This document shows, piece after piece, positions 1 through 64,000 of a DNA stretch of 64,000 nt; the first letter of the stretch is position 1, and each line of letters begins with the position of its first letter. The notes under the pieces are model-generated. The model worked only from the letters and a program-made list of their open reading frames with translations. It made no database searches and was not told where the DNA came from. A program made the position numbers and the translations under genes. The DNA is from Clavelina lepadiformis (taxonomy: Eukaryota > Chordata > Ascidiacea > Aplousobranchia > Clavelinidae): contig NC_135246.1 in assembly GCF_947623445.1 (NCBI RefSeq), forward strand, positions 1,862,501-1,926,500, given 5' to 3'.

Positions 1-842
1 GCAATTGGTTTGCCAGAATGATTTATTGGCCGTTCTGAAATCTGCGACTACAACGTTTGTCGTACATTGTTGTCTATAATCATAATAAGTATGATAATAT
101 GAACTCATTTGCTTTACGAGTAAATCCATAACAAACTAACGTAATATTTAACTAATTGCTAATAGGACACAGCATTGTAAGTTTTCTCAAGCATAAGAAA
201 CACAATATAACAATAATGTATTATTTATTTGTTAATTAATTGTTAATTTTATTAGCTATTTTGTTAATTTGTCATTAAATATTTAATCATTTACATCTGC
301 CACCGCCATACGGCTGTAGTATAGTACAATTACAAACAAAGTTCAGTAATAACTAGGAACTTAAAATCTGCTGCACAATATTAAAATATTGCGAAACAAT
401 AAGTGATCGGTAATTGATAATAATCAATCAATCGACAATCAATAATCGATCGGATAAAATCCTTTTCAAATCAAAGTTGTATCAACAGTTGCTATTTTAC
501 TAAATTGCCGGTACACAGATGGCTAAGTTATGTGGTTCTCATGTGATGCGAGAATTTTGCTTAAGTATCCCTAGAATATTAAAAGCTTTTGAACTCAATA
601 TAGTAAAATAAATCTTTCAATCGCATGGGTCACATTTCGTTACCTTTGCTACCACAGACATACGTTAGTATTACGTCACAAAGAAATATGTTGAAATTAC
701 GCTAAACAGTGGAATTATTTTTAGTGTCTACACGTTCCTTCATAATTAAAATAATAAATTATTATAGACTTATGAAATTATACTATTTATGTTTTGGGGC
801 GCTACCCAACTCTTCTTCTTATATGACTGTTCTGAAAGATTA
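1..842. other. Intergenic, nothing recognised
   Basis: AT-rich sequence with no convincing exon, RNA gene or transposon end. Around 412-455 there is a short cryptic repeat of ATCA/ATCGA words. Confidence 0.5.
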
Positions 843-1005
843 AAGTAAAATAAAAAACATGATATAGTTTGGCATTCCGAAGTTTAACTTTGTTTTTGGT
901 TTTTCTACACGGTACGTGTAGAAACATTTTTTATTTGTAGAAAAACCACAAATAAAGTTAACCTTCGGAATGTCAAACTATATCATGTTTTTTTTAAATT
1001 TTACT
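843..1005. repeat. Short hairpin (foldback) element
   Basis: Two arms of about 65 bases are near-perfect inverted copies: catgatatagtttggcattc near 859 and gaatgtcaaactatatcatg near 968. The spacer is short and contains a smaller inverted repeat around cggtacgtgtag. The outer ends are AT-rich and also complementary (agtaaaat / attttact). There is no coding capacity. It looks like a small MITE or foldback relic; I cannot assign a superfamily because no target-site duplication stands out. Confidence 0.6.
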
Positions 1006-1034
1006 ATAAACTTGAGTTAACACGGATCAGTCGC

Positions 1035-1919
1035 CATCAACTTGAAAGATTCGCCATCAACCTGTACCTGGGAAAAATCAGATGCGCAGTAAGTTATAAT
1101 GGTCAAATTCAAACATGCTCCTTTTGCACAGAACAAGGGCACAAATTTAGAGACTGCCCAAAGAGAATGCAGATTGGCAACAGCGATGCGGACAAACTGG
1201 ATGTACCGATGACGACCACTCGGAATGTGGAATCAGAAGAGGAGGAACCAGCACCACCCCCCAGCGAAAGAACAATCAAACTATTACGAGAAAAGAGCAC
1301 CAAGGAGACGGAGAAGAGCCGAGCGGGAGAGCTTTTGGAGGGGAGCCTGAAGCTCGACTCGAATGAGCAGTCCCCTGAACAACAGAAAAACAGAGGAAAC
1401 AAAAGAAAAGACATCAGCGGGGACTCAACAGAAAATCAGGAAAATCAAAAAAGTAAGATAGACCATATGCCATATGACTTTACCGAATTGCCTTTAAACG
1501 AAACCGCAGACGTGAGATGCACATGCAGGAACTTCTATCAAGTTCGGAGAAGCAATAAACCGGGAAAGGAGGCACCGCGGATTCAGCACCCGGTGTACTG
1601 TGAGGGATGCGATGGAGCCCTAATAAGGTGCAACTGCGTCGACTTCTCGTTCCAACTCGTTGAAAATAGATACAAGCCATGCTTTTTTAATTGCTGCAAA
1701 ATAACGTACAAACCGAACCCCAGTGAACTCAATAGAACTATCACGTAATGACCGCACAACTCTGCTGTGTTTCTTATTTCAGAACGATTTGAAATGTACT
1801 CTGTGCTCTACCTTTTGATCATTTTTTCTCGAATTTTTTTTTTTTTTTATTATTATTAAGCGTGCCTTAACACTGTTTGAGAGCGTTTAATAAACAAAAA
1901 CTCATCAACTTGAAAGATT
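1035..1919 (+). mobile_element. LINE-type insertion with 17-bp target-site duplication
   Basis: The direct repeat catcaacttgaaagatt occurs at 1035-1051 and again at 1903-1919. The 851 bp between start inside an open reading frame (a 5'-truncated end) and finish with a short tail, taataaacaaaaa. Variable-length duplications, 5' truncation and an A-rich 3' end are hallmarks of target-primed reverse transcription by a LINE. The perfect duplication suggests a fairly recent insertion. Confidence 0.6.
1053..1748 (+). pseudogene. Gag-like CCHC protein, 3' part, inside the LINE-type insertion
   Basis: The frame is open from the left edge of the insertion to the stop at 1746-1748, giving about 231 residues with no natural start. 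Near its N-terminus is a CCHC zinc knuckle, CSFCTEQGHKFRDC, preceded by KIRCAVSYNGQIQ. The order of a basic strand, a YxGQ turn and a knuckle is seen in the nucleic-acid-binding ORF1 proteins of many non-LTR retrotransposons. The middle is acidic, serine-rich and low in complexity. The C-terminal 70 residues carry eight or more cysteines (VRCTC, CEGCDG, RCNC, CFFNCC) that I do not recognise. An internal ATG lies at 1167. It is most likely a dead 3' piece of ORF1; a captured host cDNA is a less likely alternative. Confidence 0.5.
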
Positions 1920-2747
1920 TACAGCGTCACGCATCCCGCTAATTAGTATGGTACCAAGCCTTGAATAAAAAAACTTCTGAGTGTTGTTGTTGCGAGCCGG
2001 CTCGGAGACTTGAAAGGCACATTGGCTACTAAGGCAGCAGGTTAATTAATTGGAGCCGGATATTGCGTTCGAGTGTCAAACTATCTAATAACCACGCCAC
2101 ACTTTGAACCTGTATCACTCACTTCGATCGCTTCATGAAAAAACAAGGTTTAAAAATTCCAAGAAATATCTTCCTAAATGGTCCGTGCTACATTTTGTCA
2201 GCAAACTAATGAGTAATGAATATCAGTTGAGAATCTTTTTAACCATTTAAAAAAGTTTACAACTACTTCGCTGCGTTTGCAATAATTGTGAATTGTTGTT
2301 GCCTGAAAAATCAGTAAAAGATTCCTGACACCTTGAAAGTTTTCTGCAAGGTAAACTTTTTACGTAAAATCATTCGGCTACTGGTAGCTTTTAGTAATTT
2401 TTATTTAGAGCAGATTCTTAAAATTAAAAATGATTGCCACGAAACGTTTCCAACTTTAGGATGCCAACACTGTCTATAACAAATACAAGAACCGACAAGT
2501 ATAAAAATTTTAGTTAAAAATTGAAATTGAAATTGAATGCAAAATATATTTTACCCTTTGTAAATGATTTGCTCTTTTGTACAACCTGCAGATTTGCTTC
2601 ACAGTTGAACTGCCAGTTTTATGAGTTTTTATGTATACAAATGGTTTCACAGTGGAGCATTCATCAGCCTGAAAGCACACAAAGGTTTGTTATATTGTAA
2701 GTTGCTCTGCTACTTTATGGCATGTTTTAAATCCTTTAATAGTTCAA
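1920..2747. other. Intergenic, nothing recognised
   Basis: AT-rich. A 74-codon open frame at 2621-2845 on the plus strand has no recognisable domain and overlaps the better candidate exon on the other strand. Confidence 0.4.
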
Positions 2748-3446
2748 TTAAGAACGTTTTCTACATTTGTTATGTTCCAAGCAAGCAACAGTTAAATTAC
2801 CTGCTTTACCGCAAATACATATTTTATTTAAGCAACTATAATTGAGGCCAATTCGTTGAAAATGCATATTTTTTGCTTCTAGACAAAGTTGCTTTACATG
2901 ATGTTCAATTCGGTGACAGCTTTTGCAACACAGAGTATGCTTTAGTAAGTTAAGCTTAGAATAAAATAGTATCCGTGTCTCCATCTTTCCATTACATTAT
3001 AACTATACCATAGTGGTGGGACCACGACTGGTAAGTAACTAACGAATGGAATGTCGTAGGTTACAAGCAACCGTTTGTTTATTGCATTTAAAAAATAACT
3101 TTAATTTGTGACACTGATGCCGATCATAATAGTCGTCGTAAGTGGGATGTTACGATGTTATCAAATAATTAAAACATATTTTTCTGATAGTAGGCCTAAT
3201 GCTTACAATGATACTTACTTCTTTACCATCGCGCGGTTGATCCGTTAGAGCAGAAGAAATCTCTTTTTGACTTATGTTGCTCATTATCGGTAAGTGGAAA
3301 TAGAAGTCTGCTCTTTCTTTTGTGGTGGACAGACTTTGAGTGTAATAAAAGGAAATGGCACACAATCCAAATATTAAAATCATTAACACTTGAATTGTTC
3401 TGGATCGTCGTACATTTGTACAAGTCCGTTTTAAAATGTTTCTCAT
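2748..3446 (-). CDS. Candidate two-exon membrane-anchored, Cys-rich small protein
   Basis: Exon 1 is 3219-3446: an ATG opens 76 codons with a basic N-terminus (RNILKRTCTNVRRSR), one hydrophobic span (IQVLMILIFGLCAISFYY, about residues 18-35), an NIS glycosylation site and a good GTAAGT donor after GKE. Exon 2 is proposed at 2748-2939: an AG acceptor in the same phase leads to 63 codons rich in cysteine and a stop. The C-terminal motif CLNKICICGK...VACLEHNKC has C-x-C spacing reminiscent of a small von Willebrand factor C-like fold. Joined, they make about 139 aa, type II or secreted. Exon 1 could instead begin a Golgi glycosyltransferase or sulfotransferase whose other exons lie off the left edge. 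The exon 2 acceptor has a poor pyrimidine tract, so the join is the weak point. Confidence 0.35.
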
Positions 3447-4900
3447 TTTAAAAAAATTCAATCAAAATTTGTAGAACAAATCTAACGACAGTAAATTGAA
3501 CAAATTGAGTTAATTGAACTAATTAAATTAATTTATTTGAACGTCAAGGTCAAAAGCTCGAGATCGTGAAAAAGCTCGATTTCATATTTTTAATCTTTAA
3601 ACAATACTTATAGTATTGAAATCTGTCATGAAACTTATCATGAAATTTTTGTATGACGTCACAATATCTGCCAAATATGTCAAAATTATTGTCCGAGGTC
3701 ACAGGATGTGTGACAGGTTTTTGGGGTATGGTGATAATTTCCTAACAATTAAAAATATTTGAAAATTCTTCCACCAGTTAATTTAGCAATTAATGCGTTT
3801 TGACAAAAGAGGTAATAAAGATTATAATTTACTGCAGTCGTGCTAGTGTAAAAACTAAAGTTGTAACTAGTTTTTGTATTTTGGTTTGGTTTTATTATTT
3901 TGTATTTTAACCCCTGCCACCCATAATTCCAATACATAGCTAGTCACTCCCGCATCGCTGTCGTAGAATAAGGCAGACGCACTAGTAATAACTTCACATA
4001 CTAATTCACTTTTATATGGAATATCCTTGTTACAGACAGTCATTTTATTTCTCATCTACAAGCCAGATAGTGTACACTGCATCATTACGCTCTGAAGGCA
4101 TGAAACGCCGACCGTGATTAATCTAGTTGCGGTCGAAGGCAAATGTTAAACTAACCTCAACTTTTCTGAATAGACTAGGAATCTCAGCCTGTCCATAAAC
4201 TAACCCAATTATTAGCATTCAGTAGAATGTATTGCGTGGTTATTTTTGAATATCTTTTCCAAAAATATAAAAACTGATTCTATAATAATACGATTCGACT
4301 CAAGTCAACCTAAATTTCAACGTTTTCACGAGTCAAGTCGTATCTTTATAGCATTAAAACACGAGCCAATTCAAGTTTTTTCATAAACTTGACTCGAAAC
4401 TTTTGTCACTTATAATACCACAAATTCTTTTTCTTCAACAACTAGTATCAATATCTTTAATCTTCTTAAAACGTTTTTTTAAGTGTCTTTTCTAAGTGTC
4501 TTTTTCGACTGTTAGCTTGATATAATTGCCGTGATTCTATTGTATGTGTTGAAATTGTGGCTATATTTACACGAAATACCATTTAGCTATTTCCGATCGT
4601 TGACAAGTAAAGAATAGCAAAGATTTATGTCATATCCGTGACCTGCACAGCGAATGCATAGGCTTATGTTGTCGGCTGATCGCACGGCTTAAAGAATGAA
4701 AAACGTACGCAATGAACAATTTCCTGTCGCATATACACGCATTGGTAGATTTATCTGTGCGTAGCCTTAGCAGTATAGAGTGGTGTGAAAACGTTTTTGT
4801 TGTTTTAATTTTATTTTCATTCGAATATATTTCTTGTAGTGACCCTTTCTAACCACAAAACTGCAATTATGAGACTTTGGACTTTTCCTTCATTCCCCAT
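3447..4900. other. Intergenic, nothing recognised
   Basis: No RNA gene or protein domain seen. A minus-strand open frame near 3867-4055 follows a possible acceptor (ggcttgtag) but matches no family I know. The repeat array starts at about 4901. Confidence 0.4.
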
Positions 4901-5495
4901 TTTGAAGAAGGGGCAAATGTCTCATTTTATCACTTAATGTGTAGTTAAATTACCAAGAGTACAATCGCGATTACCTTTTGCATACAAAGTATAGGCATGC
5001 CTACGACTACACCATACTCGAATATGACAGAATTCACATACCTCTATCTCCCGTTGTATATACGATTAATACATAGAGTGGATATTTTGGCCTTAAATAC
5101 ATATTTTCTTCGTTCTCATGCCAAGTTTTACCTACATCCTGCACGCGATCTTGAAATTTGAATCACTTCATTTTCTAGGTTAATTCCAAGGCCAAAACAC
5201 AAAACTGACCATGTTGCCCCTGATTGGAGTAAACAGATTTTAAAAACCCTACGTAAGAGTCTAACAAACTCAGAAAAGTCTAAGGTTTTCACAAAAAATT
5301 TTCCTTCATACATAGCACTCGTCATATTAACTTTACCCGATGAGAAACTTTTCGTACGTTTACAGAACTGCTGTTTTTATGTTAATATTTGAAGCTTGTT
5401 TTTTACGCATTAAAATAAGTTTTACGGCCCAATTTGTGTACAAAGTAAGTAAGTCAGCAATGTACCATACACGAAACAGGAAGATTTTAACAAAT

Positions 5496-5792
5496 AAGAG
5501 TTGAGTCCAACTATATTAACCGGGCAACGACACTCGACCTATTCACGGGTGCTGTCCCGCTACTGGTCAAGGCAGGAACTTTTGGCTGCTCCCTTTCGGA
5601 CCTGACCCGATTCGTTCCTCCTTGGACAACCTGGGCACCTTATGTTCCCATAAGACGACCATATTGACGCTGAGCTTAGCGCGGACACCTGCTCGACATA
5701 GGTCCAAGTACCGCACATTTCCCAGTTTCAAGTTGTTCAACAACTCTAGCTTCCAAGTAACTGGATTACAGGCGTGCGCCACAACGCCCGGC
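5496..5792 (-). ncRNA. SRP RNA (7SL), unit 1
   Basis: Full-length 7SL-type RNA. The 5' end GCCGGGCG begins the Alu domain, with TGGCGCACGCCTGTAATCC-like sequence containing the internal promoter A box. The S domain has GTGTCCGCGCTAAGCTCAGC followed by TCAATATGG. Helix 8 has a GAAA tetraloop flanked by CAGGTCC and GGGAGCAG, the SRP54-binding asymmetric loop. The RNA is the scaffold of the signal recognition particle, which targets secretory proteins to the ER. The usual six-T terminator is replaced here by CTCTTATTTG, so termination may be poor. Confidence 0.85.
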
Positions 5793-5980
5793 GAGCATAC
5801 AGCGACTAAATGGAGCGTATAAACATCAAAATATTTTTGGAACGTTGAGATTTGATTTCCATATACGAAACAAATAAATCTCAATTTGATTCTTTAAAAA
5901 CTGCCTCAAAGTTTACAAATGTACATTCTGTGATTAAGCCAATATTTGGCGTTTATACTGTGAGTGGATACATTCGAAAG

Positions 5981-6053
5981 CGAGCACGGCAGGACTCGAA
6001 CCTGCAATCTTCTGATCCGAAGTCAGACGCGTTATCCATTACGCTACGTGCCC
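5981..6053 (-). tRNA. tRNA-Arg-TCG: tRNA-Arg(TCG), unit 1
   Basis: 73 nt cloverleaf. Acceptor GGGCACG pairs with CGTGCTC, discriminator G. D arm AGCGTAATGGATAACGC, anticodon loop CTTCGGA, T arm GCAGG-TTCGAGT-CCTGC. Decodes CGA arginine codons, and CGG by wobble. No intron. This copy has the array consensus sequence. Confidence 0.95.
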
Positions 6054-6395
6054 TGTCAAGGAAAAGTAATCAACGTAACTTACATCAATACGAGATTGGT
6101 GTAATCTGAATCTGTTAGTGCAGCACCTCGTTCACATGGCAAATTCTTCCAAATACAGGACTGACCTGAAAATTTCGTTAAATGCATGACAGATCCCCCC
6201 GCACCAGTTATTTGCAAAAGTGCTCCTGAGTCCTGCTTAAACTAACAATTTCACCACATGAAAGAGATTGCTCGTGTCCGTTAAGCATTAACTTCTTATG
6301 TCTCAAATCCTTTCTCGGTAAAATAAACTGGTAGATATTTGGATTTTAAAACTAATCAAAATTTTACTATTAGCTTTAATTGTCTACGAATTCGT

Positions 6396-6400
6396 AAAAA
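6396..6400 (-). terminator. Pol III T5 terminator after tRNA-Arg(ACG), unit 1
   Basis: Five T residues on the minus strand, 8 bases past the tRNA 3' end. Most other units have lost this run. Confidence 0.6.
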
Positions 6401-6407
6401 GTTGGAA

Positions 6408-6480
6408 CGAGCGCACCAGGATTCGAACCTGGAATCTTATGATCCGTAGTCAGACGCGTTATCCATTGCGCCAAGCACCC
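6408..6480 (-). tRNA. tRNA-Arg-ACG: tRNA-Arg(ACG), unit 1, degenerate
   Basis: Recognisable from the ACG anticodon loop (CTACGGA) and the TTCGAAT T loop. It carries a mismatch at the base of the acceptor stem and one in the anticodon stem, absent from other copies, so it is probably a decaying edge copy. A T5 terminator (complement of 6396-6400) follows closely. Confidence 0.7.
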
Positions 6481-7214
6481 ACAAGCTTTTACAAAATGTC
6501 GATTACGTAATCCAGTTTAAATAAATTTACCTCAGTTACAATTTCAATAATTTAAATGCATTTATACATAACAACACTTTGGTAACGTCAAGGTGCGTGT
6601 TTTAGGAGATGTATATATTTGAAGAAGGGGCAAATGTCTCATTTTATCACTTAATGTGTAGTTAAATTACCAAGAGTACAATCGCGATTACCTTTTGCAT
6701 ACAAAGTATAGGCATTCCTACGACTACACCATACTCGAATATGACAGAATTCACATACCTCTATCTCCCGTTGTATTAACGATTAATACATAGAGTGGAT
6801 ATTTTGGCCTTAAATACAAATTTTCTTCGTTCTCATGCCAAGTTTTACCTATATCCTGATGCACGCGATCTTGAAATTTGAATCACTTCATTTTCTAGGA
6901 TAATTCCAAGGCCAAAACACAAAACCGACCATGTTGCCCTGATTGGTGTAAACAGATTTTAAAAACCCTACGTAAGAGTCTAACAAACTCAGAAAAGTCT
7001 AAGGTTTTCACAAAAAATTTTCCTTCATACATAGCACTCGTCATATTAACTTTACCCGATGAGAAACTTTTCGTACGTTTACAGAACTACTGTTTTTATG
7101 TTAATACTTGAAGTTTGTTTTTTACGTATTAAAATAAGTTTTACGGCCCAATTTGTTTACAAAGTAAGTAAGTCAGCAGTGTACCATACACGAAACAGGA
7201 AGATTTTAACAAAT

Positions 7215-7511
7215 AAGAGTTGAGTCCAACTATATTAACCGTGCTACGACACTCGGCCTATTCACGGGTGCTGTCCCGCTACTGGTCAAGGCAGGAACTT
7301 TTGGCTGCTCCCTTACGGACCTGACCCGGTTCGTTCCTTCTTGGACAACTTGGACACTTTACGTTCCCATAAGACGGCCATATTGACGCTGAGCTTAACG
7401 CGGACACCTGCTCGACATAGGTCCAAGTAGCGCACATTTCCCAATTTCAAGTTGTTCAACAACTCCAGCTTCCTAGTAACTGGATTACAGGCGTGCGCCA
7501 CAACGCCCGGC
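7215..7511 (-). ncRNA. SRP RNA (7SL), unit 2
   Basis: Full length, with the 5' GCCGGGCG end intact. The helix 8 tetraloop is GTAA rather than GAAA, still GNRA class. As in unit 1, the T-run terminator is interrupted (TTATTTG). Confidence 0.83.
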
Positions 7512-7699
7512 GAGCATACAGCGACTAAATGGAGCGTATAAACATCTAAATATTTTTCGAACGTCGAGATTTGATTTCAATTTACAAAACAAATAAATCT
7601 CAATTTGTTTCTATAAAAACTGCCTCAAACTTTACAAACGTACATTGTGTGAATAAGCCAATAGTTGGCTTTTATACTGTGAGTTGATTCATTCGAAAG

Positions 7700-7772
7700 C
7701 GAGCACGGCAGGACTCGAACCTGCAATCTTCTGATCCAAAGTCAGACGCGTTATCCATTACGCTACGTGCCC
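7700..7772 (-). tRNA. tRNA-Arg(TCG)-type body with anticodon TTG, unit 2
   Basis: Same 73-nt body as the other TCG genes, but the loop reads CTTTGGA instead of CTTCGGA. Positions 34-36 are therefore TTG, which pairs with CAA (Gln). All stems are intact. It could be a misdecoding tRNA, a neutral edge mutation or an unexpressed copy. Confidence 0.88.
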
Positions 7773-8114
7773 TGTCAAGGAAAAGCAATCAACGTAACTT
7801 CCATCAATACGAAGTTGGTGTAATCTGATTTGAATGGTGGTGAACCTCGTTCACATGGCAAGTTCTTCCAAGTACAGGACTGAACTGAAAATATCGTTAA
7901 ATGCATGACAGATCCCCCTGCACCAGTTAATTGCAAAAGTGCTATTGAGTCCTGCTTAAACTAACAATTTCACCACATGGAAGAGATTGCTCGTGTCCGT
8001 CAAATATAAACTTCATATGTCTCAAATCCTTTCTCGTTAAAATAAACTGGTAGATATTTGGATTTTAAAACTAAGCAAAAATATCTTATTAGCTTTGATT
8101 GTCTACGAATTCGT

Positions 8115-8119
8115 AAAAA
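8115..8119 (-). terminator. Pol III T5 terminator after tRNA-Arg(ACG), unit 2
   Basis: Five Ts on the minus strand, 8 bases past the tRNA 3' end. Confidence 0.65.
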
Positions 8120-8126
8120 GCTTGAA

Positions 8127-8199
8127 CGAGCGCGCCAGGATTCGAACCTGGAATCTTCTGATCCGTAGTCAGACGCGTTATCCATTGCGCCACGCACCC
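8127..8199 (-). tRNA. tRNA-Arg-ACG: tRNA-Arg(ACG), unit 2
   Basis: 73 nt. Acceptor GGGTGCG with CGCGCTC (G-U tolerated), discriminator G. Anticodon loop CTACGGA, T arm CCAGG-TTCGAAT-CCTGG. The anticodon A34 would be edited to inosine and read CGU, CGC and CGA arginine codons. Array consensus sequence. Confidence 0.96.
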
Positions 8200-8535
8200 A
8201 CAAGTTTTTACAAAATGTCATTTACGTAATCCCTTTAAATGAATTTACCTCAGTTAAAATTTCAATATATTAAATGCATTTATACATAACAAAACATTAG
8301 TTAAGTCAAGGTGCTTGTTTTAGGAGATGTATTGTATATATTTGAAGAAGGGGCAAATGTCTGATTTTATCACGTAATTTGTAGTAAATTACCAAGAATA
8401 CAGTCGCGATTACCTTTTGCATACAAAGTATAGGTATGCCTACGATTACACCATACTCGTATATGACAGAATTCACGTACCTCTAACTCCCACTGTAAAT
8501 AGGATTAATATATAGATTGGATGTTTTGCCCTTAA

Positions 8536-8962
8536 GAGGGGTCAAAGACCTAAAACTAAGATCTTTATGAATTTGTGGTACTCCTACGTAGGGCTTTAAA
8601 CAAGCTTTTTATACCAATCAGAAGGCATCATGTTTTGTAGCCTAGAAATTGCACTAGCAGTTGGCGTGCTTTAATGTCCCGGGACTCGTGCAGAATTAGG
8701 CTAAAAATTAGCATGAAAATAGCTAAGATTGGCTTTTTAGACCAAAATGTTTAGTGTATGTTTTGCGCCCCTGTGAAAAAAGTTTGAATCATGGTTTTTG
8801 ATGGTATTTTATGGAAAGGTAGTTCAAAGCATACTAAATTGACATGCGAAATTTATGAGAGCCCAATGGAGGATTTTTTGAGTAATCAGTTTTTAGTAAG
8901 CAAATTTACTGTATGAAAAAACAAACAAAGATTTTATGGCATTTTTGGTGTTTGACCCCCTT
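8536..8962. mobile_element. TTAA-site MITE, unit 3 (type copy)
   Basis: The element interrupts a site that is continuous in units 1 and 2 (ggccttaa-atac near 5092 and 6807). Here ccTTAA precedes it and TGAA-atac follows. The imperfect terminal inverted repeats are GAGGGGTCAAAGACC on the left and, read inward, AAGGGGGTCAAACACC on the right. It is about 427 bp, AT-rich and non-coding. A TTAA target suggests a piggyBac-class transposase acted in trans, but the ends do not begin with CCC as is usual for that family, so the superfamily is tentative. Confidence 0.7.
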
Positions 8963-9361
8963 TGAAATACAATTTTTTTTTCTCTTGCCAAGTTTTACCT
9001 ACATCTCGAACGCCAACTTAAAATCGGAAACACTTCATTTTCTAGGATAACTCCAAGGCCAAAACACACTACCGACCATGTTGCCCCTGATTGGTGGAAA
9101 CGTATTTTAAATGCACTACGTAAGAGTCTAACAAACTTAGAAAAGTTTAAGTTTTTCACAAACACGTTTCCTTCATACATAGCACTCGTAATATTATCTT
9201 TACGCGATGAGAAACTTTTCGTACGTTTACAAAACTACTGCTTTTATGTTAATATTTGCAGTTTGATTTTTACGCATTAAAATAAGTTTTACGGTCCAAT
9301 TTGTGTACAAACTAATTAATTCAGCAGTGTACCATACACGAAACAGAATGGTTTTACCAAA

Positions 9362-9659
9362 AGAGAGTTGAGTCCAACTATATTAACCGGGCTACGAGAC
9401 TCGGCCTATTCACGGGTGCTGTCCCGCTACTGGTCAACGCGGGAACTTTTGGCTGCTCCCTTTTGGACCTGACCCGGTTCGTTCCTCTTTAGACAACCTG
9501 GACACCTTAAGTTTCCATAAGACGACCATATTGACGCTGAGCTTAGCGCGGACACCTGCTCGACATAGGTCCAAGTACCGCACATTTCCCAGTTTCAAGT
9601 TGTTCAACAACTCCAGCTTCCAAGTAACTGGATTACAGGCGCGCGCCACAACGCCCGGC
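9362..9659 (-). ncRNA. SRP RNA (7SL), unit 3
   Basis: Full length, terminator TTTT. The helix 8 tetraloop is AAAA instead of GAAA, which breaks the GNRA rule in this copy. Confidence 0.88.
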
Positions 9660-9847
9660 GAGCCTACAGCGACTAAATGGAGCGTATAAACATCAAATTC
9701 TTTTTGGAACGTCGAGATTTGATTTCCATATACGAAACAAATAAATCCCAATTGGGTTCTTTGAAAACTGCCTCAATGTTTACAAATATACATTGTGTGA
9801 ATAAGCCAATGTTTTGCGTTTATACTGCGAATGGATACATTCGAAAA

Positions 9848-9920
9848 CGAGCACGGCAGGACTCGAACCTGAAATCTTCTGATCCGAAGTCAGACGCGTT
9901 ATCCATTACGCTACGTGCCC
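9848..9920 (-). tRNA. tRNA-Arg-TCG: tRNA-Arg(TCG), unit 3
   Basis: As the consensus copy except for one change that gives a mismatch at the outer pair of the T stem (TCAGG with CCTGC). Confidence 0.92.
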
Positions 9921-10262
9921 TGTTAAGGAAAAGTATTCAACGTAACTTACATCAATACGAGATTGGTGTAATCTGAATCTGTTAGTGCAGCATCTCGTTC
10001 ACATGGCAAGTTCTTCCAAGTACAGGACTGACCTGAAAATTTCGTTAAATGCATGACAGATCATCCTGCGCCAGTTATTTGCAAAAGTGCTATTGAGTCC
10101 TGCTTAAACTAACAATTTCACCACATGAAACAGATTGCCCGTGTCCGTCAAGTATAAACTTCATATGTCTCAAATCCTTTCTCGGTAAATGAAACTGGTA
10201 GGTATTTGGATTTTAAAACTAAGCAATAGTATCTTATTAGTTTTGATTGTCTACGAATTCGT

Positions 10263-10267
10263 AAAAA
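10263..10267 (-). terminator. Pol III T5 terminator after tRNA-Arg(ACG), unit 3
   Basis: Five Ts on the minus strand, 8 bases past the tRNA 3' end. Confidence 0.6.
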
Positions 10268-10274
10268 TTTTGAA

Positions 10275-10347
10275 CGAGCGCGCCAGGATTCGAACCTGGA
10301 ATCTTCTGATCCGTAGTCAGACGCGTTATCCATTGCGCCACGCACCC
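10275..10347 (-). tRNA. tRNA-Arg-ACG: tRNA-Arg(ACG), unit 3
   Basis: Consensus body. A T5 run (complement of 10263-10267) terminates it. The 5' flank differs from other units: cacccaatattgatttc replaces the usual cccacaagcttttac. Confidence 0.95.
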
Positions 10348-10671
10348 AATATTGATTTCGTAATCCGGTTTAAATGAATTTAACTCAGTTAAAATTTCAA
10401 TACTTTAAATGCATTTGTACATACCAAAACTTTAATTACGTCAAGGTGCTTGTTTTAGGAGATGCACTGTGTATATTTAAAGAAGGGGCAAGAGTCTGAT
10501 TTTATGAATTAATGTGTAGTAAAATTACCAAGAATACAGTCGCGATTACTTTTTGCATACAAAGTATAGGTATGCCTGCGACTACACCATACTGGTATAC
10601 GACAGATTTCACATACCTCTATCTCCTGCTGTATATAGGATTAATGTTTGGAGTGCATATTTTGGCCTTAA

Positions 10672-11094
10672 GGTTCGTCAAACACCAAAAACTAAGATCT
10701 TTATGAATTTGTTGTACTCCTACGTAGGGCTTTAAAATAGCACTTTAGACCAATCGAAAAACAGCATGTTTTCAAGCCTGGGAACTACCCTTGAAGTTGG
10801 CGTGATTCAATGTCCCAGGTCGCGTGCAGAATTAGGCTCAAAAGTAGCATGAAAGTAGCCAAGATCGATTTTTGAGACCAAAATTTTAGTGTTTATTTTG
10901 CGTTTTTGTAAAAAACGTTTGAATCATGTTTTTTGAAGGCTTTTTATGGAATGATAGTTCAAAGCATACTAAATTGCCATGCAAAATTTCAGAGAGCCCC
11001 ATAAAAGATTTTTTGAGTAAACAGTCTTTCAGTAAAATCACTGTGTAAAAATACAAACAAAGATTTTATGGCATTTTTGGTGTTTAGCCCCTCC
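10672..11094. mobile_element. TTAA-site MITE, unit 4
   Basis: Left flank TTAA, right flank TGAA. Left terminus GGTTCGTCAAACACC, diverged from later copies. Confidence 0.65.
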
Positions 11095-11495
11095 TGAAAA
11101 ACAAATTTTCTTCTTACTCATGCCAAATTTTACGTACGTCTTGAAGGCGATCTTAAAACTTGAAAAAATTCATTTTCTAGGATAATTCCAAAGCCAAAAC
11201 ACAAATACGACCATATTGCCCTGATTGGTGTAAACATATTTTAAAAGCCTTACGTAAGAGTGTAACCAACTCAGAAAAGTTTAAGTTTTTCACAGATACG
11301 TTTCTTTCATACATAGCACTCGTAATATTATCTTTACGCGATGAGAACCTTTTCGTTCATTTACAGAACCACTGTTTTTATGTAAATATTTGAAGTTTCT
11401 TTTTTACACATTAAAACAAGTTTTACGGCCCAATTTGTGTACGAATTAATTAAGTCTGCAACGTACCATGCACGAAACAGGAAGCTTTTAGCAAA

Positions 11496-11793
11496 AAAGA
11501 GTTGAGTCCAACTATATTAACCGGGCTACGACACTCGGCCTATTCACGGGTGCTGTCCCGCTACTGGTCAACGCGGGAACTTTTGGTTGCTCCCTTTCGG
11601 ACCTGACCCGGTTCGTTCCTCTTTAGACAACCTGGACACCTTAAGTTTCCATAAGACGACCATATTGACGCTGAGCTTAGCGCGGACACCTGCTCGACAT
11701 AGGTCCAAGTACCGCACATTTCCCAGTTTCAAGTTGTTCAACAACTCCAGCTTCCAAGTAACTGGATTACAGGCGCGCGCCACAACGCCCGGC
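11496..11793 (-). ncRNA. SRP RNA (7SL), unit 4
   Basis: Full length with six-T terminator and GAAA helix 8 loop. The sequence matches the array consensus closely. Confidence 0.93.
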
Positions 11794-11981
11794 GAGCCTA
11801 CAGCCACTAAATGGAGCGTATAAACATCAAATTTTTTTTGGAACGTCGAGATTTGATTTCCATATACGAAACAAATAAATCCCAATTGGGTTCTTTGAAA
11901 ACTGCCTCAATGTTTACAAATATACATTGTGTGAATAAGCCAAAGTTTTGCGTTTATCCTGCGAATGGATACATTCGAAAA

Positions 11982-12054
11982 CGAGCACGGCAGGACTCGA
12001 ACCTGCAATCTTCTGATCCGAAGTCAGACGCGTTATCCATTACGCTACGTGCCC
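11982..12054 (-). tRNA. tRNA-Arg-TCG: tRNA-Arg(TCG), unit 4
   Basis: Consensus sequence; all stems paired. Confidence 0.95.
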
Positions 12055-12408
12055 TGTTAAGGAAAAGTATTCAACGTAACTTACATCAATACGAGATTGG
12101 TGTAATCTTAATCTGTTAGTGCAGCATCTCGTTCACATGGCAAGTTCTTCCAAGTACAGGACTGATCTGAAAATTTCGTTAAATGCATGACAGATCATCC
12201 TGCGCCAGTTATTTGCAAAAGTGCTATTGAGTCCTGCTTAAACTAACAATTTCACCACATGAAACAGATTGCCCGTGTCCGTCAAGTATAAACTTCATAT
12301 GTCTCAAATCCTTTCTCGGTAAATGAAACTGGTAGGTATTTGGATTTTAAAACTAAGCAAAATTATCTTATTAGTTTTGATTGTCTACGAATTCGTAGAA
12401 AGTTTGAA

Positions 12409-12481
12409 CGAGCACGCCAGGATTCGAACCTGGAATCTTCTGATCCGTGGTCAGACGCGTTATCCATTGCGCCACGCACCC
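12409..12481 (-). tRNA. tRNA-Arg-ACG: tRNA-Arg(ACG), unit 4, with C33
   Basis: The anticodon loop reads CCACGGA: the nearly universal U33 before the anticodon is C. A second change gives a G-U pair in the acceptor stem. Likely impaired if expressed. The T5 terminator is lost. Confidence 0.88.
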
Positions 12482-12757
12482 AATATTGATTTCGTAATCC
12501 GGTTTAAATGAATTTAACTCAGTTAAAATTTCAATACTTTAAATGCATTTGTACATACCAAAACTTTGGTTACGTCAAGGTGCTTGTTTTAGGAGATGTG
12601 CGGTGTATATTTGAAGAAGGGGCTAGAGTCTGATTTTTTGAATTAATGTGTAGTAAAATTACCAAGAATACAGTCGCGATTACTTTTTGCATACAAAGTA
12701 TAGGTATGCCTGCGACTACGCCATACTGGTATACGACAGATTTCACATACCTCTATC

Positions 12758-12995
12758 CAATGTTCCCTCTAATTTTTCACGAGTCTGAGCCAACACACTA
12801 ACTCCATGAGCGGTCCCTTGGACAGCTGTGAGTAACATCAGACTTGCCACGTGCGCACTGTGGCCATTATTATGCGTTTATTTTATTTTCAATTCAGGTT
12901 GGATTTTTTTCATGTGCGCAGCACAGATTTTCTTTGCGCGGAGCCCGTGTCAGCAGTGCGCATTTGCGCACGCGCGCAGCTTAGAGGGAACATTG
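12758..12995. mobile_element. hAT-type MITE in unit 5
   Basis: A 238-bp insertion with perfect 15-bp terminal inverted repeats, CAATGTTCCCTCTAA, flanked by the 8-bp duplication cctctatc (12750-12757 and 12996-13003). Eight-base duplications and ends of this type mark the hAT superfamily. The inside is GC-richer than the unit and has no coding capacity. It is absent from all other units, so it arrived after the unit was copied. Confidence 0.9.
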
Positions 12996-13051
12996 CCTCT
13001 ATCTCCTTCTGTATATAGGATTAATGTTTGGAGTGCATATTTTGGCCTTAA

Positions 13052-13474
13052 GGTGCGTCAAACACCAAAAACTAAGATCTTTATGAATTTTTTGTACTCC
13101 TACGTAGGGCTTTAAAATAGCACTTTAGACCAATCGAAAAACAGCATGTTTTCAAGCCTGGGAACTACCCTTGCAGTTGGTGTGCTTCAATGTCCCAGAT
13201 TGCGTGCAGAATTAGGCTCAAAAGTAGCATGAAAGTAGCCAAGATCGATTTTTGAGACCAACATTTTAGTTTTTATTTTGCGTCTGTGTAAAAAACGTTT
13301 GAATCATGTTTTTTGAAGGCTTTTTATGGAATGATAGTTCAAAGCATACTAAATTGCCATGCAAAATTTTAAAGAGCCCCATAAAAGATTTTTTGAGTAA
13401 CCAGTATTTCAGTAAAATCACTGTATAAAAATACAAACAAAGATTTTTTGGCATTTTTGGTGTTTAGCCCCTCC
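13052..13474. mobile_element. TTAA-site MITE, unit 5
   Basis: Left flank TTAA, right flank TGAA; left terminus GGTGCGTCAAACACC. Confidence 0.65.
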
Positions 13475-13880
13475 TGAAAAACAAATTTTCTTCTTACTCA
13501 TGCCAAATTTTACGTACGTCTTGAAGGCGATCTTAAAATTATGAAACAATTCATTTTCTAGGATAATTCCAAGGCCAAAACACAAAACCCACCATATTGC
13601 CCCTGATTGGTGTAAACATATTTTAAAAGCCTTACGTAAGAGTCTAACAAAATCAGAAATAAAGTTTAAGTTTTTCACAGATACGTTTCTTTCATACATA
13701 GCACTCGTAATATTATCTTTACGCAATGAGAACCTTTTCGTTCATTTACAGAACTACTGTTTTTATGTAAATATTTGAAGTTTCATTTTTAAACTTTAAA
13801 ACAAGTTTTACGGCCCAATTTGTGTACAAAGTAAGTAAGTGTGCAATGTACCATGCACGAAACAGGAAGCTTTTAGCAAA

Positions 13881-14178
13881 AAAGAGTTGAGTCCAACTAT
13901 ATTAACCGGGCTACGACACTCGACCTATTCACGGGTGCTGTCCCGCTACTGGTCAACGCGGGAACTTTTGGCTGCTCCCTTTCGGACCTGACCCGGTTCG
14001 TTCCTCCTTAGACAATCTGGACACCTTAAGTTTCCCTAAGACGACCATATTGACGCTGAGCTTAGCACGGACACCTGCTCGACGTAGGTCCAAGTACCGC
14101 ACATTTCCCAATTTCAAGTTGTTCAACAACTCCAGCTTCCAAGTAACTGGATTACAGGCGCGCGCCACAACGCCCGGC
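13881..14178 (-). ncRNA. SRP RNA (7SL), unit 5
   Basis: Full length, six-T terminator. Shares the variant ACGTCGAGC (for ATGTCGAGC) in the Alu/S junction with units 7 and 8. Confidence 0.92.
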
Positions 14179-14366
14179 GAGCCTGCAACCACTAAATGGA
14201 ACGTATAAACATCAAATTCTTTTTGGAACGTCGAGATTTGATTTCCATATACGAAACAAATAAATCCCATTTTGGTTGTTTGAAAACTGCCTCAATGTTT
14301 ACAAATATACATTGTGTGAATAAGCCAATGTTTTGCGTTTATACTGCGAGTGGATACATTCGAAAT

Positions 14367-14439
14367 CGAGCACGGCAGGACTCGAACCTGCAATCTTCTG
14401 ATCCGAAGTCAGACGCGTTATCCATTACGCTACGTGCCC
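14367..14439 (-). tRNA. tRNA-Arg-TCG: tRNA-Arg(TCG), unit 5
   Basis: Consensus sequence. Confidence 0.95.
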
Positions 14440-14796
14440 TGTTAAGGAAAAGTATTCAACGTAACTTACATCAATACGAGATTGGTGTAATCTGAATCCG
14501 TTGGTGCAGCATCTCGTTCACATGGCAAATCCTTACAAGTACAGGACTGACCTAAAAATATTTCGTTAAATGCATGACAGATCATCCTGCACCAGTTATT
14601 TGCAAACGTGCTCTTGAGTTCTGCTTTAAACTAACAATTTCACCACATGGAACAGATTGCCCGTTTCCGTCAAGTATAAACTTCACATGTCTCAAATCCT
14701 TTCTCGGTAAATGAAACTGGTAGATATTTGGATTTTAAAACTAAGTAAAAGTATTTTATTAGTTTTGATTGTCTACGAATTCGTAGAAAGTTTGAA

Positions 14797-14869
14797 CGAG
14801 CGCGCCAGGATTCGAACTTGGAATCTTCTGATCCGTAGTCAGACGCGTTATCCATTGCGCCACGCACCC
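14797..14869 (-). tRNA. tRNA-Arg-ACG: tRNA-Arg(ACG), unit 5
   Basis: Consensus except for one T-stem change giving an A-C mismatch, shared with unit 7. No T5 terminator. Confidence 0.92.
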
Positions 14870-15207
14870 ACAAGCTTTTACAAAATATAGATTTCGTAAA
14901 ATGGTTTAAATGAATTTACCTCAGTTAAAATTTCAATACTTTAAATGCATTTGTTCATACCAAAACTTTGGTTACGTCAAAGTGCTTGTTTTAGGAGATG
15001 TACGGTGTATATTTGAAGAAGGGGTAAGAATCTGATTTTATGACTTAATGTGTAGTAAAATTACCAAGAAGACAGTCGCGATTACTTTTTGCATACAAAG
15101 AAAAAGTATGCCTGCGACCACACCATACTGGTATACGACAGATTTCACATACCTCTATCTCTCGCTGTATATAGGATTAATATATAGATTGCATATTTTG
15201 GCCTTCA

Positions 15208-15631
15208 GGGGGCGTCAAACACCAAAAACTAAGATATTTATGAATTTGTTGTACTCCTACGTAGGGCTTTAAAATAGCACTTTAGACCAATCTACAAACA
15301 GCATGTTTTCAAGCCTGGGAACTATCCTTGCAGTTGGCGTGCTTCAATGTCCCAGGTCGCGTGCAGAATTAGGCTCAAAAGTAACATGAAAGTAGCCAAG
15401 ATCGATTTTTTAGACCAAAATTTTAGTGTTTATTTTGCGTCTTTGTAAAAAACGTTTGAATCATGTTTTTTGATGGCTTTTTATGGAATGATAGTTCAAA
15501 GCATACTAAATTGCCATGCAAAATTTCAGAAAGCCCCATAAAAGATTTTTTGAGTAAGCAGTCTTTCAGTAAAATCACTGTATAAAAATACAAGCAAAGA
15601 TTTTATGGCATTTTTGGTGTTTAGCCCCTGC
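15208..15631. mobile_element. TTAA-site MITE, unit 6
   Basis: Left flank now TTCA, right flank TGAA; termini AGGGGGCGTCAAACACC style. This is the version found in all core units. Confidence 0.68.
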
Positions 15632-16037
15632 TGAAATACTAATTTTCTTCTTACTCATGCCAAATTTTACGTACGTCTTGAAGGCGATCTTAAAATTATG
15701 AAACAATTCATTTTCTAGGATAATTCCAAGGCCAAAACACAAAACCCACCATATTGCCCCTGATTGGTGTAAACATATTTTAAAAGCCTTACGTAAGAGT
15801 CTAACAAAATCAGAAATAAAGTTTAAGTTTTTCACAGATACGTTTCTTTCATACATAGCACTCGTAATATTATCTTTACGCAATGAGAACCTTTTCGTTC
15901 ATTTACAGAACTACTGTTTTCTTGTATATATTTGAAGTTTCTTTTTTAAACTTTAAAACAAGTTTTACGGCCCAATTTGTGTACAAAGTAAGTAAGTGTG
16001 CAATGTACCATGCACGAAACAAGAAGCTTTTAGCAAA

Positions 16038-16335
16038 AAAGAGTTGAGTCCAACTATATTAACCGGGCTACGACACTCGAGCTATTCACGGGTGCTGTCC
16101 CGCTACTGGTCAACGCGGGAACTTTTGGCTGCTCCCTTTCGGACCTGACCCGGTTCGTTCCTCCTTAGACAATCTGGACACCTTAAGTTTCCCTAAGACG
16201 ACCATATTGACGCTGAGCTTAGCACGGACACCTGCTCGACATAGGTCCAAGTACCGCACATTTCCCAGTTTCAAGTTGTTCAACAACTCCAGCTTCCAAG
16301 TAACTGGATTACAGGCGCGCGCCACAACGCCCGGC
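16038..16335 (-). ncRNA. SRP RNA (7SL), unit 6
   Basis: Full length, six-T terminator. Carries the variant GAATAGCTCGAG in helix 5, shared with units 9 and 16. Confidence 0.93.
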
Positions 16336-16523
16336 GAGCCTGCAACCACTAAATGGAACGTATAAACATCAAATTATTTTTGGAACGTCGAGATTTGATT
16401 TCCATATACGAAAGAAATAAATCCCATTTTGGTTGTTTGAAAACTGCCTCAATGTTTACAAATATACATTGTGTGAATAAGCCAATGTTTCGCGTTTATA
16501 CTGCGAGTGGATACATTCGAAAT

Positions 16524-16596
16524 CGAGCACAGCAGGACTCGAACCTGCAATCTTCTGATCCGAAGTCAGACGCGTTATCCATTACGCTACGTGCCC
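16524..16596 (-). tRNA. tRNA-Arg-TCG: tRNA-Arg(TCG), unit 6, with ACG 5' flank
   Basis: The body is TCG type with one acceptor G-U pair. Its 5' flank switches directly to the cacaagcttttac sequence that normally precedes the ACG gene. The ACG gene and ~357 bp of spacer are deleted, giving a 1727-bp unit with a single tRNA. Confidence 0.94.
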
Positions 16597-16934
16597 ACAA
16601 GCTTTTACAAAATATAGATTTCGTAAAATTGTTTAAATGAATTTAACTCAGTTAAAATTTCAATACTTTAAATGCATTTGTACATACCAAAACTTTGGTT
16701 ACGTCAAGGTGCTTGTTTTAGGAGATGTACGGTGTATATTTGAAGAAGGGGCAAGAGTTTGATTTTATGACTTAATGTGTAGTAAAATTACCAAGAATAC
16801 AGTCGCGATTACTTTTTGCATACAAAGAAAAGGTATGCCTGCGACTACACCATACTGGTATACGACAGATTTCACATACCTCTATCTCCCGCTGTATATG
16901 GGATTAATATATAGAGTGCATATTTTGGCCTTCA

Positions 16935-17358
16935 GGGGGCGTCAAACACCAAAAACTAAGATATTTATGAATTTGTTGTACTCCTACGTAGGGCTTTAAA
17001 ATAGCACTTTAGACCAATCTACAAACAGCATGTTTTCAAGCTTGGGAACTATCCTTGCAGTTGGCGTGCTTCAATGTCCCAGGTCGCGTGCAGAATTAGG
17101 CTCAAAAGTAACTTGAAAGTAGCCAAGATCGATTTTTTAGACCAAAATTTTAGTGTTTATTTTGCGTCTTTGTAAAAAACGTTTGAATCATGTTTTTTGA
17201 TGGCTTTTTATGGAATGATAGTTCAAAGCATACTAAATTGCCATGCAAAATTTCAGAAAGCCCCATAAAAGATTTTTTGAGTAAGCAGTCTTTCAGTAAA
17301 ATCACTGTATAAAAATACAAGCAAAAGTTTTATGGCATTTTTGGTGTTTAGCCCCTGC
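16935..17358. mobile_element. TTAA-site MITE, unit 7
   Basis: Flanks TTCA and TGAA. Confidence 0.66.
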
Positions 17359-17764
17359 TGAAATACTAATTTTCTTCTTACTCATGCCAAATTTTACGTA
17401 CGTCTTGAAGGCGATCTTAAAATTATGAAACAATTCATTTTCTAGGATAATTCCAAGGCCAAAACACAAAACCCACCATATTGCCCCTGATTGGTGTAAA
17501 CATATTTTAAAAGCCTTACGTAAGAGTCTAACAAAATCAGAAATAAAGTTTAAGTTTTTCACAGATACGTTTCTTTCATACATAGCACTCGTAATATTAT
17601 CTTTACGCAATGAGAACCTTTTCGTTCATTTACAGAACTACTGTTTTTATGTAAATATTTGAAGTTTCATTTTTAAACTTTAAAACAAGTTTTACGGCCC
17701 AATTTGTGTACAAAGTAAGTAAGTGTGCAATGTACCATGCACGAAACAGGAAGCTTTTAGCAAA

Positions 17765-18062
17765 AAAGAGTTGAGTCCAACTATATTAACCGGGCTACGA
17801 CACTCGACCTATTCACGGGTGCTGTCCCGCTACTGGTCAACGCGGGAACTTTTGGCTGCTCCCTTTCGGACCTGACCCGGTTCGTTCCTCCTTAGACAAT
17901 CTGGACACCTTAAGTTTCCCTAAGACGACCATATTGACGCTGAGCTTAGCGCGGACAACTGCTCGACGTAGGTCCAAGTACCGCACATTTCCCAATTTCA
18001 AGTTGTTCAACAACTCCAGCTTCCAAGTAACTGGATTACAGGCGCGCGCCACAACGCCCGGC
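17765..18062 (-). ncRNA. SRP RNA (7SL), unit 7
   Basis: Full length, six-T terminator. One private change in the S domain (GCAGTTGTCCGCGC). Confidence 0.92.
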
Positions 18063-18250
18063 GAGCCTGCAACCACTAAATGGAACGTATAAACATCAAA
18101 TTCTTTTTGGAACGTCGAGATTTGATTTCCATATACGAAACAAATAAATCCCATTTTGGTTGTTTGAAAACTGCCTCAATGTTTACAAATATACATTGTG
18201 TGAATAAGCCAATGTTTTGCGTTTATACTGCGAGTGGATACATTCGAAAT

Positions 18251-18323
18251 CGAGCACGGCAGGACTCGAACCTGCAATCTTCTGATCCGAAGTCAGACGC
18301 GTTATCCATTACGCTACGTGCCC
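18251..18323 (-). tRNA. tRNA-Arg-TCG: tRNA-Arg(TCG), unit 7
   Basis: Consensus sequence. Confidence 0.95.
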
Positions 18324-18680
18324 TGTTAAGGAAAAGTATTCAACGTAACTTACATCAATACGAGATTGGTGTAATCTGAATCCGTTGGTGCAGCATCTCG
18401 TTCACATGGAAAATCCTTACAAGTACAGGACTGACCTAAAAATATTTCGTTAAATGCATGACAGATCATCCTGCACCAGTTATTTGCAAACAAGCTCTTG
18501 AGTTCTGCTTTAAACTAACAATTTCACCACATGGAACAGATTGCCCGTTTCCGTCAAGTATAAACTTCACATGTCTCAAATCCTTTCTCGGTAAATGAAA
18601 CTGGTAGATATTTGGATTTTAAAACTAAGTAAAAGTATTTTATTAGTTTTGATTGTCTACGAATTCGTAGAAAGTTTGAA

Positions 18681-18753
18681 CGAGCGCGCCAGGATTCGAA
18701 CTTGGAATCTTCTGATCCGTAGTCAGACGCGTTATCCATTGCGCCACGCACCC
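18681..18753 (-). tRNA. tRNA-Arg-ACG: tRNA-Arg(ACG), unit 7
   Basis: Same T-stem A-C mismatch as unit 5; otherwise consensus. Confidence 0.92.
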
Positions 18754-19091
18754 ACAAGCTTTTACAAAATATAGATTTCGTAAAATGGTTTAAATGAATT
18801 TACCTCAGTTAAAATTTCAATACTTTAAATGCATTTGTACATACCAAAACTTTGGTTACGTCAAGGTGCTTGTTTTAGGAGATGTACGGTGTATATTTGA
18901 AGAAGGGGCAAGAATCTGATTTTATGACTTAATGTGTAGTAAAATTACCAACAAGACAGTCGCGATTACTTTTTGCATACAAAGAAAAAGTATGCCTGCG
19001 ACCACACCATACTGGTATACGACAGATTTCACATACCTCTATCTCCCGCTGTATATAGGATTAATATATGGAGTGCATATTTTGGCCTTCA

Positions 19092-19515
19092 GGGGGCGTC
19101 AAACACCAAAAACTAAGATCTTTATGAATTTGTTGTACTCCTACGTAGGGCTTTAAAATAGCACTTTAGACCAATCTAAAAACAGCTTGTTGTCAAGCCT
19201 GGGAACTATCCTTGCAGTTGGCGTGCTTCAATGTCCCAGGTCGCGTACAGAATTAGGCTCAAAAGTAACATGAAAGTAGCCAAGATCGATTTTTTAGACC
19301 AAAATTTTAGTGTTTATTTTGCGTCTTTGTAAAAAACGTTTGAATCATGTTTTTTGATGGCTTTTTATGGAATGATAGTTCAAAGCATACTAAATTGCCA
19401 TGCAAAATTTCAGAAAGCCCCATAAAAGATTTTTTGAGTAAGCAGTCTTTCAGTAAAATCACTGTATAAAAATACAAGCAAAAGTTTTATGGCATTTTTG
19501 GTGTTTAGCCCCTGC
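19092..19515. mobile_element. TTAA-site MITE, unit 8
   Basis: Flanks TTCA and TGAA. Confidence 0.66.
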
Positions 19516-19918
19516 TGAAATACTAATTTTCTTCTTACTCATGCCAAATTTTACGTACGTCTTGAAGGCGATCTTAAAATTATGAAACAATTCATTTTCT
19601 AGGATAATTCCAAGGCCAAAACACAAAACCCACCATATTGCCCCTGATTGGTGTAAACATATTTTAAAAGCCTTACGTAAGAGTCTAACAAAATCAGAAA
19701 TAAAGTTTAAGTTTTTCACAGATACGTTTCTTTCATACATAGCACTCGTAATATTATCTTTACGCAATGAGAACCTTTTCGTTCATTTACAGAACTACTG
19801 TTTTTATGTAAATATTTGAAGTTTCATTTTTAAACTTTAAAACAAGTTTTACGGCCCAATTTGTGTACAAAGTAAGTAAGTGTGCAATGTACCATGCACG
19901 AAACAGGAAGCTTTTAGC

Positions 19919-19924
19919 AAAAAA
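19919..19924 (-). terminator. Pol III terminator of SRP RNA, unit 8
   Basis: Six Ts on the minus strand just after CTCAACTC, the 3' end of the RNA. The same run occurs after the full-length SRP genes of units 4-14 and 16-20 (six Ts, seven in unit 14). Confidence 0.85.
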
Positions 19925-20219
19925 GAGTTGAGTCCAACTATATTAACCGGGCTACGACACTCGACCTATTCACGGGTGCTGTCCCGCTACTGGTCAACGC
20001 GGGAACTTTTGGCTGCTCCCTTTCGGACCTGACCCGGTTCGTTCCTCCTTAGACAATCTGGACACCTTAAGTTTCCCTAAGACGACCATATTGACGCTGA
20101 GCTTAGCGCGGACACCTGCTCGACGTAGGTCCAAGTACCGCACATTTCCCAATTTCAAGTTGTTCAACAACTCCAGCTTCCAAGTAACTGGATTACAGGC
20201 GCGCGCCACAACGCCCGGC
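19922..20219 (-). ncRNA. SRP RNA (7SL), unit 8
   Basis: Representative core copy, about 298 nt against about 300 nt in human 7SL. Helix 6 folds as CTTAGG-GAAA-CTTAAG with a GNAR-type loop suited to SRP19. Helix 8 has the GAAA loop and the AGCAG strand bound by SRP54. The 5' and 3' ends pair to close the Alu domain stem. Confidence 0.95.
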
Positions 20220-20243
20220 GAGCCTGCAACCACTAAATGGAAC

Positions 20244-20250
20244 GTATAAA
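20244..20250 (-). promoter_or_regulatory. TATA-like box of SRP RNA gene, unit 8
   Basis: TTTATAC on the minus strand lies at -25 to -31 from the SRP 5' end. It is present at the same spacing in nearly all units; unit 12 and unit 20 carry changes. Vertebrate 7SL genes also combine upstream elements with internal boxes. Confidence 0.55.
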
Positions 20251-20267
20251 CATCAAATTATTTTTGG

Positions 20268-20275
20268 AACGTCGA
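20268..20275 (-). promoter_or_regulatory. CRE/ATF-like half site upstream of SRP RNA, unit 8
   Basis: TCGACGTT at about -49 to -56 contains a GACGT half site. Human 7SL uses an ATF/CRE element at a similar distance; equivalence here is inference. Confidence 0.35.
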
Positions 20276-20407
20276 GATTTGATTTCCATATACGAAACAA
20301 ATAAATCCCATTTTGGTTGTTTGAAAACTGCCTCAATGTTTATAAATATACATTGTGTGAATAAGCCAATGTTTTGCGTTTATACTGCGAGTGGATACAT
20401 TCGAAAT

Positions 20408-20480
20408 CGAGCACGGCAGGACTCGAACCTGCAATCTTCTGATCCGAAGTCAGACGCGTTATCCATTACGCTACGTGCCC
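20408..20480 (-). tRNA. tRNA-Arg-TCG: tRNA-Arg(TCG), unit 8
   Basis: Consensus sequence. The first minus-strand TTTT after it is about 81 nt away, at 20324-20327. Confidence 0.95.
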
Positions 20481-20813
20481 TGTTAAGGAAAAGTATTCAA
20501 CGTAACTTACATCAATACGAGATTGGTGTAATCTGAATCCGTTGGTGCAGCATCTCGTTCACATGGAATATCCTTACAAGTACAGGACTGACCTAAAAAT
20601 ATTTCATTAAATTCATGACAGATCATCCTGCACCAGTTATTTGCAAAAGTGCTCTTGAGTTCTGCTTTAAACTAACAATTTCACCACATGGAACAGATTG
20701 CCCGTTTCCGTCAAGTATAAACTTCATATGTCTCAAATCCTTTCTCGGTAAATGAAACTGGTAGATATTTGGATTTTAAAACTAAGTAAAAGTATTTTAT
20801 TAGTTTTGATTGT

Positions 20814-20827
20814 CTACGAATTCGTAG
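20814..20827. repeat. 14-bp perfect palindrome after tRNA-Arg(ACG), unit 8
   Basis: CTACGAATTCGTAG sits just past the tRNA 3' end. It is completed by the same A-to-G change that destroys the T5 terminator. It recurs in all units that lost the terminator. Confidence 0.7.
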
Positions 20828-20837
20828 AAAGTTTGAA

Positions 20838-20910
20838 CGAGCGCGCCAGGATTCGAACCTGGAATCTTCTGATTCGTAGTCAGACGCGTTATCCATTGCG
20901 CCACGCACCC
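20838..20910 (-). tRNA. tRNA-Arg-ACG: tRNA-Arg(ACG), unit 8
   Basis: Consensus except A at position 37 (loop CTACGAA), shared with units 9, 13 and 16. Confidence 0.94.
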
Positions 20911-21248
20911 ACAAGCTTTTACAAAATATAGATTTCGTAAAATGGTTTAAATGAATTTACCTCAGTTAAAATTTCAATACTTTAAATGCATTTGTACATA
21001 CCAAAACTTTGGTTACGTCAAAGTGTTTGTTTTAGGAGATGTACGGTGTATATTTGAAGAAGGGGCAAGAATCTGATTTTATGACTTAATGTGTAGTAAA
21101 ATTACCAAGAATACAGTCGCGATTACTTTTTGCATACAAAGAAAAGGTATGCCTGCGACTACACCATACTGGTATACGACAGATTTCACATACCTCTATC
21201 TCCCGCTGTATATAGGATTAATATATAGAGTGCATATTTTGGCCTTCA

Positions 21249-21672
21249 GGGGGCGTCAAACACCAAAAACTAAGATATTTATGAATTTGTTGTACTCCTA
21301 CGTAGGGCTTTAAAATAGCACTTTAGACCAATCTAAAAACAGCATCTTTTCAAGCCTGGGAACTACCCTTGCAGTTGGCGTGCTTCAATGTCCCAGGTCG
21401 CGTGCAGAATTAGACTCAAAAGTAGCATGAAAGTAGCCAAGATCGATTTTTTAGACCAAAATTTTAGTGTTTATTTTGTATCTTTGTAAAAAACGTTTGA
21501 ATATTGTTTTTTGATGGTTTTTTATGGAATGATAGTTCAAGGCATACTAAATTGCCATGCAAAATTTCAGAAAGCCCCATAAAAGATTTTTTGAGTAAGC
21601 AGTCTTTCAGTAAAATCACTGTATAAAAATACAAACAAAGATTTTATGGCATTTTTGGTGTTTAGCCCCTCC
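21249..21672. mobile_element. TTAA-site MITE, unit 9
   Basis: Flanks TTCA and TGAA. Private variants tattttgtatctttg and gaatattg are shared only with unit 16. Confidence 0.66.
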
Positions 21673-22078
21673 TGAAATACTAATTTTCTTCTTACTCATG
21701 CCAAATTTTACGTACGTCTTGAAGGCGATCTTAAAATTATGAAACAATTCATTTTCTAGGATAATTCCTAGGCCAAAACACAAAACCCACCATATTGCCC
21801 CTGATTGGTGTAAACATATTTTAAAAGCCTTACGTAAGAGTCTAACAAAATCAGAAATAAAGTTTAAGTTTTTCACAGATACGTTTCTTTAATACATAGC
21901 ACTCGTAATATTATCTTTACGCAATGAGAAGCTTTTCGTTCATTTACAGAACTACTGTTTTTATGTAAATATTTGAAGTTTCATTTTTAAACTTTAAAAC
22001 AAGTTTTACGGCCCTATTTGTGTACAAAGTAAGTAAGTGTGCAATGTACCATGCACGAAACAAGAAGCTTTTAGCAAA

Positions 22079-22376
22079 AAAGAGTTGAGTCCAACTATAT
22101 TAACCGGGCTACGACACTCGAGCTATTCACGGGTGCTGTCCCGCTACTGGTCAACGCGGGAACTTTTGGCTGCTCCCTTTCGGACCTGACCCAGTTCGTT
22201 CCTCCTTAGACAATCTGGACACCTTAAGTTTCCCTAAGACGACCATATTGACGCTGAGCTTAGCGCGGACACCTGCTCGACATAGGTCCAAGTACCGCAC
22301 ATTTCCCAGTTTCAAGTTGTTCAACAACTCCAGCTTCCAAGTAACTGGATTACAGGCGCGCGCCACAACGCCCGGC
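22079..22376 (-). ncRNA. SRP RNA (7SL), unit 9
   Basis: Full length, six-T terminator. Shares the GAATAGCTCGAG variant with units 6 and 16; one private change, GAACTGGGTC. Confidence 0.93.
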
Positions 22377-22564
22377 GAGCCTGCAACCACTAAATGGAAC
22401 GTATAAACATCAAATTATTTTTGGAACGTCGAGATTTGATTTCCATATACGAAAGAAATAAATCCCATTTTGGTTGTTTGAAAACTGCCTCAATGTTTAC
22501 AAATATACATTGTGTGAATAAGCCAATGTTTCGCGTTTATACTGCGAGTGGATACATTCGAAAT

Positions 22565-22637
22565 CGAGCACGGCAGGACTCGAACCTGCAATCTTCTGAT
22601 CCGAAGTCAGACGCGTTATCCATTACGCTACGTGCCC
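22565..22637 (-). tRNA. tRNA-Arg-TCG: tRNA-Arg(TCG), unit 9
   Basis: Consensus sequence. Confidence 0.95.
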
Positions 22638-22994
22638 TGTTAAGGAAAAGTATTCAACGTAACTTACATCAATACGAGATTGGTGGAATCTGAATCCGTT
22701 GGTGCAGCATCTCGTTCACATGGCAAATCCTTACAAGTACAGGACTGACCTAAAAATATTTCGTTAAATGCATGACAGATCATCCTGCACCAGTTATTTG
22801 CAAAAGTGCTCTTGAGTTCTGCTTTAAACTAACAATTTCACCACATGGAACGGATTGCCCGTTTCCGTCAAGTATAAACTTCACATGTCTCAAATCCTTT
22901 CTCGGTAAATGAAACTGGTAGATATTTGGATTTTAAAACTAAGTAAAAGTATTTTATTAGTTTTGATTCTCTACGAATTCGTAGAAAGTTTGAA

Positions 22995-23067
22995 CGAGCG
23001 CGCCAGGATTCGAACCTGGAATCTTCTGATTCGTAGTCAGACGCGTTATCCATTGCGCCACGCACCC
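22995..23067 (-). tRNA. tRNA-Arg-ACG: tRNA-Arg(ACG), unit 9
   Basis: Consensus except A37. Confidence 0.94.
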
Positions 23068-23405
23068 ACAAGCTTTTACAAAATATAGATTTCGTAAAAT
23101 GGTTTAAATGAATTTACCTCAGTTAAAATTTCAATACTTTAAATGCATTTGTACATACCAAAACTTTGGTTACGTCAAAGTGCTTGTTTTAGGAGATGTA
23201 CGGTGTATATTTGAAGAAGGGGCAAGAATCTGATTTTATGACTTAATGTGTAGTAAAATTACCAAGAATACAGTCGCGATTACTTTTTGCATACAAAGAA
23301 AAGGTATGCCTGCGACTACACCATACTGGTATACGACAGATTTCACATACCTCTATCTCCCGCTGTATATGAGATTAATATATAGAGTGCATATTTTGGC
23401 CTTCA

Positions 23406-23830
23406 GGGGGCGTCAAACACCAAAAACTAAGATATTTATGAATTTGTTGTACTCCTACGTAGGGCTTTAAAATAGCACTTTAGACCAATCTAAAAAACTG
23501 CATGTTTTCAAGCCTGGGAACTACCCTTGCAGTTGGCGTGCTTCAATGTCCCAGGTCGCGTGCAGAGTTAGGCTCAAAAGTAGCATGAAAGTAGCCAAGA
23601 TCGATTTTTTAGACCAAAATTTTAGTGTTTATTTTGCGTCTTTGTAAAAAACGTTTGAATAATGTTTTTTGATGGCTTTTTATGGAATGATAGTTCAAAG
23701 CATACTAAATTGCCATGCAAAATTCCAGAAAGCCCCATAAAAGATTTTTTGAGTAAGCAGTCTTTCAGTAAAATCACTGTATAAAAATACAAACAAAGAT
23801 TTTATGGCATTTTTGGTGTTTAGCCCCTCC
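23406..23830. mobile_element. TTAA-site MITE, unit 10
   Basis: Flanks TTCA and TGAA. Variants aaaaaactgcatg and aaattccag are shared only with unit 17. Confidence 0.66.
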
Positions 23831-24236
23831 TGAAATACTAATTTTCTTCTTACTCATGCCAAATTTTACGTACGTCTTGAAGGCGATCTTAAAATTATGA
23901 AACAATTCATTTTCTAGGATAATTCCAAGGCCAAAACACAAAACCCACCATATTGCCCCTGATTGGTGTAAACATATTTTAAAAGCCTTACGTAAGAGTC
24001 TAACAAAATCAGAAATAAAGTTTAAGTTTTTCACAGATACGTTTCTTTCATACATAGCACTCGTAATATTATCTTTACGCAATGAGAACCTTTTTGTTCA
24101 TTTACAGAACTACTGTTTTTATGTAAATATTTGAAGTTTCATTTTTAAACTTTAAAACAAGTTTTACGGCCCAATTTGTGTACAAAGTAAGTAAGTGTGC
24201 AATGTACCATGCACGAAACAGGAAGCTTTTAGCAAA

Positions 24237-24534
24237 AAAGAGTTGAGTCCAACTATATTAACCGGGCTACGACACTCGACCTATTCAAGGGTGCTGTCCC
24301 GCTACTGGTCAACGCGGGAACTTTTGGCTGCTCCCTTTCGGACCTGACCCGGTTCGTTCCTCCTTAGACAACCTGGACACCTTAAGTTTCCCTAAGACGA
24401 CCATATTGACGCTGAGCTTAGCGCGGACACCTGCTCGACATAGGCCCAAGTACCGCACATTTCCCAGTTTCAAGTTGTTCAACAACTCCAGCTTCCAAGT
24501 AACTGGATTACAGGCGCGCGCCACAACGCCCGGC
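24237..24534 (-). ncRNA. SRP RNA (7SL), unit 10
   Basis: Full length, six-T terminator. Variant GGGCCTATGTCG shared with unit 14; CCCTTGAATAGG shared with unit 17. Confidence 0.93.
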
Positions 24535-24722
24535 GAGCCTACAACCACTAAATGAAACGTATAAACATCAAATTATTTTTGGAACGTCGAGATTTGATTT
24601 CCATATACGAAACAAATAGATCCCATTTTGGTTGTTTGAAAACTGCCTCAATGTTTCCAAATATACATTGTGTGAATAAGCCAATGTTTTGCGTTTATAC
24701 TGCGAGTGGATACATTCGAAAT

Positions 24723-24795
24723 CGAGCACGGCAGGACTCGAACCTACAATCTTCTGATCCGAAGTCAGACGCGTTATCCATTACGCTACGTGCCC
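24723..24795 (-). tRNA. tRNA-Arg-TCG: tRNA-Arg(TCG), unit 10
   Basis: Consensus except one T-stem change that keeps a G-U pair (GTAGG with CCTGC). Confidence 0.94.
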
Positions 24796-25152
24796 TGTTA
24801 AGGAAAAGTATTCAACGTAACTTACATGAATACGAGATTGGTGTAATCTAAATCCGTTGGTGCAGCATCTCGTTCACATGGCAAATCCTTACAAGTACAG
24901 GACTGACCTAAAAATATTTCGTTAAATGCATGACAGATCATCCTGCACCAGTTATTTGCAAAAGTGCTCTTGAGTTCTGCTTTAAACTAACAATTTCACC
25001 ACATGGAACAGATTGCCCGTTTCCGTCAAGTATAAACTTCATATGTCTCAAATCCTTTCTCGGTAAATGAAACTGGTAGATATTTGGATTTTAAAACTAA
25101 GTAAAAGTATTTTATTAGTTTTGATTGTCTACGAATTCGTAGAAAGTTTGAA

Positions 25153-25225
25153 CGAGCGCGCCAGGATTCGAACCTGGAATCTTCTGTTCCGTAGTCAGAC
25201 GCGTTATCCATTGCGCCACGCACCC
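25153..25225 (-). tRNA. tRNA-Arg-ACG: tRNA-Arg(ACG), unit 10
   Basis: Anticodon-stem pair 31-39 is an A-A mismatch (CTACGGAACAGA), shared with unit 17. Confidence 0.92.
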
Positions 25226-25563
25226 ACAAGCTTTTACAAAAAATAAATTTCGTAAAATGGTTTAAATGAATTTACCTCAGTTAAAATTTCAATACTTTAA
25301 ATGCATTTGTACATACCAAAACTTTGGTTACGTCAAGGTGCTTGTTTCAGGAGATGTACGGTGTATATTTGAAGATGGGGCAAGAGTTTGATTTTATGAC
25401 TTAATGTGTAGTAAAATTACCAAGAATACAGTCGCGAGTACTTTTTGCATACAAAGAAAAGGTATGCCAGCGACTACACCATACTTGTATACGACAGATT
25501 TCACATACCTCTATCTCTCGCTGTATATAGGATTAATATATAGAGTGCATATTTTGGCCTTCA

Positions 25564-25987
25564 GGGGGCGTCAAACACCAAAAACTAAGATCTTTATGAA
25601 TTTGTTGTACTCCTACGTAGGGCTTTAAAATAGCACTTTAGACCAATCTAAAAACAACATGTTTTCAAGTCTGGGAACTACCCTTGCAGTTGGCGTGCTT
25701 CAATGTCCCAGGTCGCGTGCAGAGTTAGGCTAAAAAGTAGCATGAAAGTAGCCAAGATCGATTTTTTAGACCAAAATTTTAGTGTTTAATTTGCGTCTTT
25801 GTAAAAAACGTTTGAATCATGTTTTTTGATGGCTTTTTATGGAATGATAGTTCAAAGCATACTAAATTGCCATGCAAAATTTCAGAAAGCCCCATAAAAG
25901 ATTTTTTGAGTAAGCAGTCTTTCAGTAAAATCACTGTATAAAAATACAAGCAAAGATTTTATGGCATTTTTGGTGTTTAGCCCCTGC
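25564..25987. mobile_element. TTAA-site MITE, unit 11
   Basis: Flanks TTCA and TGAA. Confidence 0.66.
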
Positions 25988-26391
25988 TGAAATACTAATT
26001 TTCTTCTTATTCATGCCAAATTTTAAGTACGTCTTGAAGGCGATCTTAAAATTATGAAACAATTCATTTTCTAGGATAATTCCAAGGCCAAAACACAAAA
26101 CCCACCATATTGCCCCTGATTGGTGTAAACATATTTTAAAAGCCTTACGTAAGAGTCTAACAAAATCAGAAATAAAGTTTAAGTTTTTCACAGATACGTT
26201 TCTTTCATACATAGCACTCGTAATATTATCTTTACGCAATGAGAACCTTTTCGTTCATTTACAGAAATACTGTTTATGTAAATATTTGAAATTTCATTTT
26301 TAAACTTTAAAACAAGTTTTACGGCCCAATTTGTGTACAAAGTAAGTAAGTGTGCAATGTACCATGCACGAAACAGGAAGCTTTTAGCAAA

Positions 26392-26689
26392 AAAGAGTTG
26401 AGTCCAACTATATTAACCGGGCTACGACACTCGACCTATTCACGGGTGCTGTCCCGCTACTGGTCAACGCGGGAACTTTTGGCTGCTCCCTTTCGGACCT
26501 GACCCGGTTCGTTCCTACTTAGACAACCTGGACACCTTAAGTTTCCCTAAGACGACCATATTGACGCTGAGCTTAGCGCGGACACCTGCTCGACATAGGT
26601 CCAAGTACCGCACATTTCCCAGTTTCAAGTTGTTCAACAACTCCAGCTTCCAAGTAACTGGATTACAGGCGCGCGCCACAACGCCCGGC
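26392..26689 (-). ncRNA. SRP RNA (7SL), unit 11
   Basis: Full length, six-T terminator; one private change beside helix 8 (TAAGTAGGAACG). Confidence 0.93.
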
Positions 26690-26877
26690 GAGCCTACAAC
26701 CACTAAATGGAACGTATAAACATCAAATTATTTTTGGAACGTCGAGATTTGATTTCCATATACGAAAGAAATAAATCCCATTTTGGTTGTTTGAAAACTG
26801 CCTCAATGTTTACAAATATACATTGTGTGAATAAGCCAATGTTTTGCGTTTATACTGCGAGTGGATACATTCGAAAT

Positions 26878-26950
26878 CGAGCACGGCAGGACTCGAACCT
26901 GCAATCTTCTGATCCGAAGTCAGACGCGTTATCCATTACGCTACGTGCCC
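26878..26950 (-). tRNA. tRNA-Arg-TCG: tRNA-Arg(TCG), unit 11
   Basis: Consensus body. The immediate 5' flank differs (AAATG rather than AACAG). Confidence 0.95.
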
Positions 26951-27308
26951 ATTTAAGGAAAAGCATTCAACGTAACTTACATCAATACGAGATTGGTGTA
27001 ATCTAAATCCGTTGGTGCAGCATCTCGTTCACATGGCAAATCCTTACAAGTACAGGACTGACCTAAAAATATTTCGTTAAATGCATGACAGATCATCCTG
27101 CACCAGTTATTTGCAAAAGTGCTCTTGAGTTCTGCTTTAAACTAACAATTTCACCACATGGAACAGATTGCCCGTTTCCGTCAAGTATAAACTTCACATG
27201 TCTCAAATCCTTTCTCGGTAAATGAAACTGGTAGATATTTGGATTTTAAAACTAAGTAAAAAGTATTTTATTAGTTTTGATTGTCTACGAATTCGTAGAA
27301 AGTTTGAA

Positions 27309-27381
27309 TGAGCGCGCCAGGATTCGAACCTGGAATCTTCTGATCCGTAGTCAGACGCGTTATCCATTGCGCCACGCACCC
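27309..27381 (-). tRNA. tRNA-Arg-ACG: tRNA-Arg(ACG), unit 11
   Basis: Discriminator base is A instead of G; otherwise consensus. Arginyl-tRNAs accept A or G here. Confidence 0.94.
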
Positions 27382-27719
27382 ACAAGCTTTTACAAAATAT
27401 AGATTTCGTAAAATGGTTTAAATCAATTTACCTCAGTTAAAATTTCAATACTTTAAATGCATTTGTACATACCAAAACTTTGGTTACGTCAAGGTGCTTG
27501 TTTTAGGAGATGTACGGTGTATATTTGAAGAAGGGGCAAGAATCTGATTTTATGACTTAATGTGTAGTAAAATTACCAAGAAGACAGTCGCGATTACTTT
27601 TTGCATACAAAGAAAAGGTATGCCTGCGACCACACCATACTGGTATACGACAGATTTCACATACCTCTATCTCCCGCTGTATATAGGATTAATATATAGA
27701 GTGCATATTTTGGCCTTCA

Positions 27720-28143
27720 GGGGGCGTCAAACACCAAAAACTAAGATATTTATGAATTTGTTGTACTCCTACGTAGGGCTTTAAAATAGCACTTTAGACC
27801 AATCTAAAAACAGCATGTTGTCAAGCCTGGGACTTATCCTTGCAGTTGGCGTGCTTCAATATCCCAGGTCGCGTGCAGAATTAGGCTCAAAAGTAGCATG
27901 AAAGTAGCCAAGATCGATTTTTTAGACCAAAATTTTAGTGTTTTTTTTGCGTCTTTGTAAAAAACGTTTGAATCATGTTTTTTGATGGCTTTTTATGGAA
28001 TGATAGTTCAAAGCATACTAAATTGCCATGCAAAATTTCAGAAAGCCCCATAAAAGATTTTTTGAGTAAGCAGTCTTTCAGTAAAATCACTGTATAAAAA
28101 TACAAACAAAGATTTTATGGCATTTTTGGTGTTTAGCCCCTGC
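27720..28143. mobile_element. TTAA-site MITE, unit 12
   Basis: Flanks TTCA and TGAA. Variants gggacttatcct and caatatccc are shared with unit 13. Confidence 0.66.
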
Positions 28144-28549
28144 TGAAATACTAATTTTCTTCTTACTCATGCCAACTTTTTCGTACGTCTTGAAAGCGAT
28201 CTTAAAATTATGAAACAATTCATTTTCTAGGATAATTCCAAGGCCAAAACACAAAACCCACCATATAGCCCCTGATTGGTGTAAACATATTTTAAAAGCC
28301 TTACGTAAGAGTCTAACAAAATCAAAAACAAAGTTTAAGTTTTTCACAGATACGTTTCTTTCATACATAGCACTCGTAATATTATCTTTACGCAATGAGA
28401 ACCTTTTCGTTCATTTACAGAACTACTGTTTTTATGTAAATATTTGAAGTTTCATTTTTAAACTTTAAAACAAGTTTTACGGCCCAATTTGTGTACAAAG
28501 TAAGTAAGTGTGCAATGTACCATGCACGAAACAGGAAGCTTTTAGCAAA

Positions 28550-28847
28550 AAAGAGTTGAGTCCAACTATATTAACCGGGCTACGACACTCGACCTATTCA
28601 CGGGTGCTGTCCCGCTACTGGTCAACGCGGGAACTTTTGGCTGCTCCCTTTCGGACCTGACCCGGTTCGTTCCTCCTTAGACAACCTGGACACCTTAAGT
28701 TTCCCTAAGACGACCATATTGACGCTGAGCTTAGCGCGGACACCTGCTCGACATAGGTCCAAGTACCGCACATTTCCCAGTTTCAAGTTGTTCAACAACT
28801 CCAGCTTCCAAGTAACTGGATTACAGGCGCGCGCCACAACGCCCGGC
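28550..28847 (-). ncRNA. SRP RNA (7SL), unit 12
   Basis: Full length, six-T terminator. The upstream TATA-like box is altered (TTTATTCC for TTTATACG). Confidence 0.92.
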
Positions 28848-29035
28848 GAACCTGCAACCACTAAATGGAAGGAATAAACATCAAATTATTTTTGGAACGT
28901 CGAGATTTGATTTCCATATACGAAAGAAATAAATCCCATTTTGGTTGTTTGAAAACTGCCTCAATGTTTACAAATATACATTGTGTGAATAAGCCAATGT
29001 TTTGCGTTTTTACTGCGAGTGGATACATTCGAAAT

Positions 29036-29108
29036 CGACCACGGCAGGACTCGAACCTGCAATCTTCTGATCCGAAGTCAGACGCGTTATCCATTACGCT
29101 ACGTGCCC
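29036..29108 (-). tRNA. tRNA-Arg-TCG: tRNA-Arg(TCG), unit 12
   Basis: One acceptor-stem change gives a G-G mismatch at the third pair (CGTGGTC with GGGCACG). Confidence 0.9.
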
Positions 29109-29452
29109 TGTTAAGGAAAGTATTCAACGTAACTTACATCAATACGAGATTGGTGTAATCTGAATCCGTTGGTGCAGCATCTTGTTAACATGGCAAGTAC
29201 TTACAAGTACAGGACTGACCTAAAAATATTTCGTTAAATGCATGACAGATCATCCTGCACCAGTTATTTGCAAAAGTGCTCTTGAGTTCTGCTTTAAACT
29301 AACAATTTCAATACATGGAACAGATTGCCCGTTTCCGTCAAGTATAAACTTCATATGTCTCAAAGCCTTTCTCGGTAAATGAAACTGGTAGATATTTGGA
29401 TTTTAAAACTAAGTAAAAGTATTTTATTAGTTTTAATTGTCTACGAATTCGT

Positions 29453-29457
29453 AAAAA
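29453..29457 (-). terminator. Pol III T5 terminator after tRNA-Arg(ACG), unit 12
   Basis: The only core unit with the T5 run. It is either an ancestral state retained or restored by conversion from an edge-type unit. Confidence 0.6.
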
Positions 29458-29464
29458 GTTTGAA

Positions 29465-29537
29465 CGAGCGCGCCAGGATTCGAACCTGGAATCTTCTGAT
29501 CCGTAGTCAGACGCGTTATCCATTGCGCCACGCACCC
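29465..29537 (-). tRNA. tRNA-Arg-ACG: tRNA-Arg(ACG), unit 12
   Basis: Consensus sequence, followed by an intact T5 terminator. Confidence 0.96.
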
Positions 29538-29875
29538 ACAAGCTTTTACAAAATATAGATTTCGTAAAATGGTTGAAATGAATTTACCTCCATTAAAATT
29601 TCAATACTTTAAATGCATTTGTACATACCAAAACTTTGGTTACGTCAAGGTGCTTGTTTTAGGAGATGTACGGTGTATATTTGAAGAAGGGGCAAGAATC
29701 TGATTTTATGACTTAATGTGTAGTAAAATTACCAAGAATACAGTCGCGATTACTTTTTGCATACAAAGAAAAGGTATGCCTGCGACTACACCATACTGGT
29801 ATACGACAGATTTCACATACCTCTATCTCCCGCTGTATATAGGATTAATATATAGAGTGCATAATTTGGCCTTCA

Positions 29876-30299
29876 GGGGTCGTCAAACACCAAAAACTAA
29901 GATATTTATGAATTTGTTGTACTCCTACGTAGGGCTTTAAAATAGCACTTTAGACCAATCTAAAAACAGCATGTTGTCAAGCCTGGGACTTATCCTTGCA
30001 GTTGGCGTGCTTCAATATCCCAGGTCGCGTGCAGAATTAGGCTCAAAAGTAGCATGAAAGTAGCCAAGATCGATTTTTTAGACCAAAATTTTAGTGTTTA
30101 TTTTGCGTCTTTGTAAAAAAGGTTTGAATCATGTTTTTTGATGGCTTTTTATGGAATGATAGTTCAAAGCATACTAAATTGCCATGCAAAATTTCAGAAA
30201 GCCCCATAAAAGATTTTTTGAGTAAGCAGTCTTTCAGTAAAATCACTGTTTTGAAATACAAACAAAGATTTTATGGCATTTTTGGTGTTTAGCCCCTGC
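29876..30299. mobile_element. TTAA-site MITE, unit 13
   Basis: Flanks TTCA and TGAA. Confidence 0.66.
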
Positions 30300-30705
30300 T
30301 GAAATACAAATTTTCTTCTTACTCATGCCAAATTTTACGTACGTCTTGAAGGCGATCTTAAAATTATGAAACAATTCATTTTCTAGGATAATTCCAAGGC
30401 CAAAACACAAAACCCACCATATTGCCCCTGATTGGTGTAAACATATTTTAAAAGCCTTACGTAAGAGTCTAACAAAATCAGAAAAGAAGTTTAAGTTTTT
30501 CACAGATACGTTTCTTTCATACTTAGCACTCGTAATATTATCTTTACTCGATGAGAACCTTTTCGTTCATTTACAGAACTACTGTTTTTATGTAAATATT
30601 TGAAGTTTCTTTTTTAAACTTTAAAACAAGTTTTACGGCCCAATTTGTGTACAAAGTAAGTAAGTGTGCAATGTACCATGCACGAAACAGGAAGCTTTTA
30701 GCAAA

Positions 30706-31003
30706 AAAGAGTTGAGTCCAACTATATTAACCGGGCTACGATACTCGACCTATTTACGTGTGCTGTCCCGCTACTGGTCAACGCGGGAACTTTTGGCTGC
30801 TCCCTTTCGGACCTGACCCGGTTCGTTACTCCTTGGACAACCTGGACACCTTAAGTTTCCCTAAGACGACCATATTGACGCTGAGCTTAGCGCGGACACC
30901 TGCTCGACATAGGTCCAAGTACCGCACATTTCCCAGTTTCAAGTTGTTCAACAACTCCAGCTTCCAAGTAACTGGATTACAGGCGCGCGCCACAACGCCC
31001 GGC
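30706..31003 (-). ncRNA. SRP RNA (7SL), unit 13
   Basis: Full length, six-T terminator, with several private changes in the 3' part (CACACGTAAATAGG). Confidence 0.9.
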
Positions 31004-31191
31004 GAGCCTACAACCACTAAATGGAACGTATAAACATCAAATTATTTTTGGAACGTCGAGATTTGATTTCCATATAAGAAACAAATAAATCCCATTTTGG
31101 TTGTTTGAAAACTGCTTCAATGTTTCCAAATAATTTGTGTGTATAAGCCAATGTTTTGCGTTTATACTGCGATTATGGATACATTCGAAAT

Positions 31192-31264
31192 TGAGCACGG
31201 CAGGACTCGAACCTGCAATCTTCTGATCCGAAGTCAGACGCGTTATCCATTACGCTACGTGCCC
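31192..31264 (-). tRNA. tRNA-Arg-TCG: tRNA-Arg(TCG), unit 13 first copy
   Basis: Discriminator A; otherwise consensus. Its upstream sequence is cut at about 31370 by a duplication junction, so it lacks an ACG neighbour. Confidence 0.94.
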
Positions 31265-31373
31265 TGTTAAGGAAAAGTATTCAACGTAACTTACATCAAT
31301 ACGAGATTGGTGTAATCTGAATCCGTTGGTGCAGCACATCGTTAACATGGCTAATCTTTACAAGTATACGCTA

Positions 31374-31498
31374 CGCTGAGCTTAGCGCGGACACCTGCTC
31401 GACATAGGTCCAAGTACCGCACATTTCCCAGTTTCAAGTTGTTCAACAACTCCAGCTTCCAAGTAACTGGATTACAGGCGCGCGCCACAACGCCCGGC
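31374..31498 (-). pseudogene. Truncated SRP RNA, unit 13 duplication
   Basis: Only the 5' 125 nt (Alu domain and start of helix 5) are present. The S domain and 3' strand are missing. It arose by a 495-bp partial tandem duplication and cannot fold as a complete SRP RNA. Confidence 0.9.
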
Positions 31499-31686
31499 GA
31501 GCCTACAACCACTAAATGGAACGTATAAACATCAAATTATTTTTGGAACGTCGAGATTTGATTTCCATATAAGAAACAAATAAATCCCATTTTGGTTGTT
31601 TGAAAACTGCTTCAATGTTTCCAAATAATTTGTGTGTATAAGCCAATGTTTTGCGTTTATACTGCGATTATTGATACATTCGAAAT

Positions 31687-31759
31687 TGAGCACGGCAGGA
31701 CTCGAACCTGCAATCTTCTGATCCGAAGTCAGACGCGTTATCCATTACGCTACGTGCCC
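31687..31759 (-). tRNA. tRNA-Arg-TCG: tRNA-Arg(TCG), unit 13 second copy
   Basis: Identical to the first copy, including discriminator A. The flanks differ by only a base or so (ttgatac for tggatac), so the duplication is recent. Confidence 0.94.
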
Positions 31760-32116
31760 TGTTAAGGAAAAGTATTCAACGTAACTTACATCAATACGAG
31801 ATTGGTGTAATCTGAATCCGTTGGTGCAGCATCTCGTTCACATGGCAAATCCTTACAAGTACAGGACTGACCTAAAAATATTTCGTTAAATGCATGACAG
31901 ATCATCCTGCACCAGTTATTTGCAAAAGTGCTCTTGAGTTCTACTTTAAACTAACAATTTCACCACATGGAACGGATTGCCCGTTTCCGTCAAGTATAAA
32001 CTTCACATGTCTCAAATCCTTTCTCGGTAAATGAAACTGGTAGATATTTGGATTTTAAAACTAAGTAAAAGTATTTTATTAGTTTTGATTGTCTACGAAT
32101 TCGTAGAAAGTTTGAA

Positions 32117-32189
32117 CGAGCGCGCCAGGATTCGAACCTGGAATCTTCTGATTCGTAGTCAGACGCGTTATCCATTGCGCCACGCACCC
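32117..32189 (-). tRNA. tRNA-Arg-ACG: tRNA-Arg(ACG), unit 13
   Basis: Consensus except A37. Confidence 0.94.
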
Positions 32190-32527
32190 ACAAGCTTTTA
32201 CAAAATATAGATTTCGTAAAATGGTTTAAATGAATTTACCTCAGTTAAAATTTCAATACTTTAAATGCATTTGTACATACCAAAACTTTGGTTACGTCAA
32301 AGTGCTTGTTTTAGGAGATGTACGGTGTATATTTGAAGAAGGGGCAAGAATCTGATTTTATGACTTAATGTGTAGTAAAATTACCAAGAATACAGTCGCG
32401 ATTACTTTTTGCATACAAAGAAAAGGTATGCCTGCGACTACACCATACTGGTATACGACAGATTTCACATACCTCTATCTCCCGCTGTATATAGGATTAA
32501 TATATAGAGTGCATAATTTGGCCTTCA

Positions 32528-32951
32528 GGGGTCGTCAAACACCAAAAACTAAGATATTTATGAATTTGTTGTACTCCTACGTAGGGCTTTAAAATAGCAC
32601 TTTAGACCAATCTAAAAACAGCATGTTGTCAAGACTGGGAACTATCCTTGCAGTTGGCGTGCTTCAATGTCCCAGGTCGCGTGCAGAGTTAGGCTCAAAA
32701 GTAGCATGAAAGTAGCCAAGATCGATTTTTTAGACCAAAATTTTTGTGTTTATTTTGCGTCTTTGTAAAAAACGTTTGAATCATGTTTTTTGATGGTTTT
32801 TTATGGAATGATAATTCAAAGCATACTAAATTGCCATGCAAAATTTCAGAAAGCCCCATAAAAGATTTTTTGAGTAAGCAGTCTTTCAGTAAAATCACTG
32901 TATAAAAATACAAACAAAGATTTTATGGAATTTTTGGTGTTTAGCCCCTCC
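32528..32951. mobile_element. TTAA-site MITE, unit 14
   Basis: Flanks TTCA and TGAA. Confidence 0.66.
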
Positions 32952-33358
32952 TGAAATACTAATTTTCTTCTTACTCATGCCAAATTTTACGTACGTCTTG
33001 AAGGCGATCTTAAAATTATGAAACAATTCATTTTCTAGGATAATTCCAAGGCCAAAACACAAAACCCACCATATTGCCCCTGATTGGTGTAAACATATTT
33101 TAAAAGCCTTACGTAAGAGTCTAACAAAATCAGAAATAAAGTTTAAGTTTTTCACAGATATGTTTCTTTCATACATAGCACTCGTAATATTATCTTTACG
33201 CAATGAAAACCTTTTTGTTCATTTACAGAACTACTGTTTTTATGTAAATATTTGAAGTTTCATTTTTAAACTTTAAAACAAGTTTTACGGCCCAATTTGT
33301 GTACAAAATAAGTAAGTGTGCAATGTACCATGCACGAAACAGGAAGCTTTTAGCAAAA

Positions 33359-33656
33359 AAAGAGTTGAGTCCAACTATATTAACCGGGCTACGACACTCG
33401 ACCTATTCACGGGTGCTGTCCCGCTACTGGTCAACGCGGGAACTTTTGGCTGCTCCCTTTCGGACCTGACCCGGTTCGTTCCTCCTTAGACAACCTGGAC
33501 ACCTTAAGTTTCCCAAACACGACCATATTGACGCTGAGCTTAGCGCGGACACCTGCTCGACATAGGCCCAAGTACCGCACATTTCCCAGTTTCAAGTTGT
33601 TCAACAACTCCAGCTTCCAAGTAACTGGATTACAGGCGCGCGCCACAACGCCCGGC
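33359..33656 (-). ncRNA. SRP RNA (7SL), unit 14
   Basis: Full length; seven-T terminator. Private change in helix 6 (GTGTTTGGGAAACTT) weakens that stem. Confidence 0.91.
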
Positions 33657-33845
33657 GAGCCTACAAACCACTAAATGGAACGTATAAACATCAAATTATT
33701 TTTGGAACGTCGAGATTTGATTTCCATATACGAAACAAATAAATCCCATTTTGGTTGTTTGAAAACTGCCTCAATGTTTACAAATATACATTGTGTGAAT
33801 AAGCCAATGTTTTGCGTTTATACTGCGAGTGGATACGTTCGAAAT

Positions 33846-33918
33846 CGAGCACGGCAGGACTCGAACCTGCAATCTTCTGATCCGAAGTCAGACGCGTTAT
33901 CCATTACGCTACGTGCCC
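33846..33918 (-). tRNA. tRNA-Arg-TCG: tRNA-Arg(TCG), unit 14
   Basis: Consensus sequence. Confidence 0.95.
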
Positions 33919-34275
33919 TGTTAAGGAAAAGTATTCAACGTAACTTACATCAATACGAGATTGGTGTAATCTGAATCCGTTGGTGCAGCATCTCGTTCAC
34001 ATGGCAAATCCTTACAAGTACAGGACTGACCTAAAAATATTTCGTTAAATGCATGACAGATCATCCTGCACCAGTTATTTGCAAAAGTGCTCTTGAGTTC
34101 TACTTTAAACTAACAATTTCACCACATGGAACAGATTGCCCGTTTCCGTCAAGTATAAACTTCATATGTCTCAAATCCTTTCTCGGTAAATGAAACTGGT
34201 AGATATTTGGATTTTAAAACTTAGTAAAAGTATTTTATTAGTTTTGATTGTCTACGAATTCGTAGAAAGTTTGAA

Positions 34276-34348
34276 CGAGCGCGCCAGGATTCGAACCTGG
34301 AATCTTCTGATCCGTAGTCAGACGCGTTATCCATTGCGCCACGCACCC
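34276..34348 (-). tRNA. tRNA-Arg-ACG: tRNA-Arg(ACG), unit 14
   Basis: Consensus body, no T5 terminator. Confidence 0.95.
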
Positions 34349-34686
34349 ACAAGCTTTTACAAAATATAGATTTCGTAAAATGGTTTAAATGAATTTACCT
34401 CAGTTAAAATTTCAATACTTTAAATGCATTTGTACATACCAAAACTTTGGTTACGTCAAGGTGCTTCTTTTAGGAGATGTACGGTGTATATTTGAAGAAG
34501 GGGCAAGAGTCTGATTTTATGACTTAATGTGTAGTAAAATTACCAAGAATACAGTCGCGATTACTTTTTGCATACAAAGAAAAGGTATGCCTGCGACTAC
34601 ACCATACTGGTATACGACAGATTTCACATACCTCTATCTTCCGCTGTATATAGGATTAATATATAGAGTGCATATTTTGGCCTTCA

Positions 34687-35110
34687 GGGGGCGTCAAACA
34701 CCAAAAACTAAGATATTTATGAATTTGTTGTACTCCTACGTATGGCTTTAAAATAGCACTTTAAACCAATCTAAAAACAGCATGTTTTCAAGCTTGGGAA
34801 CAACCCTTGCAGTTGGCGTGCTTCAATGTCCCAGGTCGCGTGCAGAACTAGGCTCAAAAGTAGCATGAAAGTAGCCAAGATCGATTTTTTAGACCAAAAT
34901 TTTAGTGTTTATTTTGCGTCTTTGTAAAAAACGTTTGAATCATGTTTTTTGATGGCTTTTGATGGAATGATAGTTCAAAGCATACTAAATTGCCATGCAA
35001 AATTTCAGAAAGCCCCATAAAATATTTTTTGAGTAAGCAGTCTTTCAGTAAAATCACTGTTTTAAAATACAAACAAAGATTTTATGGCATTTTTGGTGTT
35101 TAGCCCCTGC
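34687..35110. mobile_element. TTAA-site MITE, unit 15
   Basis: Flanks TTCA and TGAA. Confidence 0.66.
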
Positions 35111-35451
35111 TGAAATACAAATTTTCTTCTTACTCATGCCAAATTTTACGTACGTCTTGAAGGCGATCTTAAAATTATGAAACAATTCATTTTCTAGGAT
35201 AATTCCAAGGCCAAAACACAAAACCCACCATATTGCCCCTGATTGGTGTAAACATATTTTAAAAGCCTTACGTAAGAGTCTAACAAAATCAGAAAAGAAG
35301 TTTAAGTTTTTCACAGATACGTTTCTTTCATACTTAGCACTCGTAATATTATCTTTACTCGATGAGAACCTTTTCGTTCATTTACAGAACTACTGTTTTT
35401 ATGTAAATATTTGAAGTTTCTTTTTTAAACTTTAAAACAAGTTTTACGCCC

Positions 35452-35501
35452 CCCCCAGCTTCCAAGTAACTGGATTACAGGCGCGCGCCACAACGCCCGG
35501 C
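35452..35501 (-). pseudogene. SRP RNA remnant, unit 15
   Basis: Only about the first 50 nt remain. A deletion of about 312 bp relative to other units joins ttttacg directly to cagcttcc through a run of eight C. The run occurs in no other unit and may mark a repair scar or an assembly patch. Confidence 0.88.
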
Positions 35502-35689
35502 GAGCCTACAACCACTAAATGAAACGTATAAACATCAAATTATTTTTGGAAAGTCGAGATTTGATTTCCATATACGAAAAATATAGATCCCATTTTGGTT
35601 CTTTGAAAACTGCCTCAATGTTTACAAATATACATTGTGTGAATAAGCCAATGTTTTGCGTTTATACTGCGAGTGGATACATTCGAAAT

Positions 35690-35762
35690 CGAGCACGGCA
35701 GGACTCGAACCTGCAATCTTCTGGTCCGAAGTCAGACGCGTTATCCATTACGCTACGTGCCC
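35690..35762 (-). tRNA. tRNA-Arg-TCG: tRNA-Arg(TCG), unit 15
   Basis: One anticodon-stem change gives an A-C mismatch at pair 31-39 (CTTCGGACCAG). Confidence 0.91.
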
Positions 35763-36119
35763 TGTTAAGGAAAAGTATTCAACGTAACTTACATGAATAC
35801 GAGATTGGTGTAATCTAAATCCGTTGGTGCAGCATCTCGTTCACATGGCAAATCCTTACAAGTACAGGACTGACCTAAAAATATTTCGTTAAATGCATGA
35901 CAGATCATCCTGCACCAGTTATTTGCAAAAGTGCTCTTGAGTTCTGCTTTAAACTAACAATTTCACCACATGGAACAGATTGCCCGTTTCCGTCAAGTAT
36001 AAACTTCATATGTCTCAAATCCTTTCTCGGTAAATGAAACTGGTAGATATTTGGATTTTAAAACTAAGTAAAAGTATTTTATTAGTTTTGATTGTCTACG
36101 AATTCGTAGAAAGTTTGAA

Positions 36120-36192
36120 CGAGCGCGCCAGGATTCGAACCTGGAATCTTCTGATCCGTAGTCAGACGCGTTATCCATTGCGCCACGCACCC
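36120..36192 (-). tRNA. tRNA-Arg-ACG: tRNA-Arg(ACG), unit 15
   Basis: Consensus sequence. Confidence 0.95.
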
Positions 36193-36530
36193 ACAAGCTT
36201 TTACAAAATACAGATTTCGCAATATGGTTTAAATGAATTTACCTCAGTTAAAATTTCAATACTTTAAATGCATTTGTACATACCAAAACTTTGGTTACGT
36301 CAAAGTGCTTGTTTTAGGAGATGTACAGTGTATATTTGAAGAAGGGGCAAGAGTTTGATTTTATGACTTAATGTGTAGTAAAATTACCAAGAATAAAGTC
36401 GCGATTACTTTTTGCATACAAAGAAAAGGTATGCCTGCGACTACACCATACTGGTATACGACAGATTTCACATACCTCTATCTTCCGCTGTATATAGGAT
36501 TAATATATAGAGTGCATATTTTGGCCTTCA

Positions 36531-36954
36531 GGGGGCGTCAAACACCAAAAACTAAGATATTTATGAATTTGTTGTACTCCTACGTAGGGCTTTAAATAAG
36601 CACTTAAGACCAATCTAAAAACAGCATGTTTTCAAGCCTGGGAACTACCCTTGCAGTTGGCGTGCTTCAATGTCCCAGGTCGCGTGCAGAATTAGACTCA
36701 AAAGTAGCATGAAAGTAGCCAAGATCGATTTTTTAGACCAAAATTTTAGTGTTTATTTTGTATCTTTGTAAAAAACGTTTGAATATTGTTTTTTGATGGT
36801 TTTTTATGGAATGATAGTTCAAGGCATACTAAATTGCCATGCAAAATTTCAGAAAGCCCCATAAAAGATTTTTTGAGTAAGCAGTCTTTCAGTAAAATCA
36901 CTGTATAAAAATACAAACAAAGATTTTATGGCATTTTTGGTGTTTAGCCCCTCC
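36531..36954. mobile_element. TTAA-site MITE, unit 16
   Basis: Flanks TTCA and TGAA; variant-for-variant match to the unit 9 copy. Confidence 0.66.
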
Positions 36955-37360
36955 TGAAATACTAATTTTCTTCTTACTCATGCCAAATTTTACGTACGTC
37001 TTGAAGGCGATCTTAAAATTATGAAACAATTCATTTTCTAGAATAATTCCAAGGCCAAAACACAAAACCCACCATATTGCCCCTGATTGGTGTAAACATA
37101 TTTTAAAAGCCTTACGTAAGAGTCTAACAAAATCAGAAATAAAGTTTAAGTTTTTCACAGATACGTTTCTTTCATACATAGCACTCGTAATATTATCTTT
37201 ACGCAATGAGAACCTTTTCGTTCATTTACAGAACTACTGTTTTCTTGTAAATATTTGAAGTTTCTTTTTTAAACTTTAAAACAAGTTTTACGGCCCAATT
37301 TGTGTACAAAGTAAGTAAGTGTGCAATGTACCATGCACGAAAGAGGAAGCTTTTAGCAAA

Positions 37361-37658
37361 AAAGAGTTGAGTCCAACTATATTAACCGGGCTACGACACT
37401 CGAGCTATTCACGGGTGCTGTCCCGCTACTGGTCAACGCGGGAACTTTTGGCTGCTCCCTTTCGGACCTGACCCGGTTCGTTCCTCCTTAGACAATCTGG
37501 ACACCTTAAGTTTCCCTAAGACGACCATATTGACGCTGAGCTTAGCGCGGACACCTGCTCGACATAGGTCCAAGTAACGCACATTTCCCAGTTTCAAGTT
37601 GTTCAACAACTCCAGCTTCCAAGTAACTGGATTACAGGCGCGCGCCACAACGCCCGGC
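37361..37658 (-). ncRNA. SRP RNA (7SL), unit 16
   Basis: Full length, six-T terminator; GAATAGCTCGAG variant as in units 6 and 9. Confidence 0.93.
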
Positions 37659-37846
37659 GAGCCTGCAACCACTAAATGGAACGTATAAACATCAAATTAT
37701 TTTTGGAACGTCGAGATTTGATTTCCATATACGAAAGAAATAAATCCCATTTTGGTTGTTTGAAAACTGCCTCAATGTTTACAAATATACATTGTGTGAA
37801 TAAGCCAATGTTTCGCGTTTATACTGCGAGTGGATACATTCGAAAT

Positions 37847-37919
37847 CGAGCACAGCAGGACTCGAACCTGCAATCTTCTGATCCGAAGTCAGACGCGTTA
37901 TCCATTACGCTACGTGCCC
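37847..37919 (-). tRNA. tRNA-Arg-TCG: tRNA-Arg(TCG), unit 16
   Basis: Acceptor G-U pair identical to unit 6; otherwise consensus. Confidence 0.94.
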
Positions 37920-38276
37920 TGTTAAGTAAAAGTATTCAACGTAACTTACATCAATACGAGATTGGTGGAATCTGAATCCGTTGGTGCAGCATCTCGTTCA
38001 CATGGCAAATCCTTACAAGTACAGGACTGACCTAAAAATATTTCGTTAAATGCATGACAGATCATCCTGCACCAGTTATTTGCAAAAGTGCTCTTGAGTT
38101 CTGCTTTAAACTAACAATTTCACCACATGGAACGGATTGCCCGTTTCCGTCAAGTATAAACTTCACATGTCTCAAATCCTTTCTCGGTAAATGAAACTGG
38201 TAGATATTTGGATTTTAAAACTAAGTAAAAGTATTTTATTAGTTTTGATTGTCTACGAATTCGTAGAAAGTTTGAA

Positions 38277-38349
38277 CGAGCGCGCCAGGATTCGAACCGG
38301 GAAACTTCTGATTCGTAGTCAGACGCGTTATCCATTGCGCCACGCACCC
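38277..38349 (-). tRNA. tRNA-Arg-ACG: tRNA-Arg(ACG), unit 16, degraded
   Basis: A37 plus two further changes: a C-T mismatch in the T stem and an altered variable-loop base (GTTTCCCGG for GATTCCAGG). Still folds overall, but less likely to be functional. Confidence 0.88.
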
Positions 38350-38687
38350 ACAAGCTTTTACAAAATACAGATTTCGCAATATGGTTTAAATGAATTTACC
38401 TCAGTTAAAATTTCAATACTTTAAATGCATTTGTACATACCAAAACTTTGGTTACGTCAAAGTGCTTGTTTTAGGAGATGTACAGTGTATATTTGAAGAA
38501 GGGGCAAGAGTTTGATTTTATGACTTAATGTGTAGTAAAATTACCAAGAATAAAGTCGCGATTACTTTTTGCATACAAAGAAAAGGTATGCCTGCGACTA
38601 CACCATACTGGTATACGACAGATTTCACATACCTCTATCTTCCGCTGTATATAGGATTAATATATAGAGTGCATATTTTGGCCTTCA

Positions 38688-39112
38688 GGGGGCGTCAAAC
38701 ACCAAAAACTAAGATATTTATGAATTTGTTGTACTCCTACGTAGGGCTTTAAAATAGCACTTTAGACCAATCTAAAAAACTGCATGTTTTCAAGCCTGGG
38801 AACTACCCTTGCAGTTGGCGTGCTTCAATGTCCCAGGTCGCGTGCAGAGTTAGGCTCAAAAGTAGCATGAAAGTAGCCAAGATCGATTTTTTAGACCAAA
38901 ATTTTAGTGTTTATTTTGCGTCTTTGTAAAAAACGTTTGAATAATGTTTTTTGATGGCTTTTTATGGAATGATAGTTCAAAGCATACTAAATTGCCATGC
39001 AAAATTCCAGAAAGCCCCATAAAAGATTTTTTGAGTAAGCAGTCTTTCAGTAAAATCACTGTATAAAAATACAAACAAAGATTTTATGGCATTTTTGGTG
39101 TTTAGCCCCTCC
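38688..39112. mobile_element. TTAA-site MITE, unit 17
   Basis: Flanks TTCA and TGAA; variants as in unit 10. Confidence 0.66.
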
Positions 39113-39518
39113 TGAAATACTAATTTTCTTCTTACTCATGCCAAATTTTACGTACGTCTTGAAGGCGATCTTAAAATTATGAAACAATTCATTTTCTAGG
39201 ATAATTCCAAGGCCAAAACACAAAACCCACCATATTGCCCCTGATTGGTGTAAACATATTTTAAAAGCCTTACGTAAGAGTCTAACAAAATCAGAAATAA
39301 AGTTTAAGTTTTTCACAGATACGTTTCTTTCATACATAGCACTCGTAATATTATCTTTACGCAATGAGAACCTTTTTGTTCATTTACAGAACTACTGTTT
39401 TTATGTAAATATTTGAAGTTTCATTTTTAAACTTTAAAACAAGTTTTACGGCCCAATTTGTGTACAAAGTAAGTAAGTGTGCAATGTACCATGCACGAAA
39501 CAGGAAGCTTTTAGCAAA

Positions 39519-39816
39519 AAAGAGTTGAGTCCAACTATATTAACCGGGCTACGACACTCGACCTATTCAAGGGTGCTGTCCCGCTACTGGTCAACGCGGG
39601 AACTTTTGGCTGCTCCCTTTCGGACCTGACCCGGTTCGTTCCTCCTTAGACAACCTGGACACCTTAAGTTTCCCTAAGACGACCATATTGACGCTGAGCT
39701 TAGCGCGGACACCTGCTCGACATAGGTCCAAGTACCGCACATTTCCCAGTTTCAAGTTGTTCAACAACTCCAGCTTCCAAGTAACTGGATTACAGGCGCG
39801 CGCCACAACGCCCGGC
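39519..39816 (-). ncRNA. SRP RNA (7SL), unit 17
   Basis: Full length, six-T terminator; CCCTTGAATAGG as in unit 10. Confidence 0.93.
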
Positions 39817-40004
39817 GAGCCTACAACCACTAAATGAAACGTATAAACATCAAATTATTTTTGGAAAGTCGAGATTTGATTTCCATATACGAAACAAATA
39901 GATCCCATTTTGGTTCTTTGAAAACTGCCTCAATGTTTACAAATATACATTGTGTGAATAAGCCAATGTTTTGCGTTTATACTGCGAGTGGATACATTCG
40001 AAAT

Positions 40005-40077
40005 CGAGCACGGCAGGACTCGAACCTGCAATCTTCTGATCCGAAGTCAGACGCGTTATCCATTACGCTACGTGCCC
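40005..40077 (-). tRNA. tRNA-Arg-TCG: tRNA-Arg(TCG), unit 17
   Basis: Consensus sequence. Confidence 0.95.
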
Positions 40078-40434
40078 TGTTAAGGAAAAGTATTCAACGT
40101 AACTTACATGAATACGAGATTGGTGTAATCTAAATCCGTTGGTGCAGCATCTCGTTCACATGGCAAATCCTTACAAGTACAGGACTGACCTAAAAATATT
40201 TCGTTAAATGCATGACAGATCATCCTGCACCAGTTATTTGCAAAAGTGCTCTTGAGTTCTGCTTTAAACTAACAATTTCACCACATGGAACAGATTGCCC
40301 GTTTCCGTCAAGTATAAACTTCATATGTCTCAAATCCTTTCTCGGTAAATGAAACTGGTAGATATTTGGATTTTAAAACTAAGTAAAAGTATTTTATTAG
40401 TTTTGATTGTCTACGAATTCGTAGAAAGTTTGAA

Positions 40435-40507
40435 CGAGCGCGCCAGGATTCGAACCTGGAATCTTCTGTTCCGTAGTCAGACGCGTTATCCATTGCGCCA
40501 CGCACCC
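40435..40507 (-). tRNA. tRNA-Arg-ACG: tRNA-Arg(ACG), unit 17
   Basis: Same A-A anticodon-stem mismatch as unit 10. Confidence 0.92.
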
Positions 40508-40851
40508 ACAAGCTTTTACAAAAAATAAATTTCGTAAAATGGTTTAAATGAATTTACCTCAGTTAAAATTTCAATACTTTAAATGCATTTGTACATACCA
40601 AAACTTTGGTTACGTCAAGGTGCTTGTTTTAGGAGATGTACGGTGTATATTTGAAGAAGGGGCAAGAATCTGATTTTACAACTTAATGTGTAGTAAAATT
40701 ACCAAGAAGACAGTCTCGATTACTTTTTGCATACAAAGAAAAGGTATGCCTGCGACTACACCATACTGGTATAGGCCTACGACAGATTTCACATACCTCT
40801 ATCTCCCGCTGTATATAGGATTAATATATAGAGTGCATATTTTGGCCTTCA

Positions 40852-41275
40852 GGGGGCGTCAAACACCAAAAACTAAGATATTTATGAATTTGTTGTACTC
40901 CTACGTAGGGATTTAAAATAGCACTTTAGACCAATCTAAAAACAGCATGTTTTCAAGCCTGGGAACTACCCTTGCAGTTGGCGTGCTTCAATGTCCCAGG
41001 TCGCGTGCAGAGTTAGGCTAAAAAGTAGCATGAAAGTAGCCAAGATCGATTTTTTAGACCAAACTTTTAGTGTTTATTTTGCGTCTTCGTAAAAAACGTT
41101 TGAATCATGTTTTTTGATGGCTTTTTATGGAATGATAGTTCAAAGCATACTAAATTGCCATGCAAAATTTCAGAAAGCCTCATAAAAGATTTTTTGAGTA
41201 AGCAGTCTTTCAGTAAAATCACCGTATAAAAATACAAACAAAGATTTTATGGCATTTTTGGTGTTTAGCCCCTGC
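40852..41275. mobile_element. TTAA-site MITE, unit 18
   Basis: Flanks TTCA and TGAA. Confidence 0.66.
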
Positions 41276-41681
41276 TGAAATACTAATTTTCTTCTTACTC
41301 ATGCCAAATTTTACGTACGTCTTGAAGGCGATCTTAAAATTATGAAACAATTTATTTTCTAGGATAATTCCAAGGCCAAAACACAAAACCCACCATATTG
41401 ACCCTGATTGGTGTAAACATATTTTAAAAGCCTTACGTAAGAGTCTAACAAAATCAGAAAAGAAGTTTAAGTTTTTCACAGATACGTTTCTTTCATACTT
41501 AGCACTCGTAATATTATCTTTACTCGATGAGAACCTTTTCGTTCATTTACAGAACTACTGTTTTTATGTAAATATTTGAAGTTTCTTTTTTAAACTTTAA
41601 AACAAGTTTTACGGCCCAATTTGTGTACAAAGTAAGTAAGTGTGCAATGTACCATGCACGAAACAGGAAGCTTTTAGCAAA

Positions 41682-41979
41682 AAAGAGTTGAGTCCAACTA
41701 TATTAACCGGGCTACGACACTCGACCTATTCACGGGTGCTGTCCCGCTACTGGTCAACGCGGGAACTTTTGGCTGCTCCCTTTCGGACCTGACCCGGTTC
41801 GTTCCTCCTTATACAACCTGGACACCTTAAGTTTCCCTAAGACGACCATATTGACGCTGAGCTTAGCGCGGACACCTGCTCGACATAGGTCCAAGTACCG
41901 CACATTTCCCAGTTTCAAGTTGTTCAACAACTCCAGCTTCCAAGTAACTGGATTACAGGCGCGCGCCACAACGCCCGAC
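41682..41979 (-). ncRNA. SRP RNA (7SL), unit 18
   Basis: Full length, six-T terminator. The 5' end is GTCGGGCG, with the second base changed. Confidence 0.91.
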
Positions 41980-42167
41980 GAGCCTATAACCACTAAATGG
42001 AACGTATAAACATCAAATTATTTTTGGAACGTCGAGATTTGATTTCCATATACGAAAGAAATAAATCCCATTTTGGTTGTTTGAAAACTGCCTCAATGTT
42101 TACAAATATACATTGTGTGAATAAGCCAATGTTTTGCGTTTATACTGCGAGTGGATACATTCGAAAT

Positions 42168-42240
42168 CGAGCACGGCAGGACTCGAATCTGCAATCTTCT
42201 GATCCGAAGTCAGACGCGTTATCCATTACGCTACGTGCCC
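42168..42240 (-). tRNA. tRNA-Arg-TCG: tRNA-Arg(TCG), unit 18
   Basis: A T-stem change gives an A-C mismatch next to the T loop (GCAGA-TTCGAGT). Confidence 0.91.
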
Positions 42241-42597
42241 TGTTAAGGAAAAGTATTCAACGTAACTTACATCAATACGAGATTGGTGTAATCTGAATCC
42301 GTTGGTGCAGCACCTCGTTCACATGGCAAATCCTTACAAGTACAGGACTGACCTAAAAATATTTCGTTAAATGCGTCACAGATCATCCTGCACCAGTTAT
42401 TTGCAAAAGTGCTCTTGAGTTCTGCTTTAAACTAACATATTCACCACATGGAACAGATTGCCCGTTTCCGTCAAGTATAAACTTCATATGTCTCAAATCC
42501 TTTCTCGGTAAATGAAACTGGTAGATATTTGGATTTTAAAACTAAGTAAAAGTATTTTATTAGTTTTGATTGTCTACGAATTCGTAGAAAGTTTGAA

Positions 42598-42670
42598 CGA
42601 GCGCGCCAGGATTCGAACCTGGAATCTTCTGATCCGTAGTCAGACGCGTTATCCATTGCGCCACGCACCC
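42598..42670 (-). tRNA. tRNA-Arg-ACG: tRNA-Arg(ACG), unit 18
   Basis: Consensus sequence. Confidence 0.95.
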
Positions 42671-43006
42671 ACAACTTTTACAAAAATTAATTTCGTAAAA
42701 TGGTTTAAATGAATTTACCTCAGTTAAAATTTCAATACTTTAAATGCATTTGTACATACCAAAACTTTGGTTACGTCAAAGTGCTTGTTTTAGGAGATGT
42801 ACGGTGTATATTTGAAGATGGGGCAAGAGTTTGATTTTATGACTTAATATGTAGTAAAATTACCAAGAATACAGTCGCGAGTACTTTTTGCATACAAAGA
42901 AAAGGTATCCCAGCGACTACACCATACTTGTATACGACAGATTTCACATACCTCTATCTCCCGCTGTATATAGGATTAATATATAGAGTGCATATTTTGG
43001 CCTTCA

Positions 43007-43430
43007 GGGGGCGTCAAACACCAAAAACTAAGATATTTATGAATTTGTTGTACTCCTACGTAGGGCTTTAAAATAACACTTTAGACCAATCGAAAAACAG
43101 CATGTTTTCAAGCTTGGGAACTACCCTTGCAGTTGGCGTGCTTCAATGTCCCAGGTCGCGTGCAGAGTTAGGCTCAAAAGTAACATGAAAGTAGCCAAGA
43201 TCGATTTTTTAAACCAAAATTTTAGTGTTTATTTTGCGTTTTTGTAAAAAACGTTTGAATCATGTTTTTTGATGGCTTTTTATGGAATGATAGTTCAAAG
43301 CATACTAAATTGCCATGCAAAATTTCAGAAAGCCCCATAAAAGATTTTTTGAGTAAGCAGTCTTTCAGTAAAATCACTGTATAAAAATACAAACAAAGAT
43401 TTTATGGCATTTTTGGTGTTTAGCCCCTGC
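43007..43430. mobile_element. TTAA-site MITE, unit 19
   Basis: Flanks TTCA and TGAA. Confidence 0.66.
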
Positions 43431-43835
43431 TGAAATACTAATTTTCTTCTTACTCATGCCAAATTTTACGTACGTCTTGAAGGCGATCTTAAAATTATGA
43501 AACAATTCATTTTCCAGGATAATTCCAAGGCCAAACACAAAACCCACCATATTGCCCCTGATTGGTGTAAACATATTTTAAAAGCCTTACGTAAGAGTCT
43601 AACAAAATCAGAAATAAAGTTTAAGTTTTTCACAGATATGTTTCTTTCATACTTAGCACTCGTAATATTATCTTTACGCAATGAGAACCTTTTCGTTCAA
43701 TTACAGAACTACTGTTTTTATGTAAATATTTGAAGTTTCTTTTTTAAACTTTAAAACAAGTTTTAATGCCCAATGTGTGTACAAAGTAAGTAAGTGTGCA
43801 ATGTACCATGTACGAAACAAGAAGCTTTTAGCAAA

Positions 43836-44133
43836 AAAGAGTTGAGTCCAACTATATTAACCGGGCTACGACACTCGACCTATTCACGGGTGCTGTCCCG
43901 TTACTGGTCAACGCGGGAACTTTTGGCTGCTCCCTTTCGGACCCGACTCGGTTCGTTCCTCCTTAGACAACCTGGACACCTTATGTTTCCCTAAGACGAC
44001 CATATTGACGCTGAGCTTAGCGCGGACACCTACTCGACATAGGTCCAAGTACCGCACATTTCCCAGTTTCAAGTTGTTCAACAACTCCAGCTTCCAAGTA
44101 ACTGGATTACAGGCGCGCGCCACAACGCCCGGT
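43836..44133 (-). ncRNA. SRP RNA (7SL), unit 19
   Basis: Full length, six-T terminator. The first base is A (ACCGGGCG), and there are several S-domain changes (CGAGTAGGTGTCC, CCAGTAACGGG). Confidence 0.88.
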
Positions 44134-44321
44134 GAGCCTACGACCACTAAATGGAACGTATAAACATCAAATTATTTTTGGGACGTCGAGATTTGATTTC
44201 CATATACGAAACAAGTAAATCCCAATTTGATTGTTTGAAAACTTCCGCAATGTTTACAAATATACATTGTGTGAATAAGCCAATGTTTTGCGTTTATACT
44301 GCGAGTGGATACATTCGAAAT

Positions 44322-44394
44322 CGAGCACGGCAGGACTCGAACCTGCAATCTTCTGATCCGAAGTCAGACGCGTTATCCATTACGCTACGTGCCC
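44322..44394 (-). tRNA. tRNA-Arg-TCG: tRNA-Arg(TCG), unit 19
   Basis: Consensus sequence. Confidence 0.95.
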
Positions 44395-44748
44395 TGTTAA
44401 GGAAAAGTATTCAACGTAACTTACATCAATACGAGATTGGTGTAATCTGAATCCGTTGGTGCAGCATCTCGTTCACATGGCAAATTCTTACAAGTACAGG
44501 ACTGACCTGAAAATTTCGTTAAATGCATGACAGATCATCCTGCACCAGTTATTTGCAAAAGTGCTCTTGAGTCCTGCTTAAACTAACAATTTCACCATAT
44601 GGAACAGATTGCCCGTTTCCGTCAAGTATAAACTTCATATGTCTCAAATCCTTTCTCGGTAAATGAAACTGGTAGATATTTGGATTTTAAAACTAAGTAA
44701 AAGTATCTTATTAATTTTGATTGTCTACGAATTCGTAGAAAGTTTGAA

Positions 44749-44821
44749 TGAGCGCGCCAGGATTCGAACCTGGAATCTTCTGATCCGTAGTCAGACGCGT
44801 TATCCATTGCGCCACGCACCC
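44749..44821 (-). tRNA. tRNA-Arg-ACG: tRNA-Arg(ACG), unit 19
   Basis: Discriminator A; otherwise consensus. Last ACG gene of the array. Confidence 0.94.
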
Positions 44822-45158
44822 ACAAGCTTCTACAAAATATAGATTTCTTAAAGAGGTTTAAATGAATTTACCTCAGTTAAAATTTCAATACTTTAAATGC
44901 ATTTGTACATACCAAAACTTTGGTTACGTCAAGTGCTTGTTTTAGGAGATGTACGGTGTATATTTGAAGAAGAGGCAAGAGTCTGATTTTACAACTTAAT
45001 GTGTAGTAAAATTACCAAGAAGACAGTCTCGATTACTTTTTGCATACAAAGAAAAGGTATGCCTGCGACTACACCATACTGGTATACGACAGATTTCACA
45101 TACCTCTATCTCCCGCTGTATATAGGATTAATATATAGAGTGCATATTTTGGCCTTAA

Positions 45159-45587
45159 GTTGGCCTTTGGTCGAACACCAAAAACTAAGATCTTTATGAA
45201 TTTGTTGTACTCCTACGTAGGGCTTTAAAATAGCAGTTTAGACCAATCGAAAAACAGCATGTTTTCAAGCCTGGGAACTACCCTTGCAGTTGGCGTGCTT
45301 CAATGTCCCAGGTCGCATGCAGAACTAGGCTCAAAAGTAGCATGAAAGTAGCCAAGTTCGATTTTTTAGACCAAAATTTTAGTGTTTATTTTGCGTCTTT
45401 GTAAAAAACGTTTGAATCGTGTTTTTTGATGGCTTTTTATGGAATGATAGTTCAAAGCATACTAAATTGCCATGCAAAATTTCAGAAAGCCCCATAAAAG
45501 ATTTTTTGAGTAACCAGTCTTTCAGTAAAATCACTGTATAAAAATACAAACAAAGATTTTATGGTATTTTTGGTGTTTAGCCCCTGC
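45159..45587. mobile_element. TTAA-site MITE, unit 20
   Basis: Left flank TTAA as in units 3-5, with a short local rearrangement (gttggcctttggtcg) at the left end. Confidence 0.6.
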
Positions 45588-45993
45588 TGAAATACAAATT
45601 TTCTACTTACTCATGCCAAATTTTACGTACGTCTTGAAGGCGATCTTAAAATTATGAAACAATTCATTTTGTAGGATAATTCCAAGGCCAAAACACCAAA
45701 CCCACCATATTGCCCCTGATTGGTGTAAACATATTTTAAAAGCCTTACGTAAGAGTCTAACAAAATCAGAAAAGAAGTTTAAGTTTTTCACAGATACGTT
45801 TGTTTCATACTTAGCACTCGTAATATTATCTTTACGCTATGAGAACCTTTTCGTTCATTTACACAACTACTGTTTTTATGTAAATATTTGAAGTTTCTTT
45901 TTTAAACTTTAAAATTAGTTTTACGGCCCAATTTGTGTACAAAGTAAGTAAGTGTGCAATGTACCATGCACGAAACAGGAAACGTTTAGCAAA

Positions 45994-46291
45994 AAAGAGA
46001 TGAGTCCAACTATATTAACCGGGCTACGACACTCGACCTATTCACGGGCACTGTCCCGCTACTGGTCAACGCGGGAACGTTTGTCTGCTCCCTTTCGGAC
46101 CTGACCCGGTTCGTTCCTCCTTAGACAACCTGGACACCTTAAGTTTCCCTAAGACGACCATATTGACGCTGAGCTTAGCGCGGACACCCGCTCGAAATAG
46201 GTCCAAGTACCGCACATTTCCCAGTTTCAAGTTGTTCAACAACTCCAGCTTCCAAGTAACTGGATTACAGGCGCACGCCACAACGCCCGGC
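45994..46291 (-). ncRNA. SRP RNA (7SL), unit 20
   Basis: Full length, six-T terminator, but more diverged: CTCATCTC at the 3' end, TTTCGAGCGGGTGTCC in the S domain, and a TATA-like box changed to CTTATACG. Confidence 0.87.
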
Positions 46292-46479
46292 GAGCCTACA
46301 ACCACTAAATGGAACGTATAAGCATCAAATTATTTTTGGAACGTCGAGATTTGATTTCCATATACGAAATAAATAAATCCCGTTTTAGTTGTTTGAAAAC
46401 TGCCTCAATGTTTACAAATATACATTGTGTGAATAAGCCAATGTTTTGCGTTTATACTACGAGTGGATACATTCGAAAT

Positions 46480-46552
46480 CGAGCACGGCAGGACTCGAAC
46501 CTGCAATCTTCTGATCCGAAGTCAGACGCGTTATCCATTACGCTACGTGCCC
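46480..46552 (-). tRNA. tRNA-Arg-TCG: tRNA-Arg(TCG), unit 20
   Basis: Consensus sequence. Last intact gene of the array; no ACG gene follows. Confidence 0.95.
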
Positions 46553-46716
46553 TGTTAACAGCGTGCCCACAACATACAGCAACTAAATGAAGCGTATTAA
46601 CGTCTAGATCATTTTGGAACGTCGAGATTTGAAATTTTCAAGGCCAAAACACAAAACCTACCATGTTACCCCAGATTGGTCTAAACAGATTTTAAACCCC
46701 TACGTAAAAGTCTAAC
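46553..46716. repeat. Scrambled unit fragments at the right edge of the array
   Basis: About 46558-46630 resembles the region upstream of SRP RNA in units 1-2 (acatacagcaactaaatg). It is joined to a piece of the spacer (caaggccaaaacacaaaacc onward). No gene is intact. Confidence 0.75.
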
Positions 46717-47683
46717 GTTTTGTAGAGAGGGCAAAGAAATGTGAACTAGGTGTTAATTTAAGTTTTGCATGAAGTGAAACACCACTTCTGTTCTGTTAAA
46801 CTGCCCATTTCTGAAAACAGAGAAGTTTGAATTTTGTTAAAAAGTCACAGAAACGTAAAAACCCACTAACATCTTTATGCATTTGTTATCTCGTTAACTG
46901 CTCAAATTTTATCCGGATATCAGACAGCTAAAATTGCCTGGGTTAATATGTTAACCATTATCTGGATAGTTCAACCTTACTGAGTATGATGCAAGCCCTG
47001 TATATGAAAACAAGGAGTAGTTATAGGCCCAGTAACGATTCACGAAATAATAGATTGCCCTTAAATTCTTGTTAATTTACGGCATGTACTGCAATGTAAT
47101 TTTAGTAAGTGAAGCTTACAGATGGTGCTAACGAAGACGAATGGGAGGCCTCCCGCTAATAGTTATTTCCTTTGGAGTCAGATACCGGAAAAGGAATTCA
47201 CATTTCCGAGCGCTTTAGCTTGTTTAGGCCTACGTCTGCTTAAGGCTTGCAAATTTTGGTAGGCTATGCATTGACTGTAGTTAAACCTATGTCGTTTATT
47301 AAACTGTGGTTCTTGTGTAGTGTTATGATAAGCTTTAACCTTTATATCGTAAAGTACCAGTCTAATATGCATTTCGACAAGATAGCAAGAGCTCAGACTC
47401 TAGTCCATATATAAATTTATGGCTTTTACCAAGTCCAAATAAAAATGTAAAAAAGCTTGTGATAATAAGGGGATACTATAGTATACAATGAATAGAAAAG
47501 AATGCAAAAGAATAGAATTCAAGAACAAGAATGCAAGAAAGATAGAATTCTTGTTTTTGAACATCTGCTTTGCGAAGCATAGCATTGTATGCAGATGACT
47601 TGCTGTTTTCCGTTTTAATTCGTTACATAAATCTCGTGCCTGCCTTTCCTGCGTGGATTATTCACAGTTGTTCAATGCATACA
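46717..47683. other. Intergenic, nothing recognised
   Basis: AT-rich. Around 47500-47560 there are short imperfect repeats of an agaatgcaagaa/atagaattc type. No supported gene. Confidence 0.4.
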
Positions 47684-47691
47684 GTCTATTA

Positions 47692-48084
47692 CAGGGGTGG
47701 GCAATTTGTTCAATGAAAGAGTCACTTGCGGAAAAATATAAACACCAGCGAGCCGCAAAATCAGTAATGATTGTCAATTTGGTTATTATACTATTAGTAG
47801 TCATTTTGGGATATTACTTTTTAACTAAAAGACCCATAAAAACATGTTGGTGAGGCGCATTTTGACAACCTTTGCCATAGAGTATAGAATCTATACCTGA
47901 AAACAATGTCGGAATCGATGTCTAGTGTTACGTCATAAACGAAATCCTGGCCTAAATAAAGAAAAACTACACAGAAACTGTCATAAACGGTACTCTTGGT
48001 AGCCTTTACATTTTTTGGAATTTTACGATTCGTCTAGAAGAGCCACAAAAAACATGCCGGAGAGCCGCAGTTTGCCCACGTCTG
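47692..48084. mobile_element. hAT-type MITE (393 bp)
   Basis: Terminal repeats CAGGGGTGGGCAA and, inverted, CAGACGTGGGCAA, flanked by the perfect 8-bp duplication gtctatta (47684-47691 and 48085-48092). A GAGCCGC word near both ends is typical of Charlie-like hAT elements. No transposase remains. Confidence 0.88.
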
Positions 48085-48092
48085 GTCTATTA

Positions 48093-49198
48093 AGATCATC
48101 GCTGCAACATGGACGATTTTATGCTGTTGCTGTGCCAATGTTTTGTCTAAATGTAATTGTTCAAAGAAACCTTCAATATAATCAGTATATAGGCCTACAG
48201 TTGTCATTCCTGTGTAACCATTGTTGAATTCAATTTGAAGAAGTTTAGTGTTAAGATAGGCAACTTTATTGTCATCTTTACAAGACAATAAGCCGTCAAG
48301 GTGAACAATTAAATCTGAGGGTGAGAAAAGCAGACAACGACCTCATGAGACTCATATATCATCACCCGCAATAAACATTTCAAAAAGTAATTATTGTAGT
48401 GGAGTAGGTCAATCTCTCAGGTTCAGGTGCCATATAGCCTCTTTCCGTTACAAGCTTTAAAAAATCGTTGCTTACAAGTTGCGTAGTGCTACCTATATAT
48501 CATATATGGCTAGGCAGTATTGCAACATAATGGCTAAGCCTTAAGGCAACGATACCATTGCGTGCTACTCTATAGCAGTAGTGCTAGTCTTTACATTAAG
48601 GTAGGTTATAAGTGGCTGTTACCGAATCAAGATAAAGAAAATTACTATTGTTTGTGCTAACTAAAATGTCCGAACAATTGACTCACAGTTTTTCCATTTC
48701 AGACACTGAGTGGGTCTAACCTTGGAAAATCACAATACTGTTAAGACTCAAGTCACAATTTTCCATGACTTGACTTTCTGGGGATGGCGGGGTTAATTGT
48801 TTTAGGTTAGCCTAAAGCCAAAGTCTAAATCGCCATAACTTAAAACTCGAGTAGGTCCAAAGTGGCTCAAGTCACGTTATGATAATATTGACGTCATAAA
48901 AATTAAACTTTTAAAAAAGATGAAGGTAAGCGGTAAAAAGATCAACTATTTTTTTAAGAAATTACACATCACTGAAAAAAAAAAGTATCAATCAGAATAA
49001 TTTTGCGACACTAATGACGTTATGATGACCAATGCAAAATGGGTCTTGACATCAGAAATGTTTTTAAAGTTAAAGGTATTGACCTGATCTACCTCGAGTC
49101 ATAGCTTAAATAGATTCGATTGTCGAGAAACACCTAGAATTGACTGGAGTAAAAAAAAGAGCGAGGTTTCTAGTTACAAACAACTCTGGTAATTCTGT
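48093..49198. other. Intergenic, nothing recognised
   Basis: AT-rich with no supported gene or element end. Confidence 0.4.
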
Positions 49199-49205
49199 TC
49201 GTGTT

Positions 49206-49892
49206 CACCCGATTCGTCTGCTTTCCGCCCATTAAAATGGGTGGAAATGCGGTAATATTTTCCCATTGGAATGGCAGAAAGTATGCCTTTGTTACCCTAG
49301 AGCAGACATGTGCAACCAGTGGCCCGCGGGCCGCACTGCGGCCCGCCAGGTTGTTCCGTGCGGCCCGCGTGGTGCTCAGCAAAATGTTAGAACTTCATAC
49401 TAGCCATCTTCATACTTCATACTAGCCACAGTTTTTCAATAAATTGTCCCACAAGTGTGTCGTGGACTGCATTAAATCTATTTCTTAACTACATAAACTG
49501 CATAGGAAAGTCGTTTTACGATACTAATTTTTTCTGAAAAAAATCATGTGGCCCGCGTTGTCATTCAAAATTTTGTATTTGGCCCTCCAGTGAAAAAGGT
49601 TGCACATGCCTGCCCTAGAGTAAGATATTCGCATTTGGAATGGGGAGATGTTTACTTCGGCAGAAATATAGTTTGTGGGAAACCCCATTGCTGAAAGCAG
49701 GTCCATTTTAATGGGCGGAAAAATAGACGAATGGGTTTCACAAACCATACTTGTGCCGAAGTAAAATTCTCCCCATTCAAAAGGCATATATCTTACTCTA
49801 GGGTAAGAAAGGCATACTTTCAACCATTACAATGGGAAAACATTCCCGAACTCTGGACCATTTTAATGGGCGGAAAGTAGACGAATGGGGTG
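49206..49892. mobile_element. Foldback element with long inverted arms
   Basis: Ends CACCCGATTCGTCT and, inverted, CACCCCATTCGTCT, flanked by tcgtgtt (49199-49205 and 49893-49899). The arms are long: cccattaaaatgg, ttttcccattg, gaaagtatgcctt and taccctagagtaagat all recur in reverse on the right side. A second, shorter inverted pair sits in the centre. Non-coding. The 7-bp duplication suggests a hAT-like or other DNA transposon origin. Confidence 0.75.
49303..49612. mobile_element. hAT-type MITE nested in the foldback element
   Basis: 310 bp with 15-bp ends CAGACATGTGCAACC / CAGGCATGTGCAACC (inverted). It is flanked by the perfect 8-bp duplication ccctagag (49295-49302 and 49613-49620). The GC-rich subterminal region (gtggcccgcgggcc) resembles vertebrate hAT non-autonomous elements. 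Confidence 0.92.
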
Positions 49893-50165
49893 TCGTGTTT
49901 GATTGTGGAAGGACCACTTTTTTGGTTTACTGAAGTGACATCCCCGAAAGTAAACGCATTTGATCAATTTCATTTTGAAGTCAAGTTCTGAGTTTTGGTG
50001 TGATCTCTACATGAATGCTGGGACTAGGCTCGGCCGCTGTTTGCTGTGCACGATGCATTTACCGTATGCCTTTGTTACTATGATTTATACCAGCTTGACC
50101 AATTTTTTTATGTATAGGTTTTGGTTATAGCAGTATAATTAGGATTGTGGCATATGATATTAAGG

Positions 50166-52896
50166 ATGTCTGTTTTCATAAGCAACCTAACAAGATTTGG
50201 TCTTACAAGACAAGGAGCCATACTCGTAAGTTGCTCTATAGCCTATATACAAGACAATTTTTATGATTTAAAACTTGAAAATTGTTAGTTGGGTAGACTT
50301 GATATTCAGTGACTTATGGTACTGGTGCCCAGACTGCATTTTTTTGTCGATATTGGGGAAGATAATCCCCGCGTAAATCGCTTAGATTTCAGTTGCACCC
50401 AGGCAAAACCAGGCTGAAATCACAGCTGCGCGTACCGTATGTGCCGCCGTGGTTTTTATAAGAAATATATCGAAAGTAGACTAAGTTGTATCTGCGTAAT
50501 TTTGTTCCGAAACTGATAAGGAGATTGGTCAACTGCGCATGACAGAAGTATGAAATTTATGTCCTCCGTGCCGCATGCAAAGAATGCCATCTGGCTAATA
50601 CCACCCTATGTACGGCAATAGTCAGTGGAAAGTGTGGCACCTGCATGCATAAGATTCATCAGCATGCACACCAAACTGCTTTATCTTCACACCAATTTAT
50701 AATAATCAAAAAAGGAAGTCTGGTTGTTTAAACGTCGATTTATAACAAATAAACAAAAAATTGAGGCTTTAGTGCCATTACGCCAAAATTTGCATTTTTG
50801 CGTGTACGATTTCTTGTCATAAGCTGCCGTACTTTACTATTGGTTCGCTACTGTAGAAGGCACCATTGGAACATTTACTCGGCTCGCCTGTTGAAATGCT
50901 TCGAATACAGAAATAAATAATTTATGAATATTAAGTATATAAGTTTAATAAATATTTAAGTTAATGAATATATATAGCTTTTTTTAATCTGTGTAATCTA
51001 GTTTAGGCTGGCCATTTATTCTAGTAAGAATGGGCCACTGGATAGCCATCTTGGAAAGTTTGCCAAGCGCGCGACGACCGAAATAAAAATTTATTGCACT
51101 TATAATGGCTGTTGTTTCATCATGTTGTGCGTGGGATTTCTCAAACAGAAACAGTAAAGTTTCCAATCTGCCTAGGCAGCAACTAAAGCACTGGTTTTTA
51201 AAAGTGGGAAATCCCATAAATACAATGGCAGATTTATTTTTTAAAAAGCTTGAATAGGCTATAAATTTTTTTTAAGTCGAAGTTTCAAAACTGGAGGAAA
51301 GTTTGCTGAAACAATGACTTTATTTATTGCAGGGAAAGCAAATCCAATCAATCACTAGTTTACAATCTGTCGACAGAACACTGAAGACAAGTTCCCCATG
51401 TCAAAATAAAGTTTATGAAATGCGACAATATGTCATTAAACCTGATGGTGTACAGGAGTATAAGAAACTTACCCAAGAACTCTTTTATCTTCGCACTCGT
51501 GCCTCCAAACTTGTCGGGTTTTGGTTTACAGAAATTGGCTCCCTACTAAATAAAACAGTTCACCTTTGGGAATACGGTTAGTTAACTTCTTTTAACGGTA
51601 GGCTAATTGGTAATTATAAATTTACATGCAATACATTGAATGTAAACCTGCTAAAAAATTGAACGTAAATATATTGGTAATTCAGTACAAGATTTCAATT
51701 GACCTGTGCATTGAACAGCATTGTTACCACTAAAAACTATATCCAACTTTTCCTGTTGTTTCACCAATGTTAATAAATAATTTTTATACTGAGATTTTTT
51801 ATACTGCTACTGTGTAACAATAAGTGTTTGTTTAGATTCTTTGATGCATAGGCAGGAAGTCCGTGAAGCACTCGCTAATGATAGTGAATGGCAAAACAAC
51901 TATATTGCCAACCTTGTGCGCTTAGTACAAGAGCAACAAAATTGTACAATGTACATGCCGCAATGGTACAGCGAGGTGAAATATCCAGAAAAACAAAGCG
52001 GTGGTAAATCGTAATACACATGAATGATTGAAAAAACACTACTGAAGACAACTGCGCTGATTTGCTATTTTAAAATTGTTTTCTTAGGGGTATATGAACT
52101 CATGACGTATAACATGGTTATGGGGGGCCCAGTGATATGGGGCAAAAAGCTAAAGTCATCAATTGAGGCCCATGTTCGACTCGGATACGCCGATTTAATT
52201 GGTGTCTGGTACACAGACATCGGAGACCATAACTCTGGTAAGGAAGCTATGTGGCTGGTGAATTTTTGTTTAAGCACCAACTAATCAAATTAGATTAGCC
52301 TAATAACATATGATATGTAATATATTACTGATAAGAATTGTTTGTTTGGTCAGTGGAAGTGTTATGGAGATATAACAACCTCACCTGTCGAGAAGAAGGA
52401 AGGGAACGTGCTCATAATGATGCGGTTGTTGTCAACAAAGGTAAGTTTAGCTGAATTATACGACGTACTTTAAAAAAATTTTGGCCGCTCTAGAATAATT
52501 TGTTTCGAATCCAAATGTTCAAATCCCACTCTTAATAGTTAAAAGATTCAATTCAATTACGTGTTCCAATGAAAGCGTTCAATTGCAAAGTAAAACTGGT
52601 TCCTGGGATTCCAAATTTGGATCTGAGATTTGGAACTGTACTAGAACGTGCAATTGTGCATCGTTATTAAATGCTGGCGTCATAATGACACCTTTTTTAC
52701 TTTCATCTGTTAATTTCTTCAGTGGGTAGCTACTTACCCACAACAGTTTCTCATACTGCATTCGGCACACTTGCAGAATGTGAGATGCATCAACAGAACC
52801 TTTGTTTTCTTTTCCACAGTTCGTGACAACTTGGACAATGTAACACACCACACTTCATGTCTCTTGCTACCTAGTACATGGTCTACAATGCAGTGA
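50166..52896 (+). CDS. NIPSNAP family protein (NIPSNAP3-like), complete, 6 exons
   Basis: Exons: 50166-50225, 51333-51576, 51836-52003, 52088-52237, 52354-52440, 52820-52896 (stop TGA). All introns are GT-AG and the phases agree, giving 261 aa. The N-terminus MSVFISNLTRFGLTRQGAIL is basic and hydroxylated with no acidic residue, as in a mitochondrial presequence. Two NIPSNAP (dimeric alpha/beta barrel) domains follow. The first starts at VYEMRQYVIKPDGVQEY and contains GFWFTEIGSLLNKTVHLWEY; the second starts at VYELMTYNMVMGGP and contains GVWYTDIGDHNS...VLWRYNN. It ends with the usual VRDN...LLLPSTWS-type tail. NIPSNAP proteins are linked to mitochondria and vesicles; their chemistry is unsettled. 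Exon 3 could instead end at 52000, using donor GTGGTA and dropping one glycine. Confidence 0.9.
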
Positions 52897-54833
52897 AAGG
52901 AGTCGTGGTGCAATATTTTAATATGAGGATACAGTTTCAATTTATTCCATGCATCGAACAATTTCCTGCAGTAGTTTCTGTGTAAAAAAAGATTTGTTGG
53001 TCCTATTTTAAAGCAGTGAAATCGAGGCAATAAGTTTTTTAGTGAAATTGCAATCATGAAGCCTTTATGTTCTACGATATTAAAGTAATTTCTTAAAGTT
53101 ATTGCTTAAAGTTATGCAATATTTTTTGCCGATAAAACGAAATACTGTGGTTGTTTGTGTTTTGAACTGTGTGAAGGATGAAATGTAGTATCAGTTTAAA
53201 TTTGTGCCAGTTGTTATGTTCCATCTATTTTGTTTTTTTGCTATATAGTCTATACTCAAGTAAGGCTATATCTATCAGCATAAAACACATTGACATTTCA
53301 AAAAGGGCTCAACGAGAAAAATGCCATAAGCCAATTTATTCATGTAAAATTTGAAGTGAAAAAAATCACAACTAGAAAAACATTTTTGAAGTAGTGTATG
53401 TTGCCTCCAGTACTTAAGGTTTGGGATAACAGTAACTTTAATGGTTCTTTGAATTCTCACATAAGATAAAGCATTTATCTGAACATTTTCAAAAATGGCC
53501 ACTAATAAATTATTATTATATAATCAAATATAGCATGTATGTTAAACATTTGTACCACTTGGCAGGTGTAGTATAACGCTGACCAGTTTACAAACAAAAT
53601 TATAGTATGCAATATATTTGTTAACTATCTGCAAAGTTATTTGTGGTAATTCATGCTTAAGATCTTGTTATTTTTTGTTTTTCGTGCTACTCATTCAATA
53701 ATTAATCGTTTTGTAGTTTTGAGAATTGGTGCAGTATGTTGTACGTTTTAAATAAAAAAGGTTACGGTATTTAACAAAAGTCATACAACAGGAAGCCCAC
53801 TGACATACACAATATATCATGCAATATATATTATATATCAAGGATACTGCTTTAGTTTTCTATTATTTGAGGTCAATTTTTACCTAGATGTACATTTGCC
53901 AGATGTCCTTCATTTTAAATACCAGTCCTTCATTCAACAGAAGGTTACAGGTATGGAACAGTTATATACGAACGGTATGTGGAACTAAGTGTTAATTTAA
54001 TTAACTGGTTCAGTTGTATGACCGACTGACCGTTATTTGGATCTTCCACTGTCAATGCGCGACTGGAGACAAATTCTTGCAAAATTTGTTTCACACGGTT
54101 TGCGGTTGGAATGGACACGCGGTTTCATGCATGTCCATTCCAACACGTTTAACTTTTAAATGCTGAACAAGATGCTCTTTTATAGCGGCTTATACTTCTG
54201 CCAATTTTTAAATCTTTTCCTTTTGTTGTAGCTCACAAACTATAATTATTGAATTCCCGTAGAACGAGCGTATTATGCTTTACACTGGAAGGCAAACCTC
54301 CAAGATAGTTTGCTGAAACCACGTGTATAAAAAATCTAGTAATGGCACAATTGAACTTTACAATGCTTTCTGATAGTGATAGAACAACTGATGGTTAAGA
54401 TAAGAACTTATGTAATTATGTCTAATACACGTTACGTTCTTTATTACAAGTTGGCAATGCTGATGAGCATTAAAGTTACAAATTTGTAGACGTCATTGGA
54501 GACAGACTTCTTAGATTTTGACAAGTTTTGGGTTTAACATCCGAATGTAAGTTTAAGGTGCCAAAATGGTTAAAATGCGCATCTGGTGCCGATTAAAATG
54601 TAAAGATCAATGTAAAACGTATTTATTCACACTGAACCAAATGCTTCCAAGAACATTGCATAGAAAATGTATTCTGTCAAGTAAAGTCATAAACAACAGC
54701 ATAACACTTATTTTTGTTGATATTTGTATTATACCTCTGTCAACAAACACTAACAAATTGCATATTTAAAAATTACTACCATACACAATATCTTCAACAG
54801 AAAAAATTAATTAAATGATTGCAACAAACTTCC
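52897..54833. other. Intergenic between two convergent genes
   Basis: Both neighbours end towards this stretch, so it should hold their 3' UTRs. AATAAA-like signals occur near 53750 (plus). An AT-rich tract lies at 53805-53840. No further gene seen. Confidence 0.5.
54106..54143. repeat. 12-bp perfect stem-loop
   Basis: ttggaatggaca at 54106-54117 and its complement at 54132-54143, with a 14-nt loop. Function unknown. Confidence 0.6.
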
Positions 54834-57800
54834 TCAAAGCTTCGATTGAGAGAGTGCACGTAATTCACGCCTCAGTATTTTTCCGGTTGCCGATTTGGGG
54901 ATTTCCCCAATAAACTCGATGCCTCCCCGAAGATATTTGTACCTCGAAACTTTCTCTGCAAGTGACATGAAACTGGCTGGTAAAGTTTTAACATATTAAA
55001 ACTCGTAACTGGGCTTAATTATTTAAATTATTATGAAATTTTTAAGTGTAATTGCTTGAAGAGTTAAAAAACACTTGCAACTAGTAAAGAATTTCATGTT
55101 TCTTAATGTCTTATTATCAAATTTATTGCCTAAAAGTCGAAATATTGTTTTTACAATACCCGAGCGGTGAAGGTTTTACATCACATGTTCCGGAAAAACT
55201 AAAGATTTGAAAAATGATCACTGAAGTAAGGAAGGTTTAACTGTGTTATTCTGTTAAAGTTCATTCTTTTCAAGTTATTGTTATTGCGTTAAACTTAAAA
55301 GCAACACAAAAATTGATTGTCTGGATAAAACTAAAGGTTTGACAAATGACCATTGATACCTTCAACAAAGCTTTTCAGTTCTGTCGCGGTGAGTGAAGAA
55401 TCCTTCTTGACAACGTAAGCTTTTGGCACCTCGCCAGATTCAGCATCGGGTATGCCCACCACACCAACGTCCCTCACTTTTGGATGACTCAAAATTAAAC
55501 TTTCTAACTCGGCCGGAGCCACCTATGTTGTACAAAAGGACGTCACTGTTTCACAAGGCAACTTGTTAAGAATGTTTTAATAACATTGAAGCCATTGTAG
55601 AAATAACTTTTATGAAGTAGAAATGTGACCTATGACCATACCTGGAAACCTTTATACTTGATCAGCTCTTTGAGTCGGTCCACCAAATAAACCATCCCAT
55701 TCTCATCATAGTGGCCTATGTCTCCTGTACACAACCAACCTTCGGGGTCAAATGTTTTTGCATTAGCAGTCGGGTTCCTAAAATATCCTTTCATGACCTG
55801 GACGTGAAGAAATTAGAAGTGTGTGTAGGATGTTGAAGTTTGACAGGAAATATCAGCGCGGCATTTAAAATCAAGATTGTCCAATGTTGCCACAATAGAA
55901 AGAAAATGGTGAACACAGTTAATGTATTGTAAGTTTCAATAAAATTATAAAATAGGCAAACAACATAATGCAGTGTACATAAGCTATCTGAGGGAATACA
56001 AAGAGGCAGTCCAAGTTGAAACGAAATTAAAAAGTTTTTGGCTATTTTGTAACTAAATGTTTTTTATAAACTCTCCTGGATAAAAGATAGTGAAACATGT
56101 CATAGTTAATATTTACAATAAATAACATTATATATCATTACAAGTCCACAAAGATTCAATTATTATCACACAATATCATGTGACTCCTGCCTTTTGTGCA
56201 AAATTATTGGGAACAGCTGATTCAAAGATAACATTCTGGAAAGCTTTTTGCCGTGGGTCTCATTATGGTAAATCTCTAACCTGAGGGCCTTTGACAAGTA
56301 TTTCACCATCTTCATTGACGCTTAATTCTTCCCTGGTGTGCGGATCCACAATCTACAAAATGTACATTACAGTCAGACTTCGTTTATCCAGATCACTTTG
56401 TTTAGTCATAAAAATGTCGAGTTAGCGAGATTTCCGGATAATCGGAATCAAAACAATAATACTGTGAAATATTGTTGAGCAGGAAACATGTCACAATGGT
56501 CATTGTTAGAATTTTGTATGGGTTAAGCTTGCTGCACACTATTGGACCAAGCTGAATGAGAAAAGCTAGTCAGTGTCACAAAAATCATTTGCAAAAAGCA
56601 AAAAAGAATTTTAACGATCGCCTAGAAACGACAATATATCTCACGTGCATGCTTTTAGTAAACTAGCTCGTCAGCGCTGACTCAGCGCTTTGTATAACGA
56701 TTTCATTGAACTACATCACTTCTGCTTTCATTGTGCATAGATAATTAATTGGCTATTGTTTGTGTCATCTAAGAAAAACGCACAAAAACTTGCATTCACA
56801 ACCAATGTTTTTTGCTCCACAATCCGGTTTATCGGACTTTTTTTCTATTGATTTAGCACATTTGTTTCGAAACTTCTATGTCGGACAGCGGGTTTTCCGA
56901 ATTAAAGGGGTAAAATGCATGGGAAGAAATCAGTTCCCTGCAGTTTTGTGTCGGATAGCGGGGATTCCGGTTGTTCAGGGTTCGGATTAATGAGATCTGA
57001 CTGTATACGTAATAAACCATTCTAATGATGATTAATGACTGCAGCGTATTAGGTTGCATGAAATTGGAAACGCATTGAAAAAACATAAGGTTAGGTCAAA
57101 TTTAAGTAAAAACGTTGAACGGTAGAAAATTGAAGAAAAATTATAAACAGTGGTGACCTGGTTTTACACTGAAGAGTTTTCAGAAAATGGCACCAAGTTT
57201 GCAACTGTCATGCCAACAAGTCAAGTTTCACTGCCGTTACTTTAAGCTTCCACATTTTATATAAAAGAAGTTACACATAAAAAGTGTTTTAGCTCACCAA
57301 TTATTAAATAATATGGAGATATTATAACTGGAGAAATTTTATTATGAAATAGTACTCGTGGGTTTTATCATTTTAGTCTATTCTGTGTATTTCCTTATTA
57401 TAGTTTATCATAATACAACACAATACCTATATATCTGCAATTAAGTATAATTATCTGCATCATTTAATTGTGGCCAAAGAATTACGCCTTGTAGTAAAAG
57501 GATTGCTCCAACATCGTATCATAATTAGTGCATATATTGCAAGCAGAAATTGTTGCAAACATTGAGTCATTTACTATTCTATGTTCATAATTATGCCATT
57601 ACCATGCATTGCTTTTTGTAAAGTCAAAATAGATTAGATGTTAATAATCAAATGAGCTTACAAAAAAAAACGTCAAATCTATTCAAAAAAAAGATAAGAA
57701 TTGTACAAAACAATGTCAACTTTAAATTTGTTAAGGGGAATGTCACAGGAAGAGTTAAAGTTTGCTCTGAAAACATTTTACAGCTGAAAACTGTTAACGA

Positions 57801-60541
57801 CTAACGGCCATTCCAAGTTTGAAAGTGCTAACACACCAGAAAAATTTACACAAAGAGTTAATGATTGACTAAAATCAACTGTGCAAGTTACATCGTCATT
57901 TAGTGCAATGCTGCAATCATTCGATTTGAAAGAAATTGCTCAAAACTAATGCACAATTGGTTGTGCAAAGCACCAAGGCATCACCTTAATCTTTGTGTTG
58001 GGAACTACAAAACCAACACTTGTTAATGGTGCACCAGGCATGCCAAGAGTTGTAATGACAACAGCCTCAGTTAAGCCCCAACCTGATCATCATTTTCAAT
58101 AAAACAATTGCATATTTTTAACATGTTACATTCCTAACGTAAACGTTAAAACGTTAAAGTTAACTAACATAAGAGCAAATAATGAAATGTTAATAGTGTT
58201 AGCATAGATACTGGTACATGGCAATGTAGATATGAACACAGTAGTTTGTTTGCAGAAAAACAGAACAACTAACAACTTAGAGTTTTACAATTATAAAATC
58301 ACATCCATAAAATAACTTAATTTTTGAAGAAACTCTGCCGTCTTCAGGACACTGCATAGCTAAATACAGTTTCTTCAAAACATGCTTCTAGTTAGTAATT
58401 TTTTTGTAATGCGAATGCTACCCAAAGCCGCCAGTTCAAAGTATTTCATTAATTCTTTAATACATTTATCTTTGACATGTCTGAATTTCTATTTTTGTTA
58501 ATTATATACAGTATATGCTGCCAATTGCACTTAATGGTAACTGATAACCTCGTATCCTACTGTATGTGCTTGTGCTTCATAATGCAGAAAAGAACATAAT
58601 TATGTTCCATATTACTTTTTGCTGCAAACACATTTACAAAGCTAAAGGCAAGCGCATTTCCGGACAAACCTCACAATCAAAGGAACATTTGTTTGCAAAA
58701 TTGATTGCCAATTCTTCCACAAGTATGATATATAATACAAAACAACTTTGAAATGTCCCATGTATCTATGCAACATGTATATAATAGTGTTTCACAACAA
58801 CTTGTTTTTCACAGTGGGATGGTAAGTTTTGGTTTACAGTGTGTGTTTTGTATCTGCTACATTAGTTAGGCTTATTATGTCATGTATGTTACCTTTCGCT
58901 GGTGTAGCTCAGTTTAAGTTTACTAAACCTGCCAATACCATGAATTTATCTTCACTATGTCCAACAGAAAATTCAACCCTATACATATTCATAAACAAAA
59001 TGAATTAAGTAGCCAAGTTCACACCTTGCACAATCATAGACTGCATTTTTTGCATCGCAGACTTTGCCACCTGAGGAGCCAATGGGGCTGCACCGCTTCC
59101 TAATAGTCTCAGTGAAGATGTGTCGTATTTCTCAACCAATGGATTGTTAGCGAGCTCCATCAAGATTGGCGGCACAGCGAAAAATGCGTTAATCTGTCAA
59201 GAAAACTGAAACTAAACCATGTTGAAAAAAACAGAAGTTGAAATATTCAAAAGTTTTTGCTGAATGGTTTAAGATGACGTCAATTAAATCTATATGTCAT
59301 CTTATAATACCTATTTCCAAATTTCACCATGAACTTTTAGAAATACAAGGTACACCTATATGTAGCGCACTAGACATATCTTCTATGGAATTTTGCGTTG
59401 CTTTGTGCTACGAGAAAAGTTCAGAGTTTGCGTGAGGGTTTTTTAAAAGTTTTTACAGAAAACAAGATTAAAGCACGCAAATTCCGCAAACAGTACAATA
59501 AATACACAAACTCATGCCCACTCTTATTCAATATGACAACCGTTGAAAAATTAATAAACGCAAGTTTACGCTTCGTGTTGTAAACAGTATCATATATATT
59601 AAAAAAATTAGAAAATGTTGAATATGTCTGTTGAAATTAAAACTTTCCACAAAATTGTTTTCTAACCTAATGTGTTACATCTATCGTTGCTAAATTTCAT
59701 TTGTCTGTCTGTTACATCTAATATGTAGAGCTATTGGCTAAATATACAATAAAATGCAGATGACAATTTTGAGAAAAATACCTTTATACCAACAAAATAA
59801 CTAACTATGGTAACTATTATGGTAACTATTATTAATAAAATAATTATGGTACCAAAATGATATAGTTTTTGGTTACGATTGATGAATGGTTATTAATTTA
59901 CCAAGCAGTAAAGCAAGAATTCCATAAATGATCTAAAACCTAATCCAATTAATAAAGATCCTATTCCTAATCCAGATTTTTTACCGTTGTGTTACTAAAA
60001 CTAACAAATATACCTCATTGCCATTAATTTTAGGTACTTAGTTAATAGCTAAGTTTATTTCTAACCTGATACTTTTCCACAGCTTCCAAAAAGTTTTTGA
60101 TACGAAACCTTTTGTCTATAACATGCTTCAAGCCTTCCAGCAATACAAACAATCTTAACAATCCATACGAATGAAACATTGGAATGACGCTGTATGTGAT
60201 TAACCAAGGGGGTAGTTTCCCTAAACCCCTGCATGGGTAAAAATGAAAAAACATGATTATAGACAACATTGTAAAACTTGTAAATTGCCTCTGCATAGGT
60301 AAAAAGGTGATTAGAAAACACGAAACACAAAAAAAAAAAACATGATTAGAAAATACGACAACACTACATAAGACAAAAACACCAAAATCTGATCTAACAA
60401 CAAAACTTTTTCATTGTACAATGATCAAAGTTTAAATGCCGGGTAAAATTAACTTAAAGTTTCTGCTGATAAAATACTTGCGGTAACAAAGAAATAATAG
60501 TAATATGTAATGTGACATCTATGAAACGCATTGCAGCTGAC

Positions 60542-60615
<74 letters not shown>

Positions 60616-63600
60616 GTTATCACTGCCAGCATCAACCAAAAGCAAGCAAGAAAAATAAAAAAAGAAAAAAGTCTCAATGATGTCAGGTTATTGATTATGT
60701 TCTTAGTTGTCGATCTCAAGTCATGTATTGCTGCTACAATTTGCAATTAGAAGTAGAAAAAAACAAAATTATACATATATATATATACAGTATATATCAT
60801 ACATTACATAAATATATATATATTTGCACAAAAGCACTTATTAGCTTAAATCAACATCTGTCCTTAAAAGAATGAAACAAGGAATAATCCGATGCAAACC
60901 GTTCAAAGATTTACCTCAGAATGACCAAGAGTGCAACCATGTTGTGATGCGTTATCATTACGCCCTTCGGTACACCGGTTGTGCCACTGGAATATGGGAG
61001 AAGAACACAATCTGCCATGGGGTCCACTGATACAAGGAACGGAAAGTCTGCAAAAAGTTTTGCATTAATCTTATTGTTACTCACAAAGTTATTTATTGAA
61101 AATTGATGGGCATTTTAGAATGCACTATATTCCAATACTGGTTTATGAATATTTGCATCGCCAAAAATCAAAGATCAGTATTTATACACAATAAACAAAA
61201 ATTACAAGTACAGAATATATTTTACATATTATACATTGTGGTCAACGTTATCAAACAACAAGTTGGAAACAGAATTTTAATGACAGCTGAAAACAATGAG
61301 ATCACATGATCACTTTACATCAAACTGTCACTTCCTACGAATACTTACTATGACCGTCATCTTCTTCGATAAGAGTCCAGAGGGAAGAACACAAGTGTGA
61401 GGGATCGATTGAAAATATCTCCTACGTAGAAGACATAAAACTTTATGAAGTTATATGTGACTGGCAGAAGATCTATACTTGAATAACAACATGAACATCT
61501 ATCATAATAACCAAAAGAGATTTGTATGATGGTATGATGGTACGGCAAACAATACATGATTGTGCTGTTTTTAACAAAACAATTGTAACCATTGTTTTAC
61601 AAACAATGCATTGAACACCGGGAACCCTCACCAGTCAGCACAAAACACCATATTGCTTATGTGACAACTTTTTTGTCCAGTCAAATTGCTTGCTATCTTT
61701 TACAATTAATCAAGTTCTAAAACCCATTTAAAAACCACTTGTTACGGGGCCAAGATCATTTGTTTCTTAGTGTAAATTCTTGGTCAAATTTTACAGTCAC
61801 TTTGACTAAAAAAACTGGCAATACTATATTGTGACTAAACGACAACCCACAAAGCCAACCCAAATAGCAAAGCATCATGAAAGGCAGAGTTCTGCTTTTA
61901 TGTGTTGAAAAACTAATCCTAATTCCCTAAATTTAGAGCCACAAGCATTAAACAGCACAATTACCTTGATTGATGGTATCTTTTCTGCTACTTTCAACAT
62001 TTTGCTGACTTGGGTGCTTTCGGTGATCACAAACCTGGGTTGCGAATTTTCAAATTGCTTTAAAGTTTCATCTAAACCAAAAAATAGAATGTTAACTTCA
62101 CTGAGTTTAAACAAAGACAAATAACACTTCACGAATGTGACACTTCACGAATGTGACACTTCACAAATAACGCTGACAACATCATTTTCTTTAACAAGAA
62201 ATCGTCATTTAAGAGTAAAAATGATTCAAAATCAAAAACATAATAGATTGTTGCTCATGCTTGGATATAATCAGGCTAAAAGCAAAATTACATACCCAGT
62301 CTTTACGATATTTTTGATAAATACGAAAACGCGTACACTTGAGATAAAGTTACTTGCTTTAATCATGCACTAACATTTGTAATATTGTAAGTTTTACCAA
62401 AAACATCTGGTGGCAGCTAAGTTGCAGCCATGTATCGTGCCCATGTAAGAAAGTCAACTAAAACTCTATAAATACAAATTACAGTGTACTATGTGTACAC
62501 GCCTTTCTATGTGGGAACTTCCATGTTAATATTTCACAAAATAGACTAACCAAATGTATACAGCGGGTTGCATGTTGTGGTGATGGCATTGCATGCCGCA
62601 GTGCCCAGGATAACGATGGGATATTCGAGGCAGTTGGCAGTGCAAAGAGCAACCACTTCTTGCTTCTTTAAACCCTTCCTGTTGAAAGCACTCGCAAGCT
62701 TTTGACTGAACTTTATGATTTCTCGGAATGTTAATTGCTGACCAGTTCCTGCATTGACCTAAATTTTAAAAACATTGTAAAATACGATCTGGATATATCT
62801 GGTTGTATGTAAAATGCACACACTTGATAGATCGTTGGTTAACATTTATATATAAAATTAAAGGCATATTGAGGCTGGAAAGTAAGCTGACTTAGTCTTA
62901 AAATGATAAACAAATTAGTTTATTTATTTTCAGCTACATGGCTATTAGCAGGAAAAATTTCTTAAACCCTACACCAAGTGAATATACAACACAGTAACAA
63001 ATTAATTATTAATAGGATTGTGCAGTAAAAAAGCTTAAAAGCTAAAACGCTGCAGTCTTGAAATCTTTATTGAATTTAAGATTATTTGCCAAGCATAGTC
63101 CTTTGCTGCATCTTCGCAGTGGCTACAACTTATCGTTTTAACTTTTAACTACATTGAAAATCACCCATTTAAGTAACCGATGGCGAAAAGCTAATGATTA
63201 GCTCTCGCAAATCCAACTATTTAAAAACTTGGGTTAGATGTGAGCTGGCTAGCATACGACATAAAATGCGTAAGTGTTACATCTGTGGCATCTACATACC
63301 GTGGTGTCTTACCAAACAACCAAGTGCATAGGATTCAAAGTGTTATAAAATAAAAACAAGCAGGTGTTTTTTAAGCTTTTTCTTTGTTGTGGAAAATCGA
63401 TTCATCTGAGAGAAATCTTAAAATCCAATGCTCAAAACACTTGCAATTTAAATAAACTAAAGGGGGTCAACAACACAGATAAGAATAAGCAATCGAAAAA
63501 ATCTTGCCAACCTAGAACAATGGTGGCCAGAACTCGAAAAGCATTTAACCATTTCCAAACTTTTTCATTTGCCGAGTAGTTTAAAAGCGAATTCAAAAAT

Positions 63601-63768
63601 CGATTAATGGCAGCCGGTTAAATAACAATATGATACGTTTAAAAAATACAAAAGTGATTTACTTACCAACGCTACTTTGTCTCCATGCTGTCTCATTATG
63701 TCAACATTGTATTTGTAAAAGCTGACTTGGGGTATTACCAATTCAGGATATGTAGTTTTAAGAACCAT
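54834..63768 (-). CDS. Peroxisomal acyl-CoA synthetase, 4-coumarate-CoA ligase/luciferase-like, 12 exons
   Basis: Exons in order: 63667-63768, 62551-62758, 61965-62071, 61349-61421, 60915-61047, 60066-60228, 59025-59193, 57985-58082, 56281-56352, 55642-55797, 55360-55522, 54834-54955. Every intron is GT-AG and phases agree, giving 521 aa, the usual size. AMP-forming ligase motifs are intact: P-loop [11 protein letters not shown] (about 182-192), PMFHSYG, QGWGLTEA (about 318-325), TGD (399-401), [13 protein letters not shown] (about 415-427) and [11 protein letters not shown], with the catalytic lysine near 507. The last residues are SKL, a type 1 peroxisomal signal. The enzyme should activate a carboxylic acid with ATP and join it to CoA. 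The substrate, fatty or aromatic, cannot be told from sequence. The start ATG is the first in frame and gives the family's typical short N-terminus. Confidence 0.93.
56370..57003. mobile_element. pogo/Tigger-like MITE in synthetase intron 8
   Basis: 634 bp between two TA dinucleotides (56368-56369 and 57004-57005). The ends CAGTCAGACTTCG and, inverted, CAGTCAGATCTC match the pattern of pogo/Tigger elements. Inside are repeated tccggataatcgg and cggatagcgg words, also typical. Non-coding. It ends 17 bp from the exon 9 splice acceptor. Confidence 0.8.
60539..60614. repeat. (CA)n microsatellite
   Basis: About 37 CA units with one interruption at 60561, inside intron 5 of the synthetase gene. 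Confidence 0.97.
60770..60826. repeat. (AT)n-rich simple repeat
   Basis: Alternating AT with a few C and G interruptions, in the same intron as the CA repeat. Confidence 0.85.
62125..62169. repeat. 16-bp minisatellite, about 2.7 copies
   Basis: Unit cacttcacgaatgtga, two perfect copies and a partial third, in intron 2 of the synthetase gene. Confidence 0.85.
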
Positions 63769-64000
63769 TCTGATTTTACCAAAGGTTCAAATATAACAGG
63801 ACTAACCTTATTGCACCTTGGAAGCAGAAACAACAATTAAAGAAAAAAAAAACAAGATTTCTGAAATTTTATCTCCAAGGAAGCAAAACCCCCAAATTTG
63901 CCACAACTTGCAGCAGCAAAATGTTTTGCAGAAATAAAAACTGGATCTCCTTCACTTTTGCCCATTTTCTTTAAGCATTTACTTAACAAACAACACACTT
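63769..64000. other. 5' flank of the synthetase gene
   Basis: Presumed 5' UTR and promoter of the minus-strand gene. No clear TATA box or other element seen. Confidence 0.4.

Follow-up and report, generated by a model that had tools for sequence, protein, structure and literature searches.

Chromosome 7 of Clavelina lepadiformis carries a 289-kb tandem array of a composite unit that joins an SRP RNA gene with tRNA-Arg(ACG) and tRNA-Arg(TCG), and we regard this locus, with considerable confidence, as a Pol III array that evolves in concert, much like rDNA, and that provides the majority of SRP RNA and Arg(CGN) tRNA genes. Similarity to the unit spans C7:1620485-1909216, and the window (the whole 64-kb stretch of DNA analysed) holds only the right end of the array, where blastn matches to one unit start and stop exactly at the limits proposed in the initial annotation, 4901 and 46716. 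The unit order is SRP, spacer, tRNA-Arg(ACG), tRNA-Arg(TCG) and a lead to the next SRP, with a usual period of about 2,157 bp. The features of the window are listed below (SRP RNA scores are bits against RF00017; all tRNA genes are ARAGORN calls).

4901..46716, minus strand, right-hand part of the composite array (blastn of one unit; genome continuation)
22377..24534, minus strand, reference unit used for analyses (SRP 24237-24534, ACG 22994-23068, TCG 22565-22637)
5495..5792, minus, SRP RNA gene, 235.1
7214..7511, minus, SRP RNA gene, 217.1
9362..9659, minus, SRP RNA gene, 237.2
11496..11793, minus, SRP RNA gene, 246.1
13881..14178, minus, SRP RNA gene, 239.4
16038..16335, minus, SRP RNA gene, 241
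17765..18062, minus, SRP RNA gene, 235.6
19922..20219, minus, SRP RNA gene, 241.5
22079..22376, minus, SRP RNA gene, 242.8
24237..24534, minus, SRP RNA gene, 242.5
26392..26689, minus, SRP RNA gene, 246.1
28550..28847, minus, SRP RNA gene, 248
30706..31003, minus, SRP RNA gene, 237.8
31373..31498, minus, SRP 5' fragment, 126 nt, within a 495-bp local duplication
33359..33656, minus, SRP RNA gene, 240.1
35455..35501, minus, SRP 5' fragment, 47 nt (blastn of one unit)
37361..37658, minus, SRP RNA gene, 241.7
39519..39816, minus, SRP RNA gene, 242.4
41682..41979, minus, SRP RNA gene, 241.4
43836..44133, minus, SRP RNA gene, 222.8
45994..46291, minus, SRP RNA gene, last of the array, 236.6
5980..6053, minus, tRNA-Arg(TCG)
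6407..6481, minus, tRNA-Arg(ACG)
7699..7772, minus, TCG-type tRNA with anticodon TTG (Rfam 72.4 bits)
8126..8200, minus, tRNA-Arg(ACG)
9848..9920, minus, tRNA-Arg(TCG)
10274..10348, minus, tRNA-Arg(ACG)
11982..12054, minus, tRNA-Arg(TCG)
12408..12482, minus, tRNA-Arg(ACG)
14367..14439, minus, tRNA-Arg(TCG)
14796..14870, minus, tRNA-Arg(ACG)
16523..16597, minus, tRNA-Arg(TCG), unit shorter than standard by the ACG-TCG distance (also blastn)
18251..18323, minus, tRNA-Arg(TCG)
18680..18754, minus, tRNA-Arg(ACG)
20408..20480, minus, tRNA-Arg(TCG)
20837..20911, minus, tRNA-Arg(ACG)
22565..22637, minus, tRNA-Arg(TCG)
22994..23068, minus, tRNA-Arg(ACG)
24723..24795, minus, tRNA-Arg(TCG)
25152..25226, minus, tRNA-Arg(ACG)
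26877..26951, minus, tRNA-Arg(TCG)
27308..27382, minus, tRNA-Arg(ACG)
29036..29108, minus, tRNA-Arg(TCG)
29464..29538, minus, tRNA-Arg(ACG)
31192..31264, minus, tRNA-Arg(TCG)
31687..31759, minus, tRNA-Arg(TCG), second copy of the local duplication
32116..32190, minus, tRNA-Arg(ACG)
33846..33918, minus, tRNA-Arg(TCG)
34275..34349, minus, tRNA-Arg(ACG)
35690..35762, minus, tRNA-Arg(TCG)
36119..36193, minus, tRNA-Arg(ACG)
37847..37919, minus, tRNA-Arg(TCG)
38276..38350, minus, tRNA-Arg(ACG)
40005..40077, minus, tRNA-Arg(TCG)
40434..40508, minus, tRNA-Arg(ACG)
42168..42240, minus, tRNA-Arg(TCG)
42597..42671, minus, tRNA-Arg(ACG)
44322..44394, minus, tRNA-Arg(TCG)
44748..44822, minus, tRNA-Arg(ACG)
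46480..46552, minus, tRNA-Arg(TCG), last

All 19 full-length SRP RNA genes in the window span positions 1-299 of RF00017 at 217-248 bits, above the curated gathering score of 70 bits; the twenty units counted earlier thus become, for SRP RNA, 19 full-length genes plus the two 5' fragments. The 39 tRNA genes (20 Arg-TCG, 18 Arg-ACG, and one TCG-type gene with anticodon TTG) have a cloverleaf and an anticodon and score 47-73 bits against RF00005 (ARAGORN, Rfam). As had been stated, a single strand is used: the 58 Rfam matches above gathering score (19 SRP, 39 tRNA) all lie on the minus strand of the window. Both tRNAs with canonical anticodons lie upstream of 15 of the 19 SRP genes, the TTG gene lies upstream of one, and three are preceded by an irregular tRNA set. 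The shortened unit that holds the tRNA-Arg(TCG) at 16523..16597 may be the product of an exchange between the two tRNA genes. Amplification of SRP RNA, tRNA-Arg(ACG) and tRNA-Arg(TCG) as one Pol III unit was correctly recognised (Rfam, ARAGORN), and a chance origin of the pattern is excluded.

The whole array contains 120 full-length SRP genes and 239 ARAGORN tRNA calls (117 Arg-TCG, 114 Arg-ACG, and 8 anticodon variants), every one of them on the same strand. SRP-to-SRP spacing is 2,100-2,200 bp in 106 of 119 intervals, both tRNAs with canonical anticodons precede 105 of the 120 SRP genes, and the array is broken by three interruptions carrying retrotransposon-like frames. A genome-wide pattern search yielded 171 tRNA-Arg matches (165 in the array, 6 outside) and 108 SRP matches (107 in the array, one outside). 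The exact SRP pattern recovers just 107 of the array's 120 full-length copies, so the search may have overlooked divergent SRP genes at other sites.

The genes are conserved relative to the rest of the unit. Among 106 standard units, diversity was 0.036 for SRP, 0.026 for ACG, and 0.017 for TCG, compared with 0.058 to 0.104 for non-gene parts, and when 1589 SRP-sized windows from the remainder of the unit were compared, none reached a diversity as low as that of SRP. The most variable part measured was the 15 bases just behind SRP, at the T-run site (0.104), with the run itself kept. Seven units near the array edges or of short type, chosen by hand, differ from a 41-unit core by 3.6% in SRP, 3.6% in ACG, 0.4% in TCG, and 9-15% in non-gene parts. 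Mean unit identity falls from 98.5% at lag 1 to 93.4% at lag 50, and for 112 units the closest relative is found most commonly at lags 1, 16, 2, 5, 3, and 17. One block of 16-17 units recurs in nearly identical form, with 1-13 differences per unit in pairs at lags of that size. The head-to-tail, homogenised units are those of a concertedly evolving, rDNA-like tandem array.

Such an array could also be a selfish or neutral satellite, in which a cluster that by chance carried Pol III genes was enlarged through unequal exchange, with most copies unneeded and many decaying. Across 98 of the 120 array SRP copies, one-sided variant cells in the stems keep the standard pair 219 times and break it 216 times, diversity is similar at paired (0.032) and unpaired (0.037) positions, and no compensatory double changes were found; the variants do not favour pairing, so that constraint on single copies is only weak. 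The 8 changed anticodons, the retrotransposon-like interruptions, and other small RNA arrays in this genome (5S on C4, U2, and Lys-Leu-Leu tRNA) are also in line with a satellite. However, the genes are conserved over the spacers even in the diverged edge units, and most copies retain a TATA-like box and T-run, which makes this reading rather unlikely. Assembly artefact or an inflated copy number is very improbable. The near-repeat of the 16-17-unit block and two pairs of identical units would fit such an error, as would HiFi fragments of 12-20 kb, which are shorter than the block, but 104 of the 106 standard units are distinct, identity decays with distance, and no N occurs in the window or the other loci examined. 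Moreover, the C. lepadiformis genome paper, the source of the fragment sizes, gives 117-fold HiFi coverage and QV 67.4.

The one SRP gene found outside the array by the genome-wide pattern search is solitary, lies on C1, and has CRE and TATA elements. It scores 273 bits, higher than the array copies (217-251 bits in the scored subset). Vertebrate 7SL genes have an external promoter (CRE-like and TATA-like) and a T-run terminator. TTTATA occurs at -31 in 111 of the 120 array SRPs and in the C1 gene, and 117 of the 120 have a T-run of at least four close to their 3' end. The only CRE-like element of the array SRPs is GACGTT, present at -54 in 116 of 120; the perfect CRE TGACGTCA of the C1 gene was found in none of the 120. 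Over 100 bp upstream, the array consensus and the C1 gene are identical in register at 42 positions (shuffle mean 26, P 0.0004, 5000 shuffles). Retroposed 7SL copies are dispersed on both strands, have lost the promoter, and carry an A-rich 3' end. A SINE-like origin does not fit the single locus, the single strand, the upstream region resembling that of the solitary gene, and the T-run, and no A-tail is present in the array SRP 3' consensus.

The C1 gene differs from the array SRP consensus at 45 aligned positions, and 20 pairs standard in the array are changed, 15 of which are still standard, 4 of them through double change. These differences, together with promoters alike in TATA position and unlike in CRE, raise the tentative possibility of two SRP RNA classes, in which the C1 gene may serve housekeeping and the array bulk secretion or translation (oogenesis, budding). 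The oocyte and somatic 5S genes of Xenopus offer an analogy, and we know of no earlier dual SRP RNA system of this type. Sequence divergence by itself does not prove separate use, and a two-class system would extend the array reading, not oppose it.

Under the preferred reading of a homogenised Pol III array, the 2.15-kb unit brings together tRNA-Arg(ACG), tRNA-Arg(TCG), and the SRP RNA gene in a common direction, and three separate Pol III transcripts would be expected since each SRP gene comes with a TATA-like element (-31) and a T-run terminator of its own. The array tRNAs mostly appear to lack a close strong terminator: the first TTTT follows the TCG tRNA at +80 in 111 of 112 genes, and for the ACG tRNA it lies between +45 and +55 in the majority of genes and at +6 in 28 of 112. 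The tRNA-Arg pair probably came earliest, with the SRP gene and its promoter joining through DNA duplication. This order is suggested by one relic on C6, where an ACG-TCG pair and spacer are alignable with the array over 590 columns and no SRP was found in the 3,044 bases examined, and where SRP loss would look alike. Unequal exchange, acting on as many as about 17 units at once, may then have multiplied and homogenised the unit to about 120 copies, which would account for the majority of tRNA-Arg(ACG/TCG) and SRP RNA genes in the animal.

To our knowledge, animals usually have only few functional SRP RNA genes. Didemnum belongs to the same ascidian order as Clavelina. One SRP RNA copy is reported from the fragmented draft of Didemnum vexillum (PMC5006418) and 12 candidates from S. 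mansoni (PMC2770079); these are metazoan SRP RNA genes like those of C. lepadiformis, and no array is described in the available parts of either source. The initial annotation knew of no such arrangement, but arrays of SRP RNA as such have been reported, and the present genome arrays further small RNA genes. Both Hydractinia genomes have tandem arrays of rRNA, U1, U2, U5, U6, U3, and tRNAs, and the H. echinata draft also has 5S, SRP RNA, and tRNA arrays (PMC11067881). These are likewise evenly spaced, near-identical ncRNA genes with similar spacers, but in a cnidarian, not a chordate, and the main text, in its available parts, does not mention SRP RNA and tRNA in one unit (PMC11067881). In trypanosomatids, 7SL also adjoins tRNA genes, although in mixed clusters (one of 13 genes) as opposed to a 120-fold head-to-tail array (PMC2695483). 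Small RNA genes of different families are linked in tandem in the 5S-tRNA arrays of mussels and a fungus, and U2 is linked with U5 in fish, but 7SL does not occur in the available text (PMC3464664), and 5S lies apart in C. lepadiformis. We found no description of a combined SRP-tRNA-Arg unit in the literature consulted.

The C9 Lys-Leu-Leu array of the same genome is likewise a multi-gene Pol III unit on one strand (about 1,180 bp), with no SRP RNA in the one unit read. It also bears on the proposal that the linkage was selected in order to couple the dosage of SRP with that of arginine tRNAs. All three genes multiply together by construction, but SRP54-type GTPase domain matches occur at only two loci in the genome (interpreted as an SRP54 gene and a receptor gene), and the joining of Lys and Leu tRNAs in the C9 array means that mixed units are not peculiar to secretion and suggests a general tendency to amplify. 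The dosage proposal is therefore unsupported and improbable, and the alternative guess in the initial annotation, that a Pol III cluster was favourably amplified, is the better fit.

Small-RNA gene arrays are already known, while the combination of SRP RNA with two tRNA-Arg genes looks new. In this close relative of vertebrates, about 120 SRP RNA genes share one rDNA-like locus with most of the genes detected for two arginine isoacceptors, and a single diverged SRP gene with a fuller promoter stands apart. The array and the C1 gene allow a test of separate bulk and housekeeping versions of SRP RNA in an animal, as their 45 differences make separate use directly measurable. In addition, the edge units, anticodon variants, and block duplications offer a clear test bed for the concerted evolution of Pol III genes.

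The Rfam covariance model identified 19 full-length metazoan SRP RNA (7SL) genes in the window. All of them lie on the minus strand, and their scores of 217-248 bits exceed the cut-off of 70. The tandem array proposed in the initial annotation is thus real, although its 20 full-length 7SL genes become 19 plus two 5' fragments; its limits, 4901 and 46716, are identical to the start and end of matches to one unit. ARAGORN called 39 tRNA genes in the window (20 tRNA-Arg(TCG), 18 tRNA-Arg(ACG), and one TCG-type gene with the anticodon TTG), which confirms both isoacceptors as parts of the unit. The period is usually ~2,157 bp, and one unit of 1,727 bp is short by the distance that separates ACG from TCG, which is what an exchange between these two similar tRNA genes would produce. 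Within two units, no RNA family apart from SRP and tRNA was found above cut-off. A 107-aa frame in the spacer was rejected as a gene because it is open in only 8 of 106 units, its diversity is equal at the three codon positions, and it matches no Pfam family above cut-off. The array is flanked by pieces of genes recognized with Pfam.

Features in the window besides the regular units
31373-31498, SRP RNA gene, 5' fragment
35455-35501, SRP RNA gene, 5' fragment
7699-7772, tRNA with changed anticodon (TTG), still called by ARAGORN
51318-51581 and 52024-52284, plus strand, NIPSNAP
60911-61114 and 62546-62758, minus strand, AMP-binding enzyme
2510-2689, minus strand, galactose-3-O-sulfotransferase (below the Pfam cut-off)

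When C7:1610001-1862500 was analysed together with the window (C7:1862501-1926500), the array comprised 120 full-length SRP genes on a single strand, from 1622466 to 1908791 on chromosome C7, with 117 tRNA-Arg(TCG) and 114 tRNA-Arg(ACG) genes; a further 8 tRNAs differ in their anticodon (ACA 3, TCA 2, ATG 1, GCG 1, and TTG 1). The spacing between successive SRP genes is 2,100-2,200 bp in 106 of 119 cases, and 105 of the 120 have both tRNAs upstream with canonical anticodons. Besides the TTG gene in the window, the tRNAs with changed anticodons, likewise called by ARAGORN, lie at C7:1730509, 1732662, 1754606, 1756757, 1791187, 1804097, and 1832121; the TCA anticodon carried by two of the array tRNAs would decode a stop codon. 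Similarity to the unit extends over C7:1620485-1909216 with three large interruptions, and neither the window nor the other loci analysed contain any N bases.

Interruptions of the array
C7:1622924-1628710, interruption 1, 5.8 kb
C7:1664306-1675545, interruption 2, 11.2 kb
C7:1851975-1867400, interruption 3, 15.4 kb, includes window positions 1-4900

Judged by reading frames, the open frames of the interruptions look like Ty3/Gypsy-type gag-pol. Interruption 2 has a 2.7-kb direct repeat at its ends (99.9% identity), and one insertion inside a unit, its edges having been read by eye, has termini of the TG...CA form and a short duplication of its target. The 1.71-kb short units and the diverged units are located near the array ends and next to interruptions.

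Elsewhere in the genome (209 Mb, 95 contigs searched), one SRP RNA gene was found. An exact 22-base SRP pattern gave 108 matches, 107 in the array region and one on chromosome C1, and since it skips 13 of the 120 array copies, diverged copies elsewhere would escape it; the genome-wide Rfam SRP search scored only 26 of 1050 candidates. The C1 match is a solitary SRP RNA gene (C1:13527165-13527463, 273 bits). An exact Arg tRNA pattern gave 171 matches, 165 in the array region and 6 elsewhere, with one on C2 and two on C6 among the matches listed. The SRP 5' pattern had no matches in a bacterial and archaeal contig collection and none in a viral one. The mitochondrial marker COX1 gave no match in the assembly. 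At the C6 locus (C6:5789815 region), the TCG gene is intact and the ACG gene is decayed, the spacer aligns with the array spacer (590 columns, 63% identity), and no SRP was found in the 3,044 bases examined. From these sequence features, the C6 ACG-TCG pair is possibly a relic of a unit that predated the arrival of SRP.

Over the 100 bases that precede SRP, the array consensus and the C1 gene match in register at 42 positions, compared to a shuffle mean of 26, which favours a DNA duplication that took the promoter along. Retroposition was also considered as the origin of the array copies and was rejected because they lie on one strand at a single locus, with an upstream region similar to that of the C1 gene and a 3' consensus that has a T-run but no A-tail. 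TTTATA occurs at -31 of SRP in 111 of 120 array copies and in the C1 gene, and GACGTT at -54 in 116 of 120 array copies, whereas a CRE (TGACGTCA) at -58 in the C1 gene is found in 0 of 120 array copies. A run of at least four T near the SRP 3' end is present in 117 of 120 array copies. The array consensus differs from the C1 gene at 45 positions; of 20 pairs that are standard in the array and changed in the C1 gene, 15 remain standard, 4 of them through double change.

Nucleotide diversity among the 106 standard units, computed with the 6 short units excluded, is 0.036 in SRP, 0.026 in ACG, and 0.017 in TCG, compared to 0.058 in the long spacer (the SRP-ACG side), 0.064 between the tRNAs, and 0.066 in the lead, from TCG to the next SRP; it reaches 0.088 over the 100 bases that precede ACG and 0.104 over the 15 bases that follow SRP. 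SRP diversity is lower than in all 1589 SRP-length windows elsewhere in the unit. Relative to a 41-unit core, the divergence of seven hand-picked edge or short units (five of the 6 short ones plus two more) is 3.6% for both SRP and ACG, 0.4% for TCG, and 9-15% for non-gene parts. Counting against function, array SRP diversity is about equal at paired and unpaired positions, and T-runs are far from the ends of the array tRNA genes. Variant cells in SRP stems keep the pair in 219 cases and break it in 216, in a count over the 98 of 120 SRPs with a normalised length of 298, and no compensatory changes were found among array SRPs. Taken as sequence evidence, these data point to a real, large composite Pol III array that is probably functional.

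Standard units share a mean identity of 98.5% when adjacent and 93.4% at 50 apart, and 104 of the 106 have distinct sequences. Among 112 aligned units (7 of 119 inter-SRP intervals were excluded for odd length), the nearest relative lies at a lag of 1 (25 units), 16 (18), 2 (12), 5 (11), 3 (9), or 17 (8). From these lags, the array seems to have been duplicated in blocks of up to ~17 units.

Didemnum vexillum belongs to the same order as the ascidian Clavelina. Its draft genome is reported to have one SRP RNA copy, and tRNA clustering varies widely among other tunicates (PMC5006418). Hydractinia genomes have many ncRNAs in tandem arrays, and the H. echinata draft contains arrays of 5S, SRP RNA, and tRNA (PMC11067881); 5S arrays joined to other gene families are well known (PMC3464664), trypanosomatids have 7SL within tRNA clusters (PMC2695483), and Schistosoma mansoni has 12 SRP candidates (PMC2770079). 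The arrangement had been annotated as unfamiliar, which holds for the SRP-tRNA-Arg unit, undescribed in the texts seen, but not for SRP RNA arrays, given those of H. echinata. The titles, abstract openings, and partial texts of the open-licence literature yielded no description of an SRP-tRNA-Arg composite array, which to that extent appears new as a combination, while small-RNA tandem arrays as such were already known.

Other small-RNA arrays occur in the same assembly, for which the counts of 5S, U2, U6, and C9 tRNA genes are lower bounds.

Other small-RNA loci
C4:14.38-14.92 and 18.17-18.53 Mb, 5S rRNA gene arrays, spacing 233 bp where read
C4 near 18.57-18.59 Mb, at least 5 U6 genes above cut-off
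C4:17035987-17112588, U2 snRNA array, spacing mostly 776 bp
C9:4936555-5170352, tRNA array, ~1,180 bp per unit, single strand among the matches listed

One unit of the C9 array, as read, contains Lys(TTT), Leu(TAG), and Leu(AAG). Mixed small-RNA arrays are a habit of the Clavelina lepadiformis genome, which weakens the case for the special coupling of SRP and arginine tRNA dosage that had initially been suggested as a possibility. SRP54-type GTPase exons were found at two loci only, taken to be SRP54 and the receptor. With SRP RNA encoded both in the array and by the solitary C1 gene, a separate use of the two can be tested.
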